From contig NZ_CP126247.1 of NCBI RefSeq assembly GCF_030142155.1, positions 1,426,001-1,490,000 on the forward strand: 64,000 nt of DNA, given 5' to 3'. A program made the translations under genes and the position numbers. Under the pieces are notes generated by a model that searched no databases, was not told the origin of the DNA, and was given only the letters and a program-made list of their open reading frames with translations. Source of the stretch: Arthrobacter sp. zg-Y820. GTDB taxonomy: Bacteria > Actinomycetota > Actinomycetes > Actinomycetales > Micrococcaceae. The first letter of the stretch is position 1. Every line of letters begins with the position of its first letter. Of the stretch, positions 1 to 64,000 are shown in pieces.

Positions 1-879
1 CTGCGCCGTTCCGGGCACGGCGAACCGCGCCGGACCGCCGGTCCGCGCCGCGGAGCCGACCGGGCATCCCACCATTCCGGGGCCGGCGCGGACCCGCGGC
101 TCCGCGCCGGGGAAGGAACATCCTGGGGAGCTGGTTCCGCCGGCGAGGCGACTGTCTCCGCCACGGTCCTGTCCTTTCCCCAACCGCCGGTCCGCCGGCG
201 TCGGCGGTGGCTGCTCATCTCGGCGGTGTCCGGTGTTGTCCTGTTCGGCGCGTTTCTGGCCGTCCTGTTTTTCTCGCCGGCTTTGGCGCTGAAGACGGTG
301 ACGGTGCAGGGCAACTCGCTGCTGTCCACCGAAGAGGTGCAGAGCGCCCTGCAGCCGCTGATGGGACAGCCGCTGACCACGATTGCCGACGACGACGTCG
401 CGGTGCTGCTGGCGGACCGGCCGGAGGTCGCCGGCGTGGACGTGGTGGCGCAGCCGCCGTCCGAGATTGTGGTGACCATAGCCGAGCGGGTCCCGGTGGC
501 CGTCCTGCAGAGCGGCGACGCCTTCCTGCTGATTGACGACGATGGCCTGGCCATCGGCACGGCGGCCAACCGGGCCGAGGCCCGGCTGCCGCTGATCGAC
601 GGCGGAACCGAGGCGGTGAACACGGAGGTGTTCAGCACTGTCACGTCCGTCCTGTCCGTTTTGCCCGAAGATGTCCTGGCGCAGCTTGACCACGCCTCGG
701 CATCGTCGGTCGACTCCGTGGAGCTGCAGCTCCTCAACGGACAGAAGGTATTCTGGGGGAGCGCCGAATCCAATGTGGCCAAGGCCCGCACCCTGGAAGC
801 GCTGATGAAGATGCCGCCCAAGGATCCGCCGATCAAGGTATTTGATGTCAGCACTCCGAGCGCACCGGTAACACGGTGA
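1..879 (+). CDS. ftsQ: Cell division protein FtsQ (5' end outside window)
   Basis: The frame is open from the first base, so the true start lies upstream; the internal GTG at 226 is only the first in-frame start-like codon. The visible protein begins with an Arg/Pro-rich cytoplasmic segment, then an RRRRRWLL stop-transfer boundary and one membrane helix (about residues 67-96 of the visible part). A POTRA domain follows, starting near LKTVTVQGNSLLSTEEV, then the FtsQ beta domain. FtsQ is the bitopic divisome protein that links FtsZ-ring assembly to septal peptidoglycan synthesis through FtsB and FtsL. Its position directly before ftsZ is the classical division-cluster order. It ends with TGA at 877-879. 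Family assignment is firm; the N-terminal length is unknown. Confidence 0.93.
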   Translation: MRRSGHGEPRRTAGPRRGADRASHHSGAGADPRLRAGEGTSWGAGSAGEATVSATVLSFPQPPVRRRRRWLLISAVSGVVLFGAFLAVLFFSPALALKTVTVQGNSLLSTEEVQSALQPLMGQPLTTIADDDVAVLLADRPEVAGVDVVAQPPSEIVVTIAERVPVAVLQSGDAFLLIDDDGLAIGTAANRAEARLPLIDGGTEAVNTEVFSTVTSVLSVLPEDVLAQLDHASASSVDSVELQLLNGQKVFWGSAESNVAKARTLEALMKMPPKDPPIKVFDVSTPSAPVTR

Positions 880-926
880 TATTTACCTCTTGGGGCAAAG
901 AAAAATCCGACACGCGGCAGAGGTAA

Positions 927-955
927 TTGCAGAACCAGTTTTCGCCCCATAGCGT
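927..955 (+). promoter_or_regulatory. Candidate ftsZ promoter
   Basis: TTGCAG (927-932), a 17-base spacer and TAGCGT (950-955) form a plausible sigma-A type promoter in the 232-base ftsQ-ftsZ gap. A second TTGACA is present at 973-978 but has no good -10 hexamer at 16-18 bases. Transcription would start near 962 and give ftsZ a leader of about 150 bases that contains two inverted repeats. Confidence 0.35.
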
Positions 956-985
956 CACAGGTAGAGGATTACTTGACATAACTAT

Positions 986-1024
986 AACCTTCAACTTGAG
1001 CCTTAGGGTCTTAAGCTGAAGGTT
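986..1024. repeat. Inverted repeat in the ftsZ leader
   Basis: AACCTTCAACTTGAG (986-1000) and CTTAAGCTGAAGGTT (1010-1024) are complementary at 13 of 15 positions with a 9-base loop; one of the two mismatches would be a G-U pair in RNA. There is no T-run after it, so it does not look like an intrinsic terminator. It could be an operator or a leader hairpin for ftsZ. Confidence 0.6.
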
Positions 1025-1047
1025 GGACGTAAGGTTCAAGGTTTTTC

Positions 1048-1069
1048 GGCCGGGGGATGATCCCCGGCC
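1048..1069. repeat. GC hairpin upstream of ftsZ
   Basis: GGCCGGGG (1048-1055) and CCCCGGCC (1062-1069) form a perfect 8-bp stem with loop GATGAT. It lies about 42 bases before the ftsZ start codon, so the transcript would carry it just upstream of the ribosome binding site. Confidence 0.55.
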
Positions 1070-1111
1070 ACCAATGATCAGTTGCACAGATTCGAACAAG
1101 GGACACAGGAC

Positions 1112-2308
1112 GTGGCAGCACCGCAGAATTACTTGGCCGTCATCAAGGTCGTCGGCATCGGCGGCGGTGGCGTGAACGCCGTAAACCGGATGATTGACGT
1201 AGGACTCCGAGGCGTGGAGTTCATCGCCATCAACACCGATGCACAGGCACTGCTGATGAGCGACGCCGACGTCAAGCTTGACGTCGGCCGTGAGCTGACC
1301 CGCGGCCTGGGCGCCGGTGCGGATCCCGAGGTTGGCCGCAAGGCAGCCGAAGATCACGCCGAGGAGATCGAGGAAGTCCTGCGCGGGGCTGACATGGTCT
1401 TCGTCACCGCAGGCGAGGGTGGCGGCACCGGTACCGGCGGCGCTCCCGTCGTGGCCCGGATCGCCCGTTCCCTGGGTGCCCTGACCATTGGCGTGGTTAC
1501 GCGCCCCTTCACTTTCGAAGGCCGCCGCCGCTCCAACCAGGCCGAGTCGGGCATCGACACGCTGCGCGAGGAAGTCGACACGCTGATCGTGATTCCGAAC
1601 GACCGCCTGCTGTCCATCAGCGACCGCAACGTGTCCATGCTGGACGCTTTCCGTTCCGCTGACCAGGTGCTGCTCTCCGGCGTTCAGGGCATCACCGACC
1701 TGATCACCACCCCGGGCCTGATCAACCTCGACTTCGCGGATGTGAAGTCGGTGATGCAGGGTGCAGGTTCGGCCCTCATGGGCATCGGTTCCGCACGAGG
1801 GGAGGACCGGGCCGTCAAGGCCGCCGAGCTGGCAATAGCTTCTCCTCTGCTGGAAGCCTCCATCGACGGCGCCCACGGCGTCCTGCTCTCCATTCAGGGT
1901 GGCTCCGACCTCGGCCTGTTCGAGATCAACGAAGCTGCGCGCCTGGTGCAGGAAGTGGCCCACCCCGAGGCCAACATCATCTTCGGTGCCGTCATTGACG
2001 ACGCCCTTGGTGATGAAGCACGCGTGACGGTCATCGCCGCCGGCTTCGACCAGGTCGACGTGACCTCGCAGCCGATTTCGCACAAGCCGGCCGAGCCCGC
2101 AGCACCGCCGGTCAACGCACCGGCAGGCGGCAGCTACGCCGGCGCCGCACCCGCTTCCGCGGGCCTGTCGGCGTGGTCGCAGCGCTCGACCCAGCACAGC
2201 GACGTTCCCGCCGACGCCGGTTTCGACGTCGACCTGCCGGCCGTCGTGGAATCGGACCTGTCCACGGGCCGGAACGACGACCTGGACGTTCCTGATTTCC
2301 TGAAGTAA
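1112..2308 (+). CDS. ftsZ: Cell division GTPase FtsZ
   Basis: Tubulin-like GTPase that polymerises into the cytoplasmic Z ring. The GTG at 1112 is chosen because it gives the family N-terminus [15 protein letters not shown], and AGGA (1106-1109) precedes it; the in-frame TTG at 1082 would add a non-conserved tail. Visible features are the [13 protein letters not shown] nucleotide loop near the N-terminus, the tubulin signature GGGTGTG at about residues 104-110, and the C-terminal peptide [10 protein letters not shown] that binds SepF and FtsW in actinobacteria. The 398-residue length is typical. A variable Pro/Ala linker precedes the C-terminal peptide. It is followed by a small hairpin (2319-2336) without a T-run, so transcription probably continues into pgeF. 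Confidence 0.98.
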
Positions 2309-2365
2309 CACCCCCCGGTCCGGACACGAGTCCGGAACGCCCGGCAGCAGCGAGGTTGTTCGACA

Positions 2366-3073
2366 ATGTTTTGGTGGCAGACACAGACCGGTGACGGGCT
2401 GACCGTCGGCTTCACCAATACGGCGGCGGGCAACCTCGCTTTGCATGTCGGGGATGATCCCGCACAGGTTCGGCTGCGCCGCGGCGCCCTGGAAAAAGCC
2501 ATGACCGTTGCCGCGGGATCGCTGCGGTTCATGAACCAGGTCCATTCCGCCGACGTCGCACTCGTTTCCGGCGGAACGGACGCCGCTTCCGCCGCCCCGA
2601 CCGCTGATGCCCTCGTCAGTCCCGACGGAAGCGCGCCCCTGGCCGTCATGGTGGCGGACTGCGTACCCGTGGTGCTAGTTGGCCGGAAACCCGGCGGCGG
2701 CGTCGTGACCGCTGCGGCCCACGCCGGACGCAAGGGGCTGCTGGACGGCGTCCTGCCCAACACCGTGCGGGCGATGCGTGCAGCCGGTGCCGCCGGCATC
2801 ACGGCCTGGATCGGCCCGAGCGTGTGCGGTGAATGCTACGAGGTTCCCGAAGCCATGCTCGAGGAAGCGGCAGACCTGCTGCCGGTGCTGCGGTCGCGCA
2901 CCCGGCGGGGCACGCCGGCCCTGGACCTCCCGGCCGGCGCCGAGGCCCAGCTGGCCGCCCTGGACGTGGAAGTGATCCGCGTGCCCGGCTGCACGCTGGA
3001 ATCCGATGAGCTGTACTCGCACCGGCGCACCAGCAGTGCCGGGCGCTTTGCCGGTGTCGTCTGGCTGAGCTGA
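2366..3073 (+). CDS. pgeF: Peptidoglycan editing factor PgeF (YfiH/laccase-domain family)
   Basis: Member of the multicopper polyphenol-oxidase-like family (DUF152). Characterised homologues remove misincorporated L-Ser from the second position of peptidoglycan stem peptides, and some act as purine nucleoside phosphorylases. Family motifs visible are NQVHSADV, ADCVPVVLVG, AAHAGRKGLLDGV, IGPSVCGECYEVP (Cys residues around 152-155) and CTLESDELYSHRR near the C-terminus, which hold the metal and substrate residues. The 235-residue length is normal. It sits 57 bases after ftsZ and before yggS, the usual actinobacterial order. The start ATG at 2366 has a GCAGCGAGG stretch upstream. The exact substrate cannot be told from sequence. 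Confidence 0.9.
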   Translation: MFWWQTQTGDGLTVGFTNTAAGNLALHVGDDPAQVRLRRGALEKAMTVAAGSLRFMNQVHSADVALVSGGTDAASAAPTADALVSPDGSAPLAVMVADCVPVVLVGRKPGGGVVTAAAHAGRKGLLDGVLPNTVRAMRAAGAAGITAWIGPSVCGECYEVPEAMLEEAADLLPVLRSRTRRGTPALDLPAGAEAQLAALDVEVIRVPGCTLESDELYSHRRTSSAGRFAGVVWLS

Positions 3074-3162
3074 GCCACCAGAGCTGAGCCGCCGGACCCC
3101 ACCGGACCACGGCCCTTTTTCCGGCGGGCAACGCCCGCGTTCGACCCAAGGAACGAACCCCC

Positions 3163-3927
3163 ATGACATCGAGCATTTCCCCGGCTGTCCGCGCAGCCGA
3201 ACTCGCCGAACGGCTTGGCCGGGTCCAAGCCCGCATCCGGGCAGCGGCACCTCCGGGAACCGCTCCAACGCTGATCGTGGTCACGAAATACTTTCCCGCG
3301 GCCGACGTCGAACTGCTGGCCGGTCTGGGCGTCACCGACGTCGGGGAAAACAAGGACCAGGAGGCGGCTGCGAAAGCTGCCGACACGGCGTCCCTGGGGC
3401 TGTCCTGGCACTTCATCGGCCAGCTGCAAAGCAACAAGGCCAAGTCGGTGGTGCGCTATGCCGAAGCCGTCCATTCCGTTGACCGGGCCTCGCTCGTTCG
3501 GGCCCTGGCCAAGGCGATGGAGGCCGAGCAGCAGCGCCGAACCGGCGCCGGGCTGCCGCCGCGGGCGGACCTGGAGTGCTTTCTCCAGGTCGACCTGCGC
3601 GACCCCGCCGCCGGCGCGGGCACGACACCTTCCGGCCCGGCCCGCGGGGGAACGCTGCCCGCCGATGTACCGGCCCTCGCTGACGCCGTGGCTGCGGCGC
3701 CCGGTCTCCGGTTGGCCGGCCTGATGGCGGTGGCGCCGCTGGGCGGGGACCCGCGCGAGGCCTTCGGTCGGCTCCGCGCCCTGTCCGGGCAGCTGCAGGA
3801 AACCCACCCCGGCGCCGCAGGGATATCGGCCGGAATGAGCGGGGACCTGGAAGCAGCACTGGAATACGGGGCGACACACCTGCGCATCGGCTCCGATATT
3901 CTCGGGCCGCGCCCCCCGGTGCGGTAG
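3163..3927 (+). CDS. YggS/YlmE family PLP-binding protein
   Basis: Pyridoxal-5'-phosphate homeostasis protein of the PROSC/YggS family, a single TIM-barrel domain related to alanine racemase but lacking its C-terminal domain. The PLP lysine is in VVTKYFPAADV near residue 41; other family motifs are GVTDVGENK, WHFIGQLQSNKAK, HSVDR, GLMAVAPLG and the C-terminal AGMSGDLEAALEYGATHLRIG phosphate-binding region. At 254 residues it is slightly longer than E. coli YggS because of an Ala/Gly/Pro insertion around residues 143-165. It lies in the division cluster between pgeF and sepF. No enzymatic reaction is established for the family. AAGGA about 13 bases before the ATG is a distant ribosome binding site. 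Confidence 0.93.
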   Translation: MTSSISPAVRAAELAERLGRVQARIRAAAPPGTAPTLIVVTKYFPAADVELLAGLGVTDVGENKDQEAAAKAADTASLGLSWHFIGQLQSNKAKSVVRYAEAVHSVDRASLVRALAKAMEAEQQRRTGAGLPPRADLECFLQVDLRDPAAGAGTTPSGPARGGTLPADVPALADAVAAAPGLRLAGLMAVAPLGGDPREAFGRLRALSGQLQETHPGAAGISAGMSGDLEAALEYGATHLRIGSDILGPRPPVR

Positions 3928-4000
3928 CGTCTAATGGAGGAAAGTTCCTCATTTGGCGAGGAACGGGTGCTACGGCGCTGAAGTTCTAGAAGGAGCAACC

Positions 4001-4546
4001 ATGGCTGGCGCAATGCGCAGGACAATGATTTACCTTGGCCTCGCCGACGGTGACGAGCACTACGAGTCCGAGCCGAAGACCCAGCGGGATGCCCCGGCAC
4101 GCAGCGAGGAATACACGCCCGATTTCGAGCGTGCCGAGCGTCCGGACCGGGAAGCCGAGCCGACACCGGCACCTGCCCCCGTGACCCGCACCGCAGTCGA
4201 GGAGTACCGGGCACCGGTAACGCCGATCAAACGAGCTCCGTCATCCCGAGAGGAAGTGGCTGGCTTGCGCCAGATCACCACCGTCCACCCCCGTTCGTAC
4301 AACGACGCCAAGATCATCGGCGAGAGTTTCCGTGACGGCATTCCCGTGATCATGAACGTGACCGACATGGGCGAAGCCGACGCCAAGCGGCTCGTCGATT
4401 TCTCCGCTGGCCTCGTCTTCGGACTGCGCGGTAGCATTGAGCGCGTGACCAACAAGGTCTTCCTGCTGTCGCCCTCCTACGTGGAGGTGCTGGGGGATGA
4501 CAAAAAGGTCAGCGAGTCCCAGTCGGCATTCTTCAACCAGAGCTGA
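4001..4546 (+). CDS. sepF: Cell division protein SepF
   Basis: Membrane-anchoring partner of FtsZ. The start is set at ATG 4001 because AAGGAG (3990-3995) lies six bases before it and because [18 protein letters not shown] is the expected amphipathic N-terminal membrane-targeting helix; the frame extends upstream to a TTG at 3953 without support. Residues 1-20 form the membrane helix, about 20-80 an acidic, Pro-rich disordered linker, and about 85-178 the SepF core ([39 protein letters not shown]) that binds the FtsZ C-terminal peptide. The 181-residue length is typical for actinobacteria, where SepF replaces FtsA and ZipA. A TAGCGT hexamer (3924-3929) over the yggS stop may provide a promoter. 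Confidence 0.97.
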
Positions 4547-4612
4547 CCGCATCCCCGCCGCGGCGGGGGCAGTGCGGGCGGCTGAGGCTTACCCGGAAAC
4601 GAAACCACACGC

Positions 4613-4903
4613 GTGAGTATTATTTTTTCCCTGCTGTATCTGCTGCTGGTCCTCTTTTATTTTGCCCTGCTGCTGCGGATTGTTTATGACGCGGTCCAAA
4701 TCTTTGCCCGCCAATGGCGCCCCAAGGGGCCCGCACTGGTGCTCGCATCAGTGATCTACGGCGCAACGGATCCGCCCATCCGGCTCCTGCGGAGATTCAT
4801 CCCTCCGCTGAGGCTTGGCGGCATCTCCCTGGACCTGGCGTTCATCGTGCTGTTCATCGTGGTCGCCATTGCCAGGTCGATCGTGGCCAGCCTCATCCGC
4901 TAG
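4613..4903 (+). CDS. YggT family membrane protein
   Basis: Short integral membrane protein of 96 residues with two predicted membrane helices, about residues 3-24 and 72-93, joined by a loop that carries the family motif DPPIRLLRRFIPPLRLGGISLD. YggT proteins are found next to sepF and divIVA across bacteria; their role in division, osmotic tolerance or membrane organisation is not settled. The GTG start is preceded only by a weak GGAAACG sequence, so translation may be low or coupled. It is the last gene before the wag31 promoter region. Confidence 0.9.
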   Translation: MSIIFSLLYLLLVLFYFALLLRIVYDAVQIFARQWRPKGPALVLASVIYGATDPPIRLLRRFIPPLRLGGISLDLAFIVLFIVVAIARSIVASLIR

Positions 4904-4924
4904 CTGCGGCCCCTCCGGGACCGG

Positions 4925-5039
4925 TTAGTCTTCCGCACCCGGAAGATATACTGTGAAAAAGAATTAGACTTCCCAGTTTCTTATGTTCGTTATTCTGTAC
5001 GTAGAACCGTCTGCTTGACTCGCAGGCGAATCTTATAAT
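4925..5039 (+). promoter_or_regulatory. wag31 promoter region
   Basis: This AT-richer gap contains several promoter-like elements. TTAGTC (4925-4930), 16 bases, TATACT (4947-4952) is a plausible pair, with a 6-bp hairpin CTTCCG/CGGAAG (4930-4945) filling the spacer. A perfect TATAAT (5034-5039) lies only 13 bases before the wag31 ATG; its nearest TTGACT (5015-5020) is too close at 13 bases, and the hexamer at 17 bases (CTGCTT) is weak. Two start sites are therefore possible. Position and AT content support a separate promoter, but the exact hexamers need mapping. Confidence 0.5.
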
Positions 5040-5052
5040 GTGAGGTGACCAG

Positions 5053-5760
5053 ATGGCTCTGACGCCAGAAGATGTTGTCAATAAGCGGTTCCAGCCGACT
5101 AAGTTCCGTGAAGGCTACGACCAGGATGAGGTTGACGATTTCCTCGACGAGATCGTCGTCGAGCTTCGCCGCCTGACCGCGGAGAATGAAGACCTGCGCC
5201 GCCAGCTCGCTGATTGCGTTGCCGGCACCAGCACCAGCACCGGCACCAGCACCGAAGCCTCAGTTCCGGCCCCGGTCTCCGCCGCGGCGAAGACCGAGCA
5301 GGTCACCGAGCCGGTGAAGGAAGCGAAGAAGCCCGAGGCCGTCAAGGCCGTGGAGCCCAAGGCTCCGGCCGCGAAGGCTGAAGAGCCCAAGGTCGAGGCT
5401 CCGGCCCCGGCCGCAGCAGCGGCACCCGCCGCCGCAGTGAGCAACACCGAGACCGCCGCCGGCATCCTGGCCATGGCCCAGAAGATGCACGACGACTACG
5501 TTGGTGCCGGTGTTGAGCAGCGCGACAAGATCATTGCGGACGCACAGATCGAAGCCACCGGCCTCGTCACCGAAGCCCAGGACAAGAGCCGCAAGATCCT
5601 CAGCAACCTGGAACAGCAGAAGGCTGTCCTGGAGCGCAAGGTCGAGCAGCTGCGCGGCTTCGAGCGCGACTACCGCTCACGCCTGAAGACCTACATCGAA
5701 GGCCAGCTGCGGGATCTTGACGCCCGCGGTTCCGTTGCCTCGGAGACCGCTGACGCGTAA
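5053..5760 (+). CDS. wag31: Polar growth scaffold DivIVA/Wag31
   Basis: Coiled-coil scaffold that marks negatively curved membrane at cell poles and recruits the apical cell-wall synthesis machinery in actinobacteria. Residues 1-60 form the conserved DivIVA lipid-binding domain (LTPEDVVNKRFQPTKFREGY, then DQDEVDDFLDEIVVELRRL). A low-complexity Lys/Glu/Pro/Ala linker covers about residues 60-135, and a long coiled coil runs from about 150 to the C-terminus. The 235-residue length and domain order are as expected. GAGGTGA (5042-5048) before the ATG acts as ribosome binding site. The gene has its own promoter region upstream and a very strong terminator downstream, so it is likely transcribed largely alone. 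In mycobacteria the orthologue is phosphorylated by Ser/Thr kinases in the linker. Confidence 0.97.
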   Translation: MALTPEDVVNKRFQPTKFREGYDQDEVDDFLDEIVVELRRLTAENEDLRRQLADCVAGTSTSTGTSTEASVPAPVSAAAKTEQVTEPVKEAKKPEAVKAVEPKAPAAKAEEPKVEAPAPAAAAAPAAAVSNTETAAGILAMAQKMHDDYVGAGVEQRDKIIADAQIEATGLVTEAQDKSRKILSNLEQQKAVLERKVEQLRGFERDYRSRLKTYIEGQLRDLDARGSVASETADA

Positions 5761-5808
5761 CCCGAACGGCCCCGTGGCGACACGGGTGGACTAAACTGAG
5801 ATAAAGCA

Positions 5809-5853
5809 CGGGCCGGCTGGCCGGGACGCCCCGGCCAGCCGGCCCGTTGTTTT
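5809..5853 (+). terminator. Strong intrinsic terminator after wag31
   Basis: A perfect 17-bp GC-rich stem (5809-5825 paired with 5830-5846, loop ACGC) is followed directly by TTGTTTT (5847-5853). It separates the division cluster from lspA-rluD. lspA starts only 59 bases later, so its promoter must lie inside or just after this hairpin or transcription must read through. Confidence 0.9.
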
Positions 5854-5911
5854 GGATGCGGCGTCCTGCGACGCCGCCCACCAACGAAAGCACCGGGACG
5901 AAGAAACCTAC

Positions 5912-6547
5912 ATGACGAAATCTTCTGAGGAATCAGCGGCAGCCAAAGGCCACGCCGGCGCACACGTGCGTCCGGCCTGGACCGGTTACGCCCTGATCAT
6001 GCTGGCCTGCGCTGTCCTGGCGCTCGGTTTTGACCAGCTCACCAAATGGTGGGTGGAGAGCACCATGACCCTGGGCCAGGTCACCGACGTGCTGCCGCCG
6101 GTGCTGCGCTGGCATTACATCCTCAACCCCGGGGCGGCGTTCTCCATCGGCACCGACCACACCTGGGTGTTCACCATCATCATGGTGGCCGTCAGCGGGT
6201 TCCTGGTGTACCTCATGCTGAAGGTGCGCTCCCTGTCCTGGGCCATCGCGCTCGGGCTGGTTCTGGGCGGCGCACTGGGGAACCTCACGGACCGGCTGTT
6301 CCGGGCCCCCTCGTTCGGACAGGGCCACGTGGTGGACTTCATTGCCCTGCCGAACTTCGCCATTTTCAACATTGCGGACTCCTGCGTGGTCAGTGGCGTC
6401 ATCCTGGTCTGCCTGCTGACCCTGCGCGGCACGGGCCTGGACGGGAAGCGGGATGAACCCCGGAACTCCGTTGCCGTCCACGACGGCGAACAGGGAAGCA
6501 ACGCCCGGGAAACCGGCACACAAGATACGAAGAACGGCGAAGACTAA
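5912..6547 (+). CDS. lspA: Lipoprotein signal peptidase (signal peptidase II)
   Basis: Aspartyl membrane protease that cleaves the signal peptide of diacylglyceryl-modified prolipoproteins. The ATG at 5912 is preferred over the in-frame TTG at 5852, which lies inside the upstream terminator tail. Four membrane helices are visible, with the family motifs FDQLTKWW (about residue 36), [17 protein letters not shown] (first catalytic Asp, about residue 128) and FNIADS (second catalytic Asp, about residue 157). The protein has a polar, Gly/Asp-rich tail of about 40 residues after the last helix. It is translationally coupled to rluD, whose ATG begins two bases after the lspA stop. The ribosome binding site GGGACGAAG is weak. 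Confidence 0.96.
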
Positions 6548-6549
6548 CC

Positions 6550-7485
6550 ATGAACGAGATCCATACCGTCCTGCAGATTCCGGACGAGGCCGACGGCGGC
6601 CGCGCCGATGCGGTCCTGGCCAAACTCCTTGATGTCTCGCGCTCCACGGTGGCCCCCTGGTTCACCGACGGCTACTTCAGCATGGCGGGGCGCCCGCTGG
6701 GCAAATCGGACCGGCTGGCTGCCGGCGACAAGGTCACCGTGGACATTCCCGAACTCCGGGACCCGCTCGCCGTCGTCGTCGAGCCGGTCGAAGGCCTGAA
6801 CATCCTTCTCGACGACGAACACTTTGTTGTCATCGACAAGCCGGTGGGCGTGGCAGCGCATCCGTCCCCGGGCTGGGTTGGCCCCACCGTCGTCGGCGGC
6901 CTGGCTGCCGCCGGCTACCGCATCTCCACCTCCGGAGCTCCGGAGCGGCAGGGCATCGTCCACCGGCTGGACGTGGGCACCTCCGGAGCCATGGTGGTGG
7001 CCAAAACCGAGCACGCCTACAACGTGCTGAAGCAGGCTTTCAAGGACCGCACCGTGGACAAGATGTACCACGCCGTGGTCCAGGGCCTGCCGGATCCGCT
7101 GCGCGGCACCATTGACGCGCCGATCGGCCGGCACCCCTCCTACGACTGGCGCTTCGCAGTGCTGGAGGGCGGGCGCCCGTCGGTCACCCGCTACGAGGTG
7201 CTGGAGGCCTTCGGCAAGGCGTCCCTGGTGGAGGTGCAGCTGGAAACGGGCCGGACGCACCAGATCCGGGTGCATTTCTCCGCCCTCAAGCACCCCTGTG
7301 CCGGAGATCTCACCTACGGCGCCGAGGCCAAACTCGCGGCCGAGCTGGGCCTGACCCGGCAGTGGCTGCATGCCCGCCAACTGGCCTTTTCCCACCCCGG
7401 CACCGGTGAACGCGTGGAAGTTGTCAGTGAATATCCGCAGGATCTGCAGTACGCCCTGGACGCCCTCCGGCGCGGCGACGTCTAG
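6550..7485 (+). CDS. Ribosomal large subunit pseudouridine synthase, RluA/RluD family
   Basis: Isomerises specific uridines to pseudouridine in 23S rRNA. Residues about 15-75 form an S4-like RNA-binding domain; the catalytic domain follows with HRLDVGTSG near residue 140, whose Asp is the nucleophile, and the RTHQIRVH motif near residue 240. The 311-residue length fits RluD-type enzymes rather than the shorter RluA. The ATG lies two bases after the lspA stop, an arrangement shared across actinobacteria. The exact uridines modified (1911, 1915, 1917 for E. coli RluD) cannot be assigned from sequence alone, so no gene symbol is given. A 9-bp hairpin without a T-run (7499-7521) follows. Confidence 0.93.
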
Positions 7486-7558
7486 CCGGCTGCCCGCGCC
7501 GGAGCCGCGGACCGGCTCCGGTCGCGGCGTGCCGTCCGGAGCCCGCCGCGACCGGGCC

Positions 7559-7564
7559 TAGAAT
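7559..7564 (+). promoter_or_regulatory. Leaderless -10 hexamer of dnaE1
   Basis: TAGAAT ends six bases before the GTG start at 7571, so transcription from it would begin at or next to the start codon. No -35 match is present at 16-19 bases. Confidence 0.6.
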
Positions 7565-7570
7565 GGTTCG

Positions 7571-10500
7571 GTGGCTTCAGCAACTAGTTCTTCGAAATCG
7601 TTTGTCCATCTTCACAACCACACCGAATACTCCATGCTGGACGGTGCGGCCCGTCTGACGGACCTCTTCAGCCACGCTGACGAGCTGGGAATGAACGCCG
7701 TGGCGACCACTGACCACGGGTTCGTGTTCGGTGCGTTCGACTTCTGGAACAAGGCCCGCAACGCCGGGATCAAGCCGATCATCGGCGTCGAGGCCTATCT
7801 GACCCCGGGCACCGCCCGAGCGGACAAGACCCGCGTCAAGTGGGGCGACGGCGGCCGGAACGACGTGTCCGGTGCCGGTGCCTACACGCACATGACCATG
7901 TGGTCCGAGACCACCGAGGGCATGCACAACCTCTTCCGGATGTCCTCCCTGGCCTCGCTGGAGGGCTTCCTCTACAAGCCGCGCATGGACCGGGACCTGC
8001 TGCAGACCTACGGCAAGGGACTCATCGCCACCACCGGCTGCCCGTCGGGGGAAGTGCAGACGAAGCTGCGCCTGGGGCTGTACCGCGAGGCGGTTCAGGC
8101 GGCCTCGGACTTCCGCGACATCTTCGGTGCTGATAACTTCTTCTGCGAAATCATGGACCACGGCCTGGACATTGAGCGCAACGTGCAGGCGGACCTGTTC
8201 AAGCTCGCCCGGGAACTGAAGCTGCCGCTGGTGGCCACCAACGACCTGCACTACACACACGCGGAGGACGCGTCGGCGCACGCGGCCCTGCTGTGCGTGC
8301 AGTCCGGTTCCTCACTCGCCGACCCCAAGCGCTTCAAGTTCGACGCCGACGAGTTCTACCTGAAGTCCCCGGCCGAAATGCGGGCCATCTTCCGCGACTA
8401 CCCCGAAGCCTGCGACAACACGCTGCTCATCGCCGAGCGCTGCGACGTCGAGTTCAACACCAACGCCAACTACATGCCGCGGTTCCCCACTCCGGAGGGG
8501 GAAAACGAGGAGTCCTGGTTCGTCAAGGAAGTGGAGGCGGGCCTGCACCGCCGCTATCCGAACGGCATCAGCGACGCCGTCCGCAAGCGCGCCGACTACG
8601 AAGTGGGCATCATTGCCCAGATGGGCTTCCCGGGGTACTTCCTGGTGGTGGCCGACTTCATCAACTGGGCCAAGGCCAACGGCATCCGCGTGGGTCCCGG
8701 CCGCGGCTCCGGCGCCGGCTCCATGGCCGCCTACGCCATGGGCATCACCGACCTGGACCCGCTGCAGCACGGCCTGATCTTCGAACGGTTCCTGAACCCG
8801 GACCGCGTTTCCATGCCTGACTTCGACGTCGACTTCGATGATCGGCGCCGTTCCGAGGTGATCCACTACGTCACCGAGAAATACGGCGACGAGCGCGTGG
8901 CCATGATCGTCACCTACGGCACCATCAAGGCCAAGCAGGCGCTGAAGGACTCCTCCCGCGTCATGGGCTACCCCTTCTCCGTGGGGGAGCGGCTGACCAA
9001 GGCCATGCCGCCGGACGTAATGGGCAAAGGCCTGTCCCTGGCCGACGTGCACAACAAGGAAGCCAAGCGGTACGGCGAGGCCGAGGAGCTGCGCGAACTG
9101 CTCCGCACCGACCCCGATTCCCAGCGGGTGTTTGACACGGCGCTCGGCCTGGAAGGCCTGAAACGGCAGTGGGGCGTGCATGCGGCCGGCGTGATCATGT
9201 CCTCGGATCCGCTGATCGACATCATTCCGATCATGCGCCGTGACCAGGACGGGCAGGTCATCACGCAGTTCGACTACCCCACCTGCGAAGGCCTGGGGCT
9301 GATCAAGATGGACTTCCTCGGCCTGCGCAACCTGACGATCGTCTCCGACGCCGTCGAGAACATCAAGAACAACCGCGGCGAGGACCTGGTCCTCGAAGAC
9401 CTGCCGCTGGACCTGAAGCCCGCCTACGACCTCCTGGCCAGCGGCGACACGCTGGGCGTGTTCCAGCTCGACGGCGGACCCATGCGGTCGCTGCTCAAGA
9501 GCATGCGTCCTGACAACTTTGAAGACATCTCCGCGGTCATTGCGCTGTACCGGCCCGGTCCCATGGGTGCGAACTCGCACACCAACTATGCGCTGCGCAA
9601 GACCGGCCAGCAGGAAATCACTCCCATCCATCCGGAGCTCGAGGAACCGCTGGCGGAAATCCTGGGCACCACCTACGGCCTGATCGTGTATCAGGAGCAG
9701 GTTATGGCCATCGCGCAGAAGGTGGCAGGCTTCAGCCTCGGCCAGGCAGACATCCTGCGCCGGGCCATGGGTAAGAAAAAGAAGTCCGAACTGGACAAGC
9801 AGTACGCCGGCTTCCATCAGGGCATGGTGGACCGCGGCTACTCGGAGGCCGCGATCAAGGCACTCTGGGACATCCTGCTGCCGTTCTCCGACTACGCCTT
9901 CAACAAGGCGCACTCCGCGGCGTACGGCGTCGTCTCCTACTGGACCGCGTACCTGAAGGCGCAGTATCCGGCCGAGTACATGGCAGCCCTGCTCACCTCG
10001 GTCGGTGATGACAAGGACAAGCTGGCCATGTACCTGAACGAGTGCCGCAAGATGGGCATCACCGTGCTGCCGCCGGACGTGAACGAGTCCAGCGTGAACT
10101 TCACCCCGGTCGGCACCGACATCCGCTTCGGCATGGGTGCCATCCGCAACGTGGGCGCGAACGTGGTGCAGTCGATGGTCGCCGCCCGCGAGGAAAAGGG
10201 CGCGTTCACCAACTTCAAGGACTTCCTGATGAAGGTACCGGCGGTGGTCTGCAACAAGCGCACCATCGAATCCCTCATCAAGGCCGGGGCCTTCGACTCC
10301 ATGGGTCATGCCCGGCGGCCGCTGGCCATGATCCACGAAGAGGCGATCGACTCCGTCGTCGTGCTCAAGCGCAACGAGGCGGTGGGCCAGTTCGACCTGT
10401 TCGCCGCGATCGCCGACCAGGAGCCGGAGGACTCGATCAGCATCGAGATTCCGGACCTGCCGGAGTGGGAAAAGAAGGACAAGCTCTCCTTCGAGCGCGA

Positions 10501-11110
10501 CATGCTCGGCCTGTACGTCTCGGATCATCCGCTGCAGGGGCTCGAGGGCATCCTCAGCCAGCACGCAGATTCCTCCATCACCAACATTGTGGGGGAGGAA
10601 GGCCCGGCCGACGGCGCGATCGTCACCATCGCGGGCATGATCACCTCGCTGCAGCGCCGGATCGCGAAAAACAGCGGCAACGCCTATGCCCGCTGCGAGA
10701 TCGAGGACCTGGCCGGTTCCATGGAGGTCATGTTCTTCGGCCAGGTCTACGGTCCGATCGCCGCGGTGCTGGCCGAGGACCTGATCGTGGTGGTCCGCGG
10801 CCGGCTGCAGCGCCGCGACGACGGCGCCGTGACGCTGAATGCGCAGGAACTGACCGTGCCGGACCTCAGCGAGGGGCACTCCGGGCCGGTGGTTATTTCG
10901 ATGGCCACCTACAAGGCCACGGAGACCGTGGTGACCCAGCTCGGCGACGTGCTGCGCACCCATCCCGGAACCTCCGAGGTGCAGATCCGGCTCAACGGCT
11001 CACGCACGGTGGAAGTGATGAAACTGGGCGTTGACATGCGCGTGAACCCCACGCCGTCGTTGTTCGGCGACCTGAAGGTGCTGCTGGGCCCGGCCTGCCT
11101 CGACGCCTGA
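7571..11110 (+). CDS. dnaE1: DNA polymerase III alpha subunit (replicative, DnaE1)
   Basis: C-family polymerase that replicates the chromosome. Domains in order: PHP domain (about residues 10-215, starting FVHLHNHTEYSMLDG, with intact His residues for metal-dependent proofreading activity), palm with catalytic carboxylates in MPDFDVDFDDRRR (about residues 415-427), fingers (KKKKSELDKQ region), tandem HhH region (AFNKAHSAAYGVVSYW, about residue 775) and a C-terminal OB fold (about 1010-1095, AIVTIAGMITSLQRR) with the clamp-binding tail. The 1179-residue length is that of DnaE1; the mutagenic DnaE2 is shorter and lacks this PHP pattern. The GTG start is used with a -10 hexamer six bases upstream and no visible ribosome binding site, so a leaderless transcript is likely. 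Confidence 0.97.
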   Translation: MASATSSSKSFVHLHNHTEYSMLDGAARLTDLFSHADELGMNAVATTDHGFVFGAFDFWNKARNAGIKPIIGVEAYLTPGTARADKTRVKWGDGGRNDVSGAGAYTHMTMWSETTEGMHNLFRMSSLASLEGFLYKPRMDRDLLQTYGKGLIATTGCPSGEVQTKLRLGLYREAVQAASDFRDIFGADNFFCEIMDHGLDIERNVQADLFKLARELKLPLVATNDLHYTHAEDASAHAALLCVQSGSSLADPKRFKFDADEFYLKSPAEMRAIFRDYPEACDNTLLIAERCDVEFNTNANYMPRFPTPEGENEESWFVKEVEAGLHRRYPNGISDAVRKRADYEVGIIAQMGFPGYFLVVADFINWAKANGIRVGPGRGSGAGSMAAYAMGITDLDPLQHGLIFERFLNPDRVSMPDFDVDFDDRRRSEVIHYVTEKYGDERVAMIVTYGTIKAKQALKDSSRVMGYPFSVGERLTKAMPPDVMGKGLSLADVHNKEAKRYGEAEELRELLRTDPDSQRVFDTALGLEGLKRQWGVHAAGVIMSSDPLIDIIPIMRRDQDGQVITQFDYPTCEGLGLIKMDFLGLRNLTIVSDAVENIKNNRGEDLVLEDLPLDLKPAYDLLASGDTLGVFQLDGGPMRSLLKSMRPDNFEDISAVIALYRPGPMGANSHTNYALRKTGQQEITPIHPELEEPLAEILGTTYGLIVYQEQVMAIAQKVAGFSLGQADILRRAMGKKKKSELDKQYAGFHQGMVDRGYSEAAIKALWDILLPFSDYAFNKAHSAAYGVVSYWTAYLKAQYPAEYMAALLTSVGDDKDKLAMYLNECRKMGITVLPPDVNESSVNFTPVGTDIRFGMGAIRNVGANVVQSMVAAREEKGAFTNFKDFLMKVPAVVCNKRTIESLIKAGAFDSMGHARRPLAMIHEEAIDSVVVLKRNEAVGQFDLFAAIADQEPEDSISIEIPDLPEWEKKDKLSFERDMLGLYVSDHPLQGLEGILSQHADSSITNIVGEEGPADGAIVTIAGMITSLQRRIAKNSGNAYARCEIEDLAGSMEVMFFGQVYGPIAAVLAEDLIVVVRGRLQRRDDGAVTLNAQELTVPDLSEGHSGPVVISMATYKATETVVTQLGDVLRTHPGTSEVQIRLNGSRTVEVMKLGVDMRVNPTPSLFGDLKVLLGPACLDA

Positions 11111-11174
11111 GGCGCCGGGGTTCGGCCCCCTGCAACCGTCCGCGGCCCCCTCGGGGGCGATCCCTCGGGATGCG

Positions 11175-11369
11175 CTATCGCAGAGCGAGTCCGTGTTCCT
11201 TCAGGGCTTCTTCGATGATGCGGAGGGCCTTGGGGCCGACCCCGTGCAGCCGGGAAAGCTCAGCGCGGTCGGCGTCCGCCAAGTCCTTCAGGGACGAATA
11301 GCCGGCAGCGCTGAGGCCGCGCGCTGCCGGCGTTCCTACCCCGGGCAGGGAGTCGAGTTCCGTTGTCAT
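11175..11369 (-). CDS. Small helix-hairpin-helix protein
   Basis: A 64-residue protein made of little more than a tandem HhH fold: LPGVGTPAARGLSAAGYSSL and LHGVGPKALRIIEEAL are the two hairpins. Such folds bind DNA backbone non-specifically and occur in RuvA, UvrC and small DUF4332-like proteins. The ATG at 11369 is chosen over an adjacent GTG because a TAGGGT hexamer ends exactly six bases upstream, the leaderless pattern seen for several neighbours. It is convergent with dnaE1. A role in DNA repair or replication is possible but not shown by anything except the fold and the position. Confidence 0.75.
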   Translation of the reverse strand: MTTELDSLPGVGTPAARGLSAAGYSSLKDLADADRAELSRLHGVGPKALRIIEEALKEHGLALR

Positions 11370-11375
11370 CACTCG

Positions 11376-11381
11376 ACCCTA
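11376..11381 (-). promoter_or_regulatory. Leaderless -10 hexamer of the HhH gene
   Basis: Minus-strand TAGGGT is separated by six bases from the ATG at 11369. No -35 match was seen. Confidence 0.5.
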
Positions 11382-11534
11382 AGGCCGGCGCAGGGCACGC
11401 GTGAAGGTACCGGGGAAGGCAAGCGGAGGATCCGGGGGAGGGCAGGGGGACAAGCACGGGCCCAGGGCCGCAGCCTGGCCACATTCGGCGCGGTCAGCAC
11501 CGGACGCCGTGGGCCGTGCGGACCGAACGTCGGG

Positions 11535-11697
11535 ATCTATCGTGCAGATAACGGGGTTCGGGGTTCGCGGGATCTATCGTGCAGATAACGGTGCTTCGGG
11601 AAATCTATCGTGCAGATAAGGGGCTGAAAATGCCCGAAAACCGGCCTTTGAGCGCGTTATCTGCACTATGAATTCTCCGTTGTCCCGTTATCTGCCC
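11535..11697. repeat. Cluster of five ATCTATCGTGCAGATAACG-type repeats
   Basis: The 402-base gap between the HhH gene and the YhgE gene has no credible gene. It holds three direct copies of ATCTATCGTGCAGATAACGG (11535-11554, 11572-11591, and 11603-11622 with one change near the end). Two further copies of the core lie in inverted orientation: GTTATCTGCACTATGAAT (11656-11673) and CCCGTTATCTGCCC (11684-11697). The third direct copy and the first inverted one can pair through GTGCAGATAA/TTATCTGCAC (10 bp). Each direct copy also has internal ATCT/AGAT symmetry. Spacing (37 and 31 bases) is irregular and no cas gene is nearby, so it is not a CRISPR array. Confidence 0.8.
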
Positions 11698-11774
11698 GAA
11701 GGATGCCTGTCGGATGCGAAAGCCCCGCAACCAGGAGCAGCCCCGCCACCAGGAGCAGCCCTGCGGACAGCGGC

Positions 11775-13280
11775 TTAGGCCGCAGCCGGCCCGGCGGCCG
11801 TTGTTCCGCGCCGGCCGAACATCCGGTCGTAGAGCGTGCTGACTAGGAAGCCGATCAACAGCGCGGCCGCCAGGATCAGGGCAAGAGCCACAACATCGGC
11901 ACCCAGACCGGTGTCGGTGCCTGAACCGAAGTAGAGGACGCTGCGGACGGCGTTGGCGATGTGGTGCAGGGGTTCCCAGGGCGCGATGGCCCGGAAGAAG
12001 CCGGGCAGCGCCTCGAGCGGCACCACGGCTCCGGATGAGGGCAGCCCCATGAGCACCAGGTAGATCATCGAGACCAGCAAGCCGGCGTTGCCGAAGACGG
12101 TCAGCAGGGCAAAAACCACGGCCGACACCGCTGACATTGCGAGCCAGCTGGTGAGGAACAGGGTTCCGCCGTTCGGCAGGGGAACGGCCGCGGCGGAGGC
12201 CACCCACATCACGACACCGGCTGCGGGTGCCGCCGCAGTGACGAAAATTCCCCACTTGAGCAGCATGGACAGCCACCGGGACGGTGTGGTCCGCCGGGCC
12301 ACGAGGAACTGCGGTCCGATTTCCAGCGGAGTAATTCCCAGCCGGCCGTCCACCAGGACGTTCACGCCGATGGATCCGGTGAGCCCCAGCACGAGCAGCA
12401 GGATCGCGTAGTAGAAGGAACCCATGCCCAGGGCCGTGCCGTCTTCGACCGGATGGTAATTCTCGGTAATCACCTGGACGGGATCCTGAAGCAGAACCGC
12501 TGACGCCGCGCTGACGGTGGGGGCCAGCTGCTCCGCCAGCTGGGAGGGGGTGCCGGCCTGCTGCGCGGTGAGCTGCCGGGCGAAGGCCACGGTGGCCGGA
12601 CCGCCCTTTGCTGCGGCTTCCAGGGTTCGGCGCGCCTGCTCATTCTGGGACTCCGTCAGCTGCTGTTCGACGGCGCTGCGGGCCTGGGCCTCCGCATCTT
12701 GTGCTGCGGCGGCGAGTTGCTCACCCAGGGACGCGCTGGCCTCGGCCAGACCCGGTTCAACGACGCCGGCCGCAAGGCGAGCGGCCAGGGCGCCGGCTTT
12801 CGGATCGGTGTAGACGCTGACAGCGGGGCGGGCCGACTGCTCCTGCGTCAGTGAACCGGTGACAAGTCCGGTTGCATCGGCGGAGAAGGAGGCAGGGATG
12901 ACGACGGCGGCATAGACCTCTCCGTTCTCGAGCTGCTCCCGCGCGTCCGCCCAAGAGAGGACCTGAAGGTCCAGTTCCTCTCCCTCGGCGGCGCGGTCGG
13001 CGAATCCGTTCACGATCTCCCGTCCCAGATTCTGCGGAGCCGCTCCGTCGGCGCTCCCTTCAAGGCCGGTGTCCTCGTTCACCACTGCCACGGGGAAGTC
13101 CTTCAGATGCGCCGTCGGGTTGGCCAGCCCGCCCATGTAAAGGCCCGTGCCGACCGCTGCCAGCAGGACCACCACGAGCATGGGAAGCAGCCAGAACATC
13201 GGCGACCGGTAGGGGGAGGCGGGCCGCCGATCCTCCGGCCGGGCGGCGTGGCGGGGGCGGGCTGAAACGGGCGTGGACAT
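11775..13280 (-). CDS. YhgE/Pip-type membrane protein (ABC-2-like)
   Basis: 501-residue membrane protein with one helix near the N-terminus (about residues 28-50), a large extracytoplasmic region of about 230 residues that is Ala/Gln-rich and partly coiled coil, and five helices in the C-terminal third (from about residue 285). This layout is that of the YhgE/Pip (phage infection protein) and related ABC-2-type permease families; DFPVAVVNEDTG after the first helix is the typical start of the outer domain. Members include phage receptors, type VII secretion-associated EsaA and export proteins. The gene is divergent from a TetR regulator with paired operators between them, so it is probably its target, perhaps in export of a toxic or amphipathic compound. 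AAGGAA precedes the ATG. Confidence 0.8.
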   Translation of the reverse strand: MSTPVSARPRHAARPEDRRPASPYRSPMFWLLPMLVVVLLAAVGTGLYMGGLANPTAHLKDFPVAVVNEDTGLEGSADGAAPQNLGREIVNGFADRAAEGEELDLQVLSWADAREQLENGEVYAAVVIPASFSADATGLVTGSLTQEQSARPAVSVYTDPKAGALAARLAAGVVEPGLAEASASLGEQLAAAAQDAEAQARSAVEQQLTESQNEQARRTLEAAAKGGPATVAFARQLTAQQAGTPSQLAEQLAPTVSAASAVLLQDPVQVITENYHPVEDGTALGMGSFYYAILLLVLGLTGSIGVNVLVDGRLGITPLEIGPQFLVARRTTPSRWLSMLLKWGIFVTAAAPAAGVVMWVASAAAVPLPNGGTLFLTSWLAMSAVSAVVFALLTVFGNAGLLVSMIYLVLMGLPSSGAVVPLEALPGFFRAIAPWEPLHHIANAVRSVLYFGSGTDTGLGADVVALALILAAALLIGFLVSTLYDRMFGRRGTTAAGPAAA

Positions 13281-13308
13281 GCGGGCATTCCTTCTCGAAG
13301 CTCACTGG

Positions 13309-13352
13309 ATACACGAGTGTATTGACTGCCTCCGACGATACACCGATGTATC
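13309..13352. promoter_or_regulatory. Two dyad operators between the YhgE and TetR genes
   Basis: ATACACGAGTGTAT (13309-13322) is a 6-bp dyad with a 2-base centre. GATACACCGATGTATC (13337-13352) is a related 6-bp dyad with a 4-base centre. The shared half-site is ATACA or GATACAC. The second operator overlaps the -10 hexamer of the TetR gene, and the first lies in the divergent promoter region, so repression of both genes by the regulator is the natural reading. The 28-base centre spacing places both dyads on nearly the same helical face. Confidence 0.75.
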
Positions 13353-13354
13353 GT
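13349..13354 (+). promoter_or_regulatory. Leaderless -10 hexamer of the TetR gene
   Basis: TATCGT ends six bases before the ATG at 13361. TTGACT at 13322-13327 is the only -35-like sequence and is 21 bases away, too far for a standard spacer. Confidence 0.5.
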
Positions 13355-13360
13355 GGAAGG

Positions 13361-14020
13361 ATGAACCCCGCAGGAAAGAGGACCGCCTTGGACGCAGCCG
13401 AACCGGCCAAACGGTCCCGAACCGCCACCCGCAACCGCCTGCTGGCAACTTCCGCCGACGTCTTTGCCGAGCGGGGCCTGGAGGGCGCCAGTGTGGAGGA
13501 GCTGTGTGCCGCTGCCGGATTTACCCGGGGCGCCTTCTACAGCAACTTCGCCACCAAGACCGATCTGGCGCTGGCCATGTATGAGGACCATGTCAGCCAG
13601 TTGGCCGCCCGGCTGCAGGACCAGCTCGACCATTGGCTGCAGCGCGGCGCGCAGGATCCGACCGCCGTCATCGAGCGCATCCTGGAAGGAATGGCTGACT
13701 TCACCTCGGACACCGTGTGGCACGCCGTTCGCCTGGAACTGCTGCTGGCCGCCCGGCGATCCGACCGAGTGCGGGTCTTCGTTGCAGGCCAGCGCAACAT
13801 TCTGGCCGAAGCGGTGACCGCAGCGCTGCTCCGGGTGGCCGATGCCCAGGAAGCGGAGTTCACTGTCGACCCGGCGGAGCTGGCGCGGCTGCTGCTGGCG
13901 GTGTACGACGGCCGGCTGAACGAGCAGATCGCCGGCAGCGGCAATTCTGCCGCCAAAGTGAACCTCGTTTCCATCACCTGGTCGAACCTGACCCGGCCCA
14001 AAGCCCGTCCGGAGCCGTAA
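13361..14020 (+). CDS. TetR/AcrR family transcriptional regulator
   Basis: 219-residue repressor. The N-terminal HTH (about residues 22-70) has the canonical pattern [40 protein letters not shown], where the second string is the recognition helix. The rest is an all-helical ligand-binding and dimerisation domain. The ATG at 13361 is used; a TTG at 13322 lies in the promoter and would add 13 residues. Divergent orientation from the YhgE/Pip membrane gene and two dyads in the gap point to autoregulation and control of that gene. The ligand is unknown. It ends 50 bases before hisD and is probably not cotranscribed with it, because hisD has its own -10 element. Confidence 0.93.
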
Positions 14021-14057
14021 CGAAGTCACCGGCTGCCGGCGGGCGGGGGTGCTTGGG

Positions 14058-14063
14058 TAGAAT
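14058..14063 (+). promoter_or_regulatory. Leaderless -10 hexamer of hisD
   Basis: TAGAAT ends seven bases before the hisD GTG at 14071. The intervening GGGAAGC is too close to the start codon to work as a ribosome binding site. Confidence 0.6.
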
Positions 14064-14070
14064 GGGAAGC

Positions 14071-15423
14071 GTGAATTCCTCAACCTCCGGACCTGCCTTC
14101 GAATCCTTCCGCACCATCGATCTGCGCGGGCAGCATTTGAGCCCGGCTGGTTTGAAGCACGCGATGCCGCGCGCCGAAACCACCACCGATGTGGCTTCCG
14201 ACGCCGTCGCCGCCATCATCGCGGACGTCAGAACGCGCGGATATGACGCGCTCAGCGAGCTGGCCTCCCGCTTCGACGGCGTGGAGCAGCATCATCCGCT
14301 GGTGCCCCGCGAGGCGCTGCGCGAGGCGTTGGCGCAGCTCGATCCGCCCGTCCGGGCCGCCCTGGAAGAGTCCATCCGGCGGGCCCGGCTCTTTGCCGAG
14401 GCCCAGCGCCCGCAGAACACCGATCTGCAGATCGGGCCCGGCGCCAACGTTTCGCAGAACTGGCTCCCGGTGGGCCGCGTGGGTCTGTACGTTCCGGGCG
14501 GGCTGGCCGTGTATCCGTCGTCAGTGGTGATGAACGTGGTGCCCGCCCAGGCCGCCGGCGTCCCTTCGCTCGCCCTGGCGTCCCCGCCGCAGCGGGAGTT
14601 CGGCGGGCTGCCGCACCCCACCATTCTGGCTGCCGCGGAGCTGCTGGGCATCGAAGAGGTGTACGCCATGGGCGGCGCCCAGGCCATTGCAGCCTTCGCC
14701 TACGGCATTCCCGCGGCCGGAGTTAACCCGGAACTGGCGCCGGTCGACGTCGTCACGGGGCCGGGCAACGTTTACGTGGCGACCGCCAAGCGGCTGGTGA
14801 AGGGCGTCGTGGGGATCGATGCCGAAGCCGGTCCCACCGAAATCGCCATCCTGGCCGACGCCGGAGCGGATCCGCGCCTTGTTGCCGCTGACCTGATCAG
14901 CCAGGCCGAGCACGATCCCAATGCCGCCTCGGTCCTCGTCACCGATTCCCCGGACCTGGCGGGCCGGGTCCGGCATGAACTGGGCCGGCAGGTTCAGGCC
15001 ACCCGGCACCGTGCCCGGGTGGAAACCGCGCTGTCAGGTCCCCAGTCCGGCACCATCCTGGTGGATGACCTGGACCAGGGGATCGCCGTCTGCAATGCCT
15101 ACGGGGCCGAACACCTGGAAATCCAGACCGCCGGTGCCGCCGCAGACGCAGCCCGCATCACCAGCGCCGGGGCCATCTTTGTCGGAAACTACAGCCCCGT
15201 CAGCCTGGGCGACTACTGCTCCGGATCCAACCACGTGCTCCCCACGGCCGGGACTTCAGCCTTCTCCTCCGGCTTGAACGTGACCACCTTCATGCACGCC
15301 ATCCAGGTCATCAACTATGACCGGGCTGCCCTGCAGGAAGTCAGCACCCATGTCGTGGCGCTGTCCCGGGCCGAGGACCTGCCCGCTCACGGCGACGCCG
15401 TGTCCGTCCGGTTCGAAGCCTGA
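14071..15423 (+). CDS. hisD: Histidinol dehydrogenase
   Basis: Catalyses the last two steps of histidine synthesis, NAD-dependent oxidation of L-histidinol to L-histidine, as a zinc homodimer. Family motifs: [19 protein letters not shown] (about residues 135-153), [16 protein letters not shown] (NAD region), [14 protein letters not shown], the zinc-binding QAEHDPNA (Gln, His near residue 275) and [18 protein letters not shown]. The GTG at 14071 gives 450 residues; the frame stays open to 13717 only because it runs over the TetR gene in another frame. It stands alone, without the rest of the his operon downstream. It is followed by a 16-bp inverted repeat and then nrdR. Confidence 0.97.
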
Positions 15424-15424
15424 C

Positions 15425-15460
15425 CACCATATGTAGTAGCGGGTGCTACTACATATGGTG
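15425..15460. repeat. 16-bp perfect inverted repeat between hisD and nrdR
   Basis: CACCATATGTAGTAGC (15425-15440) and GCTACTACATATGGTG (15445-15460) form a perfect stem with loop GGGT. It starts two bases after the hisD stop. It has no T-run and is AT-richer than its surroundings. It may serve as a 3' end hairpin for hisD or as a binding site; it ends nine bases before the nrdR -35 element. Confidence 0.8.
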
Positions 15461-15468
15461 AGAGGCAG

Positions 15469-15498
15469 TTGGTGATGTCGGGGTTGCGGCTCTAGAAT
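15469..15498 (+). promoter_or_regulatory. nrdR promoter
   Basis: TTGGTG (15469-15474), an 18-base spacer and TAGAAT (15493-15498) form a good sigma-A type promoter. It predicts a leader of about 90 bases before the nrdR ATG at 15596. Confidence 0.6.
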
Positions 15499-15595
15499 GA
15501 GTGCGCAGCTCAGCTCTGCTGCACCGGGACTGGTTCCCCGGTGCGGTCGGGTCCGGGATGCAGCCCGCTTCCGACCTCCAGCGAAAGGACTCCGG

Positions 15596-16093
15596 ATGTA
15601 CTGTCCGTTCTGCCGCAACGCTGATTCCCGAGTCGTTGACAGCCGTCTGGCCGACGACGGTTCGGCGATCCGCCGCCGCCGCCAGTGCCCCGAGTGCGGG
15701 CGCAGGTTCAGCACGGTGGAGACCACGAGCCTGAGCGTCATCAAGCGGTCGGGCGTGGGAGAGCCGTTCAGCCGCGGCAAGGTGATCAACGGTGTGCGCA
15801 AAGCCTGCCAGGGCCGGCCCGTCAGCGAGGACGACCTGGCCATGCTGGCCCAGGAGGTCGAGGAATCGATCCGTGCCAGCGGAGTAGCCGAAATTGATGC
15901 CCACGAGGTGGGACTGGCCATCCTGAAGCCGCTGCAGAAGCTCGACCAGGTGGCATACCTGCGGTTTGCCAGCGTCTACCAGGCCTTCGAATCGCTGGAG
16001 GACTTCGAGGCTGCCATAGCTGAACTGCGCGAAGAATCCCCGCGTGCTTCCACCGTCCCCGCCGGAGCCCAGCGGCCGCTGACCGCCCGCTGA
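15596..16093 (+). CDS. nrdR: Transcriptional repressor NrdR
   Basis: Zinc-ribbon and ATP-cone repressor of ribonucleotide reductase genes; it senses (d)ATP. The start is ATG 15596, giving [17 protein letters not shown], and GAAAGGA lies seven bases upstream; the longer frame from 15497 overlaps the promoter. The zinc ribbon uses CPFC and CPECGRRF (residues 3-34), followed by the ATP cone (about residues 46-136, [20 protein letters not shown]). The 165-residue length is normal. No nrd structural gene is in the window, so it acts in trans here. Tandem repeats follow immediately after its stop. Confidence 0.96.
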
Positions 16094-16094
16094 G

Positions 16095-16171
16095 CTTCCC
16101 CGGAGCGGAGCCCCGAACCCTTCCCCGGAGCGGAGCCCCGAACCCTGAGACTCGAACCCTGAGACCCGAAC
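16095..16171. repeat. Short tandem repeats after nrdR
   Basis: A 25-bp unit (CTTCCCCGGAGCGGAGCCCC plus GAACC) occurs twice in tandem at 16095-16119 and 16120-16144, with only the first base differing. A 14-bp unit CCTGAGACTCGAAC follows twice (16144-16157, 16158-16171) with one change. They share the CGAACC ending. The array starts two bases after the nrdR stop and lies before the 3' end of ppgK, so copy number may vary between strains. Confidence 0.75.
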
Positions 16172-16191
16172 AAAACCGGGCCCGGACGCAG

Positions 16192-16227
16192 CGGAAGCGG
16201 CGGCAGGTCTCCCCGCCGCCGCTTCCG
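16192..16227 (-). terminator. Probable terminator of ppgK
   Basis: CGGAAGCGGCGG (16192-16203) and CCGCCGCTTCCG (16216-16227) form a 12-bp stem with a 12-base loop in the convergent nrdR/ppgK gap. On the minus strand it is followed by a second small CCGGGCCCGG palindrome and then TTTTGTT, which suits termination of ppgK. Confidence 0.6.
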
Positions 16228-16252
16228 AGCCGGCCCCCGCGTGGTGCGGGTC

Positions 16253-17059
16253 CTACTTGATGTAGTTGAAGTGCATGGCCGCCTGCAGGGCAGCGCCGAC
16301 AATGCCGGCATTGTTCTTGAGGTTGGCGGTGACCAGCGGCGTGCGCAGGTTCAGCAGCGGCAGGAAGTCCTCGCTGCGCTTGGAGATGCCGCCGCCGACG
16401 ACAAAGAGGTCCGGCGAGAACAGGAACTCCACATGGGAGAAGTACCGCTGGAGCCGCGTGGCGTATTCCTCCCAGGTGATCCCGTCGCGTTCCCGGGCGG
16501 AGGCGGAGGCCCGGGTCTCGGCGTCGTGCCCGTCAATCTCCAGATGGCCCAGTTCCGCATTGGGGACCAGCATGCCCCTGTAGATCAGCGCCGAGCCAAT
16601 GCCCGTGCCCAGGGTGATCACCAGGACGGTGCCGTCCACCTCGCGGCCGGCGCCGTAGCGGGCCTCCGCCAGGCCGGCGGCATCGGCGTCATTCATGACC
16701 TGAACATCGCGGCCCAGCGCCTTGGTGAGCAGCGTGTCAACGTCCGTGTCAATCCAGCTCTTATCCACATTGGCTGCGGAGCGGGCAATGCCGTGCTGGA
16801 TGATGGCCGGGAACGTGACGCCCACCGGAACCTCGGGGCCGGGGCCGTCCGGGCGGGAGGAGAGCTCCGCCACGATCTGGCCGACGACGCCGGCCACTGC
16901 TTCGGGTGTCGCGGGCTGCGGGGTGGGAATGCGGAACCGCTCGCCAACCAGCTTGCCCTTGGTCAGGTCGACGATGCCGCCCTTGATGCCGGTGCCACCG
17001 ATATCAATGCCAATGACCGCGTTGGCGTCGCCGTGCTTACTCTTGTGTTTCTTGGCCAT
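16253..17059 (-). CDS. ppgK: Polyphosphate glucokinase
   Basis: ROK-family kinase that phosphorylates glucose with polyphosphate (and usually ATP), characteristic of actinobacteria. The phosphate-binding motif GIDIGGTGIKGGIVD is at about residues 17-31, the second phosphate loop LGTGIGSALI near residue 150, and the ELGHLEIDGHDAE region near residue 170. NDADAAGLAE carries the catalytic Asp. The 268-residue length matches PpgK rather than ATP-only ROK glucokinases. GGAGAA precedes the ATG. It lies 41 bases downstream of map on the same strand, so the two are likely one operon. Confidence 0.94.
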   Translation of the reverse strand: MAKKHKSKHGDANAVIGIDIGGTGIKGGIVDLTKGKLVGERFRIPTPQPATPEAVAGVVGQIVAELSSRPDGPGPEVPVGVTFPAIIQHGIARSAANVDKSWIDTDVDTLLTKALGRDVQVMNDADAAGLAEARYGAGREVDGTVLVITLGTGIGSALIYRGMLVPNAELGHLEIDGHDAETRASASARERDGITWEEYATRLQRYFSHVEFLFSPDLFVVGGGISKRSEDFLPLLNLRTPLVTANLKNNAGIVGAALQAAMHFNYIK

Positions 17060-17100
17060 GGTTCTCCAGAAGTAGGTCTGTCTCGGCTGCGTGAACGCTG

Positions 17101-17979
17101 CTAAGGGAGGGTCAGGATTTCGGCGCCGGTGTCCGTCACGAGCAGGGTGTGCTCAAACTGGGCGGTGCGTTTGCGGTCCTTGGTCAGGACGGTCCAATTG
17201 TCGTCCCACATGTCCCACTCGATGGTGCCGAGTGTGAGCATAGGCTCAATGGTAAACACCATTCCCGGTTCAATGAGACGGCTGTAGGCCGGCGCGGCGT
17301 CGTAGTGCGGAATGATGAGCCCGGTGTGGAACGCCTCGCCCACACCGTGGCCGGTGAAATCGCGGACCACGCCGTAGCCGAAGCGCTTTGCGTAGGACTC
17401 GATGGTGCGGCCGATGACGTTGATCTCGCGGCCCGGCATGACTGCCTTGATGGCCCGGCGCAGGGATTCGGAGGTGCGCTCGACCAGGAGGCGGGACTCT
17501 TCGTCCACGTCGCCCACCAGGAACGTCCAGTTCGTGTCGCCGTGCACGCCGTTGAGGTAGGCGGTGATGTCGATGTTGATGATGTCGCCGTCGTTCAGCA
17601 CCGTGGTGTCGGGAATGCCGTGACAGATGACCTCATTGACCGAGGAGCACAGGGACTTGGGAAAGCCGCGGTAGCCCAGGGTTGACGGGTAGGCGTGGTG
17701 GTCGAGCAGGAATTCGTGGCCCACACGGTCCAGTTCATCGGTGGTGACGCCGGGAACGATGTGCTTGCCGACCTCCACGATGGCCTGGGCGGCGATCTTG
17801 CTGGCGACCCGGATTTTCTCGATGGTCTCGGCGGACTTGACCTCGGAACCGGTGAACGGGGTGGGAGCTTCCTTGCCCACGTATTCCGGACGCGGGATTG
17901 ACGCGGGAACCGGCAGGCGCGGGCTCACGGTTCCCGGAGCGAGACGGCCAAGGGGTGCAGTGGCAACAGTTTGGGGCAT
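17101..17979 (-). CDS. map: Methionine aminopeptidase, type I with N-terminal extension
   Basis: Dimetal enzyme that removes the initiator methionine. The metal ligands are in [18 protein letters not shown] (two Asp), GHGVGEAFH (His), FTIEPML (Glu) and FEHTLLV (Glu). A Pro-rich N-terminal extension of about 45 residues with [13 protein letters not shown] resembles the ribosome-docking extension of the mycobacterial MapB type. The start is set at the ATG at 17979 ([11 protein letters not shown]): a minus-strand TAAGAT ends seven bases upstream, consistent with a leaderless transcript, while the frame continues to 18048 without support. ppgK follows in the same direction. 292 residues. Confidence 0.95.
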
Positions 17980-17986
17980 ACCATCG

Positions 17987-17992
17987 ATCTTA
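17987..17992 (-). promoter_or_regulatory. Leaderless -10 hexamer of map
   Basis: Minus-strand TAAGAT is separated from the map ATG (17979) by seven bases. No -35 match was seen. Confidence 0.6.
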
Positions 17993-18068
17993 TCGCCGGA
18001 CGGCCCATGCCGTGGCACGGGGGTGCCCCACCCGGGGTTCGGAAGCATTTTTTGAAGGAGAGCACACC

Positions 18069-18245
18069 ATGGCTGAGTACTGGTTCAATGTCGTCACCCA
18101 CGAGGTCGAAAAGGGCCCCCAGTCCGACTGGACCAAGCTGCTGGGCCCGTACTCGACTCCCGAGGAAGCAGAACTGGCCCTGCAGAAGGTCCAGCAGCGC
18201 AATGAGGCCTGGGACAAGGAAGACGAAGAAAACCGCAACTGGTAG
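18069..18245 (+). CDS. Small conserved actinobacterial protein
   Basis: A 58-residue protein beginning [20 protein letters not shown] and ending in an acidic tail. It is a family common in actinobacteria, usually annotated as hypothetical or as SPOR-like because of the pattern YWxNVxTHxVEx[17 protein letters not shown] and AL.K. AAGGAG (18055-18060 region) sits about eight bases before the ATG. It is divergent from map and convergent with the NUDIX gene; a 56-bp palindromic element follows. The function is unknown; the Glu-rich sequence with one predicted helix after GPY suggests a small soluble protein. Confidence 0.85.
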
Positions 18246-18274
18246 GCAGCGGCACCTGGACGCCTTCGGGGCGC

Positions 18275-18330
18275 CGAGATGGCAGTAAGTGCATGTCCCA
18301 GGGCTGGGACGAGCACTTACTGCCATCTCG
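18275..18330. repeat. 56-bp two-stem palindromic element, copy 1
   Basis: Outer arms CGAGATGGCAGTAAGTGC (18275-18292) and GCACTTACTGCCATCTCG (18313-18330) are perfectly complementary over 18 bp. The inner arms GTCCCAG/CTGGGAC (18295-18301, 18304-18310) form a second 7-bp stem with a GG centre. It lies between two convergent genes. The same 56-base architecture recurs at 30827-30882 and 41902-41957. Confidence 0.9.
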
Positions 18331-18365
18331 CGGAACTGCTGAGCCGCGTGCGGTACCGGAACGCA

Positions 18366-18800
18366 TTACGCGTATAGGGCGCCCACCATTGAGCCGAGCC
18401 CGCCGGCCAGGACGTGAGCCTGGGACAGCGGCATCCACCAACACTCCCAGCGTTTCGGCCCGCCGCCGTGTTCGGGATCGTCTTCACCGGCTTGCCAGCG
18501 TTCACTGAGGGGACGTGCAGCGGTGGTGAGGAGGAAAAAATGGCGGGTGGCTATTTCGAACCGGGCCGGGGAATAGTCGTACGCCGCGGTCCCCAGGTTC
18601 CGCACCACTGTCGCACCCAGACCGGTTTCCTCCCGCACTTCCCGAACCGCCGCTGCTGCCGGAGCCTCCCCAGGGCGCACCGTTCCCGCCGGCACCTGGA
18701 CGCCGGCCACTTCCAACGGAACATCGAGATGGGTGAAAACCAGCAGGTGTTCCTGGCAGACCACATAGCAGACGGCTTTGGTGCTGGTGCTCTTCTCCAT
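18366..18800 (-). CDS. NUDIX hydrolase
   Basis: 144-residue NUDIX domain protein. The box GX5EX7REUXEEXGU is intact as GTVRPGEAPAAAAVREVREE followed by TGLG (about residues 39-62), with the catalytic Glu residues present, so it should hydrolyse a nucleoside diphosphate linked to another moiety. The substrate cannot be inferred. The Trp-rich KRWECWWMPL region near the C-terminus is typical of the fold's last strand. A minus-strand TAGGCT hexamer ends six bases before the ATG, so the mRNA is probably leaderless. It lies downstream of panB in the same direction but 287 bases away. Confidence 0.9.
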   Translation of the reverse strand: MEKSTSTKAVCYVVCQEHLLVFTHLDVPLEVAGVQVPAGTVRPGEAPAAAAVREVREETGLGATVVRNLGTAAYDYSPARFEIATRHFFLLTTAARPLSERWQAGEDDPEHGGGPKRWECWWMPLSQAHVLAGGLGSMVGALYA

Positions 18801-18806
18801 CGGATG

Positions 18807-18812
18807 AGCCTA
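18807..18812 (-). promoter_or_regulatory. Leaderless -10 hexamer of the NUDIX gene
   Basis: Minus-strand TAGGCT, six bases before the ATG at 18800. Confidence 0.55.
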
Positions 18813-18918
18813 CATTCCGGCTGCGTTCGGCGGCCCGGGGCTGCGCGGGCAGCAACGGTTCAGGTTTCTTGGCCTTTTGCGGCGCCTGAGCGCGTGCCGG
18901 CGGGGATACGGCGGGTTC

Positions 18919-19003
18919 GCGCACCAGTTCCCACCCTTTGTGACGCCTGTTACTGGTGGGACCACATTAGTAACAGGAATGCACAGACAGTGGGAACCAG
19001 CGC
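18919..19003. repeat. Nested inverted repeat between panB and the NUDIX gene
   Basis: The outer arms GCGC (18919-18922) plus GTTCCCAC (18927-18934) pair with GTGGGAAC (18990-18997) plus GCGC (19000-19003). The inner arms CCTGTTACT (18946-18954) and AGTAACAGG (18969-18977) form a second, perfect 9-bp stem. The rest of this 287-base gap holds no credible gene. The GCGC...GTTCCCACC string also occurs in the 213-bp duplicated unit at 33.1-33.6 kb. Confidence 0.65.
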
Positions 19004-19087
19004 GGCTGAGGCCGAGCAAGGCCCCGCCAGGCGGACCTGCCCGCCGGGAGGCGGCCTTGGAGCGGGAGGCGGAACGCCGATCCGCTC

Positions 19088-19957
19088 CTAGAAGCTGTGC
19101 TCCGGCCCCGGGAACGTGCCGCTGCGCACTTCATCGGCGTAGGCGCGTGCCGCGGAGGACAGGACCGAGCGGACATCCGCAAACTGCTTGACGAAACGCG
19201 GCAGCTTGTCCCCGCGCATTCCGGCCATGTCCTGCCAGACCAGGACCTGCCCGGTGGTGGCGTTGCCGGCGCCGATGCCGATGGTGGGAACGGCAACGGC
19301 GGCATCCACCTCGGCGGCGACGTCGGCCGGCACCATTTCCATCAGGACACAGAAGGCTCCCGCCTCGGCCAGGGCGGCGGCGTCGTCGAGCACTGTCCGG
19401 CGCGCGTCGCCGCGGCCCTGCACCCGATAGCCGCCCAGGGCATGCTCACTCTGCGGCGTGAAGCCCACATGCGCCATCACCGGAATCCCCGCGGCCACCA
19501 GAGCGCTGACGTGCGGCGCGTAAAACGCACCGCCCTCCATCTTGACCGCGTGCACCAGCCCCTCCTTGAGGAGGCGGATGGAGGACTCGACGGCCTGCGC
19601 GGGGGAGATCTCGTAGGAGCCGAAGGGCAGGTCGCAGACCACCAGGGCGCGGCTCGCTCCGGACGTCACCGAACGTGCGAACACGATCATCTCGTCGAGC
19701 GTGATCGGCAGCGTGGTGGCGTGGCCCATGACGTTGTTCGCCGCCGAATCACCCACCAGCAGCACCTCGATGCCGGCCTCGTCGAAGATGGCGGCGGTGT
19801 ACTGGTCATAGGCGGTGAGCATCGCGAAATGCTGTCCTGAATCCTTGATCTGCTGCAGGTGCGGGATGCGGATCCGGCGCGGTCCGGCGGGTTTCCCGGG
19901 GGCAGCGGAGCTGGCAGGTCCGGCAGTGTAGGGGGCGGGGTGTTCGGCGTCGGTCAT
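19088..19957 (-). CDS. panB: 3-methyl-2-oxobutanoate hydroxymethyltransferase
   Basis: First enzyme of pantothenate synthesis; it transfers a hydroxymethyl group from methylene-tetrahydrofolate to 2-oxoisovalerate. TIM-barrel motifs: [20 protein letters not shown] (about residues 45-64), [19 protein letters not shown] (metal Asp), [16 protein letters not shown] and [20 protein letters not shown]. The 289-residue length includes a Pro/Ala-rich N-terminal extension of about 27 residues before RIPHLQQIK. The ATG at 19957 has TAGGCT six bases upstream, so it is probably leaderless. No panC or panD is adjacent. It is divergent from glnA2. Confidence 0.96.
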
Positions 19958-19963
19958 GCGCCG

Positions 19964-19969
19964 AGCCTA
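19964..19969 (-). promoter_or_regulatory. Leaderless -10 hexamer of panB
   Basis: Minus-strand TAGGCT, six bases before the ATG at 19957; no -35 match. Confidence 0.55.
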
Positions 19970-20131
19970 CTAAACAAGCGCGGCGTTGCGGCCCCGGTCC
20001 CGCAAGCCGGTACCGCTGACTGCGGCAGCCGGCGGCGGCACGCAGGCACAAGCCGGCGGCGCGTGCAGTGCCGGCCGGCGTAATGCGGTGCCGCGCCAGC
20101 CTGCGACGGCGGTAATCCGCCGCGGGATAGG

Positions 20132-20137
20132 TAGAGT
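20132..20137 (+). promoter_or_regulatory. Candidate -10 of glnA2
   Basis: TAGAGT lies 75 bases before the glnA2 ATG in the 254-base divergent panB-glnA2 gap. No convincing -35 and no GlnR box (GTNAC-N6-GAAAC) was found here, in contrast with glnA1. Confidence 0.3.
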
Positions 20138-20211
20138 GAAGGAAGGCTTGAAACGCAGGGGCTGCCCGGAAGGATCCGGGTGCGGTCCCACAGTCCAGAA
20201 AGAGGGTAGGG

Positions 20212-21552
20212 ATGAACCGCCAGCAGGAATTCGTTTTGCGCACCATCGAAGAGCGAGACGTCCGGTTTGTGCGGTTGTGGTTTACCGATGTTGTGGGCAC
20301 GCTGAAGTCGGTGGCGCTGGCCCCCGCCGAGGTGGAAGGCGCCTTCGAGGAGGGCCTGGGCTTCGACGGTTCCTCGATCGAGGGCCTGGCCCGCGTCTTC
20401 GAGTCCGACATGCTGGCCCAGCCGGACCCCTCCACGTTCCAGATTCTGCCCTGGCGCGGTGACTCCGAGCAGACCTCCCGGATGTTCTGCGACATCCTCA
20501 CCCCGGACGGCCAGCCCTCCGCGGCCGATCCCCGCAACGTCCTCAAGCGCCAGCTGGCCAAGGCCGCTGACATGGGCTTCACTTGCTACACCCACCCCGA
20601 GATCGAGTTCTACCTGCTGAAGTCCGATGAGCTCGGTCCCGACGGCGAGCCCGTCCCCGTGGACCGGGCCGGCTACTTCGACCACGTTCCCGGCGGCGTG
20701 GCCCAGGACTTCCGCCGCACGGCTGTCTCCATGCTCGAAGCCGTGGGCATCTCGGTGGAGTTCAGCCACCACGAGGCCGGCCCCGGCCAGAACGAAATTG
20801 ACCTGCGCTACGCTGATGCGCTGCAGACGGCCGACAACATCATGACGTTCCGCACCGTGGTCAAGGAAGTGGCACTGACCACCAGCTGCTACGCCACGTT
20901 CATGCCCAAGCCGTTCTCCGACCACCCCGGTTCCGGCATGCACACGCACCTGTCCCTGTTCGAGGGCGACACCAACGCGTTCTTCGAAGCCGGAGCCGAG
21001 TTCCAGCTCTCCCGCACCGCCCGCCAGTTCATCGCCGGCGTGCTGCGCCACGCGCCGGAGTTCACCGCGGTGACGAACCAGTTCGTCAATTCCTACAAGC
21101 GGCTCTGGGGCGGCGGCGAAGCCCCGAGCTACGTGTCCTGGGGCCACAACAACCGCTCCGCCCTGGTCCGGGTTCCGCTGTACAAGCCGGGGAAGGGCCA
21201 GTCGGCGCGCATCGAATACCGCGGCATTGACTCAGCAGCCAACCCGTACCTGTCCTACGCCGTCCTGCTCGGCGCCGGGCTCAAGGGCATTGAAGAGGGC
21301 TACGAGCTGCCCGCCGGCGCAGAGGACGACGTCGAGAGCCTCTCGGCGGCCGAACGCCGCGCCATGGGCCTGGATCCGCTGCCGGCCTCGCTGCACGACG
21401 CCGTCCGGGCCATGGAAGAGTCCGAACTGGTGGCCGACATCCTGGGCGAGCAGGTCTTCGAGAACTTCCTGCGCAACAAGCGCGCCGAGTGGAACGAGTA
21501 CCGCCAGCACGTCACGCAGTTTGAGCTGAAGAAAAACCTGGGCATTCTCTAG
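20212..21552 (+). CDS. glnA2: Glutamine synthetase, GlnA2 type
   Basis: Type I glutamine synthetase fold of 446 residues, the shorter actinobacterial GlnA2 subgroup that lies beside glnE. Visible motifs: beta-grasp (RFVRLWFTDVVGTLKSV), GFDGSSIEG (about residues 50-58), metal/ATP site HPEIEFYLL, EFSHHEAGPGQNEIDLRY, the catalytic GSGMHTHLSLF, and NSYKRLWGGGEAPSYVSWG. Near the adenylylation position it reads GYELPAGAEDD, which keeps a Tyr followed by ELP but lacks the N/D-L-Y context of GlnA1. In related bacteria GlnA2 may contribute little to bulk glutamine synthesis. AGAGGG precedes the ATG. glnE starts 53 bases after its stop. Confidence 0.95.
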   Translation: MNRQQEFVLRTIEERDVRFVRLWFTDVVGTLKSVALAPAEVEGAFEEGLGFDGSSIEGLARVFESDMLAQPDPSTFQILPWRGDSEQTSRMFCDILTPDGQPSAADPRNVLKRQLAKAADMGFTCYTHPEIEFYLLKSDELGPDGEPVPVDRAGYFDHVPGGVAQDFRRTAVSMLEAVGISVEFSHHEAGPGQNEIDLRYADALQTADNIMTFRTVVKEVALTTSCYATFMPKPFSDHPGSGMHTHLSLFEGDTNAFFEAGAEFQLSRTARQFIAGVLRHAPEFTAVTNQFVNSYKRLWGGGEAPSYVSWGHNNRSALVRVPLYKPGKGQSARIEYRGIDSAANPYLSYAVLLGAGLKGIEEGYELPAGAEDDVESLSAAERRAMGLDPLPASLHDAVRAMEESELVADILGEQVFENFLRNKRAEWNEYRQHVTQFELKKNLGIL

Positions 21553-21605
21553 CCACCCGCCGGTACTGAGCGTTACGGAGGAATGAAGGATATGGAGGAC
21601 CTCCT

Positions 21606-24600
21606 ATGAGTCTCACCCGCCGGCTGATTGCCGCAGGCTTCACGGACCTGGAAAAAAGCAGCCGCTTCCTGCAGGCGCCCGAACTCGAGGGGCTGGACGA
21701 AGCGGTGCTGTTCACCGGGTTCCTGCAGGCCGCGGACCCGGACCTGGCCCTGCAGTCACTGGTGCGGCTGCTGGACCGGGTGCCCGAGCTGCGCGAGCTG
21801 GTCGAAGGCGGCGAAGAGGCAAGCGAAGCCCTCTTCCGGCTGCTGGGCGCCTCCGAGGCGCTGGCCGAATTCCTCATGCGCCACCCCGAGGCCGCCGACA
21901 GCCTGCGGGTGCCGCTGCGCGCTGAACCGGCGGAGGTACCGGGAGACATCCTCCGCGCGTCGCTGCTGGAATCGGTCAAGGCCGGCACCGGGGACGCTCC
22001 GGTGGCGGGCCTGACGGGGACCGAGGCGTACGTGGCCCTGCGTGCGCGGTACCGCAAGCACCTGCTGGACCTGGCCGTGCGCGACCTGGGGGCGGCGTCG
22101 CCCGCCGATGTCCTGCCCGCCGTCGGGCGCGAGCTCGCTGACCTGGCCGGCGCCGCCCTGGAGGCCGCGCTGGCGGTCTCCCGCGCGGAACTCGCCGCCA
22201 GCTATTCGGCGGAGGACATTTCCCGGGTGCGCCTTGCCGTGATTGCCATGGGCAAGTGCGGAGCCCGGGAGCTGAACTACATTTCCGACGTCGATGTCAT
22301 CTACGTGATGGAATCCGCCGGGCTCGACGAGACCCTGGCCGCGAAAATCGGCACCGCTCTCGCCGCCGGCATCTCCCGTGCGATCAACGCCTCGGCGCCC
22401 GAGCCGGCGCTGTGGGAGGTGGACACCAACCTGCGGCCCGAGGGCAAGGACGGCCCGCTGGTGCGCACCCTGGACTCCCACCTGAGCTACTACACCCGCT
22501 GGGCGCACACCTGGGAGTTCCAGGCGCTGCTCAAGGCCCGCGCCGCCGCCGGGGATCCCGACCTGGGCCGGCGCTACGAGGAAGCCGTGGCCCCGCTGAT
22601 CTGGTCCAGCACCGAACGCGAGGGTTTCGTGGAGTCGGTCCAGGCCATGCGCCGCAGGGTGACCGACAACATTCCCGGCCACGAGGAGGCCCGCCAGCTG
22701 AAGCTGGGCAGCGGCGGCCTGCGCGACGTCGAATTCACCGTCCAGCTGCTGCAGCTGGTGCACGGCCGGACCGATGAAACGCTGCGGGTGCGCGCCACGA
22801 CGGCTGCCATCGCGGCCCTGAGTGAGGGCGGCTACATCGGGCGCAGCGACGCCGTCGACCTCGACGCCGCCTACCGCTACCTGCGCGTCCTGGAGCACCG
22901 CATCCAGCTGGTGCATATGCGCCGCACGCACCTGATGCCGGACACCGAACCGGCCCTGCGCGCCCTGGCCAAGGCCGCCAGCGGTTCGCTCGCCGTAGGC
23001 CGGCCCACCGCCGAACGGCTGACCGACACCTGGCAGCGCACCAAGCGCCTCGTCCGCCGGCTGCACGAAAGCATCTTCTATCGCCCGCTGCTGAACACCG
23101 CCTCCAACCTCAGCGTGGACGAGGTCAAGCTCTCTCCGGCCGCCGCACAGGCCCGGCTCGCAGCGCTGGGTTATGCGGATCCGAAGGGGGCCATGCGGCA
23201 CATCGAGGCCCTCACCGTCGGGATCAGCCGCCGCGCCGCCCTCCAGCGCCAGCTGCTGCCGGTGCTGCTGGGCTGGCTGGCCGACGGCGTGGACCCCGAC
23301 GCCGGGCTGCTGGGCTTCCGGCGGCTGAGCGAGTCGCTGGGGGAGACGCACTGGTACCTGGGGATGCTGCGTGATTCCTCGGCCGCGGGGGAGCGGCTGT
23401 GCTCCATCCTGTCGTCCAGCCGGTTCATCACGGACCTGCTCGAGGTCTCGCCCGAAGCCACCGCCTGGCTGGCCACCGACAAGGACCTGACCCCGCTGTC
23501 GTTTGACGCGCAGTGGCAGGAAATCCGGTCCAAAATGTCCCGCCACCCCGATCCGCGGGCGGCCATGCGGCTGGTCCGCCTGATCCGGCGCCGGGAAATG
23601 CTGCGCATCGCGCTCGCCGACAGCGCCGGGCTGCTGACGCAGGAGGAAGTTGGCCGGGCGCTCGCCGACGCCGACCGGGCAGCGGTCCTGGGGGCGCTGC
23701 ACGTCGCCGAGGGCGAGGTGTTCGCCGGCGAGGAGAAACTCACGGACATGCTGGTGGTGGCCATGGGCCGCCAGGGCGGCCGCGAAATCGGCTACGGGTC
23801 CGACGCCGACGTCCTGTACGTCCACCGTGCCGTGCCCGGGGCCGACCCGGGCGCTGCCCAGTCCCAGGCCGAACGCATTGTCGGCCAGCTCTCGGCCCTG
23901 CTGCAGCAACCGTGCACGCCGGCGATCCTGGCGGAAAAAGTGCTGGTCCTGGATGCCGGCCTGCGCCCGGAAGGGCGCAACGGTCCGCTGGTGCGCAGCC
24001 TGGGGTCCTACCGCGAGTACTACAGCCGCTGGTCGCTGATCTGGGAGGCGCAGGCACTGGTCCGCGCCCGCCCGATGGCCGGCAGCGACGACCTGGCCGA
24101 GGACTTCATCGACCTCATCGATCCCATCCGCTACTCAGCCGGCGTGAGCGAAAACGACATCCGCGAGATCCGCCGCATCAAGGCGCGGGTGGAAAATGAA
24201 CGACTGCCCCGCGGGGCGGATTCCTCCCGGCAGCTGAAGCTCGGCCGCGGCGCCCTCAGCGACGTCGAGTGGCTGGTGCAGCTGCTGCAGCTCGAGTACG
24301 CCGGCACACATCCGGAGCTCCGGACCACCGCCACGCTGCCGGCGCTGGACGCAATCGCGGCTGCCGGCCTGCTGCCCGAGGCGGATACGGCCATCCTGCG
24401 GGAGGCTTGGCTGCTCGCCAGCCGGATCCGAAGCGCCAACGTCATCCGCGGCGGACGGAACCCCGACGTGTTGCCTTCCTCACGTCGGGAGCTCGAGGCA
24501 GTGGCCCGCTGGTGCGGCTACGGCGCCGGCCAGGGAGGCGTTTTGGAGGAAAACTACCTACGAATCACGCGCCGATCGCGGGCAGTCTTCGAACGCTGGT

Positions 24601-24623
24601 TCTACGGCTACAACTCCCACTGA
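21606..24623 (+). CDS. glnE: Bifunctional glutamine synthetase adenylyltransferase/deadenylase
   Basis: Controls glutamine synthetase by adding or removing AMP on a Tyr. It has the expected two nucleotidyltransferase halves: the N-terminal one (deadenylase in E. coli) carries MGKCGARELNYISDVDVIYV at about residues 216-235, and the C-terminal one carries MGRQGGREIGYGSDADVLYV at about residues 719-738; both keep the G-S/D-x-D metal motif. Each half is followed by an RQLKLG(S/R)G helical region. The 1005-residue length is typical for actinobacteria. GGAGG (21594-21598) lies seven bases before the ATG. It follows glnA2 directly; the main target GlnA1 is encoded 6-10 kb downstream on the other strand. 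Confidence 0.97.
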   Translation: MSLTRRLIAAGFTDLEKSSRFLQAPELEGLDEAVLFTGFLQAADPDLALQSLVRLLDRVPELRELVEGGEEASEALFRLLGASEALAEFLMRHPEAADSLRVPLRAEPAEVPGDILRASLLESVKAGTGDAPVAGLTGTEAYVALRARYRKHLLDLAVRDLGAASPADVLPAVGRELADLAGAALEAALAVSRAELAASYSAEDISRVRLAVIAMGKCGARELNYISDVDVIYVMESAGLDETLAAKIGTALAAGISRAINASAPEPALWEVDTNLRPEGKDGPLVRTLDSHLSYYTRWAHTWEFQALLKARAAAGDPDLGRRYEEAVAPLIWSSTEREGFVESVQAMRRRVTDNIPGHEEARQLKLGSGGLRDVEFTVQLLQLVHGRTDETLRVRATTAAIAALSEGGYIGRSDAVDLDAAYRYLRVLEHRIQLVHMRRTHLMPDTEPALRALAKAASGSLAVGRPTAERLTDTWQRTKRLVRRLHESIFYRPLLNTASNLSVDEVKLSPAAAQARLAALGYADPKGAMRHIEALTVGISRRAALQRQLLPVLLGWLADGVDPDAGLLGFRRLSESLGETHWYLGMLRDSSAAGERLCSILSSSRFITDLLEVSPEATAWLATDKDLTPLSFDAQWQEIRSKMSRHPDPRAAMRLVRLIRRREMLRIALADSAGLLTQEEVGRALADADRAAVLGALHVAEGEVFAGEEKLTDMLVVAMGRQGGREIGYGSDADVLYVHRAVPGADPGAAQSQAERIVGQLSALLQQPCTPAILAEKVLVLDAGLRPEGRNGPLVRSLGSYREYYSRWSLIWEAQALVRARPMAGSDDLAEDFIDLIDPIRYSAGVSENDIREIRRIKARVENERLPRGADSSRQLKLGRGALSDVEWLVQLLQLEYAGTHPELRTTATLPALDAIAAAGLLPEADTAILREAWLLASRIRSANVIRGGRNPDVLPSSRRELEAVARWCGYGAGQGGVLEENYLRITRRSRAVFERWFYGYNSH

Positions 24624-24735
24624 CCCCGGAGCCGCCAGTCTCCCGGTTAGTTCCTGCGCCGTGCGCTCGGTAGTCTCTATGAGGCATTATCGGCATTTCT
24701 GTGCCGTTTCGGAACATCTAGGAGACGTTTTCACC

Positions 24736-26205
24736 TTGCATACTGGCAAACGGGCCCTCCGGGGCCGGGCTAAGTTCGCCGCGCCCTTCATAGCGGTGAC
24801 CGCGGCCATCGCACTGCTCCTTGGCGTCCCCGCAACCGGGGCCTTCGCAGCAGATACCACCGGCGGCGTCTCGGGCCAGAGCTTCGCCGTCGGCACCGAC
24901 ACCACGTTCGCCCCCTTCGAATTCCGCCAGGACGGCGAACTCGTGGGCATCGACATGGACCTCATCAACGCGATTGCCGAGGAGGAGGGATTCAGCGTCG
25001 ACATCCGCTCCCTCGGTTTTGACGCGGCCCTGCAGTCCCTGCAATCCAACCAGGTGGACGGCGTCATCGCGGGCATGTCCATCACCGAGGAACGCCAGAA
25101 GGTCTTCGACTTCTCGGACCCCTACTTCGAATCCGGCATCCAGATGGCTGTCGCGGAGACGAACGACGAGGTTTCCAGCTACGAGGACCTGGCCGGCAAG
25201 CGCGTGGCGGTCAAGACCGGCACCGAGGGCCAGACCTTCGCAGAATCCATCAAGGACGAGTACGGCTTCAGCGTGGTGGCGTTCGCGCAGTCCGCGCAGA
25301 TGTACGACGACGTGAAGTCCGGCGGTTCCGTGGCAGTCTTCGACGACTACCCGGTGCTGGCCTACGGCGTCGCTTCCGGCAACGGGCTGAAGACCGTCAC
25401 GGAGAAGGAAGCCGGTTCCTCCTACGGCTTCGCCGTGAACAAGGGGACCAACCCCGAACTGCTGGAGGCCTTCAATGCCGGCCTGGCCGAGCTGAAGGCC
25501 AGCGGTGAATACGACGAGATCATCGACCGCTACCTGGACGCCGGTGCCAAGGATTCCAGCTTCTGGTCGCTGGTCACCGACAACGCCCCGGCCTTCGCCA
25601 AGGGCATGGGCCTGACCCTGCTGGCAACCGCCCTGTCGCTGGTCTTCGCCCTGGTGCTAGGTGTGCTCTTCGGCTTCTTCAAGGTTGGCAACAACGTCAT
25701 CCTGCGCGGCATCGCGACCACCTACGTGGCGATCTTCCGCGGCACTCCGGTGCTGGTCCAGGCGTTCTTCTTCTACTTCGGGCTGCCGCAGCTGATCGGC
25801 CAGCCGGTGGACGTGCTGACCGCCGGCGTGCTGACCCTGTCGCTGAACGCGGGCGCCTACATGACCGAAATCGTGCGCGGCGGCATCCAGTCGGTGGATC
25901 CGGGCCAGATGGAAGCCTCCCGCAGCCTGGGCTTGGGCTACGGCAAGACCATGCAGAAGGTCATTATTCCGCAGGCCGTGAAGATCATGACGCCGTCCTT
26001 CATCAACCAGTTCGTCATCACCCTGAAGGACACCTCACTGCTGGCCGTGATCGGTTTCGCCGAACTCACCTACCAGGCCCAGCAGATCTACGCCGTGAAC
26101 TTCCGGACCGCCGAGGTGCTGCTGATCGTTGCGGCCCTGTACTTCATCGTCATCACGCTGCTGACCAAGCTGGCGGATGTTCTGGATAAGAGGTTTAACA
26201 AGTGA
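24736..26205 (+). CDS. Polar amino-acid ABC transporter, fused substrate-binding and permease protein
   Basis: Fusion of a PBPb solute-binding domain and a BPD_transp_1 permease in 489 residues. TTG at 24736 is chosen as start because AGGAGA (24720-24725) precedes it and because it yields a well-formed signal peptide ending [12 protein letters not shown] 24661 and ATG 24679 would add residues before the basic n-region. Residues about 50-265 are the glutamine/cystine-type binding domain ([28 protein letters not shown]). The permease has about five helices from residue 285, with the EAA loop [19 protein letters not shown] that contacts the ATPase. It overlaps the ATPase gene by four bases. Proximity to glnE suggests a nitrogen source such as glutamine; the substrate is not proven. 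Confidence 0.9.
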
Positions 26206-26930
26206 GCAAGATCGTAACCCGCGGACTGCGCAAGTCCTACGGATCCAACGAGGTCCTCAAGGGCCTGGACGTCTCCGTCGCCGAGGGCGAGGTGGTGTGC
26301 GTGATCGGCCCGTCCGGTTCGGGCAAGTCCACCTTCCTGCGCTGCCTGAACAAGCTCGAGGACATCACGGCCGGCGAGGTCGAGGTCAACGGCTACAGCC
26401 TGACCGACCCGAAGGTGGACCTGAACAAGGTCCGCCAGAACATCGGCATGGTCTTCCAGCACTTCAACCTGTTCCCGCACATGAGCGTGCTGCAGAACGT
26501 CATGCTCGCGCCGCTGGAACTGAAGAAGGGTTCCAAGGCAGAGGTCCGCGCGAACGCCCTGCGCCTCCTGGAACAGGTGGGACTGGCCGACAAGGCCGAC
26601 GCCCGCCCGGCGCAGCTTTCGGGCGGCCAGAAGCAGCGTGTGGCCATTGCGCGGGCGCTGGCCATGGCTCCGGACATCATGCTCTTCGACGAAGCCACCT
26701 CCGCGCTTGATCCGGAAATGGTCGGCGAGGTCCTGCAGGTCATCCGCGACCTGGCCAAGGCCGGCATGACCATGGTCGTCGTGACCCACGAGATGGGCTT
26801 TGCCCGCGAAGTGGCAGACCGCGTGATCTTCATGGCTGACGGCGTCATCGTGGAAGAGGGCGTGCCGGAGGACCTCTTCTCCCGGCCCGAGCAGCCCCGG
26901 CTGCAGGACTTCCTGGCCAAGGTGCTCTAG
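26202..26930 (+). CDS. Polar amino-acid ABC transporter ATP-binding protein (GlnQ type)
   Basis: 242-residue ATPase partner of the preceding fused permease; the GTG start overlaps its TGA stop (GTGA), indicating translational coupling. All motifs are intact: Walker [10 protein letters not shown] (about residues 33-41), Q-loop [12 protein letters not shown], signature [16 protein letters not shown], Walker [15 protein letters not shown] and H-loop [12 protein letters not shown]. The sequence is that of the GlnQ/HisP/ArtP subfamily for polar amino acids. Two hairpins without T-runs follow the stop. Confidence 0.95.
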
Positions 26931-26944
26931 CTCCGCTTGTGGCA

Positions 26945-27011
26945 GCGCCGGGATGTCCGGCGCCACCGCGACGACGGCGGCCGTTCCCTCCGGGGGCGGC
27001 CGCCGTCGTCG
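26945..27011. terminator. Two hairpins after the amino-acid ABC operon
   Basis: GCGCCGG/CCGGCGC (26945-26951, 26957-26963) is followed by a perfect 15-bp stem CGACGACGGCGGCCG/CGGCCGCCGTCGTCG (26969-26983, 26997-27011) with a 13-base loop. There is no T-run, as often in GC-rich actinobacteria, so efficiency as a terminator is uncertain. Confidence 0.6.
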
Positions 27012-27054
27012 TACTCCGGCCGGTTCGGTGGGTTCCCGCGTGACCAGACCCACG

Positions 27055-27083
27055 TTGAAGCGGCCAGACCGGGCTCCTAGACT
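27055..27083 (+). promoter_or_regulatory. Promoter upstream of the small membrane-protein gene
   Basis: TTGAAG (27055-27060), a 17-base spacer and TAGACT (27078-27083) make one of the best-matched promoters in the window. The gene it serves starts at 27245, giving a leader of about 155 bases. Confidence 0.6.
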
Positions 27084-27244
27084 TAATGGTGGCCGGGATT
27101 TGTTGGCGGCGCGGCGAAATTCATCCGCCCGCCAGTCCCCGCCTTGGAGCGGACGAGCCGTTGCGCCGTCCGGTACCTCATCTTCCGGCAATGACGGCGT
27201 TCTGCCTCCCGGAAATCTCCACCACAACGATAGGAGTCCCATCC

Positions 27245-27418
27245 ATGCCGAAGCATGCTGCGCAAACCCGGAACCGTACCGGATCTTCCCTGACCGCCCA
27301 GATCACCGCTATCGCTGTTGGCTGCGTCCTCGTGGCCGGCGGGGTGTCGGCCGCCGAAATCAGCATTTTGAACAACGCGCGTGTTGATGCTTCCGTCAGC
27401 GCTGAGCTGGTGTCCTAA
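27245..27418 (+). CDS. Small exported or single-pass membrane protein
   Basis: A 57-residue product, MPKHAAQTRNRTGSSLTAQI followed by a hydrophobic helix TAIAVGCVLVAGGVSAAEIS. AGGAG lies eight bases before the ATG. The Ala-rich helix ends in VSAAEIS, which could be a signal peptidase site or a simple membrane anchor with a short outer tail. The frame is open to 27086 but the upstream part has no ribosome binding site. No family is recognised. It has its own promoter (27055-27083). Confidence rests on the ribosome binding site, promoter and hydrophobic pattern only. Confidence 0.5.
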   Translation: MPKHAAQTRNRTGSSLTAQITAIAVGCVLVAGGVSAAEISILNNARVDASVSAELVS

Positions 27419-27530
27419 CGAAGCAACCGGACTGCCCGCCGTTCCTGGCCGGGTTTCTGCCAGGAATCGGCTACCGTAAGAAATGTGGGCCGTACGAGCC
27501 CGGCGCCGCTATCCAATCCAGGAGAACCCC

Positions 27531-28220
27531 ATGACATCGCCACTGCCCGGCTGGTACCAGGATCCGCTGAACCCGGACCAGCTGAAATGGTGGGATGGCC
27601 AGCAGTGGAGTGCTCACACCATGCCGCTGCCGGCGGCCGACACTGCCGACTCCTTCAGCCCGGTGCAGCCCGCAGCGCCCACGGCCCGGGAGGACCAATC
27701 CCCGGAGGCATTCGACGTCCCGGCCGCCGCCGAGGACGTGCCGTCTTATCCCGGCAGCCAGGGATATCCCGGCGGCCAGCAGCAGGCTTTTCCGCCCTAT
27801 TCCGGCTATCCGGGGCAGCAGTCGGGCCATCCGGGGCAGGCCCAGGGCTATACGGACCAGGCCGGGCATGTTGGCTACCAGAACTACCAGCAGGGGTACG
27901 CCGGCTCCCGGCCCGCATACTCCGGCTACCCCGGATATCAGGGCTTTCCCGGCTATCCTGCGCGGACCCGCAGCAATCCTGTCGCCCTGACCGGCTTCAT
28001 CCTGGGAATCGTATCCCTCTTCCTGTTCTTCATTCCGTTCGTGGGCACCGCCGTGGGTCTTGCCGCGGGAGCCTTTTCCGCCATCGGGCTGTCGAACCAG
28101 AGCGACCGGGCACCGATGTACAAGGTCTTCGGGGTCATCGGCCTGGTGCTGGGCATCATCTTCACGCTTTTGTCGGTCCTGGTCCTTTTCGTGTTCCTCT
28201 CCAGTTCCCTTTATTACTAG
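27531..28220 (+). CDS. DUF2510 membrane protein with Tyr/Gly/Pro/Gln-rich linker
   Basis: 229-residue protein. Residues 1-30 are a DUF2510 domain (LPGWYQDPLNPDQLKWWDGQ), a short Trp-rich motif common at the N-terminus of actinobacterial membrane proteins. Residues about 60-140 are low complexity, rich in repeated GYPG and QG units. The C-terminal 75 residues have two membrane helices of the DUF4190 type (GFILGIVSLFLFFIPFVGTA and VFGVIGLVLGIIFTLLSVLV). The ATG at 27531 is chosen because AGGAG (27520-27524) is six bases before it; the frame also reads from ATG 27483. Its function is unknown; the flexible tail would lie in the cytoplasm. Confidence 0.85.
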   Translation: MTSPLPGWYQDPLNPDQLKWWDGQQWSAHTMPLPAADTADSFSPVQPAAPTAREDQSPEAFDVPAAAEDVPSYPGSQGYPGGQQQAFPPYSGYPGQQSGHPGQAQGYTDQAGHVGYQNYQQGYAGSRPAYSGYPGYQGFPGYPARTRSNPVALTGFILGIVSLFLFFIPFVGTAVGLAAGAFSAIGLSNQSDRAPMYKVFGVIGLVLGIIFTLLSVLVLFVFLSSSLYY

Positions 28221-28332
28221 GGATTCCTGGCCGACAGTCCGCGGCAATCCGTTTGGTGAGCATCTGCTTGCCACCTGTGGTTTCATGGCCTTGGGTCCGG
28301 GCGAAACGGGACAGCTCATCTTTTAGCCAGTA

Positions 28333-28358
28333 CCGCCGGAGAGATTCAGCTCCGGTGG
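28333..28358. terminator. Possible hairpin after the DUF2510 gene
   Basis: CCGCCGGAG (28333-28341) and CTCCGGTGG (28350-28358) pair at 8 of 9 positions. It lies about 110 bases after the stop and has no T-run. The remaining sequence from 28221 to 28440 shows nothing else convincing. Confidence 0.3.
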
Positions 28359-28440
28359 CGCAGTCGGTTAAGGGCGGCCGTTCGGTCCCCGGACTCTTTC
28401 CGCAGCGATAATATTCCCACCCTCCACCTCTTGTGCCCGC

Positions 28441-28467
28441 AGTAGCTAGTGTTACTATTTAGCAGTA
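28441..28467 (+). promoter_or_regulatory. Candidate PadR operator and promoter
   Basis: An AT-rich stretch directly upstream of padR holds AGTA...TACT (28441-28456) and TACT-N7-AGTA (28453-28467), overlapping dyads with the same tetranucleotides, and further AGTAGT half-sites at 28464-28469 and 28481-28486. PadR-family proteins often bind dyads of about this size at their own promoters. Autoregulation is inferred, not shown. Confidence 0.45.
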
Positions 28468-28500
28468 GTCAGTATCGCCAAGTAGTACGGAGGGGCCTTA

Positions 28501-28848
28501 GTGGCCAAGCAGATGACCGAGATGCTCAAGGGCACTCTTGAGGGCATCGTCCTGGCGATCCTGGCCGTGCGGCCGGCGTACGGCTACGAGATCACGGCCC
28601 GGCTGCGCGAGCAGGGTTTCTCGGACATCGTCGAGGGCACGGTCTACGCACTGCTGGTTCGAATCGAGAGACGCGGCCTCGTGGATGTCGAAAAGGTCCC
28701 CTCGGAAAAGGGCCCGCCCCGCAAGGTTTATTCGCTCAACGCCCTGGGCGGAGAGTACCTCGAGGAGTTTTGGGGTTCATGGGGATTCCTCGCAGAACGG
28801 ATCGAACAGCTCCGCCGCCGGATCAACAACCCGCAGCAAGGAGAGTAG
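28501..28848 (+). CDS. PadR family transcriptional regulator
   Basis: 115-residue winged-helix protein of the short PadR-s2 type, which lacks the long C-terminal domain. Typical sequence: GTLEGIVLAILAVRPAYGYE (helix 1-2), EGTVYALLVRIERRGLVDVE (recognition helix and wing) and a C-terminal dimerisation helix ending RRRINNPQQGE. GGAGGG lies about eight bases before the GTG. It is the first gene of a four-gene operon with DUF1048 and a DrrAB-type exporter, an arrangement in which PadR usually represses the operon until a toxic ligand binds. DUF1048 begins two bases after its stop. Confidence 0.93.
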   Translation: MAKQMTEMLKGTLEGIVLAILAVRPAYGYEITARLREQGFSDIVEGTVYALLVRIERRGLVDVEKVPSEKGPPRKVYSLNALGGEYLEEFWGSWGFLAERIEQLRRRINNPQQGE

Positions 28849-28850
28849 CC

Positions 28851-29213
28851 ATGGCCGCAAAATGGATCGAGCAGGTGACCGGCTCGTTCGAGGACAAGAA
28901 GCGCTGGCGACAGTACAAGGCCCGCAAGGAAGAGCTCCCCGCCAACTACCGCACGGCGGTCGAGGGACTTGAACGGTATTTCATGTACGCCCGGCCGATC
29001 GCCAACGGCAGGATCCTGGTCCAGATGCACGATGACCTCGCGGACCTGTTTGAACGAGCCGCTGCCGATGAGACACCAATCCGCGACATCGTCGGGAATG
29101 ATCCGGTGGAATTTGCTGACACCTTTATCCAGAACTACGCGGACGGCCAGTGGATCAACAAGGAGCGAAAGCGCCTGAACGACGCGATAGAGCAGGCCGC
29201 CCGCGAGCCGTAA
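28851..29213 (+). CDS. DUF1048 family protein
   Basis: 120-residue, mostly helical soluble protein, MAAKWIEQVTGSFEDKKRWR at the start, with YRTAVEGLERYFMYARPIAN and FADTFIQNYADGQWINKERK. These are DUF1048 signatures; the family almost always occurs with PadR regulators and ABC-2 exporters but has no defined biochemical role. AAGGAGAG precedes the ATG, which lies two bases after the padR stop, so translation is coupled. It may act as an accessory or regulator of the exporter. Confidence 0.9.
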   Translation: MAAKWIEQVTGSFEDKKRWRQYKARKEELPANYRTAVEGLERYFMYARPIANGRILVQMHDDLADLFERAAADETPIRDIVGNDPVEFADTFIQNYADGQWINKERKRLNDAIEQAAREP

Positions 29214-29249
29214 CCGAGCACAACCCGAGCCGGAACCGGAGAACCGGAC

Positions 29250-30050
29250 ATGACCACCTACCAATCACCTGGCACCGCCATACGGGTCCAGGGAATCCAG
29301 AAGTCATTCAAGGACCTGCACGTACTGCGGGGGGTCACCTTCGATGTGGGCCGGGGGAGCATCTTTGCGCTGCTCGGCTCGAACGGTGCAGGCAAGACCA
29401 CGCTGGTGCGGATACTGGCGACAACATTGACGGCCGACGCCGGCAGTGCCACGGTCTGCGGCTTCGACGTCGCCGCCAAACCCGGCGGCGTCCGCGGGTC
29501 GATCAGCCTGACCGGCCAGTTCGCGGCAATCGATGACGTGCTGACAGGCAGGGAGAACCTTGTCCTTATCGCCAAGCTGCGCCAGCTGAAGAAACCCGGC
29601 AAGATTGCCGACGACCTGCTCGCCCGGTTCTCGCTGAGCGATGCCGGAAATCGCAGGGCTTCGACCTACTCGGGCGGCATGCGCCGGCGGCTGGACATTG
29701 CGATGAGCCTCATCGGCCATCCGCCGGTCGTCTTCTTGGACGAGCCGACCACCGGCCTCGACCCCCAGGCACGCATCGAGGTGTGGCAGACCATCAGGCA
29801 ACTCGCCGACAACGGCACCACGGTGCTGCTCACGACACAGCATCTCGACGAGGCGGAGCATCTCGCCGACCGGATCGCGATCCTCCACAGGGGCACGATC
29901 ATTCAGAACGGCACCCTCGCTGAACTCAAGCAGCTCCTTCCACCCGCCAAGGTCGAGTACATCGAGAAGAGGCCCTCCCTGGAGGACGTCTTCCTCAGCC
30001 TTGTTGGGGGCAGCGACGGCCCGGTTTCTTCGGGAGAGGACCTGAGATGA
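29250..30050 (+). CDS. ABC exporter ATP-binding protein (DrrA type)
   Basis: 266-residue ATPase of the daunorubicin-resistance DrrA family. Walker A GSNGAGKTT (about residues 43-51), Q-loop SLTGQFAAIDDVLTG, signature YSGGMRRRLDIAMSL, Walker B VVFLDEPTTGLDPQ and H-loop LTTQHLDEAEHLADR are all intact. The C-terminal tail after EYIEKRPSLEDVFLSLVGG is short. It overlaps the permease gene by four bases (ATGA). With PadR it likely exports a drug or an endogenous hydrophobic compound; the substrate is not known. Confidence 0.94.
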   Translation: MTTYQSPGTAIRVQGIQKSFKDLHVLRGVTFDVGRGSIFALLGSNGAGKTTLVRILATTLTADAGSATVCGFDVAAKPGGVRGSISLTGQFAAIDDVLTGRENLVLIAKLRQLKKPGKIADDLLARFSLSDAGNRRASTYSGGMRRRLDIAMSLIGHPPVVFLDEPTTGLDPQARIEVWQTIRQLADNGTTVLLTTQHLDEAEHLADRIAILHRGTIIQNGTLAELKQLLPPAKVEYIEKRPSLEDVFLSLVGGSDGPVSSGEDLR

Positions 30051-30811
30051 CCACGCACACGCTCGGCAACACACGTGTCCTGACCGGACGGTCGCTGCGC
30101 CACATCCAGCGCAGCCCCGACACGATCATCACCACCGCCGTTACGCCCGTCGCCCTGATGCTCCTGTTTGTCTACGTCTTCGGCGGCGCGATAAACACCG
30201 GATCCGACGAGTCCTACGTGAACTACATGCTTCCCGGCATCCTGCTGATTACCATCGCGTCCGGCGTCGCCTACACTGCCTACCGGCTTTTCCTTGACCT
30301 GCAGGGCGGCATCTTCGAACGCTTTCAGTCAATGCCCATCGCGAGGTCGAGCGTGCTCTGGGCGCACGTCTTCACCTCCCTGGCGGCGAACCTGATCTCC
30401 ATCGCGGCGGTCACCGGCGTCGCGCTGATCCTGGGGTTCCGCAGCGGAGCCTCAGCGGCTGCGTGGCTCGCCGTCCTGGGAATCCTGCTCCTGTTTACCC
30501 TGGCGCTGACGTGGATCGCTGTGCTTGCCGGGCTCTCGGCCAAGACTGTCGACGGCGCGAGCGCGTTCAGCTACCCGCTGATCTTCCTGCCGTTCATCAG
30601 CTCGGCCTTCGTTCCCACCGGCACCATGCCCGGCCCGGTGGCCTGGTTTGCCGAGAACCAGCCCGTGACATCCATCGTGGACACCATCCGGGCCCTGTTC
30701 GCGCAGCAGCCCGTCGGCAGCGACATCTGGATAGCCCTCGGCTGGCTCGCCGGTATCCTCGCTCTGGGCTACGCCTTGGCGACTGCCAAGTACCGCAGCA
30801 AAATCACCTGA
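30047..30811 (+). CDS. ABC-2 type exporter permease (DrrB type)
   Basis: 254-residue membrane protein with about six helices, partner of the preceding ATPase, whose TGA overlaps the start ATG. Recognisable family features are the N-terminal LTGRSLRHIQRSPDTIITTA, the GIFERFQSMPIARSSVLWAH coupling region and the ABC-2 signature SYPLIFLPFISSAFVPTGTM. It ends the padR operon. A 56-bp palindromic element follows 15 bases after the stop in the convergent gap with glnA1. Confidence 0.93.
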   Translation: MTTHTLGNTRVLTGRSLRHIQRSPDTIITTAVTPVALMLLFVYVFGGAINTGSDESYVNYMLPGILLITIASGVAYTAYRLFLDLQGGIFERFQSMPIARSSVLWAHVFTSLAANLISIAAVTGVALILGFRSGASAAAWLAVLGILLLFTLALTWIAVLAGLSAKTVDGASAFSYPLIFLPFISSAFVPTGTMPGPVAWFAENQPVTSIVDTIRALFAQQPVGSDIWIALGWLAGILALGYALATAKYRSKIT

Positions 30812-30826
30812 CCCCGAACCCAGCCC

Positions 30827-30882
30827 CGAAATGGCACAAAGTGCTCGTCTGAGCGCTGAGAAGAGCACTTTCTGCCATCTCG
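30827..30882. repeat. 56-bp two-stem palindromic element, copy 2
   Basis: Outer arms CGAAATGGCACAAAGTGC (30827-30844) and GCACTTTCTGCCATCTCG (30865-30882) pair at 16 of 18 positions, extended inward by TC/GA. The inner 16 bases (30847-30862) form a weaker stem around AGCGCT. Total length and spacing are identical to copies 1 and 3. It lies between convergent genes (exporter permease and glnA1). Confidence 0.85.
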
Positions 30883-30893
30883 GGGGGTGGGGG

Positions 30894-30956
30894 CGAAACA
30901 AAAAAAGAGTCCGCACGTGCAGCCGTCACCGAAGTGCCGGCCGCTCGTGCGGACTC
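30894..30956 (-). terminator. Intrinsic terminator of glnA1
   Basis: GAGTCCGCACG (30907-30917) and CGTGCGGACTC (30946-30956) form a perfect 11-bp stem with a 28-base loop. On the minus strand it is followed by TTTTTTTGTTT, an excellent T-run, 36 bases after the glnA1 stop. Confidence 0.9.
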
Positions 30957-30992
30957 CCTGCGGACTGAACCCGGTTCAGCCGCGGATGCTAA

Positions 30993-32417
30993 TTAGCAGC
31001 CGTAGTACAGCTCGAACTCGTACGGGTTCGGGCGCAGCAGGAGCGGCTTGATCTCGTATTCGCGCTTGTACTCGATCCAGGTGTCAATCAGGTCCTGGGT
31101 GAAGACACCGCCGGCCTGGAGGAACTCGTTGTCGTTCTCCAGGGCCTCCAGTGCTTCTTCCAGGGAGCCCGGTGCCAGCTGGATGCCGCGGGCCTCTTCC
31201 GGCGGAAGCTCGTAGAGGTCCTTGTCGATCGGGTCCGCCGGCTCGATGCGGTTCTTGATGCCGTCCAGGCCGGCCATCAGCTGGGCCGAGAACGCCAGGT
31301 ACGGGTTCGAGGAGGCATCCGGGGCGCGGAACTCAATGCGCTTGGCCTTCGGGTTCGAGCCCGTGATCGGGATGCGGATACCGGCCGAGCGGTTGCCCTG
31401 CGAGTAGACCATGTTCACGGGAGCTTCAAAGCCCTTGACCAGGCGGCGGTAGGAGTTCACCGTCGGGTTGGTGAAGGCCAGGACGGCGGAAGCGTGCTTG
31501 AGCAGGCCGCCGATGTACCAGCGTGCGACGTCGGACAGGCCGGCGTAGCCCTTCTCGTCGTAGAACAGGGGAGTGCCGCCGTTCCAGAGCGACTGGTGGC
31601 AGTGCATGCCCGAACCGTTGTCGCCGAAGATGGGCTTGGGCATGAAGGTTGCGGACTTGCCCCAGGCATCCGAGGTGTTCTTGACGATGTACTTGAACTT
31701 CAGCAGATCATCGGCAGCATGCGTCAGGGTGGTGAACTTGTAGTTGATCTCTGCCTGGCCGGCGCCGCCGACCTCGTGGTGGGCGCGCTCAACCTCAAGG
31801 CCGGCGTTGTCCAGCTCGACGCAGATGGCGTCGCGGAGGTCGGCCTGCTTGTCCACGGGAGCTACGGGGAAGTAGCCGCCCTTGAACGGCGTCTTGTTGC
31901 CGAGGTTTCCGCCTTCTTCTTCGCGGCCGCTGTTCCAGGGCGCCTCAATCGAGTCGACCTTGTAGAAGCTGCCCTGCGGGGAAGACTCGTACTGGACGTT
32001 GTCGAAGATGAAGAACTCGGCCTCGGACGCGAAGTACGCGGTGTCGGCAATGCCGGTGGAGGAGAGGTAAGCCTCGGCACGCTCGGCCACGCCGCGCGGG
32101 TCGCGGTGGTACGGCTCGCCCGTGCGGGGGTTGACGATGGAGAAGTTCAGCGCCAGGGTCTTTTCGATGCGGAACGGATCCAGGAACGCCGTGGTGACGT
32201 CCGGGATCAGCTGCATGTCGGATTCGGCGATGCCCTGGAATCCGCGGATGGAAGAACCGTCGAAGAGCTGGCCATTGATGAAGAACTCTGCATCGACGGA
32301 TTTTGCCGGCACGTTGAAGTGCTGCTGCACTCCGGGGAGGTCGGTGAATCGGACGTCGACGAACTTGATATCTTCGTCAGCGATGAACTTGAGGACTTCG
32401 TCCGCAGTTTTGAACAT
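30993..32417 (-). CDS. glnA1: Glutamine synthetase I, GlnA1 (main, adenylylated form)
   Basis: 474-residue GSI-beta enzyme that makes glutamine from glutamate, ammonia and ATP as a dodecamer. The ATG at 32417 is chosen because AAAAGGAGC precedes it and [20 protein letters not shown] is the family N-terminus. Motifs: [18 protein letters not shown] (metal site), [46 protein letters not shown], and [13 protein letters not shown], whose Tyr near residue 401 is the GlnE adenylylation site. A two-box GlnR operator lies about 110-147 bases upstream and an intrinsic terminator follows, so it is a monocistronic, nitrogen-regulated gene. It is convergent with the exporter operon. Confidence 0.98.
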
Positions 32418-32510
32418 CGGTATTTTGCTCCTTTTACACATTTGGGTGGATGACTCCGGGCTGCCCGGCCTGCCCACGGACGGAACTTGCTTCCCTGTCA
32501 ACTTCTTAGA

Positions 32511-32516
32511 ACTGTA
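32511..32516 (-). promoter_or_regulatory. Candidate -10 of glnA1
   Basis: Minus-strand TACAGT lies ten bases downstream of the GlnR operator; its -35 position would fall inside the operator, as expected for an activator-dependent promoter. It predicts a leader of about 85-90 bases. Confidence 0.45.
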
Positions 32517-32526
32517 GGGGGAGCAA

Positions 32527-32564
32527 ATTTCTCGGCCGTGACGGCCGTGTTTCAGGCAAGTAAC
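32527..32564 (-). promoter_or_regulatory. Two-box GlnR operator upstream of glnA1
   Basis: Read on the minus strand: GTTAC-N6-GAAAC (32564 to 32549), six bases, then GTCAC-N6-GAAAT (32542 to 32527). This matches the Streptomyces GlnR a-site/b-site consensus GTNAC-N6-GAAAC with exact 6-base spacings throughout, including between boxes. GlnR is the global nitrogen regulator of many actinobacteria; glnR itself is not in the window. Confidence 0.85.
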
Positions 32565-32647
32565 GCTAGCCGAAGTCTCCTTACTACCCTAGCGTGAACC
32601 GGCCTCAGGGAGCATTCGCGGGGGCCGGGCGCTTCACCGGGGCCGGG

Positions 32648-32653
32648 TAGTCT
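32648..32653 (+). promoter_or_regulatory. Leaderless -10 hexamer of the RDD gene
   Basis: TAGTCT ends six bases before the GTG at 32660; no -35 match. Confidence 0.55.
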
Positions 32654-32659
32654 TAAGTC

Positions 32660-33106
32660 GTGGTTGATAGAAGAGACATAGGTTCGTGGCTGGAAGGCCC
32701 TCCCTCCGACGAAAGCTCCTGGCCCGGCAAGCGCCTCGGCAGGCCCAAGACGGGACCCGGCAGCATCGGCCGGGTCGGCCCGCGGCTCGGGGCAATCCTC
32801 ATTGACTGGGCCATCGCCTCGGTGATCTCCTACGCCTTCTTCGGCGGCTCCTCGACAGCAACGCTCGTCATCTTCGCCGTGGAACAGCTGGTCCTCGTGG
32901 CGTTGCTGGGCTACGGCATCGGGCACCGCGTGTTCAGCCTGCAGGTCCAGAAGCTCGACGGCACACCGGCAGGCCCGTTGGCGGCCCTGGTCCGGACCCT
33001 GCTGCTCTGCGTCGTGATTCCCGCCGTCGTGTTCGACGCCGACCAGCGAGGCCTCCACGACCGCGCGATGGGCACGGTCCTCGTCAAGGTCCAGCACAAG
33101 CGCTAA
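32660..33106 (+). CDS. RDD family membrane protein
   Basis: 148-residue protein with two to three membrane helices (about residues 45-63, 67-85 and 108-125). The family residues are in GRVGPRLGAILIDW (Arg-Asp) and DADQRGLHDRAMGTVLVK at the C-terminus (Asp, Arg, His-Asp). RDD proteins have been linked to Na+/H+ antiport in a few cases but most are uncharacterised. The order RDD, DUF4191, lipA, lipB next to glnA1 is conserved in actinobacteria including mycobacteria, which supports the assignment. The GTG start follows a -10 hexamer by six bases. A duplicated 213-bp hairpin-rich repeat begins at the stop codon. Confidence 0.9.
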   Translation: MVDRRDIGSWLEGPPSDESSWPGKRLGRPKTGPGSIGRVGPRLGAILIDWAIASVISYAFFGGSSTATLVIFAVEQLVLVALLGYGIGHRVFSLQVQKLDGTPAGPLAALVRTLLLCVVIPAVVFDADQRGLHDRAMGTVLVKVQHKR

Positions 33107-33579
33107 GGACGACGACGGCGGCCGCTCCACTCCGAGCGCCGCCGCGCACTGGTTCCCACCGTGTGTTGCCTGCTGGGGCTGGTGGAACCCCTTGGGCCCC
33201 ATGCGCCACAGAGGGTGGGATCCTGTGCAGCCGAAAGCCTCCCGCCCGTCCGATGTACAGCTAACGGGCCTATCCCGCACTGAAAAGCCCATCATCCGTA
33301 CTACGAACGGACGTACGCCGGACGACGACGGCGGCCGCTCCACTCCGAGCGCCGCCGCGCACTGGTTCCCACCGTGTGTTGCCTGCTGGGGCTGGTGGAA
33401 CCCCTTGGGCCCCATGCGCCACAGAGGGTGGGATCCTGTGCAGCCGAAAGCCTCCCGCCCGTCCGACGTACAGCTAACGGGCTTATACCGGCCTCCGCCC
33501 CGTCCGTTGTACAGCAAACGGGCCTATCCCGAGCTGAAAAGCCCGTCATCCGTACTACGAACGCACGAACGTACGCCGG
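33107..33579. repeat. 213-bp direct duplication with five 25-bp GTAC-centred units
   Basis: Copy 1 spans 33107-33319. Copy 2 starts at 33320 and stays nearly identical for about 160 bp, then carries an extra 41-bp unit and ends about 33579. Each copy opens with a GGCGGC/GCCGCC hairpin and a GGTTCCCACC/GGTGGAACC hairpin. Inside are five related 25-mers of the form CCCGTC-N5-GTAC-N4-AACGG-N2: 33245-33269, 33288-33312, 33458-33482, 33499-33523 and 33542-33566. Two pairs are separated by the same 18-base spacer beginning CTATCCCG and ending CTGAAAAG. The unit is partly palindromic (CCCGT/ACGGG around GTAC). No credible gene lies here; the long minus-strand frame simply repeats with the DNA. It occupies the convergent RDD/DUF4191 junction. 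Confidence 0.9.
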
Positions 33580-33615
33580 ACGCACCACCCTTGCTCGAAG
33601 CAATCCCGTCGAGCC

Positions 33616-33665
33616 CGCAACGCAAAAAGGGGCCCTTCCGAAGAAGATCCCCTCTTTGCGTTGTG
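33616..33665. terminator. Hairpin downstream of the DUF4191 gene
   Basis: CGCAACGCAAAAAGGGG (33616-33632) and CCCCTCTTTGCGTTGTG (33649-33665) pair at 15 of 17 positions with a 16-base loop. It lies 17 bases after the DUF4191 stop on the minus strand. A-rich and T-rich stretches lie within the arms rather than after them. Confidence 0.65.
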
Positions 33666-33681
33666 AGGTATCTGTCCATGC

Positions 33682-34434
33682 TTAGCGTCCGCGCGAAGCC
33701 TTGCGGTCCGGGCGGGCCTTGTACGGGTCGATGCCCTTGGGAATCGGCAGCCGGGTGCCCAGGGCGGCCAGGCGCTTGTTGACTGCCTGCACCTCCTGCT
33801 TGGTCAGCGACTTGGGCAGCTTCTTGGCTTTCTTGGCCACCTGGGAGAGCGGGGTCAGGTTCTCGCCGCGTCCGGTCTGGATGATGTGTACCGGAACGTT
33901 CGGCGCGATGCGGTTCATGCGGCGGCGTTCGCCGTCGGCCAGGGCCTTGGCGCGGCCGGGGGCCCCCTCGGTCACCAGGACAATGCCCGGGCGTCCGATG
34001 GCGCGGAACACGGCTTCCTGGCTGCGCGGGTTGATGGCGACCGGCTGCTCTTCCAGGATCCAGCCGCGGCGCAGGATGCTCAGCGCGGCGCCGGAGGCAC
34101 CGGCCTGGCCCTCGATCTGGGTGAAGGCGGCGCGTTCGGCGCGGCGGGACAGGATGAAGACGGCAGCAAGCAGTCCCAGCGGAACCGCGATGATGAGCAT
34201 CGTGATCCAGTTGTCGATCAGCAGGCCGATGATCAGCCCGACGGCGATGATGCCCAGGAACGCGCCCAGCATCACCCAAATCAGGTTCGGATCGTTGCGC
34301 CGCGTCATCTTGAAGACGTCGGCGATCTGCTTCATGCGGCCCGGGCCTTTTTTCTTCTTCTCCGCCTTGGGCTTGCGGGAGAAGAGGCCGCTGCGGGCGC
34401 TCTTGGGTGCGTCGGAATCTGTGCTTTTGGCCAT
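33682..34434 (-). CDS. DUF4191 family membrane protein
   Basis: 250-residue protein with a Lys-rich N-terminus (about residues 1-35), two adjacent membrane helices (about 52-98) and a soluble C-terminal domain of about 150 residues containing IGRPGIVLVTEGAPGRAKAL and NVPVHIIQTGRGENLTPL, ending in a basic tail. This is the DUF4191 family, whose gene lies beside lipA in most actinobacteria; the mycobacterial orthologue is an uncharacterised membrane protein. The function is unknown. A minus-strand TAGAAT (34444-34449) ends nine bases before the ATG, so the leader is very short or absent. Confidence 0.9.
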   Translation of the reverse strand: MAKSTDSDAPKSARSGLFSRKPKAEKKKKGPGRMKQIADVFKMTRRNDPNLIWVMLGAFLGIIAVGLIIGLLIDNWITMLIIAVPLGLLAAVFILSRRAERAAFTQIEGQAGASGAALSILRRGWILEEQPVAINPRSQEAVFRAIGRPGIVLVTEGAPGRAKALADGERRRMNRIAPNVPVHIIQTGRGENLTPLSQVAKKAKKLPKSLTKQEVQAVNKRLAALGTRLPIPKGIDPYKARPDRKASRGR

Positions 34435-34581
34435 AGTGGTTCAATTCTACGTGATCGGAGCGCGGTATCCGTGCGGCCCGGACGTCGGCAAACCGGAAGT
34501 TCCGGCTTTCCGTGCGCCGGGTTCGCGACAGGCGTACATCTGTCCGCCCGCCCCGTCTGCAGCGGGCCGGGCGGGAGCGAG

Positions 34582-35586
34582 TCAGCGGCGGGCGAGAATG
34601 GAGGACGCCTCCTGGAGCGTGGTGCCCGAATCCTCGATGTGTGCCAGCCGGGGCGGGAGCTCCAGGCCCTTCTTGCGCATCGCTCCCGCCCAGAGCCGGC
34701 CGGCCCGGTAGGAGGAGCGCACCAGCGGCCCGCTCATCACGCCGAGGAAACCCAAGGCGGTGGCCTCTTCGCTCAGCTCCACGAACTCCTGCGGCTTGAC
34801 CCAGCGGTCCACCGGCAGGTGCCGGTCGCTGGGACGCAGGTACTGGGTGATGGTAAGCAGGTCGCAGCCGGCGTCGTGCAGGTCCCGCAGCGCACCCGAG
34901 ATCTCCTCACGGGTCTCGCCCATGCCCAGAATCAGGTTGGACTTGGTGACCATGCCCAGTTTTTGTCCCTGCGTGATGACGTCCAGGGACCGTTCGTAGC
35001 GGAAGGCCGGCCGGATCCGCTTGAACAGCCGCGGAACGGTCTCGACGTTGTGCGCAAAGACTTCCGGCCGGGCCTCGCAGATCGCCTCGATGTACGCGGG
35101 GTTGCCGGAGAAGTCGGGGATCAGGATTTCGACGCCGGTGCCCGGGTTCAGCTCGTGGATCTTGCGGATGGTCTCGGCGTAGAGCCAGACGCCTTCGTCC
35201 TCCAGGTCGTCGCGGGCGACGCCGGTGACCGTGGCGTAGCGCAGGTTCATCTTCTGGACCGAGCGGGCCACCTTCGTCGGTTCGAAGATGTCGACGGCGG
35301 AGGGCTTGCCGGTGTCGATCTGGCAGAAGTCGCAGCGGCGGGTGCAGGCGGAGCCGCCAATCAGGAAGGTGGCCTCCTTGTCTTCCCAGCATTCGAAAAT
35401 GTTCGGACAGCCGGCCTCCTCGCAGACGGTGTGCAGCCCCTCCTTCTGCACCTGGTCCTTCAACTGGACGTATTCGGGGCCGATGGACACCTTCGCCCGA
35501 ATCCAGTCAGGCTTGCGTTCCACGGGAACGGCCACATTCCGCTGTTCAATGCGCAGCAGGCGGCGGCCTTCGGGTGCAAGGGTCAT
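34582..35586 (-). CDS. lipA: Lipoyl synthase
   Basis: Radical SAM enzyme that inserts two sulfur atoms into protein-bound octanoyl groups. It has both iron-sulfur motifs: the auxiliary cluster [13 protein letters not shown] (C-x4-C-x5-C, about residues 57-69) and the radical [12 protein letters not shown] (C-x3-C-x2-C, about residues 84-92). The C-terminal Ser ligand region reads [14 protein letters not shown]. The 334-residue length is typical. The start ATG overlaps the lipB stop, so the two genes are coupled. Its substrate in this window would be the lipoyl domains of SucB. Confidence 0.98.
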
Positions 35587-36305
35587 AGCATGGCTCCTTT
35601 CGGCCGGCCGGCTGCGGTTGCGCCGGTTTCCGGAGTTGCGGTGTCCGTGGTCCCAACGGGATGTTCGCGGACGAGGTGGTCCCGGCGGCGGAGAAGTTCT
35701 TCTTCCACACGGGCCACCAGGTCGGTCGGAGTGACCGTGCGGCCGGTCTCGGCCGAAAGCGTGGTGGTGCCGGCGTCGGCGATTCCGCAGGCGACAATCT
35801 GGCCGTAGGGAGCCAGATCGTTGCTGCAGTTGAGCGCGAACCCGTGCATGGTGACGCCGTGGTCCACCCGGATGCCGATGGCAGCGATCTTGCGGTCACT
35901 GCCGCCGCCGCGCACCCACACGCCGGAGCGGCCCGCCACCCGTTCGCCGGCAACGCCGTAGTCCGCCAGCACACTGATCAGCGCGGCTTCGAGCGTGTCC
36001 ACATAGTTGGCGACCTTGCTGGGATCGGGCAGCCGAAGGATGGGATAGCCAACCAGCTGGCCCGGGCCGTGCCAGGTCAGCTTTCCGCCGCGGTCCACCG
36101 GTATCACCGGAGTTCCGTCAAACGGACGCTCGTGGTCCTCCGTGCGCCGGCCCGCGGTGTAGACCGGGGAATGCTCCAGCAACAGCACGGTGTCGGGGGC
36201 TGTGCCGGCCCGGACCCGCTCGTGCAGTGCGCGCTGCCGGTCCCAGCCGTCGCGGTATTCCACATAGTGCGGGGCGAGACCGATGCGCAGGAACTCCAAA
36301 GTCAT
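35583..36305 (-). CDS. lipB: Octanoyltransferase
   Basis: Transfers octanoate from acyl carrier protein to the lipoyl domain Lys of target proteins. Motifs: [40 protein letters not shown] (about residues 73-92), [20 protein letters not shown] with the catalytic Lys, and VACGI with the catalytic Cys (about residue 186). 240 residues including a short divergent C-terminal tail. A minus-strand TAGGCT ends six bases before the ATG, the leaderless pattern. It is divergent from the Ser/Thr kinase gene and overlaps lipA by four bases. Confidence 0.97.
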
Positions 36306-36311
36306 GGGGCC

Positions 36312-36317
36312 AGCCTA
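36312..36317 (-). promoter_or_regulatory. Leaderless -10 hexamer of lipB
   Basis: Minus-strand TAGGCT, six bases before the ATG at 36305. Confidence 0.6.
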
Positions 36318-36380
36318 GACTGCCGGAGCGCAAGTTCCGACTGTGGTTTGGCTCACACCGCCTCAGGAGTCGCAGCCGGT

Positions 36381-36389
36381 TGTGGATAA
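36381..36389 (-). other. Consensus DnaA box
   Basis: Minus-strand TTATCCACA, a perfect match to the strongest DnaA binding site, in the 123-base divergent gap between lipB and the kinase gene. A single 9-mer can occur by chance, although it is AT-rich for this genome. Confidence 0.35.
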
Positions 36390-36415
36390 CTTCTGCACGC
36401 GCCCGGGATCCGGTC

Positions 36416-36421
36416 TAGAAC
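36416..36421 (+). promoter_or_regulatory. Leaderless -10 hexamer of the kinase gene
   Basis: TAGAAC ends seven bases before the ATG at 36429. Confidence 0.5.
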
Positions 36422-36428
36422 AGAGGGC

Positions 36429-38162
36429 ATGGAGTTCAACGGAGCTATCGGGACAGCGCGTCCGCCGGTGATCGAGCAGGGGTACCGGGCCGCGCGGCTG
36501 CTGGGCTCGGGCAGCACGGCCCGGGTCTGGCTGGCGGTCCGCGAGCACGACGGCGCCTGCTTCGCTTTGAAGACACCGGCGGCGGGCGGCGGCCCCGCCG
36601 GTACGTTCGAAACCCGGCGGGAGCTGAACATCCTCTCGCGGTTCGAACACGAGAACCTGCTGCACCTGTACACGGTGCTGGAGACGGACCAGGGGCCGGG
36701 GCTGCTCATGGAACACGCGCCGGGGGAGTCACTGTCCCGCCTGGCGGCCGTCCGCGGAACCCTGACGCCGGGGGAATCGGTCACGGTCCTGGTGGGCATC
36801 GGCTCCGCGCTCGCCTATCTGCACGGACAGGGAGTTGTTCACGGCGATGTTTCGCCCGGAAACATTCTGTTCTCTGCGCAGGGCAAGCCGCTGCTCGCCG
36901 ACCTGGGAACCGCCCGCCTGCTCGGGACGGCGGGGCCGGGTGTCCCGCCGGCACCGCCTGCTGTCGACGCCGCCGCGGAACCGGTCGCTCCTGAATGGCT
37001 GCCGCAGCCCGATGCTGACGTATTTGCCCTTGCCGCGTCGGGCTGGCTCATCCTGACCGGACAGGCCCTGCCCCCGCAAGAGCACCGTCCGCGGCTTGAG
37101 GCGCTGGTTCCCGGGATTCCGCCGGCGCTCGCCGCTGCAGTGGAAGCAGGGTTGCGGGCAGACGCCCCTCGCCCGGACGCCGCGGAGTTCACCCGGCTGG
37201 TCTTTGCCTCCGCCGCTGCGGAACCGCTGGACCTGGCGCTTCCCGTTAACGGTGACGGCGGACCCGGGGCGGAATCCCGCCGCGCCCGAATCGAACTGGG
37301 GCGGGCCTCCGCCGGGCTGCGGGCCTCCGCCGGGCTGCGGGCGCGGGGCCGGCGCCGAACATCCGGACGGCGTGCGGGCCCGGATGAGCGGATAACGGAG
37401 CGCAGACGCCCCAACCGGCTGCTGCTGAGCGCGGCGGCCGTCCTGGTGGCGGGCACGATGGGGCTGGGAGCCGTAGCGGTGGCTGCTCCGGAAATGCTGC
37501 AGCCGCAGGGCAGCCCGGCCCCGGAAGGCCAGACGCCGGAAGGCCAGACTCCGGAAGGCTCGAGGCCGGAAGGCCAGAGTCCGGAAGGCCCGGCCCCGGC
37601 CGGGCCCGGCGCTGCAGCCCCGGAGCAGGGCGATGCGCCGGAAGCAGATGCATCTGCGGTTCCGGCACAGCCGCCGGGCACTGCACAAGCTGTGGCGCCG
37701 CGACCGGAGGCCGCCCCTGGCCCGGGTCCGCTGGCACTGGTTCCGGAGCCCGAACTCCAGGCACTGCTGCGTGCAGATGATCCGGTACGGGCGGCGGCGG
37801 CCCTCGCGGAACTGCGTGCCCGGGCCTTCAGCACGGCCGACGCCGGGCTGCTGGACGGGGTCAATCTTCCGGGGTCATCAGCCATGGAAGCCGACCGGGC
37901 CGAGGTCGCCAAGCTCGAGGCAGCCGGAACCGTCCTCTCCGGCCTCACCGTGGAGGTCCTGTCCGCGGGTCCGGCGCTGCCGGGGGAGGGCGGGCGGTTC
38001 AGCGTGCCGGCAGCAGTGTCCACGTCGGCCTACGCCGAGCGTGACGCGCACGGCGGCATGGTCCGCGGTGCGGAAGCGCTGTCTCGTCAGGACATTGTCC
38101 TTGTCATGGTGAACACTCCGGACGGATGGCGGATCGAGGACATCCTGGCCTCGCCCGCCTGA
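36429..38162 (+). CDS. Membrane-anchored Ser/Thr protein kinase
   Basis: 577 residues. The Hanks-type kinase domain (about residues 17-270) has the Gly-rich loop LLGSGSTARVWLA, the Lys in CFALKTP, a catalytic loop HGDVSPGNILF (HGD in place of HRD, with the catalytic Asp and Asn present), DLGTARLLG in place of DFG, and an APEW motif. A basic Arg-rich juxtamembrane stretch leads to one helix near residues 330-355 (LLLSAAAVLVAGTMGLGAVA). The outer part begins with a PEGQ/PEGS repeat and Pro/Ala-rich linker, then a domain of about 130 residues without PASTA repeats. An extracellular sensor is implied, but no ligand is known. The start is leaderless-like. Kinase activity is probable given the intact key residues. 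Confidence 0.88.
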   Translation: MEFNGAIGTARPPVIEQGYRAARLLGSGSTARVWLAVREHDGACFALKTPAAGGGPAGTFETRRELNILSRFEHENLLHLYTVLETDQGPGLLMEHAPGESLSRLAAVRGTLTPGESVTVLVGIGSALAYLHGQGVVHGDVSPGNILFSAQGKPLLADLGTARLLGTAGPGVPPAPPAVDAAAEPVAPEWLPQPDADVFALAASGWLILTGQALPPQEHRPRLEALVPGIPPALAAAVEAGLRADAPRPDAAEFTRLVFASAAAEPLDLALPVNGDGGPGAESRRARIELGRASAGLRASAGLRARGRRRTSGRRAGPDERITERRRPNRLLLSAAAVLVAGTMGLGAVAVAAPEMLQPQGSPAPEGQTPEGQTPEGSRPEGQSPEGPAPAGPGAAAPEQGDAPEADASAVPAQPPGTAQAVAPRPEAAPGPGPLALVPEPELQALLRADDPVRAAAALAELRARAFSTADAGLLDGVNLPGSSAMEADRAEVAKLEAAGTVLSGLTVEVLSAGPALPGEGGRFSVPAAVSTSAYAERDAHGGMVRGAEALSRQDIVLVMVNTPDGWRIEDILASPA

Positions 38163-38223
38163 GCGCCGTGCCGACATGGCGGCGCCGGGCCTGTCCCTGG
38201 GGTGTCCTGTCCGGCCTGAAAGA

Positions 38224-38229
38224 TAGGAT
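38224..38229 (+). promoter_or_regulatory. Leaderless -10 hexamer of the tricorn gene
   Basis: TAGGAT ends seven bases before the ATG at 38237; GGGGA between them is too close to the start codon to serve as a ribosome binding site. Confidence 0.5.
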
Positions 38230-38236
38230 CGGGGAC

Positions 38237-41200
38237 ATGAGTTCAACTCCCTATCTTCGCTTTCCCGATCTGCACGACGACCTCGTCACCTTTGTGGCGG
38301 AAGACGACGTCTGGGTCGCCTCGCTGACCGGGGGCCGCGCGTGGCGGATCTCCTCGATGCATCTCCCGGCACGCAATCCCCGGTTTTCCCCCGACGGCGC
38401 CACCATCGCGTGGAGCGTCGTGCAGGGCAGCGCGCCCGAGGTGGTCGCGGCGGATACGGCCGGCGGAGACTTCCGCCGGCTGACCTACTGGGGCAACCAG
38501 GGCACCAGGGTCAAGGGCTTCAGCGCAGCCGGCAACGTGATCGCGATCAGCCCCTTCGAACACGAGGACTTCCGGCTGCGCTGGGCCTACGAAGTGCCCC
38601 TGGACGGCTCCGCCCCGCTGGCCCTGCCGTACGGCCCGGTGGACGCCGTGGCCCAGGGCCCGGCCGTGGGCGATGAGCGTCCCGTCGTCATCGGCTCCGT
38701 GATGACCCGCGAACCGGCCTGGTGGAAGCGCTACCGCGGCGGCACCGCCGGCAAGCTCTGGATCGATGCAGACGGCAACGGCGAGTTTGAGCGGCTCGTG
38801 CCGGAACTGGACGGCAACCTGACCGATCCCATGTGGATCGACGGCCGCATCGTCTTCCTCTCCGACCACGAGGGGTACGGCAACCTCTACTCGGTGACGC
38901 CGCAGGGAACGGACCTGCGCCGGCACACCGACTTCGGCGAGTTCTATGTCCGCCATGCCTCGACGGACGGGCACCGGATCGTCTTTGAATCCGCCGGCAC
39001 CCTCTGGCTGCTGCCCTCGCTTGAGGACGACGCCCGGCCGCTGGACATCACCCTGGGCTCGGCCGGCACCGGCCGGCGGCCGCAGCCGCTGAACGTCGGC
39101 GCGCACCTGGCGGCTGTCATGCCGGACACCGAAGGCACCGCCTCCGTGGTGGAGTCCCACGGCACGCTGCACTGGCTGACGCACCGCGACGGACCGTCCC
39201 GCGTCATCGAAGCGGACTCCGCCGTCCGTGCCCGGCTGGGCCGGCCGCTGGCCGACGGCCGGGCCGTCTATGTGGCGGACCACGACGGCGAGGAATCCCT
39301 CTACGTCCGCAGTGTCTTTGCCGAGCTGGACCTGCCCGACGGCGCCGCCTCCGCCGTCCGGGACGGCCAGCCCGCCGCCTCCGCGGCAGCGCCCGTGCCC
39401 GGGGCCGCAGCCCCGGCCGCCGCCGAGCCTGAAATTGTCCTGCCCCGCCCGGTCTCGGCCGCCACCCGCACCCCGGTGCCGGTCCCGGCCACGGCACCGG
39501 CGCGCGAAGACAAGCCGCCGGTGGCCCCGGCAGGAGCGGAACCGGTCCGGCCGGAGGAGGACACGGAAACGTCGGCGGTACCGGCGGAGAAATCCCCGCG
39601 CACACTGCGCATCCCCTTCGACAAGCCCACCCGCGTCGCCCAGATCACCGCCAGCCCGGACGGAACCGCTGTTGCGGTATCCACCGAATACGGCGAGGTC
39701 TACCTGCTGGATCCCGCCGGCGGCGCCCTGGCCCGCATTGCCGCCACCGGTCACGGCGCCGTGGACCAGCTGGCGTTCTCTCCCGACTCACAGTGGCTGG
39801 CCTGGTCCGAGCCGGTGACCGGGGAAGGCGCACGGGCCCGAATCCGGGTGCACTCGGCAACGGATCCCGCGGCCGGGACCATCGAGGTGACCGACGGCCG
39901 TTTCCGCGACCATGCCCCGGCCTTCACCGTGGACGGACGCTACCTGGCGTTCCTGTCCGAGCGCAGCTTCGACCCGGTTTATGACACCCACCGCTTCGAC
40001 CTGAGTTTCCCGTCCTCCACCAAGCCCTTCCTCGTCGCCCTCGCGGCGGATACGCCGTCGCCCTTCGGCCCCTCCGTCCACGGCCTTCCGGTGCCACGCG
40101 CCGAACAGCCTCCGGTGTCCTCGGATGATCCGGCCGAAGCGGCCCCTTCGGGCCCGCGATCGGTGATTGACGCCGTCGGCATCTCTGACCGGATCATCAG
40201 TGTGCCGGTGCCGCAGGGCCGCTACGAAAAGCTCACGGCGGCCGACGGCGCCCTGCTCTGGCTGGCGTCCGACACTTACGGGGTCACCGGCGACGGCCGG
40301 GCCTCGACCCGCGACCGGCAGCCCGCCGGCCGGCTGGAACGCTTCGACCTGGAGAAGAAGGACGTGTCGGTCCTGGTGCCGGCCCTGGAGGATTACGAGA
40401 TCAGCGGCGACGGCCGCAAGGTCGTGTTTGTCCACGAGCAGCAGGTGCACGCCGTCCCGTCGTCGTCGCGCGCCGACAACGACTCGCCGGAGAACGTCAC
40501 CGTGGATCTCACCCGCATCCGCGTCCTGCTGGATCCGCTGAAGGTCTGGGGCCAGGAATTCGATGAAGCGTGGCGCCTGCAGCGAGACTTCTTCTGGGCG
40601 CCGGACATGGGCGGACTGGACTGGAAGGGCATCCACGCCCGGTACCGGCCGCTGATTGACCGGCTCGGCTCGCACGATGACCTGGTGGACGTGCTGTGGG
40701 AGATGCAGGGCGAGCTGGGCACATCCCACGCGTATGTTGCGCCCCGGCCGGCGGCCGAGCCCGGTGCCGGCGCGCAGGGCTTCCTGGGCGCCGATCTGCG
40801 CCCCGGCCCGGGCGGCTGGGAAGTGGTGCGGATCCTGTCCGCGGAATCCTCCGACCCGCAGGCCGTGTCGCCGCTGGCGGCTCCCGGGGCCGACGTGCAC
40901 CCGGGCGACATCATCGCCGCCGTCGACGGCCGGCCGGTTCCGGCGGACCAGGGCCCGGCGCCGCTGCTCTCCAGCGCTGCCGGCAGCACCGTGGAACTGA
41001 CCATCGTCCGGACGGCGGAGGACGGCGCCGGCGCACCCAGCCAGCGCCGGATCGCCGTCGTGCCCCTGCGCAGCGAGGAACGCCTGCGCTACCAGAACTG
41101 GGTCGCCGCGAACCGCAGGATTGTCCGGGAAGCCTCCAACGGAGGATTCGGCTACCTGCACATCCCCGACATGGTCGCCAACGGCTGGTCCCAGCTGCAC

Positions 41201-41872
41201 CGCGACCTGGACCAGGAGTCCTCCCGCAATGCGCTGATCGTGGACGTGCGGCGCAACCGCGGCGGCCACACCTCGCAGCTGGTCGCCGAACTGATCGGCC
41301 GGAAGGTCACCGCCTGGACGCTGGCCCGCGGCGAGCAGCCCAGCACCTACCCGGCGCATGCGCCCCGCGGACCGGTGGTGATCCTGACCGACGAGTTCGC
41401 AGGTTCCGACGGCGACATCATCACCCAGGTGGCCAAGCTGCGCGGGATCGGTCCCGTGATCGGCATGCGGACCTGGGGCGGCGTCGTCGGCATCGACGGC
41501 CGGTTCAAGCTGGTCGACGGCACGGGTGTGAACCAGCCGCGCTACGGCTTCTGGGTCACCGGCGGCATTGACTGGACGGTGGAGAACTACGGCGTGGATC
41601 CGGACATTGAGGTTCCGTTCCCGCCGCATGCCTATGCCGCCGGAGAGGATCCCCAGCTGGAGCACGGCGTGGGGATCCTGAAGGAAATGCTCTCCGAGCT
41701 GCCCACCGACCAGCCGCCGGCCCTGGCCGGCTACCCGGCGCTGCAGCCCGCTCCGCTGCCGCCGCGCCCGCAGCCGACGCCGGCAGCAGGGGCCCGGCCG
41801 GGCACATCAGCGGCTCCGGCGCCGGTTTCGGCTGCCGGCGCCGCCGGTGACCGGGAGGCCGGGCGGCACTAA
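38237..41872 (+). CDS. Tricorn protease homologue
   Basis: Large cytoplasmic serine protease of 1211 residues that degrades oligopeptides released by the proteasome or other proteases. Order of domains: six-bladed beta-propeller (from YLRFPDLHDDLVTFVAEDDVWVAS), second propeller, C1 helical domain (EAWRLQRDFFWAPDMGGLDW), PDZ domain (about residues 840-930) and the C2 catalytic core. The nucleophile is in DEFAGSDGDII (about residue 1056), the catalytic His in ELGTSHAYV (about residue 829). A Pro/Ala-rich insertion of about 80 residues (about 372-455) separates the propellers and a similar tail ends the protein. ATG 38237 is used; the frame extends to 38126 without a ribosome binding site. Confidence 0.93.
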   Translation: MSSTPYLRFPDLHDDLVTFVAEDDVWVASLTGGRAWRISSMHLPARNPRFSPDGATIAWSVVQGSAPEVVAADTAGGDFRRLTYWGNQGTRVKGFSAAGNVIAISPFEHEDFRLRWAYEVPLDGSAPLALPYGPVDAVAQGPAVGDERPVVIGSVMTREPAWWKRYRGGTAGKLWIDADGNGEFERLVPELDGNLTDPMWIDGRIVFLSDHEGYGNLYSVTPQGTDLRRHTDFGEFYVRHASTDGHRIVFESAGTLWLLPSLEDDARPLDITLGSAGTGRRPQPLNVGAHLAAVMPDTEGTASVVESHGTLHWLTHRDGPSRVIEADSAVRARLGRPLADGRAVYVADHDGEESLYVRSVFAELDLPDGAASAVRDGQPAASAAAPVPGAAAPAAAEPEIVLPRPVSAATRTPVPVPATAPAREDKPPVAPAGAEPVRPEEDTETSAVPAEKSPRTLRIPFDKPTRVAQITASPDGTAVAVSTEYGEVYLLDPAGGALARIAATGHGAVDQLAFSPDSQWLAWSEPVTGEGARARIRVHSATDPAAGTIEVTDGRFRDHAPAFTVDGRYLAFLSERSFDPVYDTHRFDLSFPSSTKPFLVALAADTPSPFGPSVHGLPVPRAEQPPVSSDDPAEAAPSGPRSVIDAVGISDRIISVPVPQGRYEKLTAADGALLWLASDTYGVTGDGRASTRDRQPAGRLERFDLEKKDVSVLVPALEDYEISGDGRKVVFVHEQQVHAVPSSSRADNDSPENVTVDLTRIRVLLDPLKVWGQEFDEAWRLQRDFFWAPDMGGLDWKGIHARYRPLIDRLGSHDDLVDVLWEMQGELGTSHAYVAPRPAAEPGAGAQGFLGADLRPGPGGWEVVRILSAESSDPQAVSPLAAPGADVHPGDIIAAVDGRPVPADQGPAPLLSSAAGSTVELTIVRTAEDGAGAPSQRRIAVVPLRSEERLRYQNWVAANRRIVREASNGGFGYLHIPDMVANGWSQLHRDLDQESSRNALIVDVRRNRGGHTSQLVAELIGRKVTAWTLARGEQPSTYPAHAPRGPVVILTDEFAGSDGDIITQVAKLRGIGPVIGMRTWGGVVGIDGRFKLVDGTGVNQPRYGFWVTGGIDWTVENYGVDPDIEVPFPPHAYAAGEDPQLEHGVGILKEMLSELPTDQPPALAGYPALQPAPLPPRPQPTPAAGARPGTSAAPAPVSAAGAAGDREAGRH

Positions 41873-41901
41873 CGGCAGAGAGCCGGCCGCCCGCATCCCG
41901 C

Positions 41902-41957
41902 CGAAATGGCAGAAGGTGCTGTTCCCAGAGCTGGGAACATCACCTTCTGCCATTTCG
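41902..41957. repeat. 56-bp two-stem palindromic element, copy 3
   Basis: Outer arms CGAAATGGCAGAAGGTG (41902-41918) and CACCTTCTGCCATTTCG (41941-41957) are perfectly complementary over 17 bp. Inner arms GTTCCCAG/CTGGGAAC (41921-41928, 41931-41938) are perfect over 8 bp. It lies between the convergent tricorn and osmC genes. Confidence 0.9.
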
Positions 41958-41980
41958 CGGCGGAGGTCAGGGCTGAGGTC

Positions 41981-42409
41981 CTAGGACTCCAGCGTCGCCT
42001 CCAGGGAGATCTTGATTCCGGCGAGGGCCTGGGAAACCGGGCAGCCGCTCTTGGCGGCCTCGGCGATGTCCTGGAATTCTTCGGCGGTCAGGCCGGGCAC
42101 GACGGCCGTGACCTTGAGCCGGCTTTCGGTGATGCCGGTGCCGGGAACGAAGGAGACATCCGCTGACGTTTCAATGCGCTCAGCGGTCTTGCCTGCCTCG
42201 GCGAGGCCGTTGCTGAAGGCCATGGAGAAGCAGGCCGAGTGGGCGGCGGCAATGAGCTCCTCGGGGCTGGTCTTGCCGTTGGCTTCCTCGGCGCGTGCCT
42301 TCCACGTGACGTCGTAGGTTCCCAGGCCGGAGCTGTCGAGGGTGACCTCGCCCTGGCCGTTGAAGAGATCGCCGTTCCAGACGGTATGGGCTGAGCGGAC
42401 TGTAGCCAT
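41981..42409 (-). CDS. OsmC/Ohr family peroxiredoxin
   Basis: 142-residue thiol peroxidase that reduces organic hydroperoxides. The two reactive Cys are in HSACFSMAFS (about residue 59) and KSGCPVSQAL (about residue 124), as in the OsmC subgroup; the N-terminal strands ATVRSAHTVWNGDLFNGQGE fit OsmC better than Ohr. AAGGAG lies a few bases before the ATG. A strong hairpin with a T-run ends directly at this ribosome binding site, so expression may depend on read-through or on a promoter overlapping the hairpin. Confidence 0.93.
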   Translation of the reverse strand: MATVRSAHTVWNGDLFNGQGEVTLDSSGLGTYDVTWKARAEEANGKTSPEELIAAAHSACFSMAFSNGLAEAGKTAERIETSADVSFVPGTGITESRLKVTAVVPGLTAEEFQDIAEAAKSGCPVSQALAGIKISLEATLES

Positions 42410-42420
42410 GGGGGCTCCTT

Positions 42421-42469
42421 AAAAACGGATGGGATGAAGGCCGGAAGATTCCGGCACTTCATCCCATCC
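42421..42469 (-). terminator. Terminator between the small membrane protein gene and osmC
   Basis: On the minus strand a stem of 20 pairs (GGATGGGATGAAG plus inner TGCCGGAA) with one bulged base and a 2-base centre spans 42469-42427 and is followed by GTTTTT (42426-42421). The osmC ribosome binding site begins at the very next base. A minus-strand TAGGAT hexamer (42471-42466) overlaps the first bases of the stem and could be the osmC -10. Confidence 0.85.
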
Positions 42470-42539
42470 TATTCAGAGTCGCGCGGCAGGATCTACTGCA
42501 GCGACGGAACGTGCTCCCGCGCGGACTATCTGGAAGGGC

Positions 42540-42887
42540 CTACCACATGGTGGCGACGGCGATGTTGACCACCGTCAGAATGCCCACGCCATTGGCCAGG
42601 CCCTTGCCCACGGGCTCGCCCTTCTTGTACTTTCGCTGGCCGACAAAGGCCATTGCGGCAATGGCCAGGGCCAGCACCAGCTTGACGGCAATCTTGACGT
42701 GGTTGACGTCGTAATCGTCCATCTCGGCCAGGCCGACCAGCAGCAGGCCGGTGACCAGCTGCAGCAGGGCTCCGTGGAACTGGCCGGGCATCACGGTGGG
42801 GTTCTTGATCCGGGCGAACCAGATGCCGACGATGATGGCGGCGCCAAGGATGTGCAGGAAAACGAGAAAGTTCTGTAGGAAGTCCAT
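42540..42887 (-). CDS. Small four-helix membrane protein
   Basis: 115-residue integral membrane protein with four predicted helices (FLVFLHILGAAIIVGIWFA, FHGALLQLVTGLLLVGLAEM, VNHVKIAVKLVLALAIAAMA, ANGVGILTVVNIAVATMW). His in the first and third helices and the overall pattern recall small heme- or copper-related membrane families (CopD-like, DUF2269-like), but no specific family is claimed. Its upstream region carries a TTCTAC-N5-GTAGAA dyad identical in form to the two sites between blaI and cydA, so BlaI may control it together with the bd oxidase. TACCGT (42940-42945, minus strand) is a possible -10 next to that operator. Confidence 0.8.
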   Translation of the reverse strand: MDFLQNFLVFLHILGAAIIVGIWFARIKNPTVMPGQFHGALLQLVTGLLLVGLAEMDDYDVNHVKIAVKLVLALAIAAMAFVGQRKYKKGEPVGKGLANGVGILTVVNIAVATMW

Positions 42888-42949
42888 GCGTCCAGCTTAC
42901 CGACGGTCCGTCAGCATTCCTGCCCGCCCGCGGTGTAAAACGGTAACTT

Positions 42950-42966
42950 TTCTACAACAGGTAGAA
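42950..42966. promoter_or_regulatory. BlaI-type operator upstream of the small membrane protein
   Basis: TTCTAC-AACAG-GTAGAA, a perfect 6-bp dyad with a 5-base centre, the same form and spacing as the sites at 58269-58285 and 58326-58342 beside blaI. It overlaps the likely promoter of the 42540-42887 gene. Confidence 0.7.
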
Positions 42967-43009
42967 GTCAGTCGTCAGTAGGAGGTCGTCCGGAGCCGGC
43001 GGCGGACAG

Positions 43010-43047
43010 CGCAAAGGGCGCCTCCCCGAGGGGAAGCGCCCTTTGCG
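43010..43047 (-). terminator. Hairpin downstream of sucB
   Basis: CGCAAAGGGCGCCTCCCC (43010-43027) and GGGGAAGCGCCCTTTGCG (43030-43047) pair at 17 of 18 positions. It lies 24 bases after the sucB stop. No T-run follows on either strand. Confidence 0.75.
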
Positions 43048-43071
43048 GCTATGCCGGGTTCCGGTCCGGAA

Positions 43072-44832
43072 CTACAGGCCCAGATCGGCCGAGAAGTTGC
43101 CCTCTTCGAGCCGTGCCTTGAGCGTCTGCAGGAAACGTCCTGCATCCGCGCCGTCCACCAGGCGGTGGTCGTAGGACAGGGACAGGTACATCATGGAGCG
43201 GATCGCGATGGTGTCGTTGCCCTCGGCGTCCGTCAGGACGACGGGGCGCTTGACGATCGCACCGGTGCCCAGGATGGCCACCTGCGGCTGGTTGATGATC
43301 GGGGTATCGAACAGTGCGCCCACCGAACCGATGTTGGTGATCGTGAAGGTGCCGCCGGACAGCTCGTCCGGTCCGATCTTGCCTTCCTTGGTGCGGGAGC
43401 CGACGTCGCCGATGCGCTTGGCAAGTCCGGCAAGGTTCAGGTCGCCGGCATCGCTGATGACCGGAACCAGCAGGCCCTTTTCGGTGTCCACGGCGATCGC
43501 CAGGTGCTCGGCGTCGTGGTAGGTGATCTGCTGCGAGTCCCAGTCGTAGGACGCGTTCAGCTTCGGGTGCTGCTTCAGCGCCTCGGTGACGGCCTTGGCA
43601 ATGAACGGCAGGAACGTGAGCTTCGCGCCGTTCTGCGCGGCGAAGTCGTTCTTGGCCGTGGCGCGCAGCTTGGCGATGCGCGTCATGTCCACTTCCTGGA
43701 CCTGGGTCAGCTGGGCCGAAACCTGCAGGGACTCGACCATGCGGCGGGCGATCGTCTGGCGGATCCGCGGCGCCTTGACCGTGGTGCCGCGCAGCTTGGC
43801 GCTTGCTTCGCTGATCTTTGCCGGTGCTGCCTTGTCCGAGGACGCGGCTGCTGCCGGAGCGGCGGCGGGCTGGGCTTCGGCGGCCTTCTTGGCTTCGGCA
43901 GCCTCGAGGACATCCTGCTTGCGGATGCGGCCGGCCACGCCGGAACCCTTGACGGTGGAGAGGTCCACGCCGTGCTGGTTGGCGAGCTTGCGCACCAGCG
44001 GGGTGACGTAGGTGCCTTCGGACTCGGCCGCAGCGGGAGCTTCCTGCGCAGGAGCCTCCTGCTTGGGCTCGGCCTTCGGCTCGGGCTTCTTCTCCTCCTG
44101 CTTCGGGGCAGGCGTCTCTTCCTTCTTCGGCTCGACGGCCGGAGCTTCGCGCTCGTCCTTGGAGGCTGCCGCTACGGGCTCGGCTTCCTTCGGCTCGGCC
44201 GTCGCGGGAGCGCCGGCACCGGAACCGATGACGGCCAGAACGGCGCCGACCTCGGCGGTCTCGTCCTCGTTCACGCGGATTTCCAGCAGCTTGCCGGCAA
44301 CGGGGGAGGGGATCTCGGTGTCGACCTTGTCGGTGGAGACCTCGAGCAGCGGCTCGTCAACCTCGACGTCGTCGCCCACGGCCTTCAGCCAGCGGGTGAC
44401 GGTGCCTTCGGTGACGGACTCGCCCAGTGCGGGCAGGGTCACGTCGGTGCCCTCGGCGGAACCCGAATCAGCGGAATCCGAGGATTCGGCGGCGGGGGCT
44501 TCCTGCGCCGGAGCTTCCTCCGCTGCGGGGGCCTCTTCGGCCGGAGCTTCCTGCGCCGGAGCTTCCTCCGCGGGAGCGGAATCTGCGGAGCCGGAGCCGT
44601 CGCCGATGCGCACCAGCGCCTGGCCGACCTCTGCTGTTTCGTCTTCGGCTACGAGGATTTCCTCGATGACGCCGGCGACGGGGGAGGGGATCTCGGTATC
44701 AACCTTGTCGGTGGATACCTCGAGCAGCGGCTCGTCTACTGCGACGCTGTCGCCGACGGCCTTGAGCCAGCGGGTGACGGTGCCTTCGGTGACGCTTTCA
44801 CCGAGGGCGGGTAAGTTCACGGTTTCAGACAT
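43072..44832 (-). CDS. sucB: 2-oxoacid dehydrogenase E2 (dihydrolipoamide acyltransferase, SucB/DlaT)
   Basis: 586-residue E2 core protein. Two lipoyl domains are present (about residues 1-80 and 130-205), both with the modified Lys in [17 protein letters not shown]. They are joined by acidic Ala/Pro/Glu linkers. The E3-binding domain ([20 protein letters not shown], about 275-310) and the acyltransferase domain with [10 protein letters not shown] (catalytic His-Asp) follow. In actinobacteria this type serves pyruvate and 2-oxoglutarate dehydrogenase complexes, and in mycobacteria (DlaT) a peroxide defence system; E1 genes are not here, so the substrate is not decided. lpdA (E3) lies just upstream in the same direction. 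Confidence 0.95.
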
Positions 44833-44900
44833 ATTGTCCCCGTTTCTCCTTATTAGATCTTTGTTGACCAGCCGTACCGCTGGTGCTGGTGGTGAAAGCC

Positions 44901-44935
44901 TAGTGCACCCGGTGGTTGGGCTGCCGGGTGCACTA
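44901..44935 (-). terminator. Hairpin between lpdA and sucB
   Basis: TAGTGCACCCGG (44901-44912) and CCGGGTGCACTA (44924-44935) form a perfect 12-bp stem with an 11-base loop, 17 bases after the lpdA stop. On the minus strand it is followed by GGCTTTCACC, only a weak T-run. sucB may also use a minus-strand TAGGCT at the edge of the stem as a -10. Confidence 0.65.
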
Positions 44936-44952
44936 AGCAGGTGGTTCTTGTT

Positions 44953-46335
44953 CTAGCCGTGCAGGGGCTTGCCGGCGAGGGCCATGGCGGCCTCACCGAG
45001 GGCTTCGTTCTGCGTCGGGTGGGCGTGCAGCAGGCTCGCCAAGTCCTCCGGGTAGGCTTCCCAGTTCACGATCAGCTGTGCTTCGCCGATCTGCTCGCCG
45101 ATGCGGCCGCCGATCATGTGGACACCCACGATGGGGCCGTCCTTTTCGCGGACCATCTTGATCAGGCCGGAGGAGCCCAGGATGGAGGTTTTGCCGTTGC
45201 CGGCCAGGTTGTATTCCTGGACCTGAACGTTCTCGTCGCCCAGCTTGGCCTTGGCGGCCTTTTCGGTCAGGCCCACGGAAGCGATTTCCGGCTCGCAGTA
45301 GGTGACCTTCGGGATGTTGACGTCTTCGACGATAACCGGTTTGAGGCCGGCGATCTCCTCGGCGACGAAGATGCCCTGCTGGAAGCCGCGGTGGGCCAGC
45401 TGCAGGCCCGGCACGATGTCGCCGACGGCGTAAACGTTGCCGACGCCGGTGTGCAGGCGTTCGTTGGTGATGACGAAGCCGCGGTCCATGGTCAGGCCGG
45501 CTTCTTCGTAGCCCAGGTTGGCGGTGACCGGTCCGCGGCCCACGGCCACGAGCATCAGGTCAGCTTCGTAGGTCTTGCCGTCGGCAAGCGTGACGACGAC
45601 GCCGTCGTCGTTCTGCTTCACGTTGTCGAAGAAGATGCCGGTGCTGAACTTGATGCCGCGCTTCTTGTAGGCGCGTTCCAGCTGTTTGATGATTGCTGCG
45701 TCTTCGTTCGGCACCAGGGACGGCAGTCCCTCGATGATGGTGACGTCCACGCCGAAGGAGTTCCAGACCGAAGCGAATTCGACGCCGATGACGCCGCCGC
45801 CCAGGATGATGGCGCTCTTGGGGATGGTGTCCATCTTCAGGGCCTGGTCCGAGGTGATGACCTTGCCGCCGATTTCCAGGCCCGGCAGTGACCGGGAGTA
45901 GGAGCCGGTGGCCAGGATGATGTTGGCGCCCGTGTAGGTCTCACCGTTCATCTCGATGGTCTTTTCGCTGGTGAGCTTGCCTTCACCCTCGATGACAGTG
46001 ATGCCCTTGGACTTGATCAGGCCCTGCAGGCCGCGGAACTTGCCCGCAATGATGTTGTCCTTGTAGGAGTTCACCGCCACCATGTCCACGGAATCGAAGG
46101 TGGCCTTGACGCCGTACTTCGAAGCGGTCTTGGCGTTTTCGGCGACTTCAGCCGAATGCAGCAGCGCCTTGGTGGGGATGCAGCCGTTGTGCAGGCAGGT
46201 GCCGCCCAGCTTTCCCTTTTCGATGAGTCCTACTGAGAAACCCAGCTCCACGGAGCGAAGGGCGGCGGCGTAGCCGCCGCTTCCTCCTCCGAGGATCAGG
46301 ATGTCGAATTCTTGCGCAGTTGCCTTTTCGGCCAC
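44953..46335 (-). CDS. lpdA: Dihydrolipoyl dehydrogenase
   Basis: FAD enzyme of 460 residues that reoxidises dihydrolipoyl groups of E2 proteins with NAD. The N-terminal FAD motif DILILGGGSGGYAAALRSVE, the redox disulfide GGTCLHNGCIPTKALLH (C-x4-C, about residues 45-50), the NAD site ILGGGVIGVEFASVWNSFGV and the C-terminal HAHPTQNEALGEA with the His-Glu base pair are intact. It is upstream of sucB in the same orientation, so E2 and E3 are made from adjacent genes; a hairpin between them may tune the ratio. The start ATG at 46335 follows GGAGCG. Confidence 0.97.
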   Translation of the reverse strand: MAEKATAQEFDILILGGGSGGYAAALRSVELGFSVGLIEKGKLGGTCLHNGCIPTKALLHSAEVAENAKTASKYGVKATFDSVDMVAVNSYKDNIIAGKFRGLQGLIKSKGITVIEGEGKLTSEKTIEMNGETYTGANIILATGSYSRSLPGLEIGGKVITSDQALKMDTIPKSAIILGGGVIGVEFASVWNSFGVDVTIIEGLPSLVPNEDAAIIKQLERAYKKRGIKFSTGIFFDNVKQNDDGVVVTLADGKTYEADLMLVAVGRGPVTANLGYEEAGLTMDRGFVITNERLHTGVGNVYAVGDIVPGLQLAHRGFQQGIFVAEEIAGLKPVIVEDVNIPKVTYCEPEIASVGLTEKAAKAKLGDENVQVQEYNLAGNGKTSILGSSGLIKMVREKDGPIVGVHMIGGRIGEQIGEAQLIVNWEAYPEDLASLLHAHPTQNEALGEAAMALAGKPLHG

Positions 46336-46541
46336 TTGAACGCTCCCTCGCGTAATCGGTGACGCACATGGGCGCGTCGTTTTAGTGATTTGGGCGGTCG
46401 TGATTGTCTCTCACACTATCCCGCCGGCAGGGCTCCATCCACTCGATGCAGGCCCGCCGGCGGGAAGTGTAATGAGAAACACCAGTCACAACAGTCATTC
46501 CTGGCGGCCCCTGAGCGGGGCCGGTGCTATATGGGTGCGGC

Positions 46542-48074
46542 TTAGGCGGAGCGGGCGACTACGTCTTCCGCGTAGGCCACGAGTGTGCGGACCGCGACGC
46601 CGGTGCCCTCCTTGGGCGTGTAGCCGTAGGGGGATCCTTCGTTGAAGGCCGGGCCCGCGATGTCCAAGTGGGCCCAGGGAATCTTCACGCCGTCGACCTC
46701 GCCGACAAATTCGCGCAGGAAGCTGGCGGCGGTCATCATGCCGCCGAACCGCTCACCGTGGTTGGCGATGTCCGCTACCGAGGAATCCAGGCTCGCGCGC
46801 AGTTCTTCGGGGATGGGCATCGGCCAGAACAGTTCTCCGGCGCGGTCCGCTGCGGCCTTCACGGCGTCGCGCACTCCTTCCTCGCCCATGACGGCCGAGA
46901 CCCGGTTGCCCAGGGCGATCATCTGCGCACCGGTGAGGGTGGCGACGTCGATCAGGACGTCCGGCGCCTCCTCGGAGGCGGCGACCAGGCCGTCGGCCAT
47001 GACCAGGCGGCCTTCGGCATCGGTGTTCAGCACCTCCACGGTGCGTCCGCCGTACGTCGTCATGACATCGCCGGGGCGCTGGGCGGTGCCCGAGGGCATG
47101 TTCTCGGCCAGGCACAGCCAGGCGGTGACCTTGACCGGCAGTCCCAGTTCGGCGATGGCCAGCAGGGCGTTCAGGACGACGGCGGCGCCGCCCATGTCGC
47201 ACTTCATGGTCTGCATGCCGGCGGCCGGCTTCAGGGAGAGTCCGCCGGAATCGAAGGTGATGCCCTTGCCCACCAGGGCCAGCTTGGCCTTGGCGCGCTG
47301 CGGTGCGTATTCGAGCTTGACCATGCGCGGCGGCCGGGAGGAGCCCTTGCCGACGCCCATCAGCCCGCCGAAGCCGTCGCGCTCGAGCTTCTTCTCATCC
47401 ATCACCGTGACCTTGACCTTGGCCGAGAGCGGCTTGGCCAGGTCCTTGGCGGCGGCGGCGAACGTCTCGGGGTACAGGTGGCTCGGGGGCTGGTTGACCA
47501 GAGTCCGGGTGGCGTTGACGGCGCGGCCCAGGATGCGGGCGCGTTCCAGCGCCGGCTTGAGTGCCTTCTCGTCGGCGGCCGGAGTGAGGACGATGATGCT
47601 GCGCACCGGCTCCTTGACGGCGGCGCCCTTGTCCGTGCGGTGCTCGCTGTAGCTGTAGGCGCCGAAGAGCGCGCCCTCGGCGACGGCGGCGGCGTCGGCC
47701 ACGGTGGCGGCCGGCAGGGCCAGGGCCACGGATTCGGTGCCGGCGAGCTGGCGGACGGCGGATCCGGCCGCCCGGCGCAGCGCCTCTTCGCTGAGCGGAA
47801 CTCCGGCGGTGACCTTGCCGACCCCGGCCAGGACCAGCATCTGGGCCTCCAGCTCGGGCAGCCCGGGCAGACGGTGGACCTCGTCGGCGGCACCGGTGAC
47901 GCCGAGAAGGGGCAGCGACGCGGCCAGGGCGGATGCCGCCTTGGGGCTCAGCGGGCTGTCGATCAGAACGGGGCCGCCGGAGGTCTGGCCAATCCCTACC
48001 ACCAATGCCTGGGCCGGGACTTTGGAAACGTCCCGGGAGATCACCGACAGATTTGGCTCGTTCGTTTTGACCAC
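46542..48074 (-). CDS. pepA: Leucyl aminopeptidase (M17 family)
   Basis: 510-residue dimetal aminopeptidase. The C-terminal catalytic domain holds GKGITFDSGGLSLKPAAGMQ (Lys and Asp ligands), MKCDMGGAAVV and the M17 signature NTDAEGRLVMADGLV (about residues 350-364). The N-terminal P-loop-like domain is less conserved. AAGGA lies nine bases before the GTG at 48074; a minus-strand TAACGT (48094-48089) may be the -10. Proximity of pepA, sucB, lipAB and glnA1 recalls the corresponding mycobacterial neighbourhood. It is divergent from the PAC2 gene. Confidence 0.95.
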   Translation of the reverse strand: MVKTNEPNLSVISRDVSKVPAQALVVGIGQTSGGPVLIDSPLSPKAASALAASLPLLGVTGAADEVHRLPGLPELEAQMLVLAGVGKVTAGVPLSEEALRRAAGSAVRQLAGTESVALALPAATVADAAAVAEGALFGAYSYSEHRTDKGAAVKEPVRSIIVLTPAADEKALKPALERARILGRAVNATRTLVNQPPSHLYPETFAAAAKDLAKPLSAKVKVTVMDEKKLERDGFGGLMGVGKGSSRPPRMVKLEYAPQRAKAKLALVGKGITFDSGGLSLKPAAGMQTMKCDMGGAAVVLNALLAIAELGLPVKVTAWLCLAENMPSGTAQRPGDVMTTYGGRTVEVLNTDAEGRLVMADGLVAASEEAPDVLIDVATLTGAQMIALGNRVSAVMGEEGVRDAVKAAADRAGELFWPMPIPEELRASLDSSVADIANHGERFGGMMTAASFLREFVGEVDGVKIPWAHLDIAGPAFNEGSPYGYTPKEGTGVAVRTLVAYAEDVVARSA

Positions 48075-48401
48075 GAAGTTTCATCCTTACGTTATGCACG
48101 AATTGTTGACTGGTGCCGCGTTCTCCCGCGTCCCGCATAGTGCCGGCACGGCTCCTCTGTACAGATCGTAGTCTCTTGCCCGCGCCCCGGGGGTTTGCTA
48201 AGCGGCAGTGTGCCCTTGGCGGACGGGAATGAAACGCGGGGGCGGCGGCGTTTACCCTTGAGTAATCAGCGCAGCCCGCGCTGTACCTGCGCTCTGCTGG
48301 GATCGGAAGTTTTCCTCTTGGAGAAGTTTCCTTGCAGCACCGCCGCGGACATTCGCAAACCTCGGGAGACCGAAGCACATGGAAGCACAGAAGGGGAAGA
48401 C
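48075..48401. other. Divergent intergenic region, pepA and PAC2 gene
   Basis: 327 bases without a credible gene. A frame continuous with the PAC2 gene is open from 48195 but lacks a ribosome binding site until the ATG at 48402. Apart from the pepA -10 candidate near 48089-48094 and a lone TTGAGT at 48258-48263, nothing specific was seen. Confidence 0.4.
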
Positions 48402-49445
48402 ATGCTTGATCCGCTGACCCTGTTTAATCTCAATCCGGAAGTGGCCGACGACGCCGGCCTGCACGGGTTGCAGCTTCTGGTGGGCTTTACCGGCTTTGCC
48501 GAGGCCGGCCACGTGGTCTCCCAGATCCGCGACGAGCTGCTGGAATCGCTCGATCACGACCTGGTGGCGTCCTTCGACACCGACCAGCTCATCGACTACC
48601 GCGCCCGCCGCCCGCAGATCTCCTTCGTGGAGGACCACCTCGCGGACTACGAACCGCCGCTGCTGAACCTGTACCGGCTCTATGACGGTTTGGGTGAGCC
48701 GTTTCTCTTCCTGACCGGTTTCGAACCTGACGTGCAGTGGGAACGGTTCACCGCAGCCGTCGTGCATCTGGCGAAGACCTTCGGTGTGCAGCAGGTGAGC
48801 TGGATCCACTCGATTCCGATGCCGGTGCCGCACACCAGGCCCGTGGGCGTGACCGTCCACGGCAACCGCCCGGACCTCATGGCGGGCATCAGCTCCTGGC
48901 GGCCCAACGCGCAGATCCAGGCAGCCGTGGGGCACATCCTGGAACTTCGGCTGACGCAGGCCGGGATCGACGTCGTCGGCCATGCCATGCACGTGCCGCA
49001 CTATCTCGCCGAAGCCGAGTTCCCGCCGGCCGCCGTGGCCGGGCTGGAATACCTGGGTGCTGCGGCTTCGCTGGTGCTGCCCACCGACCGCCTGCGTGAA
49101 GCCGGCCGCGACGTGGAACGCCAGATCGCCGAACAGGTGGAGGCCTCGGCCGAAGTCAAGGGAGTCGTGGCCACCTTGGAAAAGCGCTACGACGAGTACA
49201 CGGACAGCAGCGTGCGCCGTTCCCTGCTCGTGAAGGACAATGACGAGCTCGCGAACGCCGAGGAACTCGGCGCCGCCGTCGAAGCGTACTTGGCCAGTCC
49301 GCAGGCGGAGGAGGAATCCGAGGCGCTGTGGCCGGAGAATCACGAAAACTCAACGGAGGACGCAGAAACCGGTGGAAAGAAGAACACTTCGGGACAACCG
49401 GACCGCGGGTCCGGGCCGGCACCGCAGGATCATCCTCGGGAGTAG
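48402..49445 (+). CDS. PAC2 family protein
   Basis: 347-residue member of the PAC2 (proteasome assembly chaperone 2) family, widespread in actinobacteria with or without proteasomes. Characteristic sequence: HGLQLLVGFTGFAEAGHVVS at about residues 17-36, LLNLYRLYDGLGEPFLFLTG and HSIPMPVPHTRPVGVTVHGN. The last 90 residues are acidic and low complexity. AAGGGGAAGAC precedes the ATG. In mycobacteria a distant relative affects proteasome-linked or thiol-dependent processes, but no activity is assigned here. The MFS transporter starts 19 bases after the stop, so the two may be cotranscribed. Confidence 0.88.
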   Translation: MLDPLTLFNLNPEVADDAGLHGLQLLVGFTGFAEAGHVVSQIRDELLESLDHDLVASFDTDQLIDYRARRPQISFVEDHLADYEPPLLNLYRLYDGLGEPFLFLTGFEPDVQWERFTAAVVHLAKTFGVQQVSWIHSIPMPVPHTRPVGVTVHGNRPDLMAGISSWRPNAQIQAAVGHILELRLTQAGIDVVGHAMHVPHYLAEAEFPPAAVAGLEYLGAAASLVLPTDRLREAGRDVERQIAEQVEASAEVKGVVATLEKRYDEYTDSSVRRSLLVKDNDELANAEELGAAVEAYLASPQAEEESEALWPENHENSTEDAETGGKKNTSGQPDRGSGPAPQDHPRE

Positions 49446-49463
49446 CCGTCCGGAGGTGCGGCT

Positions 49464-50825
49464 GTGAACAGTTCCCGCGCCTGGCTGGTCTGGGGCATCA
49501 GCGTCCTCGCCTACCTGGCTGCGGTGACACAGCGCACCACCTTCGGCGTGGCCGGGCTGGAGGCCACGGCACGCTTTGACGCCACAGCTTCCATCCTTTC
49601 CGTTTTCACCGTGGTGCAGCTGCTGGTTTATGCCGGCCTGCAGATTCCGGTGGGGGTGCTCGTGGACCGGTTCGGTCCGCGCCTGCTGATTGCCGGCGGC
49701 GCCGCCCTGATGGTGGCCGGCCAGCTGCAGCTGGCCACTGCCGACTCGGTGGGCGGCGGCATCCTGGGCCGTTCCCTGGTCGGTGCCGGCGACGCCCTCA
49801 CCTTCATCAGTGTCCTGCGCCTGCTCCCGGTCTGGTTCAGCGGCCGGCACATTCCCGTCCTGACCCAATGGACCGGAATCATCGGCCAGCTCGGCCAGAT
49901 CGTCAGCGCCGTGCCCTTTGCCTTTGTCCTGCGCCGCTTCGGCTGGAACACGGCCTTTGTCTCCGCCGCGTCCCTCTCCGTCCTGATCCTGGTGCTCACC
50001 CTGGTCTTTGTCCGCAACCGCCCGGCCGGCTCGGAGGCGCCCCCGGTGCTGCCGCTGCGCCAAACCGCCACCTCGCTGGCCGAGGCCTGGCGCCAGCCCG
50101 GAACGCGGCTGGGCATGTGGACGCACTTCACCATCCAATTCCCCGGCACCGTTTTTGTCATGATGTGGGGCTTCCCGTATCTGGTCAGCGCGGAGGGCGT
50201 GGAATCCTCCTGGGCTTCGGCGCTGATGACGCTCTTTGTCGTGGTGGCCGTCATCTGCGGGCCGTGGCTCGGTTCCTGGGTGGGGCGCCATCCGCTGCGC
50301 CGGTCCACCATGGTGCTGCTGATCGCCGCGGCGATGGCCTGCGCCTGGCTGGCCGTGCTGCTGTATCCGGGGCCCGCGCCGCTGTGGCTGCTCGCCGTGC
50401 TCGTGGCAGTGCTGGCGGTGGGCGGCCCGGGATCGATGATCGGCTTCGATTTCGCCCGCACCTACAATCCAGGCCACCGGCTGGGCACCGCCACCGGGAT
50501 CGTGAACATCGGCGGCTTCATCGCCTCACTGGTGTCCATGTACCTGATCGGCGTGGTGCTGGACGTCCTGGACGCCACCGGTTTCTCCGGGGGAGACCTG
50601 TACGCGCTGGACTCCTTCCGGATTGCGCTTGCCGTCCAGTTTGCCGTGATGGCCGTGGGGGTCGCCGGGATTCTCCGCACCAGGGGGCGGGTCCGGGCAC
50701 GCATGGCCGACGACGGCGTCCGGCTTCCGCCGCTGCGGGCGGCAATCGCCCGGGAGCGGCAGGCCAAACAGGCAGCGAGGAAGTCCCGGCAGGAACGCCG
50801 GGAACCGGATCCCGGCCGCGAATAA
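49464..50825 (+). CDS. MFS transporter
   Basis: 453-residue major facilitator with about 12 helices. The motif-A loop between helices 2 and 3 reads GVLVDRFGPRLLIAGG; RGTTFG-like QRTTFGVAG near helix 1 recalls the nitrate/hexuronate or aromatic-acid MFS branches, but no substrate is claimed. The C-terminus is a basic Arg/Lys/Gln tail of about 50 residues in the cytoplasm. GGAGGTGCGGCT overlaps the GTG start region. It is 18 bases after the PAC2 gene. Confidence 0.88.
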   Translation: MNSSRAWLVWGISVLAYLAAVTQRTTFGVAGLEATARFDATASILSVFTVVQLLVYAGLQIPVGVLVDRFGPRLLIAGGAALMVAGQLQLATADSVGGGILGRSLVGAGDALTFISVLRLLPVWFSGRHIPVLTQWTGIIGQLGQIVSAVPFAFVLRRFGWNTAFVSAASLSVLILVLTLVFVRNRPAGSEAPPVLPLRQTATSLAEAWRQPGTRLGMWTHFTIQFPGTVFVMMWGFPYLVSAEGVESSWASALMTLFVVVAVICGPWLGSWVGRHPLRRSTMVLLIAAAMACAWLAVLLYPGPAPLWLLAVLVAVLAVGGPGSMIGFDFARTYNPGHRLGTATGIVNIGGFIASLVSMYLIGVVLDVLDATGFSGGDLYALDSFRIALAVQFAVMAVGVAGILRTRGRVRARMADDGVRLPPLRAAIARERQAKQAARKSRQERREPDPGRE

Positions 50826-50936
50826 CGACGCGACTGTTCCTCCACGGGCGGGGCCGGCCGACTGGACGGCCGGTTTCTGTCCACAGCAGCCTCCGATCCA
50901 CTCGCCGGACGCCGTCCCGGCCGCGAAGCTCGAGCC

Positions 50937-52316
50937 ATGACGAAAATTCCCACCGGCCGGCGCCCCCAGGAACCGTTTCCGGTCAGCGGACCCATGGACA
51001 TCCTGGCCTTCATACCCCACAGCCTCGGCTTCGTCCCGCAGGAGTCGATGGTCCTCATGACCATGGACTCCGCCCGGCTCGGCGCGACTCTGCGGCTGGA
51101 CCTGCCTCCTGCCGGCCTGAACCACACCGATTTCGCGGCCCGGGTAACGGAGCTTCTGCGCTCCGACCGAGCTGCCAACGGCGTGCTGATGGCCCTGTAC
51201 ACGAATCTGGCCTGGCAGCAGCCGGAGGTTCCGCCGTACTGCCCGCTCGTCACCGAGCTTGGCGAACACCTCGCAGAGGCGGGCCTGCCCATCCGGGATG
51301 GCTGGCTGGTCTCTGCGCATGCCTGGCGCGAGTATTTCTGCACCGACAGCAGCTGCTGTCCCTGGCCCGGCCACTCCCTCGGCCTGATCGCCGACAGCAC
51401 CCTCAGCGCCGAAATGGTGTACCGGGGCAGTGCCTACGCCCGTTCGCTGGATGAAGCGGTCAGCCTGGACCTGCCGCCGGCCTGGGAGAACAGCGCTGAT
51501 GCGGCGCTGCACCGGTCCGCCTATGTGCGCCGGCTGCGGACCCGCTGGTGCCGGCGTGCGCAGTTCGCCGGCACCCTGGCCGTGTGGAATGCGTTTTTCG
51601 CCGCTGCGGCCGGCACGGGCACGGAGCAGGCCGTCCCGGAGCGGGGCTGTCCCCAGTTGCGCGCCGACCCCGAGGCAGCCGGCTTCCTGCTGGCCAGCCT
51701 GCGCGCCCGGCCGGTGCGGGACACGCTCCTGGTAATGGCAGCCCTGGGGTACGGCCGGGCGCTGGAAGGCGCCGAGGCGTGCAATCTGTTGTCGACGGAT
51801 GACAACCGGCCTGTGCTGCCGCCGGGCACCGGCGAGACCGCCTGGCCGGCTCCCGAAAGAGTTCCGCGGACCGGCTCCGGCACCGTCCGCGCAGCCAATC
51901 GGAGATCTCCCCTCCGGCCCCGGCCGGGAGCGGTTTCCGACCCGGAACGGGACTTCCGCGAGGTGCTTATTGGCCAGTATTCCGGGCTTCCGGATTGGAC
52001 CGGCATGGATGCGGCCTTTGCGGTCTTCGCCGAACTGCTCGCGGCCACGGCAGGAGACCCTGGGGAAGCGGTCGACGCCGACGGCGAAGCTGCCGCCGCC
52101 CTGCTCAGCCTGCTGGCCTGGATCGAATGGGCCAGGGGGAGGGGCTCCCGGGCCCAGGTGCATCTGACCCGCTGCCTGGCATCGTATCCGGGGTACCGCC
52201 TGGCGGAACTGCTGGAAGACCTCCTGACCACCGGCATGTTCCCGCTGTGGGCCCGACAGGCAGGTACCGCTTGGCGGTCGCCGCCGGCGCCGCATCCCGG
52301 AACCGCCCGCAGCTGA
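50937..52316 (+). CDS. DUF4192 domain protein
   Basis: 459-residue soluble protein of the DUF4192 family, common in Micrococcales and other actinobacteria and uncharacterised. Signature regions: DILAFIPHSLGFVPQESMVL near residues 21-40, GVLMALYTN, and DGWLVSAHAWREYFCTDSSC followed by CPWPG (Cys-rich loop, about residues 120-145). The C-terminal part (ARGRGSRAQVHLTRCLASYP) looks like a TPR-like segment. No ribosome binding site is obvious before the ATG at 50937. It lies between the MFS gene and the sigA leader; no link with sigA is known. Confidence 0.88.
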   Translation: MTKIPTGRRPQEPFPVSGPMDILAFIPHSLGFVPQESMVLMTMDSARLGATLRLDLPPAGLNHTDFAARVTELLRSDRAANGVLMALYTNLAWQQPEVPPYCPLVTELGEHLAEAGLPIRDGWLVSAHAWREYFCTDSSCCPWPGHSLGLIADSTLSAEMVYRGSAYARSLDEAVSLDLPPAWENSADAALHRSAYVRRLRTRWCRRAQFAGTLAVWNAFFAAAAGTGTEQAVPERGCPQLRADPEAAGFLLASLRARPVRDTLLVMAALGYGRALEGAEACNLLSTDDNRPVLPPGTGETAWPAPERVPRTGSGTVRAANRRSPLRPRPGAVSDPERDFREVLIGQYSGLPDWTGMDAAFAVFAELLAATAGDPGEAVDADGEAAAALLSLLAWIEWARGRGSRAQVHLTRCLASYPGYRLAELLEDLLTTGMFPLWARQAGTAWRSPPAPHPGTARS

Positions 52317-52502
52317 GTCGATCAGGGTCTGCGGGCGACGCTTCACCGGCGGCTCTGATAGCGGCGGCAACACCGGTCTCGGCGACGATGATCGCCGCCG
52401 CAGTGCTGGCAGCGGCAGGAAATCGTGAGACAATGGGAACCGAGACCCGGTCGGGTTCGTGTATCAAGTATCGCTTTTGGGCCTTTTGCCGTTTGTGCAG
52501 GG

Positions 52503-52528
52503 GGAACAGAAACCGTTGCGTGAGTGTT
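52503..52528 (+). promoter_or_regulatory. SigR/SigH-type promoter candidate upstream of sigA
   Basis: GGAAC (52503-52507), 18 bases, GTT (52526-52528) matches the GGAA(T/C)-N18-GTT pattern recognised by the thiol-stress ECF sigma factors SigR/SigH of actinobacteria. It lies about 115 bases before the sigA GTG, in a 327-base leader that otherwise has only a lone TTGACA (52578-52583). Confidence 0.4.
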
Positions 52529-52643
52529 CTACCAAGGACACCGCTGCAGACGGGATCGCTTGAATTCAAGCACGGACTTGACAGGGTCATAGTGGTGTTG
52601 CCCCCAATGGCGATTCCACAGCCCGCCGTATGAAAGGTTTTCT

Positions 52644-53936
52644 GTGTCGCCGAGAAAGACAACTGCAGTCGAAGAGACTGACACTGCAAGCAAGCGCACT
52701 GCCGCAGACGAAGCTTCGGCTCCGATCGAACCCGCTGCCGGCGAAAAGACCGCGGTGAAGACCGTCCGCAAGGCCGCAGTGCGCAAGCCTGCAGCTGCCA
52801 AGTCAGGTACCACTGCAGCCGGCCGCAAGACCGCCGCCAAATCAGCCAAGTCGGCCAAGGCCGCAGCAGCTGCGGAAGAGGATGAGCAGCAGACAAGCGA
52901 CTCCGATCCCGCCGAGCCGGAGCTTGACCCGGCAGACGCACCGGAGGCAGCGCCGACCGGTTCCGGGTTTGTCTACTCCGATGCCGACGACGATGACGCC
53001 CCTGCCCAGCAGGTCGTCTCAGCCGGTGCCACCGCGGACCCGGTCAAGGACTACCTGAAGCAGATCGGCAAGGTTGCCCTGCTGAACGCAGAGCAGGAAG
53101 TTGATCTTGCCCTGCGCATCGAAGCCGGCCTGTTCGCCGAAGAGAAGCTGGCAGCCGATCCGACTATGGACCCCAAGCTCAAGCGCGAGCTGGAGTTTAT
53201 CGTCCATGACGGAAAGCGCGCCAAGAATCACCTGCTGGAGGCCAACCTCCGGCTCGTGGTCTCGCTGGCCAAGCGCTACACCGGCCGCGGCATGCTGTTC
53301 CTGGACCTCATCCAGGAAGGAAACCTGGGCCTGATCCGCGCAGTCGAGAAGTTCGACTACACCAAGGGCTTCAAGTTCTCCACGTACGCCACCTGGTGGA
53401 TCCGCCAGGCCATTACCCGCGCGATGGCCGACCAGGCCCGCACCATTCGCATCCCGGTGCACATGGTCGAGGTCATCAACAAGCTGGCCCGCGTGCAGCG
53501 CCAGATGCTTCAGGACCTGGGCCGCGAGCCCGCGCCGGAAGAACTGGCCCTCGAGCTGGACATGACCCCTGAAAAGGTTGTGGAAGTGCAGAAGTACGGC
53601 CGCGAGCCGATCTCCTTGCACACGCCGCTCGGTGAAGACGGCGACTCCGAATTCGGTGACCTCATTGAGGACTCCGAGGCCGTGGTTCCGGCTGATGCCG
53701 TGAGCTTCACCCTGCTGCAGGAGCAGCTGCACTCGGTGCTGGACACTCTCTCCGAGCGTGAAGCCGGCGTGGTGGCGATGCGCTTCGGCCTGACCGACGG
53801 CCAGCCCAAGACACTGGACGAGATCGGAAAGGTTTACGGGGTTACCCGTGAGCGGATCCGCCAGATCGAGTCCAAGACCATGTCCAAACTGCGCCATCCG
53901 TCACGCTCGCAGGTTCTGCGCGACTACCTGGACTAA
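52644..53936 (+). CDS. sigA: Principal RNA polymerase sigma factor (SigA/HrdB type)
   Basis: 430-residue group 1 sigma factor. Residues about 1-110 are a Lys/Ala-rich, then acidic, low-complexity region typical of actinobacteria. Region 1.2 starts at [20 protein letters not shown] (about residue 132), region 2 includes [20 protein letters not shown] sequence [20 protein letters not shown] for -10 recognition and melting, region 3 [20 protein letters not shown], and region 4.2 [20 protein letters not shown] for -35 recognition. AAAGG (52633-52637) precedes the GTG. The long leader carries a possible stress promoter. Two hairpins follow the stop. Confidence 0.98.
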
Positions 53937-53971
53937 ACCCGGGCGGTGCCCGCACCGCTGCGAAGTCCGCT

Positions 53972-54009
53972 GAACGCCTCCGATCCGCTGCTGCGGGTCG
54001 GAGGCGTTC
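53972..54009 (+). terminator. Terminator hairpin after sigA
   Basis: A 17-bp stem, GAACGCCTCCGATCCGC (53972-53988) with GCGGGTCGGAGGCGTTC (53993-54009), one mismatched pair, loop TGCT. It is followed by TGGGTT, a poor T-run. Confidence 0.75.
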
Positions 54010-54079
54010 TGGGTTAAGCCGGCCCCTGGTCCGGCGGCACGGTGCCGGCCACCCGGGACCGGACCGCCCCGGGACAAGA

Positions 54080-54114
54080 AAAAGGTTCCTTCCGCTCAGC
54101 GGAAGGAACCTTTT
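54080..54114. terminator. Bidirectional terminator between sigA and the DUF7455 gene
   Basis: AAAAGGTTCCTTCCGC (54080-54095) and GCGGAAGGAACCTTTT (54099-54114) form a perfect 16-bp stem with loop TCA. A-tract and T-tract at the two ends make it suited to stop transcription from both convergent genes. Confidence 0.9.
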
Positions 54115-54162
54115 CAAGCTGTAAGCGGCGCCCGGTTGTCCGGGCGGACCGCAGGTGCGGCG

Positions 54163-54387
54163 CTAGTCTGCGGAGACGGCTTCCGTCTTCGCCGTCAGGC
54201 GGGATGTTTCGTCCTGCCATTCCGACGTCAGGGGGCGGAGGTTTGCCTCCACTGCCCGTGCATGGTGGCCGCAGAAGAGCAACTCCCCACCCGAGGATTC
54301 CAGTACCGCACGTACGTACGCCTGCGCGCCGCAGCGGTCGCAGCGGTCCAGCGTGTTCAATTCACGAGTAGCTACTGCTGCTGTCAT
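54163..54387 (-). CDS. DUF7455 family small zinc-ribbon-like protein
   Basis: 74-residue protein. RCDRCGAQAYVRAVL and LLFCGHHARAVEANL supply C-x2-C and C-x-H-H ligands for one zinc ion, followed by a helical, charged C-terminus. The family occurs next to sigA and the topoisomerase genes in most actinobacteria; no function is established. AGGAGG lies six bases before the ATG at 54387. It is convergent with sigA and divergent from parE; the 248-base gap to parE should contain both promoters, but none stands out. Confidence 0.88.
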   Translation of the reverse strand: MTAAVATRELNTLDRCDRCGAQAYVRAVLESSGGELLFCGHHARAVEANLRPLTSEWQDETSRLTAKTEAVSAD

Positions 54388-54635
54388 GAAAGCCTCCTAA
54401 GGGTGTTGATACTTCATATAACCATCTTTGCGCACCCAGTCTTCGCACCCGGGAGCGCCTTTCGCTCTGCGCGTACCAATCGGGTGTTCTGTTGTGAGGT
54501 AATTCACCGCTGCTGAGTCGCTGGCAGGCAGTGTCACCGGTGGGCCTTAACCTTGGAAGTAGTCCGGTTTCGGCCGGGCACAGCTAGTCGGCGATCCGCC
54601 GGCCAACGGTCCCAACGCTGAGGAGTTTCAAACAC

Positions 54636-56747
54636 GTGGCGCCCCCGAACACTGAGTACAACGCCCGCCACCTTTCCGTCCTGGAAGGGCTCGAAGCCGT
54701 CCGCAAGCGTCCGGGCATGTATATCGGCTCCACGGACTCCCGCGGGCTCATGCACTGCCTGTGGGAGATCATCGACAACTCAGTCGACGAGGCTCTGGCC
54801 GGGTACGGGCAGAGCATCAAAGTCATCCTGCATCCGGACGGCTCCGTGGAGATCCACGACGACGGCCGCGGCATTCCCGTGGACATCGAGCCCAAGACCG
54901 GGCTCACGGGCGTCGAGGTGGTCTTTACAAAGCTGCATGCCGGAGGGAAGTTCGGCGGCGGCTCCTACGCGGCATCCGGCGGCCTGCACGGTGTCGGCGC
55001 CTCCGTGGTCAACGCGCTGTCCTCGCGCCTTGACGTCCAGGTGGACCGGGCCGGCAAGACGTACCAGATGAACTTCCGGCGGGGCGAGCCCGGCCATTTC
55101 GCCGATACGGGCAAGACGCCGAGCCCCGACGCCAAGTTCTCCCCCTTCCTGGAAAGCTCCCGGCTGGAGGTTGTCGGAAAGGCCAAGCGCGGGGTGACCG
55201 GCACCCGGATCCGCTACTGGGCGGACCGGCAGATCTTCACGCCCGACGCCAAGTTCTCCTACACGGAGCTGCAGGCCCGCGCCCGCCAGACCTCCTTCTT
55301 GGTTCCCGGGCTGCGCATTACCCTGCGTGACGAGCGCCGGCTGCCGGGCACCCCGGGCGAAGCCGGACCCATCGAGGAGGTGTTCCAGCACGACGGCGGC
55401 ATCACCGAATTTGTCGACTTCCTGTCCGCTGACGCCGCTGTCACGGACATCTGGCGGCTGCAGGGCAGCGGCAAGTTCAAGGAATCCGTTCCGGTGCTGG
55501 ATGATTCCGGCCACAGCAAAATCGCCGAGGTCGAGCGTGAGTGCGAAGTCGACATTGCGCTGCGCTGGGGCATCGGCTACGAAACGAACATCCGCAGCTT
55601 TGTTAACATCATCGCCACACCCAAGGGCGGCACGCATCAGGCAGGCTTCGAACAGGCCCTGCTCAAGACGTTCCGCAAGGTGATCGAGGCTAACGCACGC
55701 AAGCTCAAGGCCGGCTCCGACAAGATCGAAAAGGACGATGTCTTCGCCGGGCTGACCGCCGTCCTGACCGTCCGGCTGGCCGAGCCGCAGTTCGAAGGCC
55801 AGACCAAGGAAATCCTTGGCACCTCGGCTGTGCGGGCCATCGTCGCAAAGGTTGTCGACAAGGAGATCACCGCCCGGCTGAACTCCAGCGCCCGCAGCGA
55901 CAAGACCCAGTCGGCGCTGCTGCTGGAAAAGGTCGTTTCGGAGATGAAGTCACGCATCTCAGCCCGCGTGCACAAGGAGACCCAGCGCCGGAAAAACGCG
56001 CTGGAAACGTCATCCATGCCCGCCAAGCTGGCGGACTGCCGGATCGACGACAACGAACGCTCTGAACTGTTCATCGTCGAGGGGGACAGTGCGCTCGGCA
56101 CGGCCAAGCTGGCACGCTCCTCCGATTACCAGGCGCTGCTGCCGATCCGCGGCAAGATCCTGAACGTGCAGAAGGCCTCGGTTGCGGACATGCTCTCCAA
56201 CGCCGAGTGCGCGGCCCTGATCCAGGTGGTCGGTGCCGGGTCCGGCCGCAGCTTCCAGCTCGACGCGGCGCGGTACGGCAAGGTCATTTTCATGACCGAC
56301 GCCGACGTCGACGGCGCCCACATCCGAACCCTGCTGCTCACGCTGTTCTTCCGCTACATGCGGCCGCTGGTCGAGGCCGGACGGGTCTACGCCGCCGTTC
56401 CTCCGCTGCATCGGGTGGAGGTCATCCACCACGGCTCAAAGGCCAATGAAATGATCTACACCTACAGCGAGAAGGAACTGCACACGCTGCTGGCCAAGCT
56501 GCGGAAGGACGGCAAGAACTACAAGGAGCCGATCCAGCGGTACAAGGGCCTGGGTGAAATGGATGCTGACCAGCTGGCCGAGACCACCATGGATCCGCGG
56601 CACCGCACGCTGCGCCGGGTGCGCATTGACCAGGCGGCCGACGCCGAACGCGCCTTCGAGCTGCTGATGGGCAGTGACGTGGCTCCGCGCAAGGACTTCA
56701 TCGTGGCCGGTGCGGCCATGCTGGACCGCGACCGCATCGACGCCTAG
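54636..56747 (+). CDS. parE: Type IIA topoisomerase subunit B (ParE type)
   Basis: 703-residue ATPase subunit. GHKL ATP-binding site: EIIDNSVDEALAG (Glu/Asn), DDGRGIPVDI, and GGLHGVGASVVNALS lid. The transducer domain follows, then the TOPRIM domain with EGDSALGTAKLARSSDYQAL and the metal Asp residues in MTDADVDGAHIRTLLL. EGDSALGTAK with LPIRGKILNVQKA and the shorter length are more like topoisomerase IV ParE than GyrB (EGDSAGG); gyrB is normally near dnaA, not sigA. GAGGAG lies ten bases before the GTG. parC is not in the window. Convergent with the M56 peptidase gene with only 14 bases between stops. Confidence 0.93.
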   Translation: MAPPNTEYNARHLSVLEGLEAVRKRPGMYIGSTDSRGLMHCLWEIIDNSVDEALAGYGQSIKVILHPDGSVEIHDDGRGIPVDIEPKTGLTGVEVVFTKLHAGGKFGGGSYAASGGLHGVGASVVNALSSRLDVQVDRAGKTYQMNFRRGEPGHFADTGKTPSPDAKFSPFLESSRLEVVGKAKRGVTGTRIRYWADRQIFTPDAKFSYTELQARARQTSFLVPGLRITLRDERRLPGTPGEAGPIEEVFQHDGGITEFVDFLSADAAVTDIWRLQGSGKFKESVPVLDDSGHSKIAEVERECEVDIALRWGIGYETNIRSFVNIIATPKGGTHQAGFEQALLKTFRKVIEANARKLKAGSDKIEKDDVFAGLTAVLTVRLAEPQFEGQTKEILGTSAVRAIVAKVVDKEITARLNSSARSDKTQSALLLEKVVSEMKSRISARVHKETQRRKNALETSSMPAKLADCRIDDNERSELFIVEGDSALGTAKLARSSDYQALLPIRGKILNVQKASVADMLSNAECAALIQVVGAGSGRSFQLDAARYGKVIFMTDADVDGAHIRTLLLTLFFRYMRPLVEAGRVYAAVPPLHRVEVIHHGSKANEMIYTYSEKELHTLLAKLRKDGKNYKEPIQRYKGLGEMDADQLAETTMDPRHRTLRRVRIDQAADAERAFELLMGSDVAPRKDFIVAGAAMLDRDRIDA

Positions 56748-56761
56748 GGCATTCCCGACGC

Positions 56762-57724
56762 CTAGAGCATTCCCGGGGCCACCAGCAGTGCCGTGGGAAC
56801 GGCCAGCAGCAGTCCGGAAAGGACAAGCACGGCAGTGCGCTGCCAGGCCGGCAGCGGCGGCAGGGGTGTCAGCAGCCGGCTGAGCCGCCGGACGGTGCCC
56901 AGCTGTTCCTGCTCGTCCGGGCTGGCCAGCAGGGGAGCGCCCCGGGGTTCAGCGTGCAGTCTTCCTTCGGGCTGCGCGCCGGTTCCCACGATCGCCACGG
57001 CCCGGACCAGTGTCTCGGGCGGAACGGCACGCAGGGCCTCGTCGTCGGCCAGCATTTCGATCAGCTCGTTGACCGACTGCTGGGCCAGCTGGGAGGTCGG
57101 CAGCCACGGCAGCGCGGCGCGCCACGCTGCGAAAGCCCAGAGCAGCAGGTGGTGGTGCTGGGACAGGTGGGCTTTCTCGTGAATGAGGACCGCCGAGAGT
57201 TCCTCGTCCGAGAGCATCTCCAACAGTCCGTCCGAGAGAACGGTGACGGAACGCGCCCCGCCCGGAAGGCAATAGGCCACCGGGGTGGGATGGTTGATGA
57301 CCACGGTCGCGGGCCGGGTGGCGGACGGCGAACTCAGCAGCGTAAGCATGTCGCGGTGCCGGTTGCGGCCGCGCCGGATCCGGTAATAGGTCAGCAGCAG
57401 GGTAAAAATCAGATGGGCGCTCAGCAGCAGGGCGGCGCTCAGGGCGAAGACGTGCACCAGGCCGAGTGTGGTGGCCGGCGCGCGGGCCAGCAGGATGTTC
57501 CACAGCCCGCCCAGGGCGGAGATGAGATTATCCCCAATGGGCTCAAGGCCCCAGGTGAGCATCGCTCCGATCATCGACAGACCGCCGGCCAGCGCAATCG
57601 CCTGCCAAAGCACCATGGCCGTGAAAGGGGCGCGGGCGGGCCATTTGGCCCGGGACAGGGCAATGGGAACCGGCCACGCCAGCACGAGGGCCAGCGCAGC
57701 GAGGCAATACGAGGCCCAAAACAC
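56762..57724 (-). CDS. M56 family membrane metallopeptidase (BlaR1-like)
   Basis: 320-residue membrane protease with helices at the N-terminus (four, up to about residue 125) and one at the C-terminus. The zinc motif is HEKAH in SAVLIHEKAHLSQHHHLLLW (about residues 203-207), with a downstream Glu in NELIEMLADDEAL. It lacks the penicillin-binding sensor domain of BlaR1, as is usual for actinobacterial homologues. The gene follows blaI by 29 bases, the standard sensor-repressor pair in which the protease triggers BlaI cleavage. The GTG start has no good ribosome binding site. The signal here may relate to respiration rather than to beta-lactams, given the cyd operon beside it. Confidence 0.9.
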   Translation of the reverse strand: MFWASYCLAALALVLAWPVPIALSRAKWPARAPFTAMVLWQAIALAGGLSMIGAMLTWGLEPIGDNLISALGGLWNILLARAPATTLGLVHVFALSAALLLSAHLIFTLLLTYYRIRRGRNRHRDMLTLLSSPSATRPATVVINHPTPVAYCLPGGARSVTVLSDGLLEMLSDEELSAVLIHEKAHLSQHHHLLLWAFAAWRAALPWLPTSQLAQQSVNELIEMLADDEALRAVPPETLVRAVAIVGTGAQPEGRLHAEPRGAPLLASPDEQEQLGTVRRLSRLLTPLPPLPAWQRTAVLVLSGLLLAVPTALLVAPGML

Positions 57725-57753
57725 CGCGGTGCGAAGTGGCTGCCGCTACCGGA

Positions 57754-58131
57754 TCAGTTGCCGCCGAGAAGCCGGCGCAGCGTCTCGGCCTCAGTGACCG
57801 AGACGGAGCCGATGAACCGGGCCAGGACGGCTTCCCGGTCACTCACCGAGCCGAGGACTTCGTGCATCAGTTCGGCCGTGTGCTCGGCCTTTGACGTGAT
57901 GGCGCGGTAGCGGTGCGGACGGATGTTCCGCTCCCGTACCACCAGGCCCTTCTTTTCCAGCCGTGAGAGCACCGTCAGGATGGTCGTTACCGCCAGCCCC
58001 TTGCCGGTGCCCGTGCCTGCCTCGGGATTGACCTCGGCCAGTTTTTCGCGCAGTTCGTTTGCGCTGGCTGCCTCCGGAGACTCCCACAGGAGGTCCATCG
58101 TTGCCCGTTCCAGCTCGCCCAGGGTAGCCAT
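57754..58131 (-). CDS. blaI: BlaI/MecI/CopY family repressor
   Basis: 125-residue winged-helix repressor (MATLGELERATMDLLWESPE at the N-terminus, LAVTTILTVLSRLEKKGLVV as recognition helix and wing, and a C-terminal dimerisation helix). It is cotranscribed with the M56 protease and divergent from cydA. Two identical-form dyads TTCTAC-N5-GTAGAA lie in the 239-base gap, so autoregulation and control of cydABDC are likely. In mycobacteria the orthologue also has targets linked to respiration and ATP synthesis, in line with this location. No ribosome binding site is obvious. Confidence 0.93.
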   Translation of the reverse strand: MATLGELERATMDLLWESPEAASANELREKLAEVNPEAGTGTGKGLAVTTILTVLSRLEKKGLVVRERNIRPHRYRAITSKAEHTAELMHEVLGSVSDREAVLARFIGSVSVTEAETLRRLLGGN

Positions 58132-58268
58132 TTACATCCCGTCCTTTAAATCAAAAAACCCTCCACTGTTCGCCGCGGGGCCGCTGGGCTCAGGTATCAG
58201 CTGCAGCACTGCGGACCCGGCGCCGAGGAGGTGTGGTGCCTCTAAATGTACAGGGTTTTCGGCCATGG

Positions 58269-58285
58269 TTCTACGTCACGTAGAA
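58269..58285. promoter_or_regulatory. BlaI-type operator 1 (blaI side)
   Basis: TTCTAC-GTCAC-GTAGAA, a perfect dyad, 138 bases before the blaI ATG. It overlaps the -35 position expected for a minus-strand TACATT -10 (58245-58250). Confidence 0.75.
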
Positions 58286-58303
58286 AACATTTCGGAAGTG
58301 TTC

Positions 58304-58309
58304 TAGGAT
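58304..58309 (+). promoter_or_regulatory. Candidate -10 of cydA
   Basis: TAGGAT lies between the two operators. A start near 58316 would place operator 2 just downstream of the start site and operator 1 at the -35 side, a layout suited to repression. Confidence 0.4.
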
Positions 58310-58325
58310 CGACAGCGGAATGATC

Positions 58326-58342
58326 TTCTACGCTCTGTAGAA
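58326..58342. promoter_or_regulatory. BlaI-type operator 2 (cydA side)
   Basis: TTCTAC-GCTCT-GTAGAA, a perfect dyad, 29 bases before the cydA TTG. Centre-to-centre distance from operator 1 is 57 bases. Confidence 0.75.
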
Positions 58343-58370
58343 CTCCTGGTTCGACTAAAGGAAACCTCCC

Positions 58371-60011
58371 TTGGAAGCACTCGACATTGCCCGCTGGCAG
58401 TTCGGCATCACCACCGTCTACCACTTCCTCATGGTGCCGCTGACCATCGGCCTGGGGCTGGTGGTCGCCACTCTGCAGACCATGTGGGTCCGCACGGGGA
58501 AAGACGAATACCTGCGGATGACCAAGTTTTGGGGCAAGCTCTTCCTGATCAACTTCATCATGGGCGTGGCCACCGGGCTGGTGCAGGAGTTCCAGTTCGG
58601 CATGGCCTGGAGCGAATACAGCCGCTTCGTCGGAGACGTCTTCGGCGCCCCGCTGGCCCTGGAAGCACTCCTGGCGTTCTTCACCGAATCAGTTTTCCTC
58701 GGCCTGTGGATCTTTGGCTGGAACCGGTTGCCGAAGAAAATCCACCTCGCCTCCATCTGGATCGCGACGCTGGCCTCGGTGCTCTCGGCCTACTTCATCC
58801 TGGCCGCCAACTCCTGGATGCAGCACCCCGTCGGCGTGGAAATGGTGGACGGCCGGCCGGTCCTGAACGACATCTGGGCGGTGCTGACCAACAACACCCT
58901 GCTTGTGGCCTTCCCGCACCAGATCACCGCCGCCCTGTCCGTGGCCGGCGGCTTCCTGCTGGGCATCGCCTGGTTCCACCTCTGGAAGCGGCGCAGGGAC
59001 GGCATCGACACCGTCAACGAGGACGGCAGCGTGACCATTGGTTCGCGCCCGGAAACCGGCCGCGACACAACCGACCACAGCGTCTGGATCAAGTCCCTGC
59101 GCATCGGCGCCGTGATTGCCATGGTGTCCTTCGCCGGCACCGCCGTCACCGGTGACCTGCAGGGCAAGCTGATGTTTGACCAGCAGCCCATGAAGATGGC
59201 AGCCGCGGAAGCGGCCTGCCACGACGGTACATCGTTCTCGATCCTCTCCATCGGCGACGTCGGAGCGGAAAACTGCGATGACGTCACCGCCGTGATCGAG
59301 GTTCCGGGTGTGCTCTCCTTCCTGGCGAACGGGGACTTCACCACGAACGTCAAGGGGGTCAACACCCTGATCCCGGAGTACCAGGAGGCGTACGGCACGC
59401 ACATCCCGGATGACCCCAAGTACGGGGAACAGGCCGGCACCGAGGTCGATTACCTGCCGGTCATGTCAGTGACCTACTGGGGCTTCCGGCTCATGATCGG
59501 CTTCGGCGGCATCGCAGCGGCAGCGGCAGCGGCTGCCCTCTGGATGACCCGCAAGGGGACCGTGCCGCAGCCCAGGTGGCTCATGCGCCTGGCGGTCTTC
59601 GGCATCCTGGCCCCCTTCGGCGCCAACAGCGCCGGCTGGATCTTCACGGAGATGGGCCGCCAGCCCTTTGTCGTGGCGCCCAACCCGAGCTTCACCGGCA
59701 TCGACCAGGTGTTCATGTTCACCGCAGCCGCCGTGTCACCCGGGGTGTCCCGGGCGGAGCTGATCTTCTCGCTCTGCGCGTTCGTGGTCGTCTACCTGGC
59801 GCTGCTCATCGTGGAAGTGAGGCTGCTGTTCAAGTACACCCGCGGCGGCGTGCCCTCGGCCATGCCCGAACTCCTGCACGGAAACGACGGCGGCTCTTCC
59901 GGCGGCCTGGACTCGGCCGGCAGCGACGACGGAACCGGCAGTGACGGCCCCGGCGGATCCTCCGGCGGCAGGACCAAGCAGCCCGACGACGTCCTCGGCT
60001 TTGCGTACTAA
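58371..60011 (+). CDS. cydA: Cytochrome bd ubiquinol/menaquinol oxidase subunit I
   Basis: Heme-bearing subunit of the high-affinity terminal oxidase; 546 residues, about nine helices. The TTG start with AAAGGA upstream gives MEALDIARWQFGITTVYHFL, the family N-terminus, with the heme b595 His at residue 19. Other heme and proton-path residues lie in FPHQITAALSVAGG (His near 183) and YWGFRLMIGFGG (Met near 377). The Q-loop is of the short type. A Gly/Ser-rich cytoplasmic tail of about 35 residues ends the protein. It is first in cydA-cydB-cydDC and probably under BlaI control through two dyads upstream. Confidence 0.97.
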   Translation: MEALDIARWQFGITTVYHFLMVPLTIGLGLVVATLQTMWVRTGKDEYLRMTKFWGKLFLINFIMGVATGLVQEFQFGMAWSEYSRFVGDVFGAPLALEALLAFFTESVFLGLWIFGWNRLPKKIHLASIWIATLASVLSAYFILAANSWMQHPVGVEMVDGRPVLNDIWAVLTNNTLLVAFPHQITAALSVAGGFLLGIAWFHLWKRRRDGIDTVNEDGSVTIGSRPETGRDTTDHSVWIKSLRIGAVIAMVSFAGTAVTGDLQGKLMFDQQPMKMAAAEAACHDGTSFSILSIGDVGAENCDDVTAVIEVPGVLSFLANGDFTTNVKGVNTLIPEYQEAYGTHIPDDPKYGEQAGTEVDYLPVMSVTYWGFRLMIGFGGIAAAAAAAALWMTRKGTVPQPRWLMRLAVFGILAPFGANSAGWIFTEMGRQPFVVAPNPSFTGIDQVFMFTAAAVSPGVSRAELIFSLCAFVVVYLALLIVEVRLLFKYTRGGVPSAMPELLHGNDGGSSGGLDSAGSDDGTGSDGPGGSSGGRTKQPDDVLGFAY

Positions 60012-60047
60012 CCCGGCTTTGCCCACTCAGCAGTCTGGAGCACAGAA

Positions 60048-61067
60048 GTGATCTCGCTACCCACCCTATGGTTCATCGTCCTGGCCTTCCTGTGGACCGG
60101 ATACCTCTTCCTGGAGGGATTCGACCTCGGTGTCGGCATGCTCATGAAGCTCATGGGCCGCAGCGAGAAGGACCGCCGGGTCATGCTCAACACCATCGGC
60201 CCGGTCTGGGACGGCAACGAAGTGTGGCTCATCACCGCCGGAGCCATGACCTTTGCCACCTTCCCGCTCTGGTACGCCGCGCTGTTTTCGGCGCTCTACA
60301 TTCCGCTGGTCTTTGTCCTGCTCGGCCTGATTTTCCGGGCCGTGTCCATCGAATACCGCGGCAAGCACAACGATGACCGGTGGCGCAGCCGCTGGGACTG
60401 GGGCATGGCCCTGGGCTCCTTCGTCTCCGCCTTCGGCGTCGGCGCCGCCCTGGCGCTGACCACCACCGGCCTGCCGCTGAACGCGAACGGCGACCGGCTC
60501 GGCGGAGCGTTTGCCTGGTTCAACGGCTACGCGGTGCTGGGCGGCCTGGCCGTCGTGGCGTTCTGCCTGGTCCACGCCTGCGTGTTCCTGGCCCTGAAGA
60601 CCCGCGGCGACATCGAGGTGCGGGCCCGCCGCGCCGTCGTGCGCTGGCTGCCGCTGGGCGTGCTGCCCATGGCGGTCTGGGCGATTGTGGTGCAGGTGCA
60701 GAACGGCAAGGCCCTGACCCTGATTCCGCTGGTCATTGCCGTGGTCGCCGTGGTGCTGTCCTGGACAATGGCCCGCCGCGCCCGGGACGGCTGGAGCTTC
60801 ATCTACATGGGCCTGTTCCTGGTGGCGGGCGTGTTCACGATCTTCGCCTCGCTCTACCCGAATGTCCTGCCCTCGACGCTGGATCCGGCCTGGAACCTGA
60901 CCGTCGACAACGCCTCGTCCTCTGATTACACGCTGACCGTGATCTCCTGGGTGTCGCTCTTCGGACTGCCCCTGGTGGTGCTCTACCAGGGCTGGACCTA
61001 CTGGGTGTTCCGCAAGCGCATCACGGCTGAGGCGATCCCGGCTGCCCACACGGTGAATGCCCAGTGA
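60048..61067 (+). CDS. cydB: Cytochrome bd oxidase subunit II
   Basis: 339-residue partner of CydA, eight to nine helices and no heme ligands. The N-terminal LPTLWFIVLAFLWTGYLFLE followed by GFDLGVGML is the family signature, as is GPVWDGNEVWLITAGAMTFA (about residues 50-69). The GTG start lies 36 bases after the cydA stop. Its stop overlaps the GTG start of the cydDC gene (GTGA), so the oxidase and the transporter needed for its assembly are translationally linked. Confidence 0.97.
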   Translation: MISLPTLWFIVLAFLWTGYLFLEGFDLGVGMLMKLMGRSEKDRRVMLNTIGPVWDGNEVWLITAGAMTFATFPLWYAALFSALYIPLVFVLLGLIFRAVSIEYRGKHNDDRWRSRWDWGMALGSFVSAFGVGAALALTTTGLPLNANGDRLGGAFAWFNGYAVLGGLAVVAFCLVHACVFLALKTRGDIEVRARRAVVRWLPLGVLPMAVWAIVVQVQNGKALTLIPLVIAVVAVVLSWTMARRARDGWSFIYMGLFLVAGVFTIFASLYPNVLPSTLDPAWNLTVDNASSSDYTLTVISWVSLFGLPLVVLYQGWTYWVFRKRITAEAIPAAHTVNAQ

Positions 61068-64000
61068 AGCCGGTGCTTCCGGTCAGCGCCGCCAGCCGGC
61101 GGGCGCTGTATCTCCTGGGGCTGCTGGCCGCCGTCAAGGCGGCCGGCCTGGTGCTGCTCGCCACCGGCATTGCCGCGGGCGTGGCCGGGCTGGCCGCCGG
61201 CGGGCCGGACTGGCGCTGGGTGCTGGCCAACGGCGTCGCCGGCGCGGTGCTGCGCTCCCTCGCGGTCTGGGGCACCGAGACCGTGTCCCAGCGGGCCGCG
61301 GCAGGGGTCAAGGAGGAGCTGCGCGCTTCCCTCACCTCCCGCGCGCTCGACGACGGCGGGAACGTACCGGGGATGGGCAGCGGCGCGCTGAGCGTCCTGA
61401 TCACCCGCGGCCTGGACGGCCTGGACAACTACTACGCCAAGTACCTGCCCGCCCTGGTGACGTGCGCCGTCGTACCGCTGCTGGTGGGGCTGCGCATTCT
61501 GTCCGCCGACTGGCTCAGCGCGCTCGTGGTGGTCCTGACCGTGCCGCTGATTCCGGTCTTCATGATCCTGATCGGCCTGCACACCGGCGACAAGACCGCC
61601 GCCGCCGTCGACGCGCTCAACCGGCTCTCCGACAACATGCTGGAGCTGGCCAAGGGCCTGCCGGTTCTGGTGGGCCTGGGCCGCGCCCGGGCCCAGGCCC
61701 GCGCGCTGCGCGACGTCGCCGACCGCTACCGCGTCCGCACGCTGGAAACCCTGCGGGTGGCGTTCCTGTCCTCCCTGGCGCTGGAACTGATTGCCACCAT
61801 TTCCGTGGCACTCGTGGCCGTGGTGATCGGCGTGCGCCTGGTCAACGGATCCATGTCGCTGGAACTGGGCCTGCTGGCGCTGATCCTGGCACCGGAGTGC
61901 TATCAGCCGCTGCGCGACCTCGGCACCGCCCACCATGCCAGCGAGGACGGCCTCGAAGCGCTCAACCGCACCAACTCCGTCCTGGAGGCTCCCGCCGCCG
62001 TGCCGCTGGTGCCCGAGCACGCCGCCGCGGCTGCCGCTCCCGGAACCGGCCTGACCGTTGCCGGGCTGACCATCCGGTACGCCGGCCGGCCCCGGCCGGC
62101 CGTATCGAACCTCAGCTTCACCGTGCCCGCCGGCAGCATCGCTGCCCTGACCGGGCCCAGCGGCACCGGCAAAACCTCGGTGCTGGAGGCACTTGCCGGG
62201 CTGCGCCGCAGCGGCGGCGACACCACGCTCGAGGGCACCGTCAGCGGCGTGGACCGCGCCGGCATCGCCTGGATTCCCCAGCACCCCGTGCTGGTGGAGG
62301 ACACCGCGGCAGCCGAGATCGCCCTCTACTCGGGGCTCGGAACTGCGGACGAGGGACGGCGGGCAGCCGTTGAGGCCCTGGCCGCGATCGACTCCCTGCA
62401 CCTGCTGGACACCCCCACCGCCGACCTCAGCCCGGGCGAGCAGCGCCGCGTCGCCGTCGCCCGTGCCCTGGCCCGGATCGCCTGCCAGCCTCAGGTGCGC
62501 CTGCTGCTCGCCGACGAGCCCACCGCGCACCTGGACGCCCGCAGCGCAGCCGCCGTGATCCGTGCCCTCGAGCGCCTGCGCGGCTCCGTGACCGTGCTGC
62601 TGGTGGCCCACGACTCCGCCGCCGCCTCCATCGCCGACCGCCGAATTCCGGTGGGCGCGGCGGACCTTCCGGACGGGCCGGCAGCTTCCCCCCTCGCGGG
62701 TGGCTCCGGTGCCGGCACTGGAGCCCGGTCCGCCACCGCCACCTCCACCGCCACCGCCGACGGCGACAGTTCCGCCGGTTTCGCCGGGTCCGCCGGCTCC
62801 GCGCACGACGCCGTGCCCGCGCCTGCCCGCTGGCGGGACGAGCTGGCCGATACCGGGACCCATCCGGTGCACCAGTCGCTGTGGAAGAACCTCCTGGTCC
62901 TGCGTCCCTGGAGCCGGCAGTTCCTGCTGGCCCTGTTCCTGGGCACCGGCGCCACGCTCTTTGCCGTTGCCCTGACCTCCCTGTCCGGCTGGCTGATTGT
63001 CCGCGCCCACGAACAGCCGCCGATCCTGCTGCTGCTCACGGCGATTGTCGGGGTGCGGTTCTTCGGCATCGGGCGGTCCGTCCTGCGGTACCTAGAGCGG
63101 CTGCGCCTGCACGACGCCGTCTTCCGCGCCACCAACTCGATTCGCATCCGGCTGTGGAACGGGCTGCTGCAGCGACCCGAGGGGTGGCGCCGGCTGGCCC
63201 GCGGGGGCGGCGCCCTGGAGCGGCTGGTCGGGGACGTTGACGAACTGCGCGACATCGCACCGCGCGTCGTTTTCGCACCGCTGACCGGATTCCTCACTGC
63301 CGTGGCCGCCTGCATCGCCACCGGCCTGCTGCTGCCCGAAGCACTGCCCGCCCAGATCGGCGTCTGCGTGGTGGGCCTGATTGCCGCCCCGCTGCTGGCC
63401 CACGCCGCCGACGCCGCCGCCCGCGCCGCCACCGTCCGGCTGCAGTCCCGGTCCATGGCGGCCATGGCCCGCCTGCTCTCCGCGGCTCCGGATCTGCAGG
63501 CCAACAGCAGCGCCGCAGCGGTCTTTGCCCGGCAGCAGGAGCTTGATGCCCGGGCCTCGGCCGCGGTCCGGCGCAGTGCCTGGGCGCAGGGCCTTGCCAA
63601 TGCCCTCACGGCCCTGGCCTGCTCCCTCGGCGCGCTGTACATGCTCACGCTGGCCGAGTCGGCGCCCGCGACCGTGGCCGCCGTCGTCGTGCTCATGCAG
63701 CTGGCCCTGATCGAAGCCTTTATCGCCGTCAACGGATCCATCCAGCAGTTCTCTGCCTGGCGGACGCTGGGCGACAAGGTGCTGCCGGACCTGGGCACCG
63801 ACGAGGTCGAGCCCCTGGACGGACTCGACGCCGAACCGGACACCTCCGCCGGCGCTGAACACCGGGAGGCGAACCTCCGGAACGTGGATGCCGTCGAGCT
63901 GCGCGGCATCAGCTACAGCTATCCGGGCCAAACCCGTCCCGTCTTCGAGGATCTGGACCTGGATCTGTACCGCGGCAGCTGGTTGGCAGTCACGGGGCCG
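61064..64000 (+). CDS. cydDC: Fused CydD-CydC heterodimer-type ABC transporter (3' end outside window)
   Basis: One uninterrupted frame of at least 979 codons from GTG 61064 to the window edge. The first half is a CydD-like exporter: six helices (about residues 10-300), then an ATPase with Walker A GPSGTGKTS (about 365-373), Q-loop IPQHPVLVED, signature LSPGEQRRVAVARAL (Pro in place of the usual second Gly), Walker B LLLADEPTAHLDARS and H-loop LLVAHDS. A Gly/Ser/Thr/Ala-rich linker (about 540-595) leads to a second transmembrane domain (LWKNLLVLRPWSRQFLLALF onward) of CydC type. The window stops at LAVTGP, the first residues of the second Walker A. CydDC exports glutathione or cysteine-type thiols or heme-related compounds and is needed for bd oxidase assembly. 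Confidence 0.94.
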   Translation, partial: MKPVLPVSAASRRALYLLGLLAAVKAAGLVLLATGIAAGVAGLAAGGPDWRWVLANGVAGAVLRSLAVWGTETVSQRAAAGVKEELRASLTSRALDDGGNVPGMGSGALSVLITRGLDGLDNYYAKYLPALVTCAVVPLLVGLRILSADWLSALVVVLTVPLIPVFMILIGLHTGDKTAAAVDALNRLSDNMLELAKGLPVLVGLGRARAQARALRDVADRYRVRTLETLRVAFLSSLALELIATISVALVAVVIGVRLVNGSMSLELGLLALILAPECYQPLRDLGTAHHASEDGLEALNRTNSVLEAPAAVPLVPEHAAAAAAPGTGLTVAGLTIRYAGRPRPAVSNLSFTVPAGSIAALTGPSGTGKTSVLEALAGLRRSGGDTTLEGTVSGVDRAGIAWIPQHPVLVEDTAAAEIALYSGLGTADEGRRAAVEALAAIDSLHLLDTPTADLSPGEQRRVAVARALARIACQPQVRLLLADEPTAHLDARSAAAVIRALERLRGSVTVLLVAHDSAAASIADRRIPVGAADLPDGPAASPLAGGSGAGTGARSATATSTATADGDSSAGFAGSAGSAHDAVPAPARWRDELADTGTHPVHQSLWKNLLVLRPWSRQFLLALFLGTGATLFAVALTSLSGWLIVRAHEQPPILLLLTAIVGVRFFGIGRSVLRYLERLRLHDAVFRATNSIRIRLWNGLLQRPEGWRRLARGGGALERLVGDVDELRDIAPRVVFAPLTGFLTAVAACIATGLLLPEALPAQIGVCVVGLIAAPLLAHAADAAARAATVRLQSRSMAAMARLLSAAPDLQANSSAAAVFARQQELDARASAAVRRSAWAQGLANALTALACSLGALYMLTLAESAPATVAAVVVLMQLALIEAFIAVNGSIQQFSAWRTLGDKVLPDLGTDEVEPLDGLDAEPDTSAGAEHREANLRNVDAVELRGISYSYPGQTRPVFEDLDLDLYRGSWLAVTGP

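Follow-up and report, generated by a model that had tools for sequence, protein, structure and literature searches.

How transcripts end without clear U-tracts in high-GC actinobacteria is debated. TRIT, a terminator model for Mycobacterium tuberculosis from the RNIE paper, reportedly captures a sequence-conserved, taxon-restricted actinobacterial hairpin. Use of TRIT is mentioned in PMC3526491. REPs are described as units of 20-40 bp, mostly with a GTAG or CGTC tag (PMC3733652), and RAYT transposases are described as associated with them. In terminators of Bacillus cereus, G-U pairs are reported as the commonest intermediate (PMC5381666), and template switching has been proposed to create and maintain hairpins (PMC8794818). 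We analyzed a family of 56-bp palindromes that is a new variant of dispersed 3'-end hairpins and is not described in the literature searched. No description of the family was found in a search that had limited reach into subscription papers, which is hence no proof of novelty.

Results

The window, that is, the whole stretch of DNA analyzed, comprises 64,000 nucleotides of Arthrobacter sp. zg-Y820 (NCBI RefSeq assembly GCF_030142155.1, contig NZ_CP126247.1, positions 1,426,001 to 1,490,000). The original prediction named three palindromes of equal length, and all were found at the positions given below, each exactly 56 bp long. The palindromes and their neighbor genes are as follows.

18069..18245, plus strand: 58-aa ORF without a Pfam match, with its stop 29 bp ahead of copy 1
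18275..18330, no strand: palindrome copy 1, arms 18275-18292 and 18313-18330, inner dyad 18295-18310
18366..18800, minus strand: NUDIX-domain gene (Pfam PF00293), convergent, ending 35 bp past copy 1
30047..30811, plus strand: ABC-2 type permease gene (Pfam PF01061), ending 15 bp ahead of copy 2
30827..30882, no strand: palindrome copy 2, arms paired at 16/18 positions, inner dyad broken
30907..30956, minus strand: terminator-like hairpin separate from copy 2, followed by T7 on the minus strand (30900-30906), behind the glutamine synthetase gene
30993..32417, minus strand: glutamine synthetase gene (Pfam PF00120), convergent to copy 2
38237..41872, plus strand: tricorn/S41-type peptidase gene (Pfam PF03572, PF14684, PF14685), ending 29 bp ahead of copy 3
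41902..41957, no strand: palindrome copy 3, arms paired at 17/18 positions
41981..42409, minus strand: OsmC-family gene (Pfam PF02566), convergent, ending 23 bp past copy 3

All three palindromes lie between convergent genes, as had been claimed: the 58-aa ORF and the NUDIX gene for copy 1, the ABC-2 permease and glutamine synthetase genes for copy 2, and the tricorn/S41 and OsmC genes for copy 3. The NUDIX gene was assigned from its Pfam match and was missed by the codon-model gene finder of this analysis. The proposed two-stem layout was complete in copy 1, where 18/18 arm positions paired. It was imperfect in copy 2, where arm positions 4 and 11 did not pair, and in copy 3, where position 18 did not. 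The proposed 16-base inner dyad was intact in copies 1 and 3 and broken in copy 2 (TCTGAG-CG-CTGAGA). On either strand, the copies folded much more stably than shuffled sequence, with RNA folding z-scores (one per strand) of -10.4/-11.6 for copy 1, -5.3/-7.2 for copy 2 and -11.1/-12.2 for copy 3. No Rfam family matched the window at the gathering score.

The three palindromes belong to a family with at least 34 places in the source genome (G000), so that the number is not limited to the three first seen. When G000 was searched with a strict two-arm pattern that allowed spacers of 15-25, 16 places matched, and every spacer was exactly 20; the reversed control pattern matched 0 places, and a single base keeps copy 3 out of the strict pattern. 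A covariance model trained on 17 copies matched at least 34 places (68 strand hits, the 17 training copies among them), which is a lower bound because 150 of 2089 first-look candidates were scored. The matches were 56 bp long in 30/34 places and 55 or 57 bp in the rest.

Among the 28 other genus genomes, 19 had a covariance-model match, with a range of about one to at least 48 places, and nine had none; 96 candidates per genome were scored under stricter filters, so high counts are minimum values and some diverged copies may have escaped detection. A family-wide (Micrococcaceae) sample, with 28 candidates scored per genome, revealed a match in 58/197 genomes and 17/32 genera, mostly at one to few places. 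In a first sample outside the family, 0/22 genomes matched. An order-wide sample gave matches in 15/198 genomes; 11 of the 15 belong to other families, and each of these had 1-4 weak strand hits (maximum 46.8 bits). Fetched loci from other genera numbered 21; the match was exactly 56 bp long at 11 of them and 55-57 bp long at 17. In several of these other-genus copies, TTCYCAG-NN-CTGRGAA in the inner part and CAGNARRTGC are retained, and the outer bases are altered on both sides. The G000-type pattern gave no match in a scan of named genomes, a collection that may leave out near relatives of the source genome; a wider pattern gave 10 loci there. Nine of these belong to Arthrobacter (A. koreensis, A. 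citreus, A. gandavensis and sp. Edens01), and the tenth to an uncultured Micrococcaceae bacterium. The 56-bp elements are a real, lineage-restricted family.

A core-only pattern (AGGTGC...GCACCT) was tried and rejected. Its hits outnumbered those of the reversed control in 11 of the 29 genus genomes but not in the remaining 18, and many of its hits were the 3' end of 16S rRNA.

The convergent placement extended beyond the window. In a set of 60 copies sampled from three genomes, 34 lay between convergent genes, compared with 13 of 136 control junctions (Fisher p about 7e-12), and a stop codon was present within 60 bp upstream in 52. The set comprised 23 of the 34 G000 copies, 17 of about 30 from G006 and 20 of at least 48 from G025, the G006 and G025 members being the matches listed, which are the best-scoring ones. 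The 11 G000 copies left out were near rRNA operons or a lone 5S (8) or off-length (3), and the NUDIX gene at copy 1 was added by hand. The control junctions, of which 4/46 in the window, 6/56 in G025 flanks and 3/34 in G006 flanks were convergent, are not a whole-genome sample. The copies were not scattered at random inside genes, since 0/34 places in G000 fell inside a gene called by the codon-model gene finder. By these calls, 16 of the 34 were convergent, 6 were co-directional on the plus strand (++), 3 on the minus strand (--), 3 were divergent and 6 had one side uncalled. At tight convergent junctions, the 56-bp element was the sole hairpin in 28/31 cases.

Base composition around the element was also examined. 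The 25 nt ahead of the hairpin, approached from either side, had C and G fractions of 0.47 and 0.20, compared with 0.37 and 0.31 in 139 control 3' flanks. This C-rich, G-poor leader would suit, but not prove, Rho loading. The outer flanks of the 34 G000 copies were loosely G-rich. In G025 copies (L229-L248), AT was often found beside the palindrome (right 15/20, left 11/20) with G-rich sequence further out, and G000 flanks had C/G instead. The placement alone is ordinary, because stable stem-loops in many bacteria are described as preferring convergent gene ends (PMC1590033). The unusual points of the 56-bp family are the near-fixed length, the repeated sequence and the joint sequence shifts.

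Like a terminator, the element forms a stable hairpin just downstream of genes (z of -5 to -12 for the window copies; 52/60 sampled copies within 60 bp of a stop codon). A U-rich tract directly after the stem was not found, and a classical terminator scan flagged 0/3 window copies; the same scan missed the glutamine synthetase hairpin as well. If only the inner stem formed, the 3' arm YTTCTGCCATYTCG, which is weakly U-rich, would be left right after the stem. Because the U-tract is lacking and the scan flags none of the copies, we describe the element as working like a bidirectional terminator and not as a canonical one.

Paired positions were found to change together, in agreement with the original prediction. 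When the 60 copies (58 distinct) were aligned, 18 of the 27 pairs had double changes and 94.3% of cells were paired. Because a model of the same structure served to find the copies, these counts, and those at the orthologous junctions described next, are biased towards pairing. The covariation score was 0.298, against 0.126 for shuffled and 0.045-0.104 for slid controls. Nine orthologous junctions of G000 and G006 were then compared, with orthology set by the flanks (by one aligned flank only at 752641; at 189673, one side is about 1 kb longer in G006). They contained 52 stem differences, among which 14 double changes preserved Watson-Crick pairing and 6 of these were transversions; the null expectation for such changes had a mean of 0.94 and a maximum of 6 in 5000 simulations. 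One-sided changes numbered 22 in the nine pairs, and 21 of them leave one species unpaired at that position. Outside the nine-pair set, three further shared G006 copies (G000 1456827, 1403388 and 1242437) had damaged outer arms.

In the sense RNA of co-directional copies, G-U mismatches numbered 8 and A-C mismatches 9, indicating no G-U preference. Taken with the transversions among the double changes (6/14), this leans towards coupling at the DNA level. The symmetry is kept, be it at the level of RNA or DNA, and template switching between the arms may contribute to it. Primary sequence was conserved at CGA, CAG, TGC and the inner CAG-NN-CTG. Stem positions 19-21 with 36-38 formed a recurrent loose step, often with G opposite A, which was the most mismatch-prone part of the stem.

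Comparison of relatives revealed presence and absence at orthologous junctions. At the glutamine synthetase junction (copy 2), an element was found in G000 and a decayed one in G006, and none in G010 and G021. G006 had no element at the orthologous junction of window copy 1, nor at 3334580, and G000 had none at the ortholog of G006 3329530. The G000 ortholog of G006:3813152 (L285) showed a possible deletion scar, CTCGCGGGGGAGGGGAG, opposite the full G006 element. At four junctions with an element in only one of the two genomes, the gap (22-78 nt) contained no hairpin scoring 9 or more in the unaligned stretch searched; the lack of a substitute hairpin speaks against a needed terminator there. 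The element was common to G000 and G006 at 13 of 17 resolved non-rRNA junctions. Copy number differed between close relatives (34 and 7; 30, 15 and 1), as counted with a model that may miss diverged copies. In a tree of two gene pieces, many-copy species fell into two groups, with strong contrasts between close relatives, and a third group had none or one.

Two osmC-type genes were followed across the genus. Behind the first, some hairpin was present, as a raw count, in 24 of the 28 other genus genomes and the 56-bp element in G000 only; the neighboring gene was not identical in all genomes. Behind osmC in G026, G008 and G015 (L098, L099 and L101), species without the family, a different perfect 56-bp palindrome was observed, CCAGCAGC...GCTGCTGG. 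The second osmC-type gene is 28% identical to the first and was followed by a hairpin in 20/20 fetched genomes (of 29). This hairpin was of the 56-bp type in nine species, namely G000, G006, G003 and G010 and, with other letters, G004, G016, G022, G023 and G025, and it was shorter in eleven. A tighter core pattern gave 0-4 places per genome in ten genomes, and for this reason the shorter hairpins do not resemble a dispersed family there. Of 42 fetched element loci whose surroundings were searched for the second osmC-type gene, two had it, and both are from the same genus.

Between the two clades, orthologous elements behind the second osmC-type gene differed at 18-23 of 56 positions, and within a clade at 0-7. 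Unrelated copies inside one genome differed at a median of 11-12 positions. Among the three genomes compared, 19 of 20 G025 copies had their nearest relative in their own genome, and 10 of 17 G006 copies were nearest to G000 ones, as expected of shared orthologs. Copies within a genome are more alike than orthologs between clades, which suggests that the copy sequences shift lineage by lineage. Paired-column shuffles reached the observed nearest-neighbor distance in 0, 15 and 3 of 500 cases in G000, G006 and G025, respectively, a modest linkage that fits shared descent of some copies, as expected. Support for dispersal itself comes from the likeness of copies located at unrelated junctions, from presence and absence between relatives and from the lineage-wide sequence shifts.

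The element was also located behind 5S genes. It lay 81-141 nt behind 5S at all five fetched rRNA operon ends of G000, and at one more 5S-like gene, which stands alone, the distance was 154 nt; the operon loci were fetched because they carry the element. All six 5S genes (the five operon ends and the lone 5S-like gene) had their own terminator-like hairpin ahead of the element. At the operon ends (L034, L027, L030, L035 and L031), each 5S was followed by the hairpin AGTAAGGCCCCGCC...GGCGGGGCCTTACT-TGTTT, with the 56-bp element next, and a second copy stood 81 bp further in L034 and about 570 bp further in L031. Most of the copies behind 5S formed a separate, asymmetric subtype. The lone gene (L038:2751-2860), located upstream of a 16S start, is 5S-like but diverged (44 bits), and it has a hairpin and an element of its own. 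In genomes with no or one match (G001, G008, G014, G015 and G027), a hairpin with a sequence unlike the 56-bp element was present behind 5S in 25/25 readable loci, a count that leaves out five truncated or misplaced G007 loci.

The original prediction had suggested REP/MITE-like hairpins moved by a transposase. The REP/RAYT version was not supported, as PF01797 (Y1 transposase) matched in 0 of 29 genus genomes; it matched in 5 of 14 named genomes used as a control. No GTAG or CGTC tag was detected in the flanks of the 34 G000 copies, and the G000 matches of 55-57 bp are outside the 20-40 bp of a REP unit. A dispersed, intergenic distribution with 3'-end and convergent bias is shared with REPs. 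No autonomous transposon sharing ends, as would be sought for a MITE, was seen in G000, the one genome covered, where 59 of 60 arm matches were in places found by the model. The idea that the 56-bp elements are ends of a larger element was rejected, since the arm search in G000 gave almost only paired arms. Weaker lone arms in G000 were seen at 534113 with one mismatch and at 953115 and other places with two.

Discussion

Of the three proposals made in the original prediction, the bidirectional transcription barrier fits best, with termination itself inferred. On balance, the 56-bp elements probably constitute a lineage-restricted family of bidirectional 3'-end hairpins working like two-way transcription terminators. 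Lying tens of bases behind a stop codon and often between convergent genes, the element would form a long, stable hairpin in each incoming transcript, behind a leader rich in C and poor in G and with a 3' half rich in pyrimidines (GCAC-YTTCTGCCATYTCG). For both genes, and with or without Rho, this hairpin could stop RNA polymerase, fix and protect the RNA 3' end, or both. The copies would have arisen by copying from existing copies, and may now be kept by selection, by template-switch repair of arm from arm, or by both. Counting for two-way 3'-end hairpins are the convergent and 3'-end positions, the tight junctions with the element as sole hairpin, the copies behind 5S, the hairpins of other types behind the two osmC-type genes and the paired changes. 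Counting against them are the missing U-tract and the negative terminator scan, the terminator-like hairpin already present ahead of the element at all six 5S genes, the nine of 28 other genus genomes without a match, the missing G-U preference and the four junctions without a substitute hairpin, which lowered our confidence slightly.

A REP/MITE-like mobile hairpin, non-autonomous, moved by some recombinase and tolerated mainly at gene ends without a needed function, appears rather unlikely. It would explain why copies are alike at unrelated junctions, why copy number is uneven among close relatives, why orthologous junctions differ in presence and absence (four without a substitute hairpin) and why copies within a genome are more alike than orthologs between clades; near-identical copies were also modestly above column-shuffled controls, and REPs are described as likewise preferring convergent and 3' positions (PMC3733652). 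However, a Y1 transposase was found in 0/29 genus genomes, no unpaired tag accompanies the loosely G-rich flanks, and 59/60 arm matches (0-1 mismatch) in G000 are within model places, with no larger element with such ends seen. The element common to G000 and G006 at 13/17 resolved non-rRNA junctions suggests that most insertions are not young, and no target duplication is definable because the flanks of element-free junctions are too diverged.

Symmetry could alternatively be upheld by mutation alone, if template switching between arms during replication kept the arms alike, and covariation would then need no function. The double changes are often transversional, with two sets adjacent and no G-U bias, and template switching has been proposed as both maker and keeper of hairpins (PMC8794818), yet this mechanism does not account for copies standing behind stop codons, for a length that hardly departs from 56 bp or for the conserved primary sequence, and as the sole cause it is improbable. 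The same primary sequence, conserved beyond pairing needs, together with the nearly fixed length and the arm sequence that shifts across a whole lineage, would suit recognition by a DNA-bending, nucleoid or terminus protein that binds the arms as half-sites and marks convergent junctions. Independent half-sites need no base-by-base co-change, yet 14 paired double changes were counted at nine orthologous sites, and lone arms are rare in G000. By itself, the nucleoid-protein site of the original prediction leaves these double changes unexplained, and we consider a protein site quite improbable.

Returning to two-way 3'-end hairpins, a further scenario, which we regard as unlikely, is that interchangeable terminators multiply as a population within genomes and are rewritten together. 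The 56-bp palindrome would have dispersed without an HUH transposase and settled at convergent junctions, with the sequence shifting genome-wide as if a sequence-reading termination factor and its sites co-evolved. The hairpin behind the second osmC-type gene, which was found in all 20 fetched genomes and once per genome in low-copy species (core pattern check), could be the founder. The family offers dozens of natural sites per genome that are much alike and suited to two-way tests, along with paired variants at orthologous junctions and relatives with and without elements. It also makes testable how a terminator-like sequence multiplies and stays alike across a genome without an obvious transposase.

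The 56-bp family can be compared with four known systems. It would resemble TRIT, as that model is reported, in being a sequence-conserved and taxon-restricted hairpin. With REP/REPIN sequences and RAYT, it shares dispersed extragenic palindromes, 3'-end and convergent enrichment and lineage-specific families, but the 56-bp element is longer and symmetrical, has no GTAG/CGTC tag and occurs without a Y1 transposase in 29 genomes. In the uptake-signal (USS/DUS) terminators of Neisseria and Pasteurellaceae, the signal is described as generally present 1,000 times or more, in single copies too (PMC1852404), whereas the arms of the 56-bp family occur almost only paired and in tens in G000, where the arm is not abundant as single copies. 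Bidirectional intrinsic (Rho-independent) terminators are alike in having a stable hairpin near stop codons that is common to two converging transcripts and in their paired double changes. The 56-bp element differs from them in that it has no U-tract outside the stem and is negative in the terminator scan, and the family is distinguished by a 27-bp stem, conserved primary sequence, dozens of copies and a nearly constant length.
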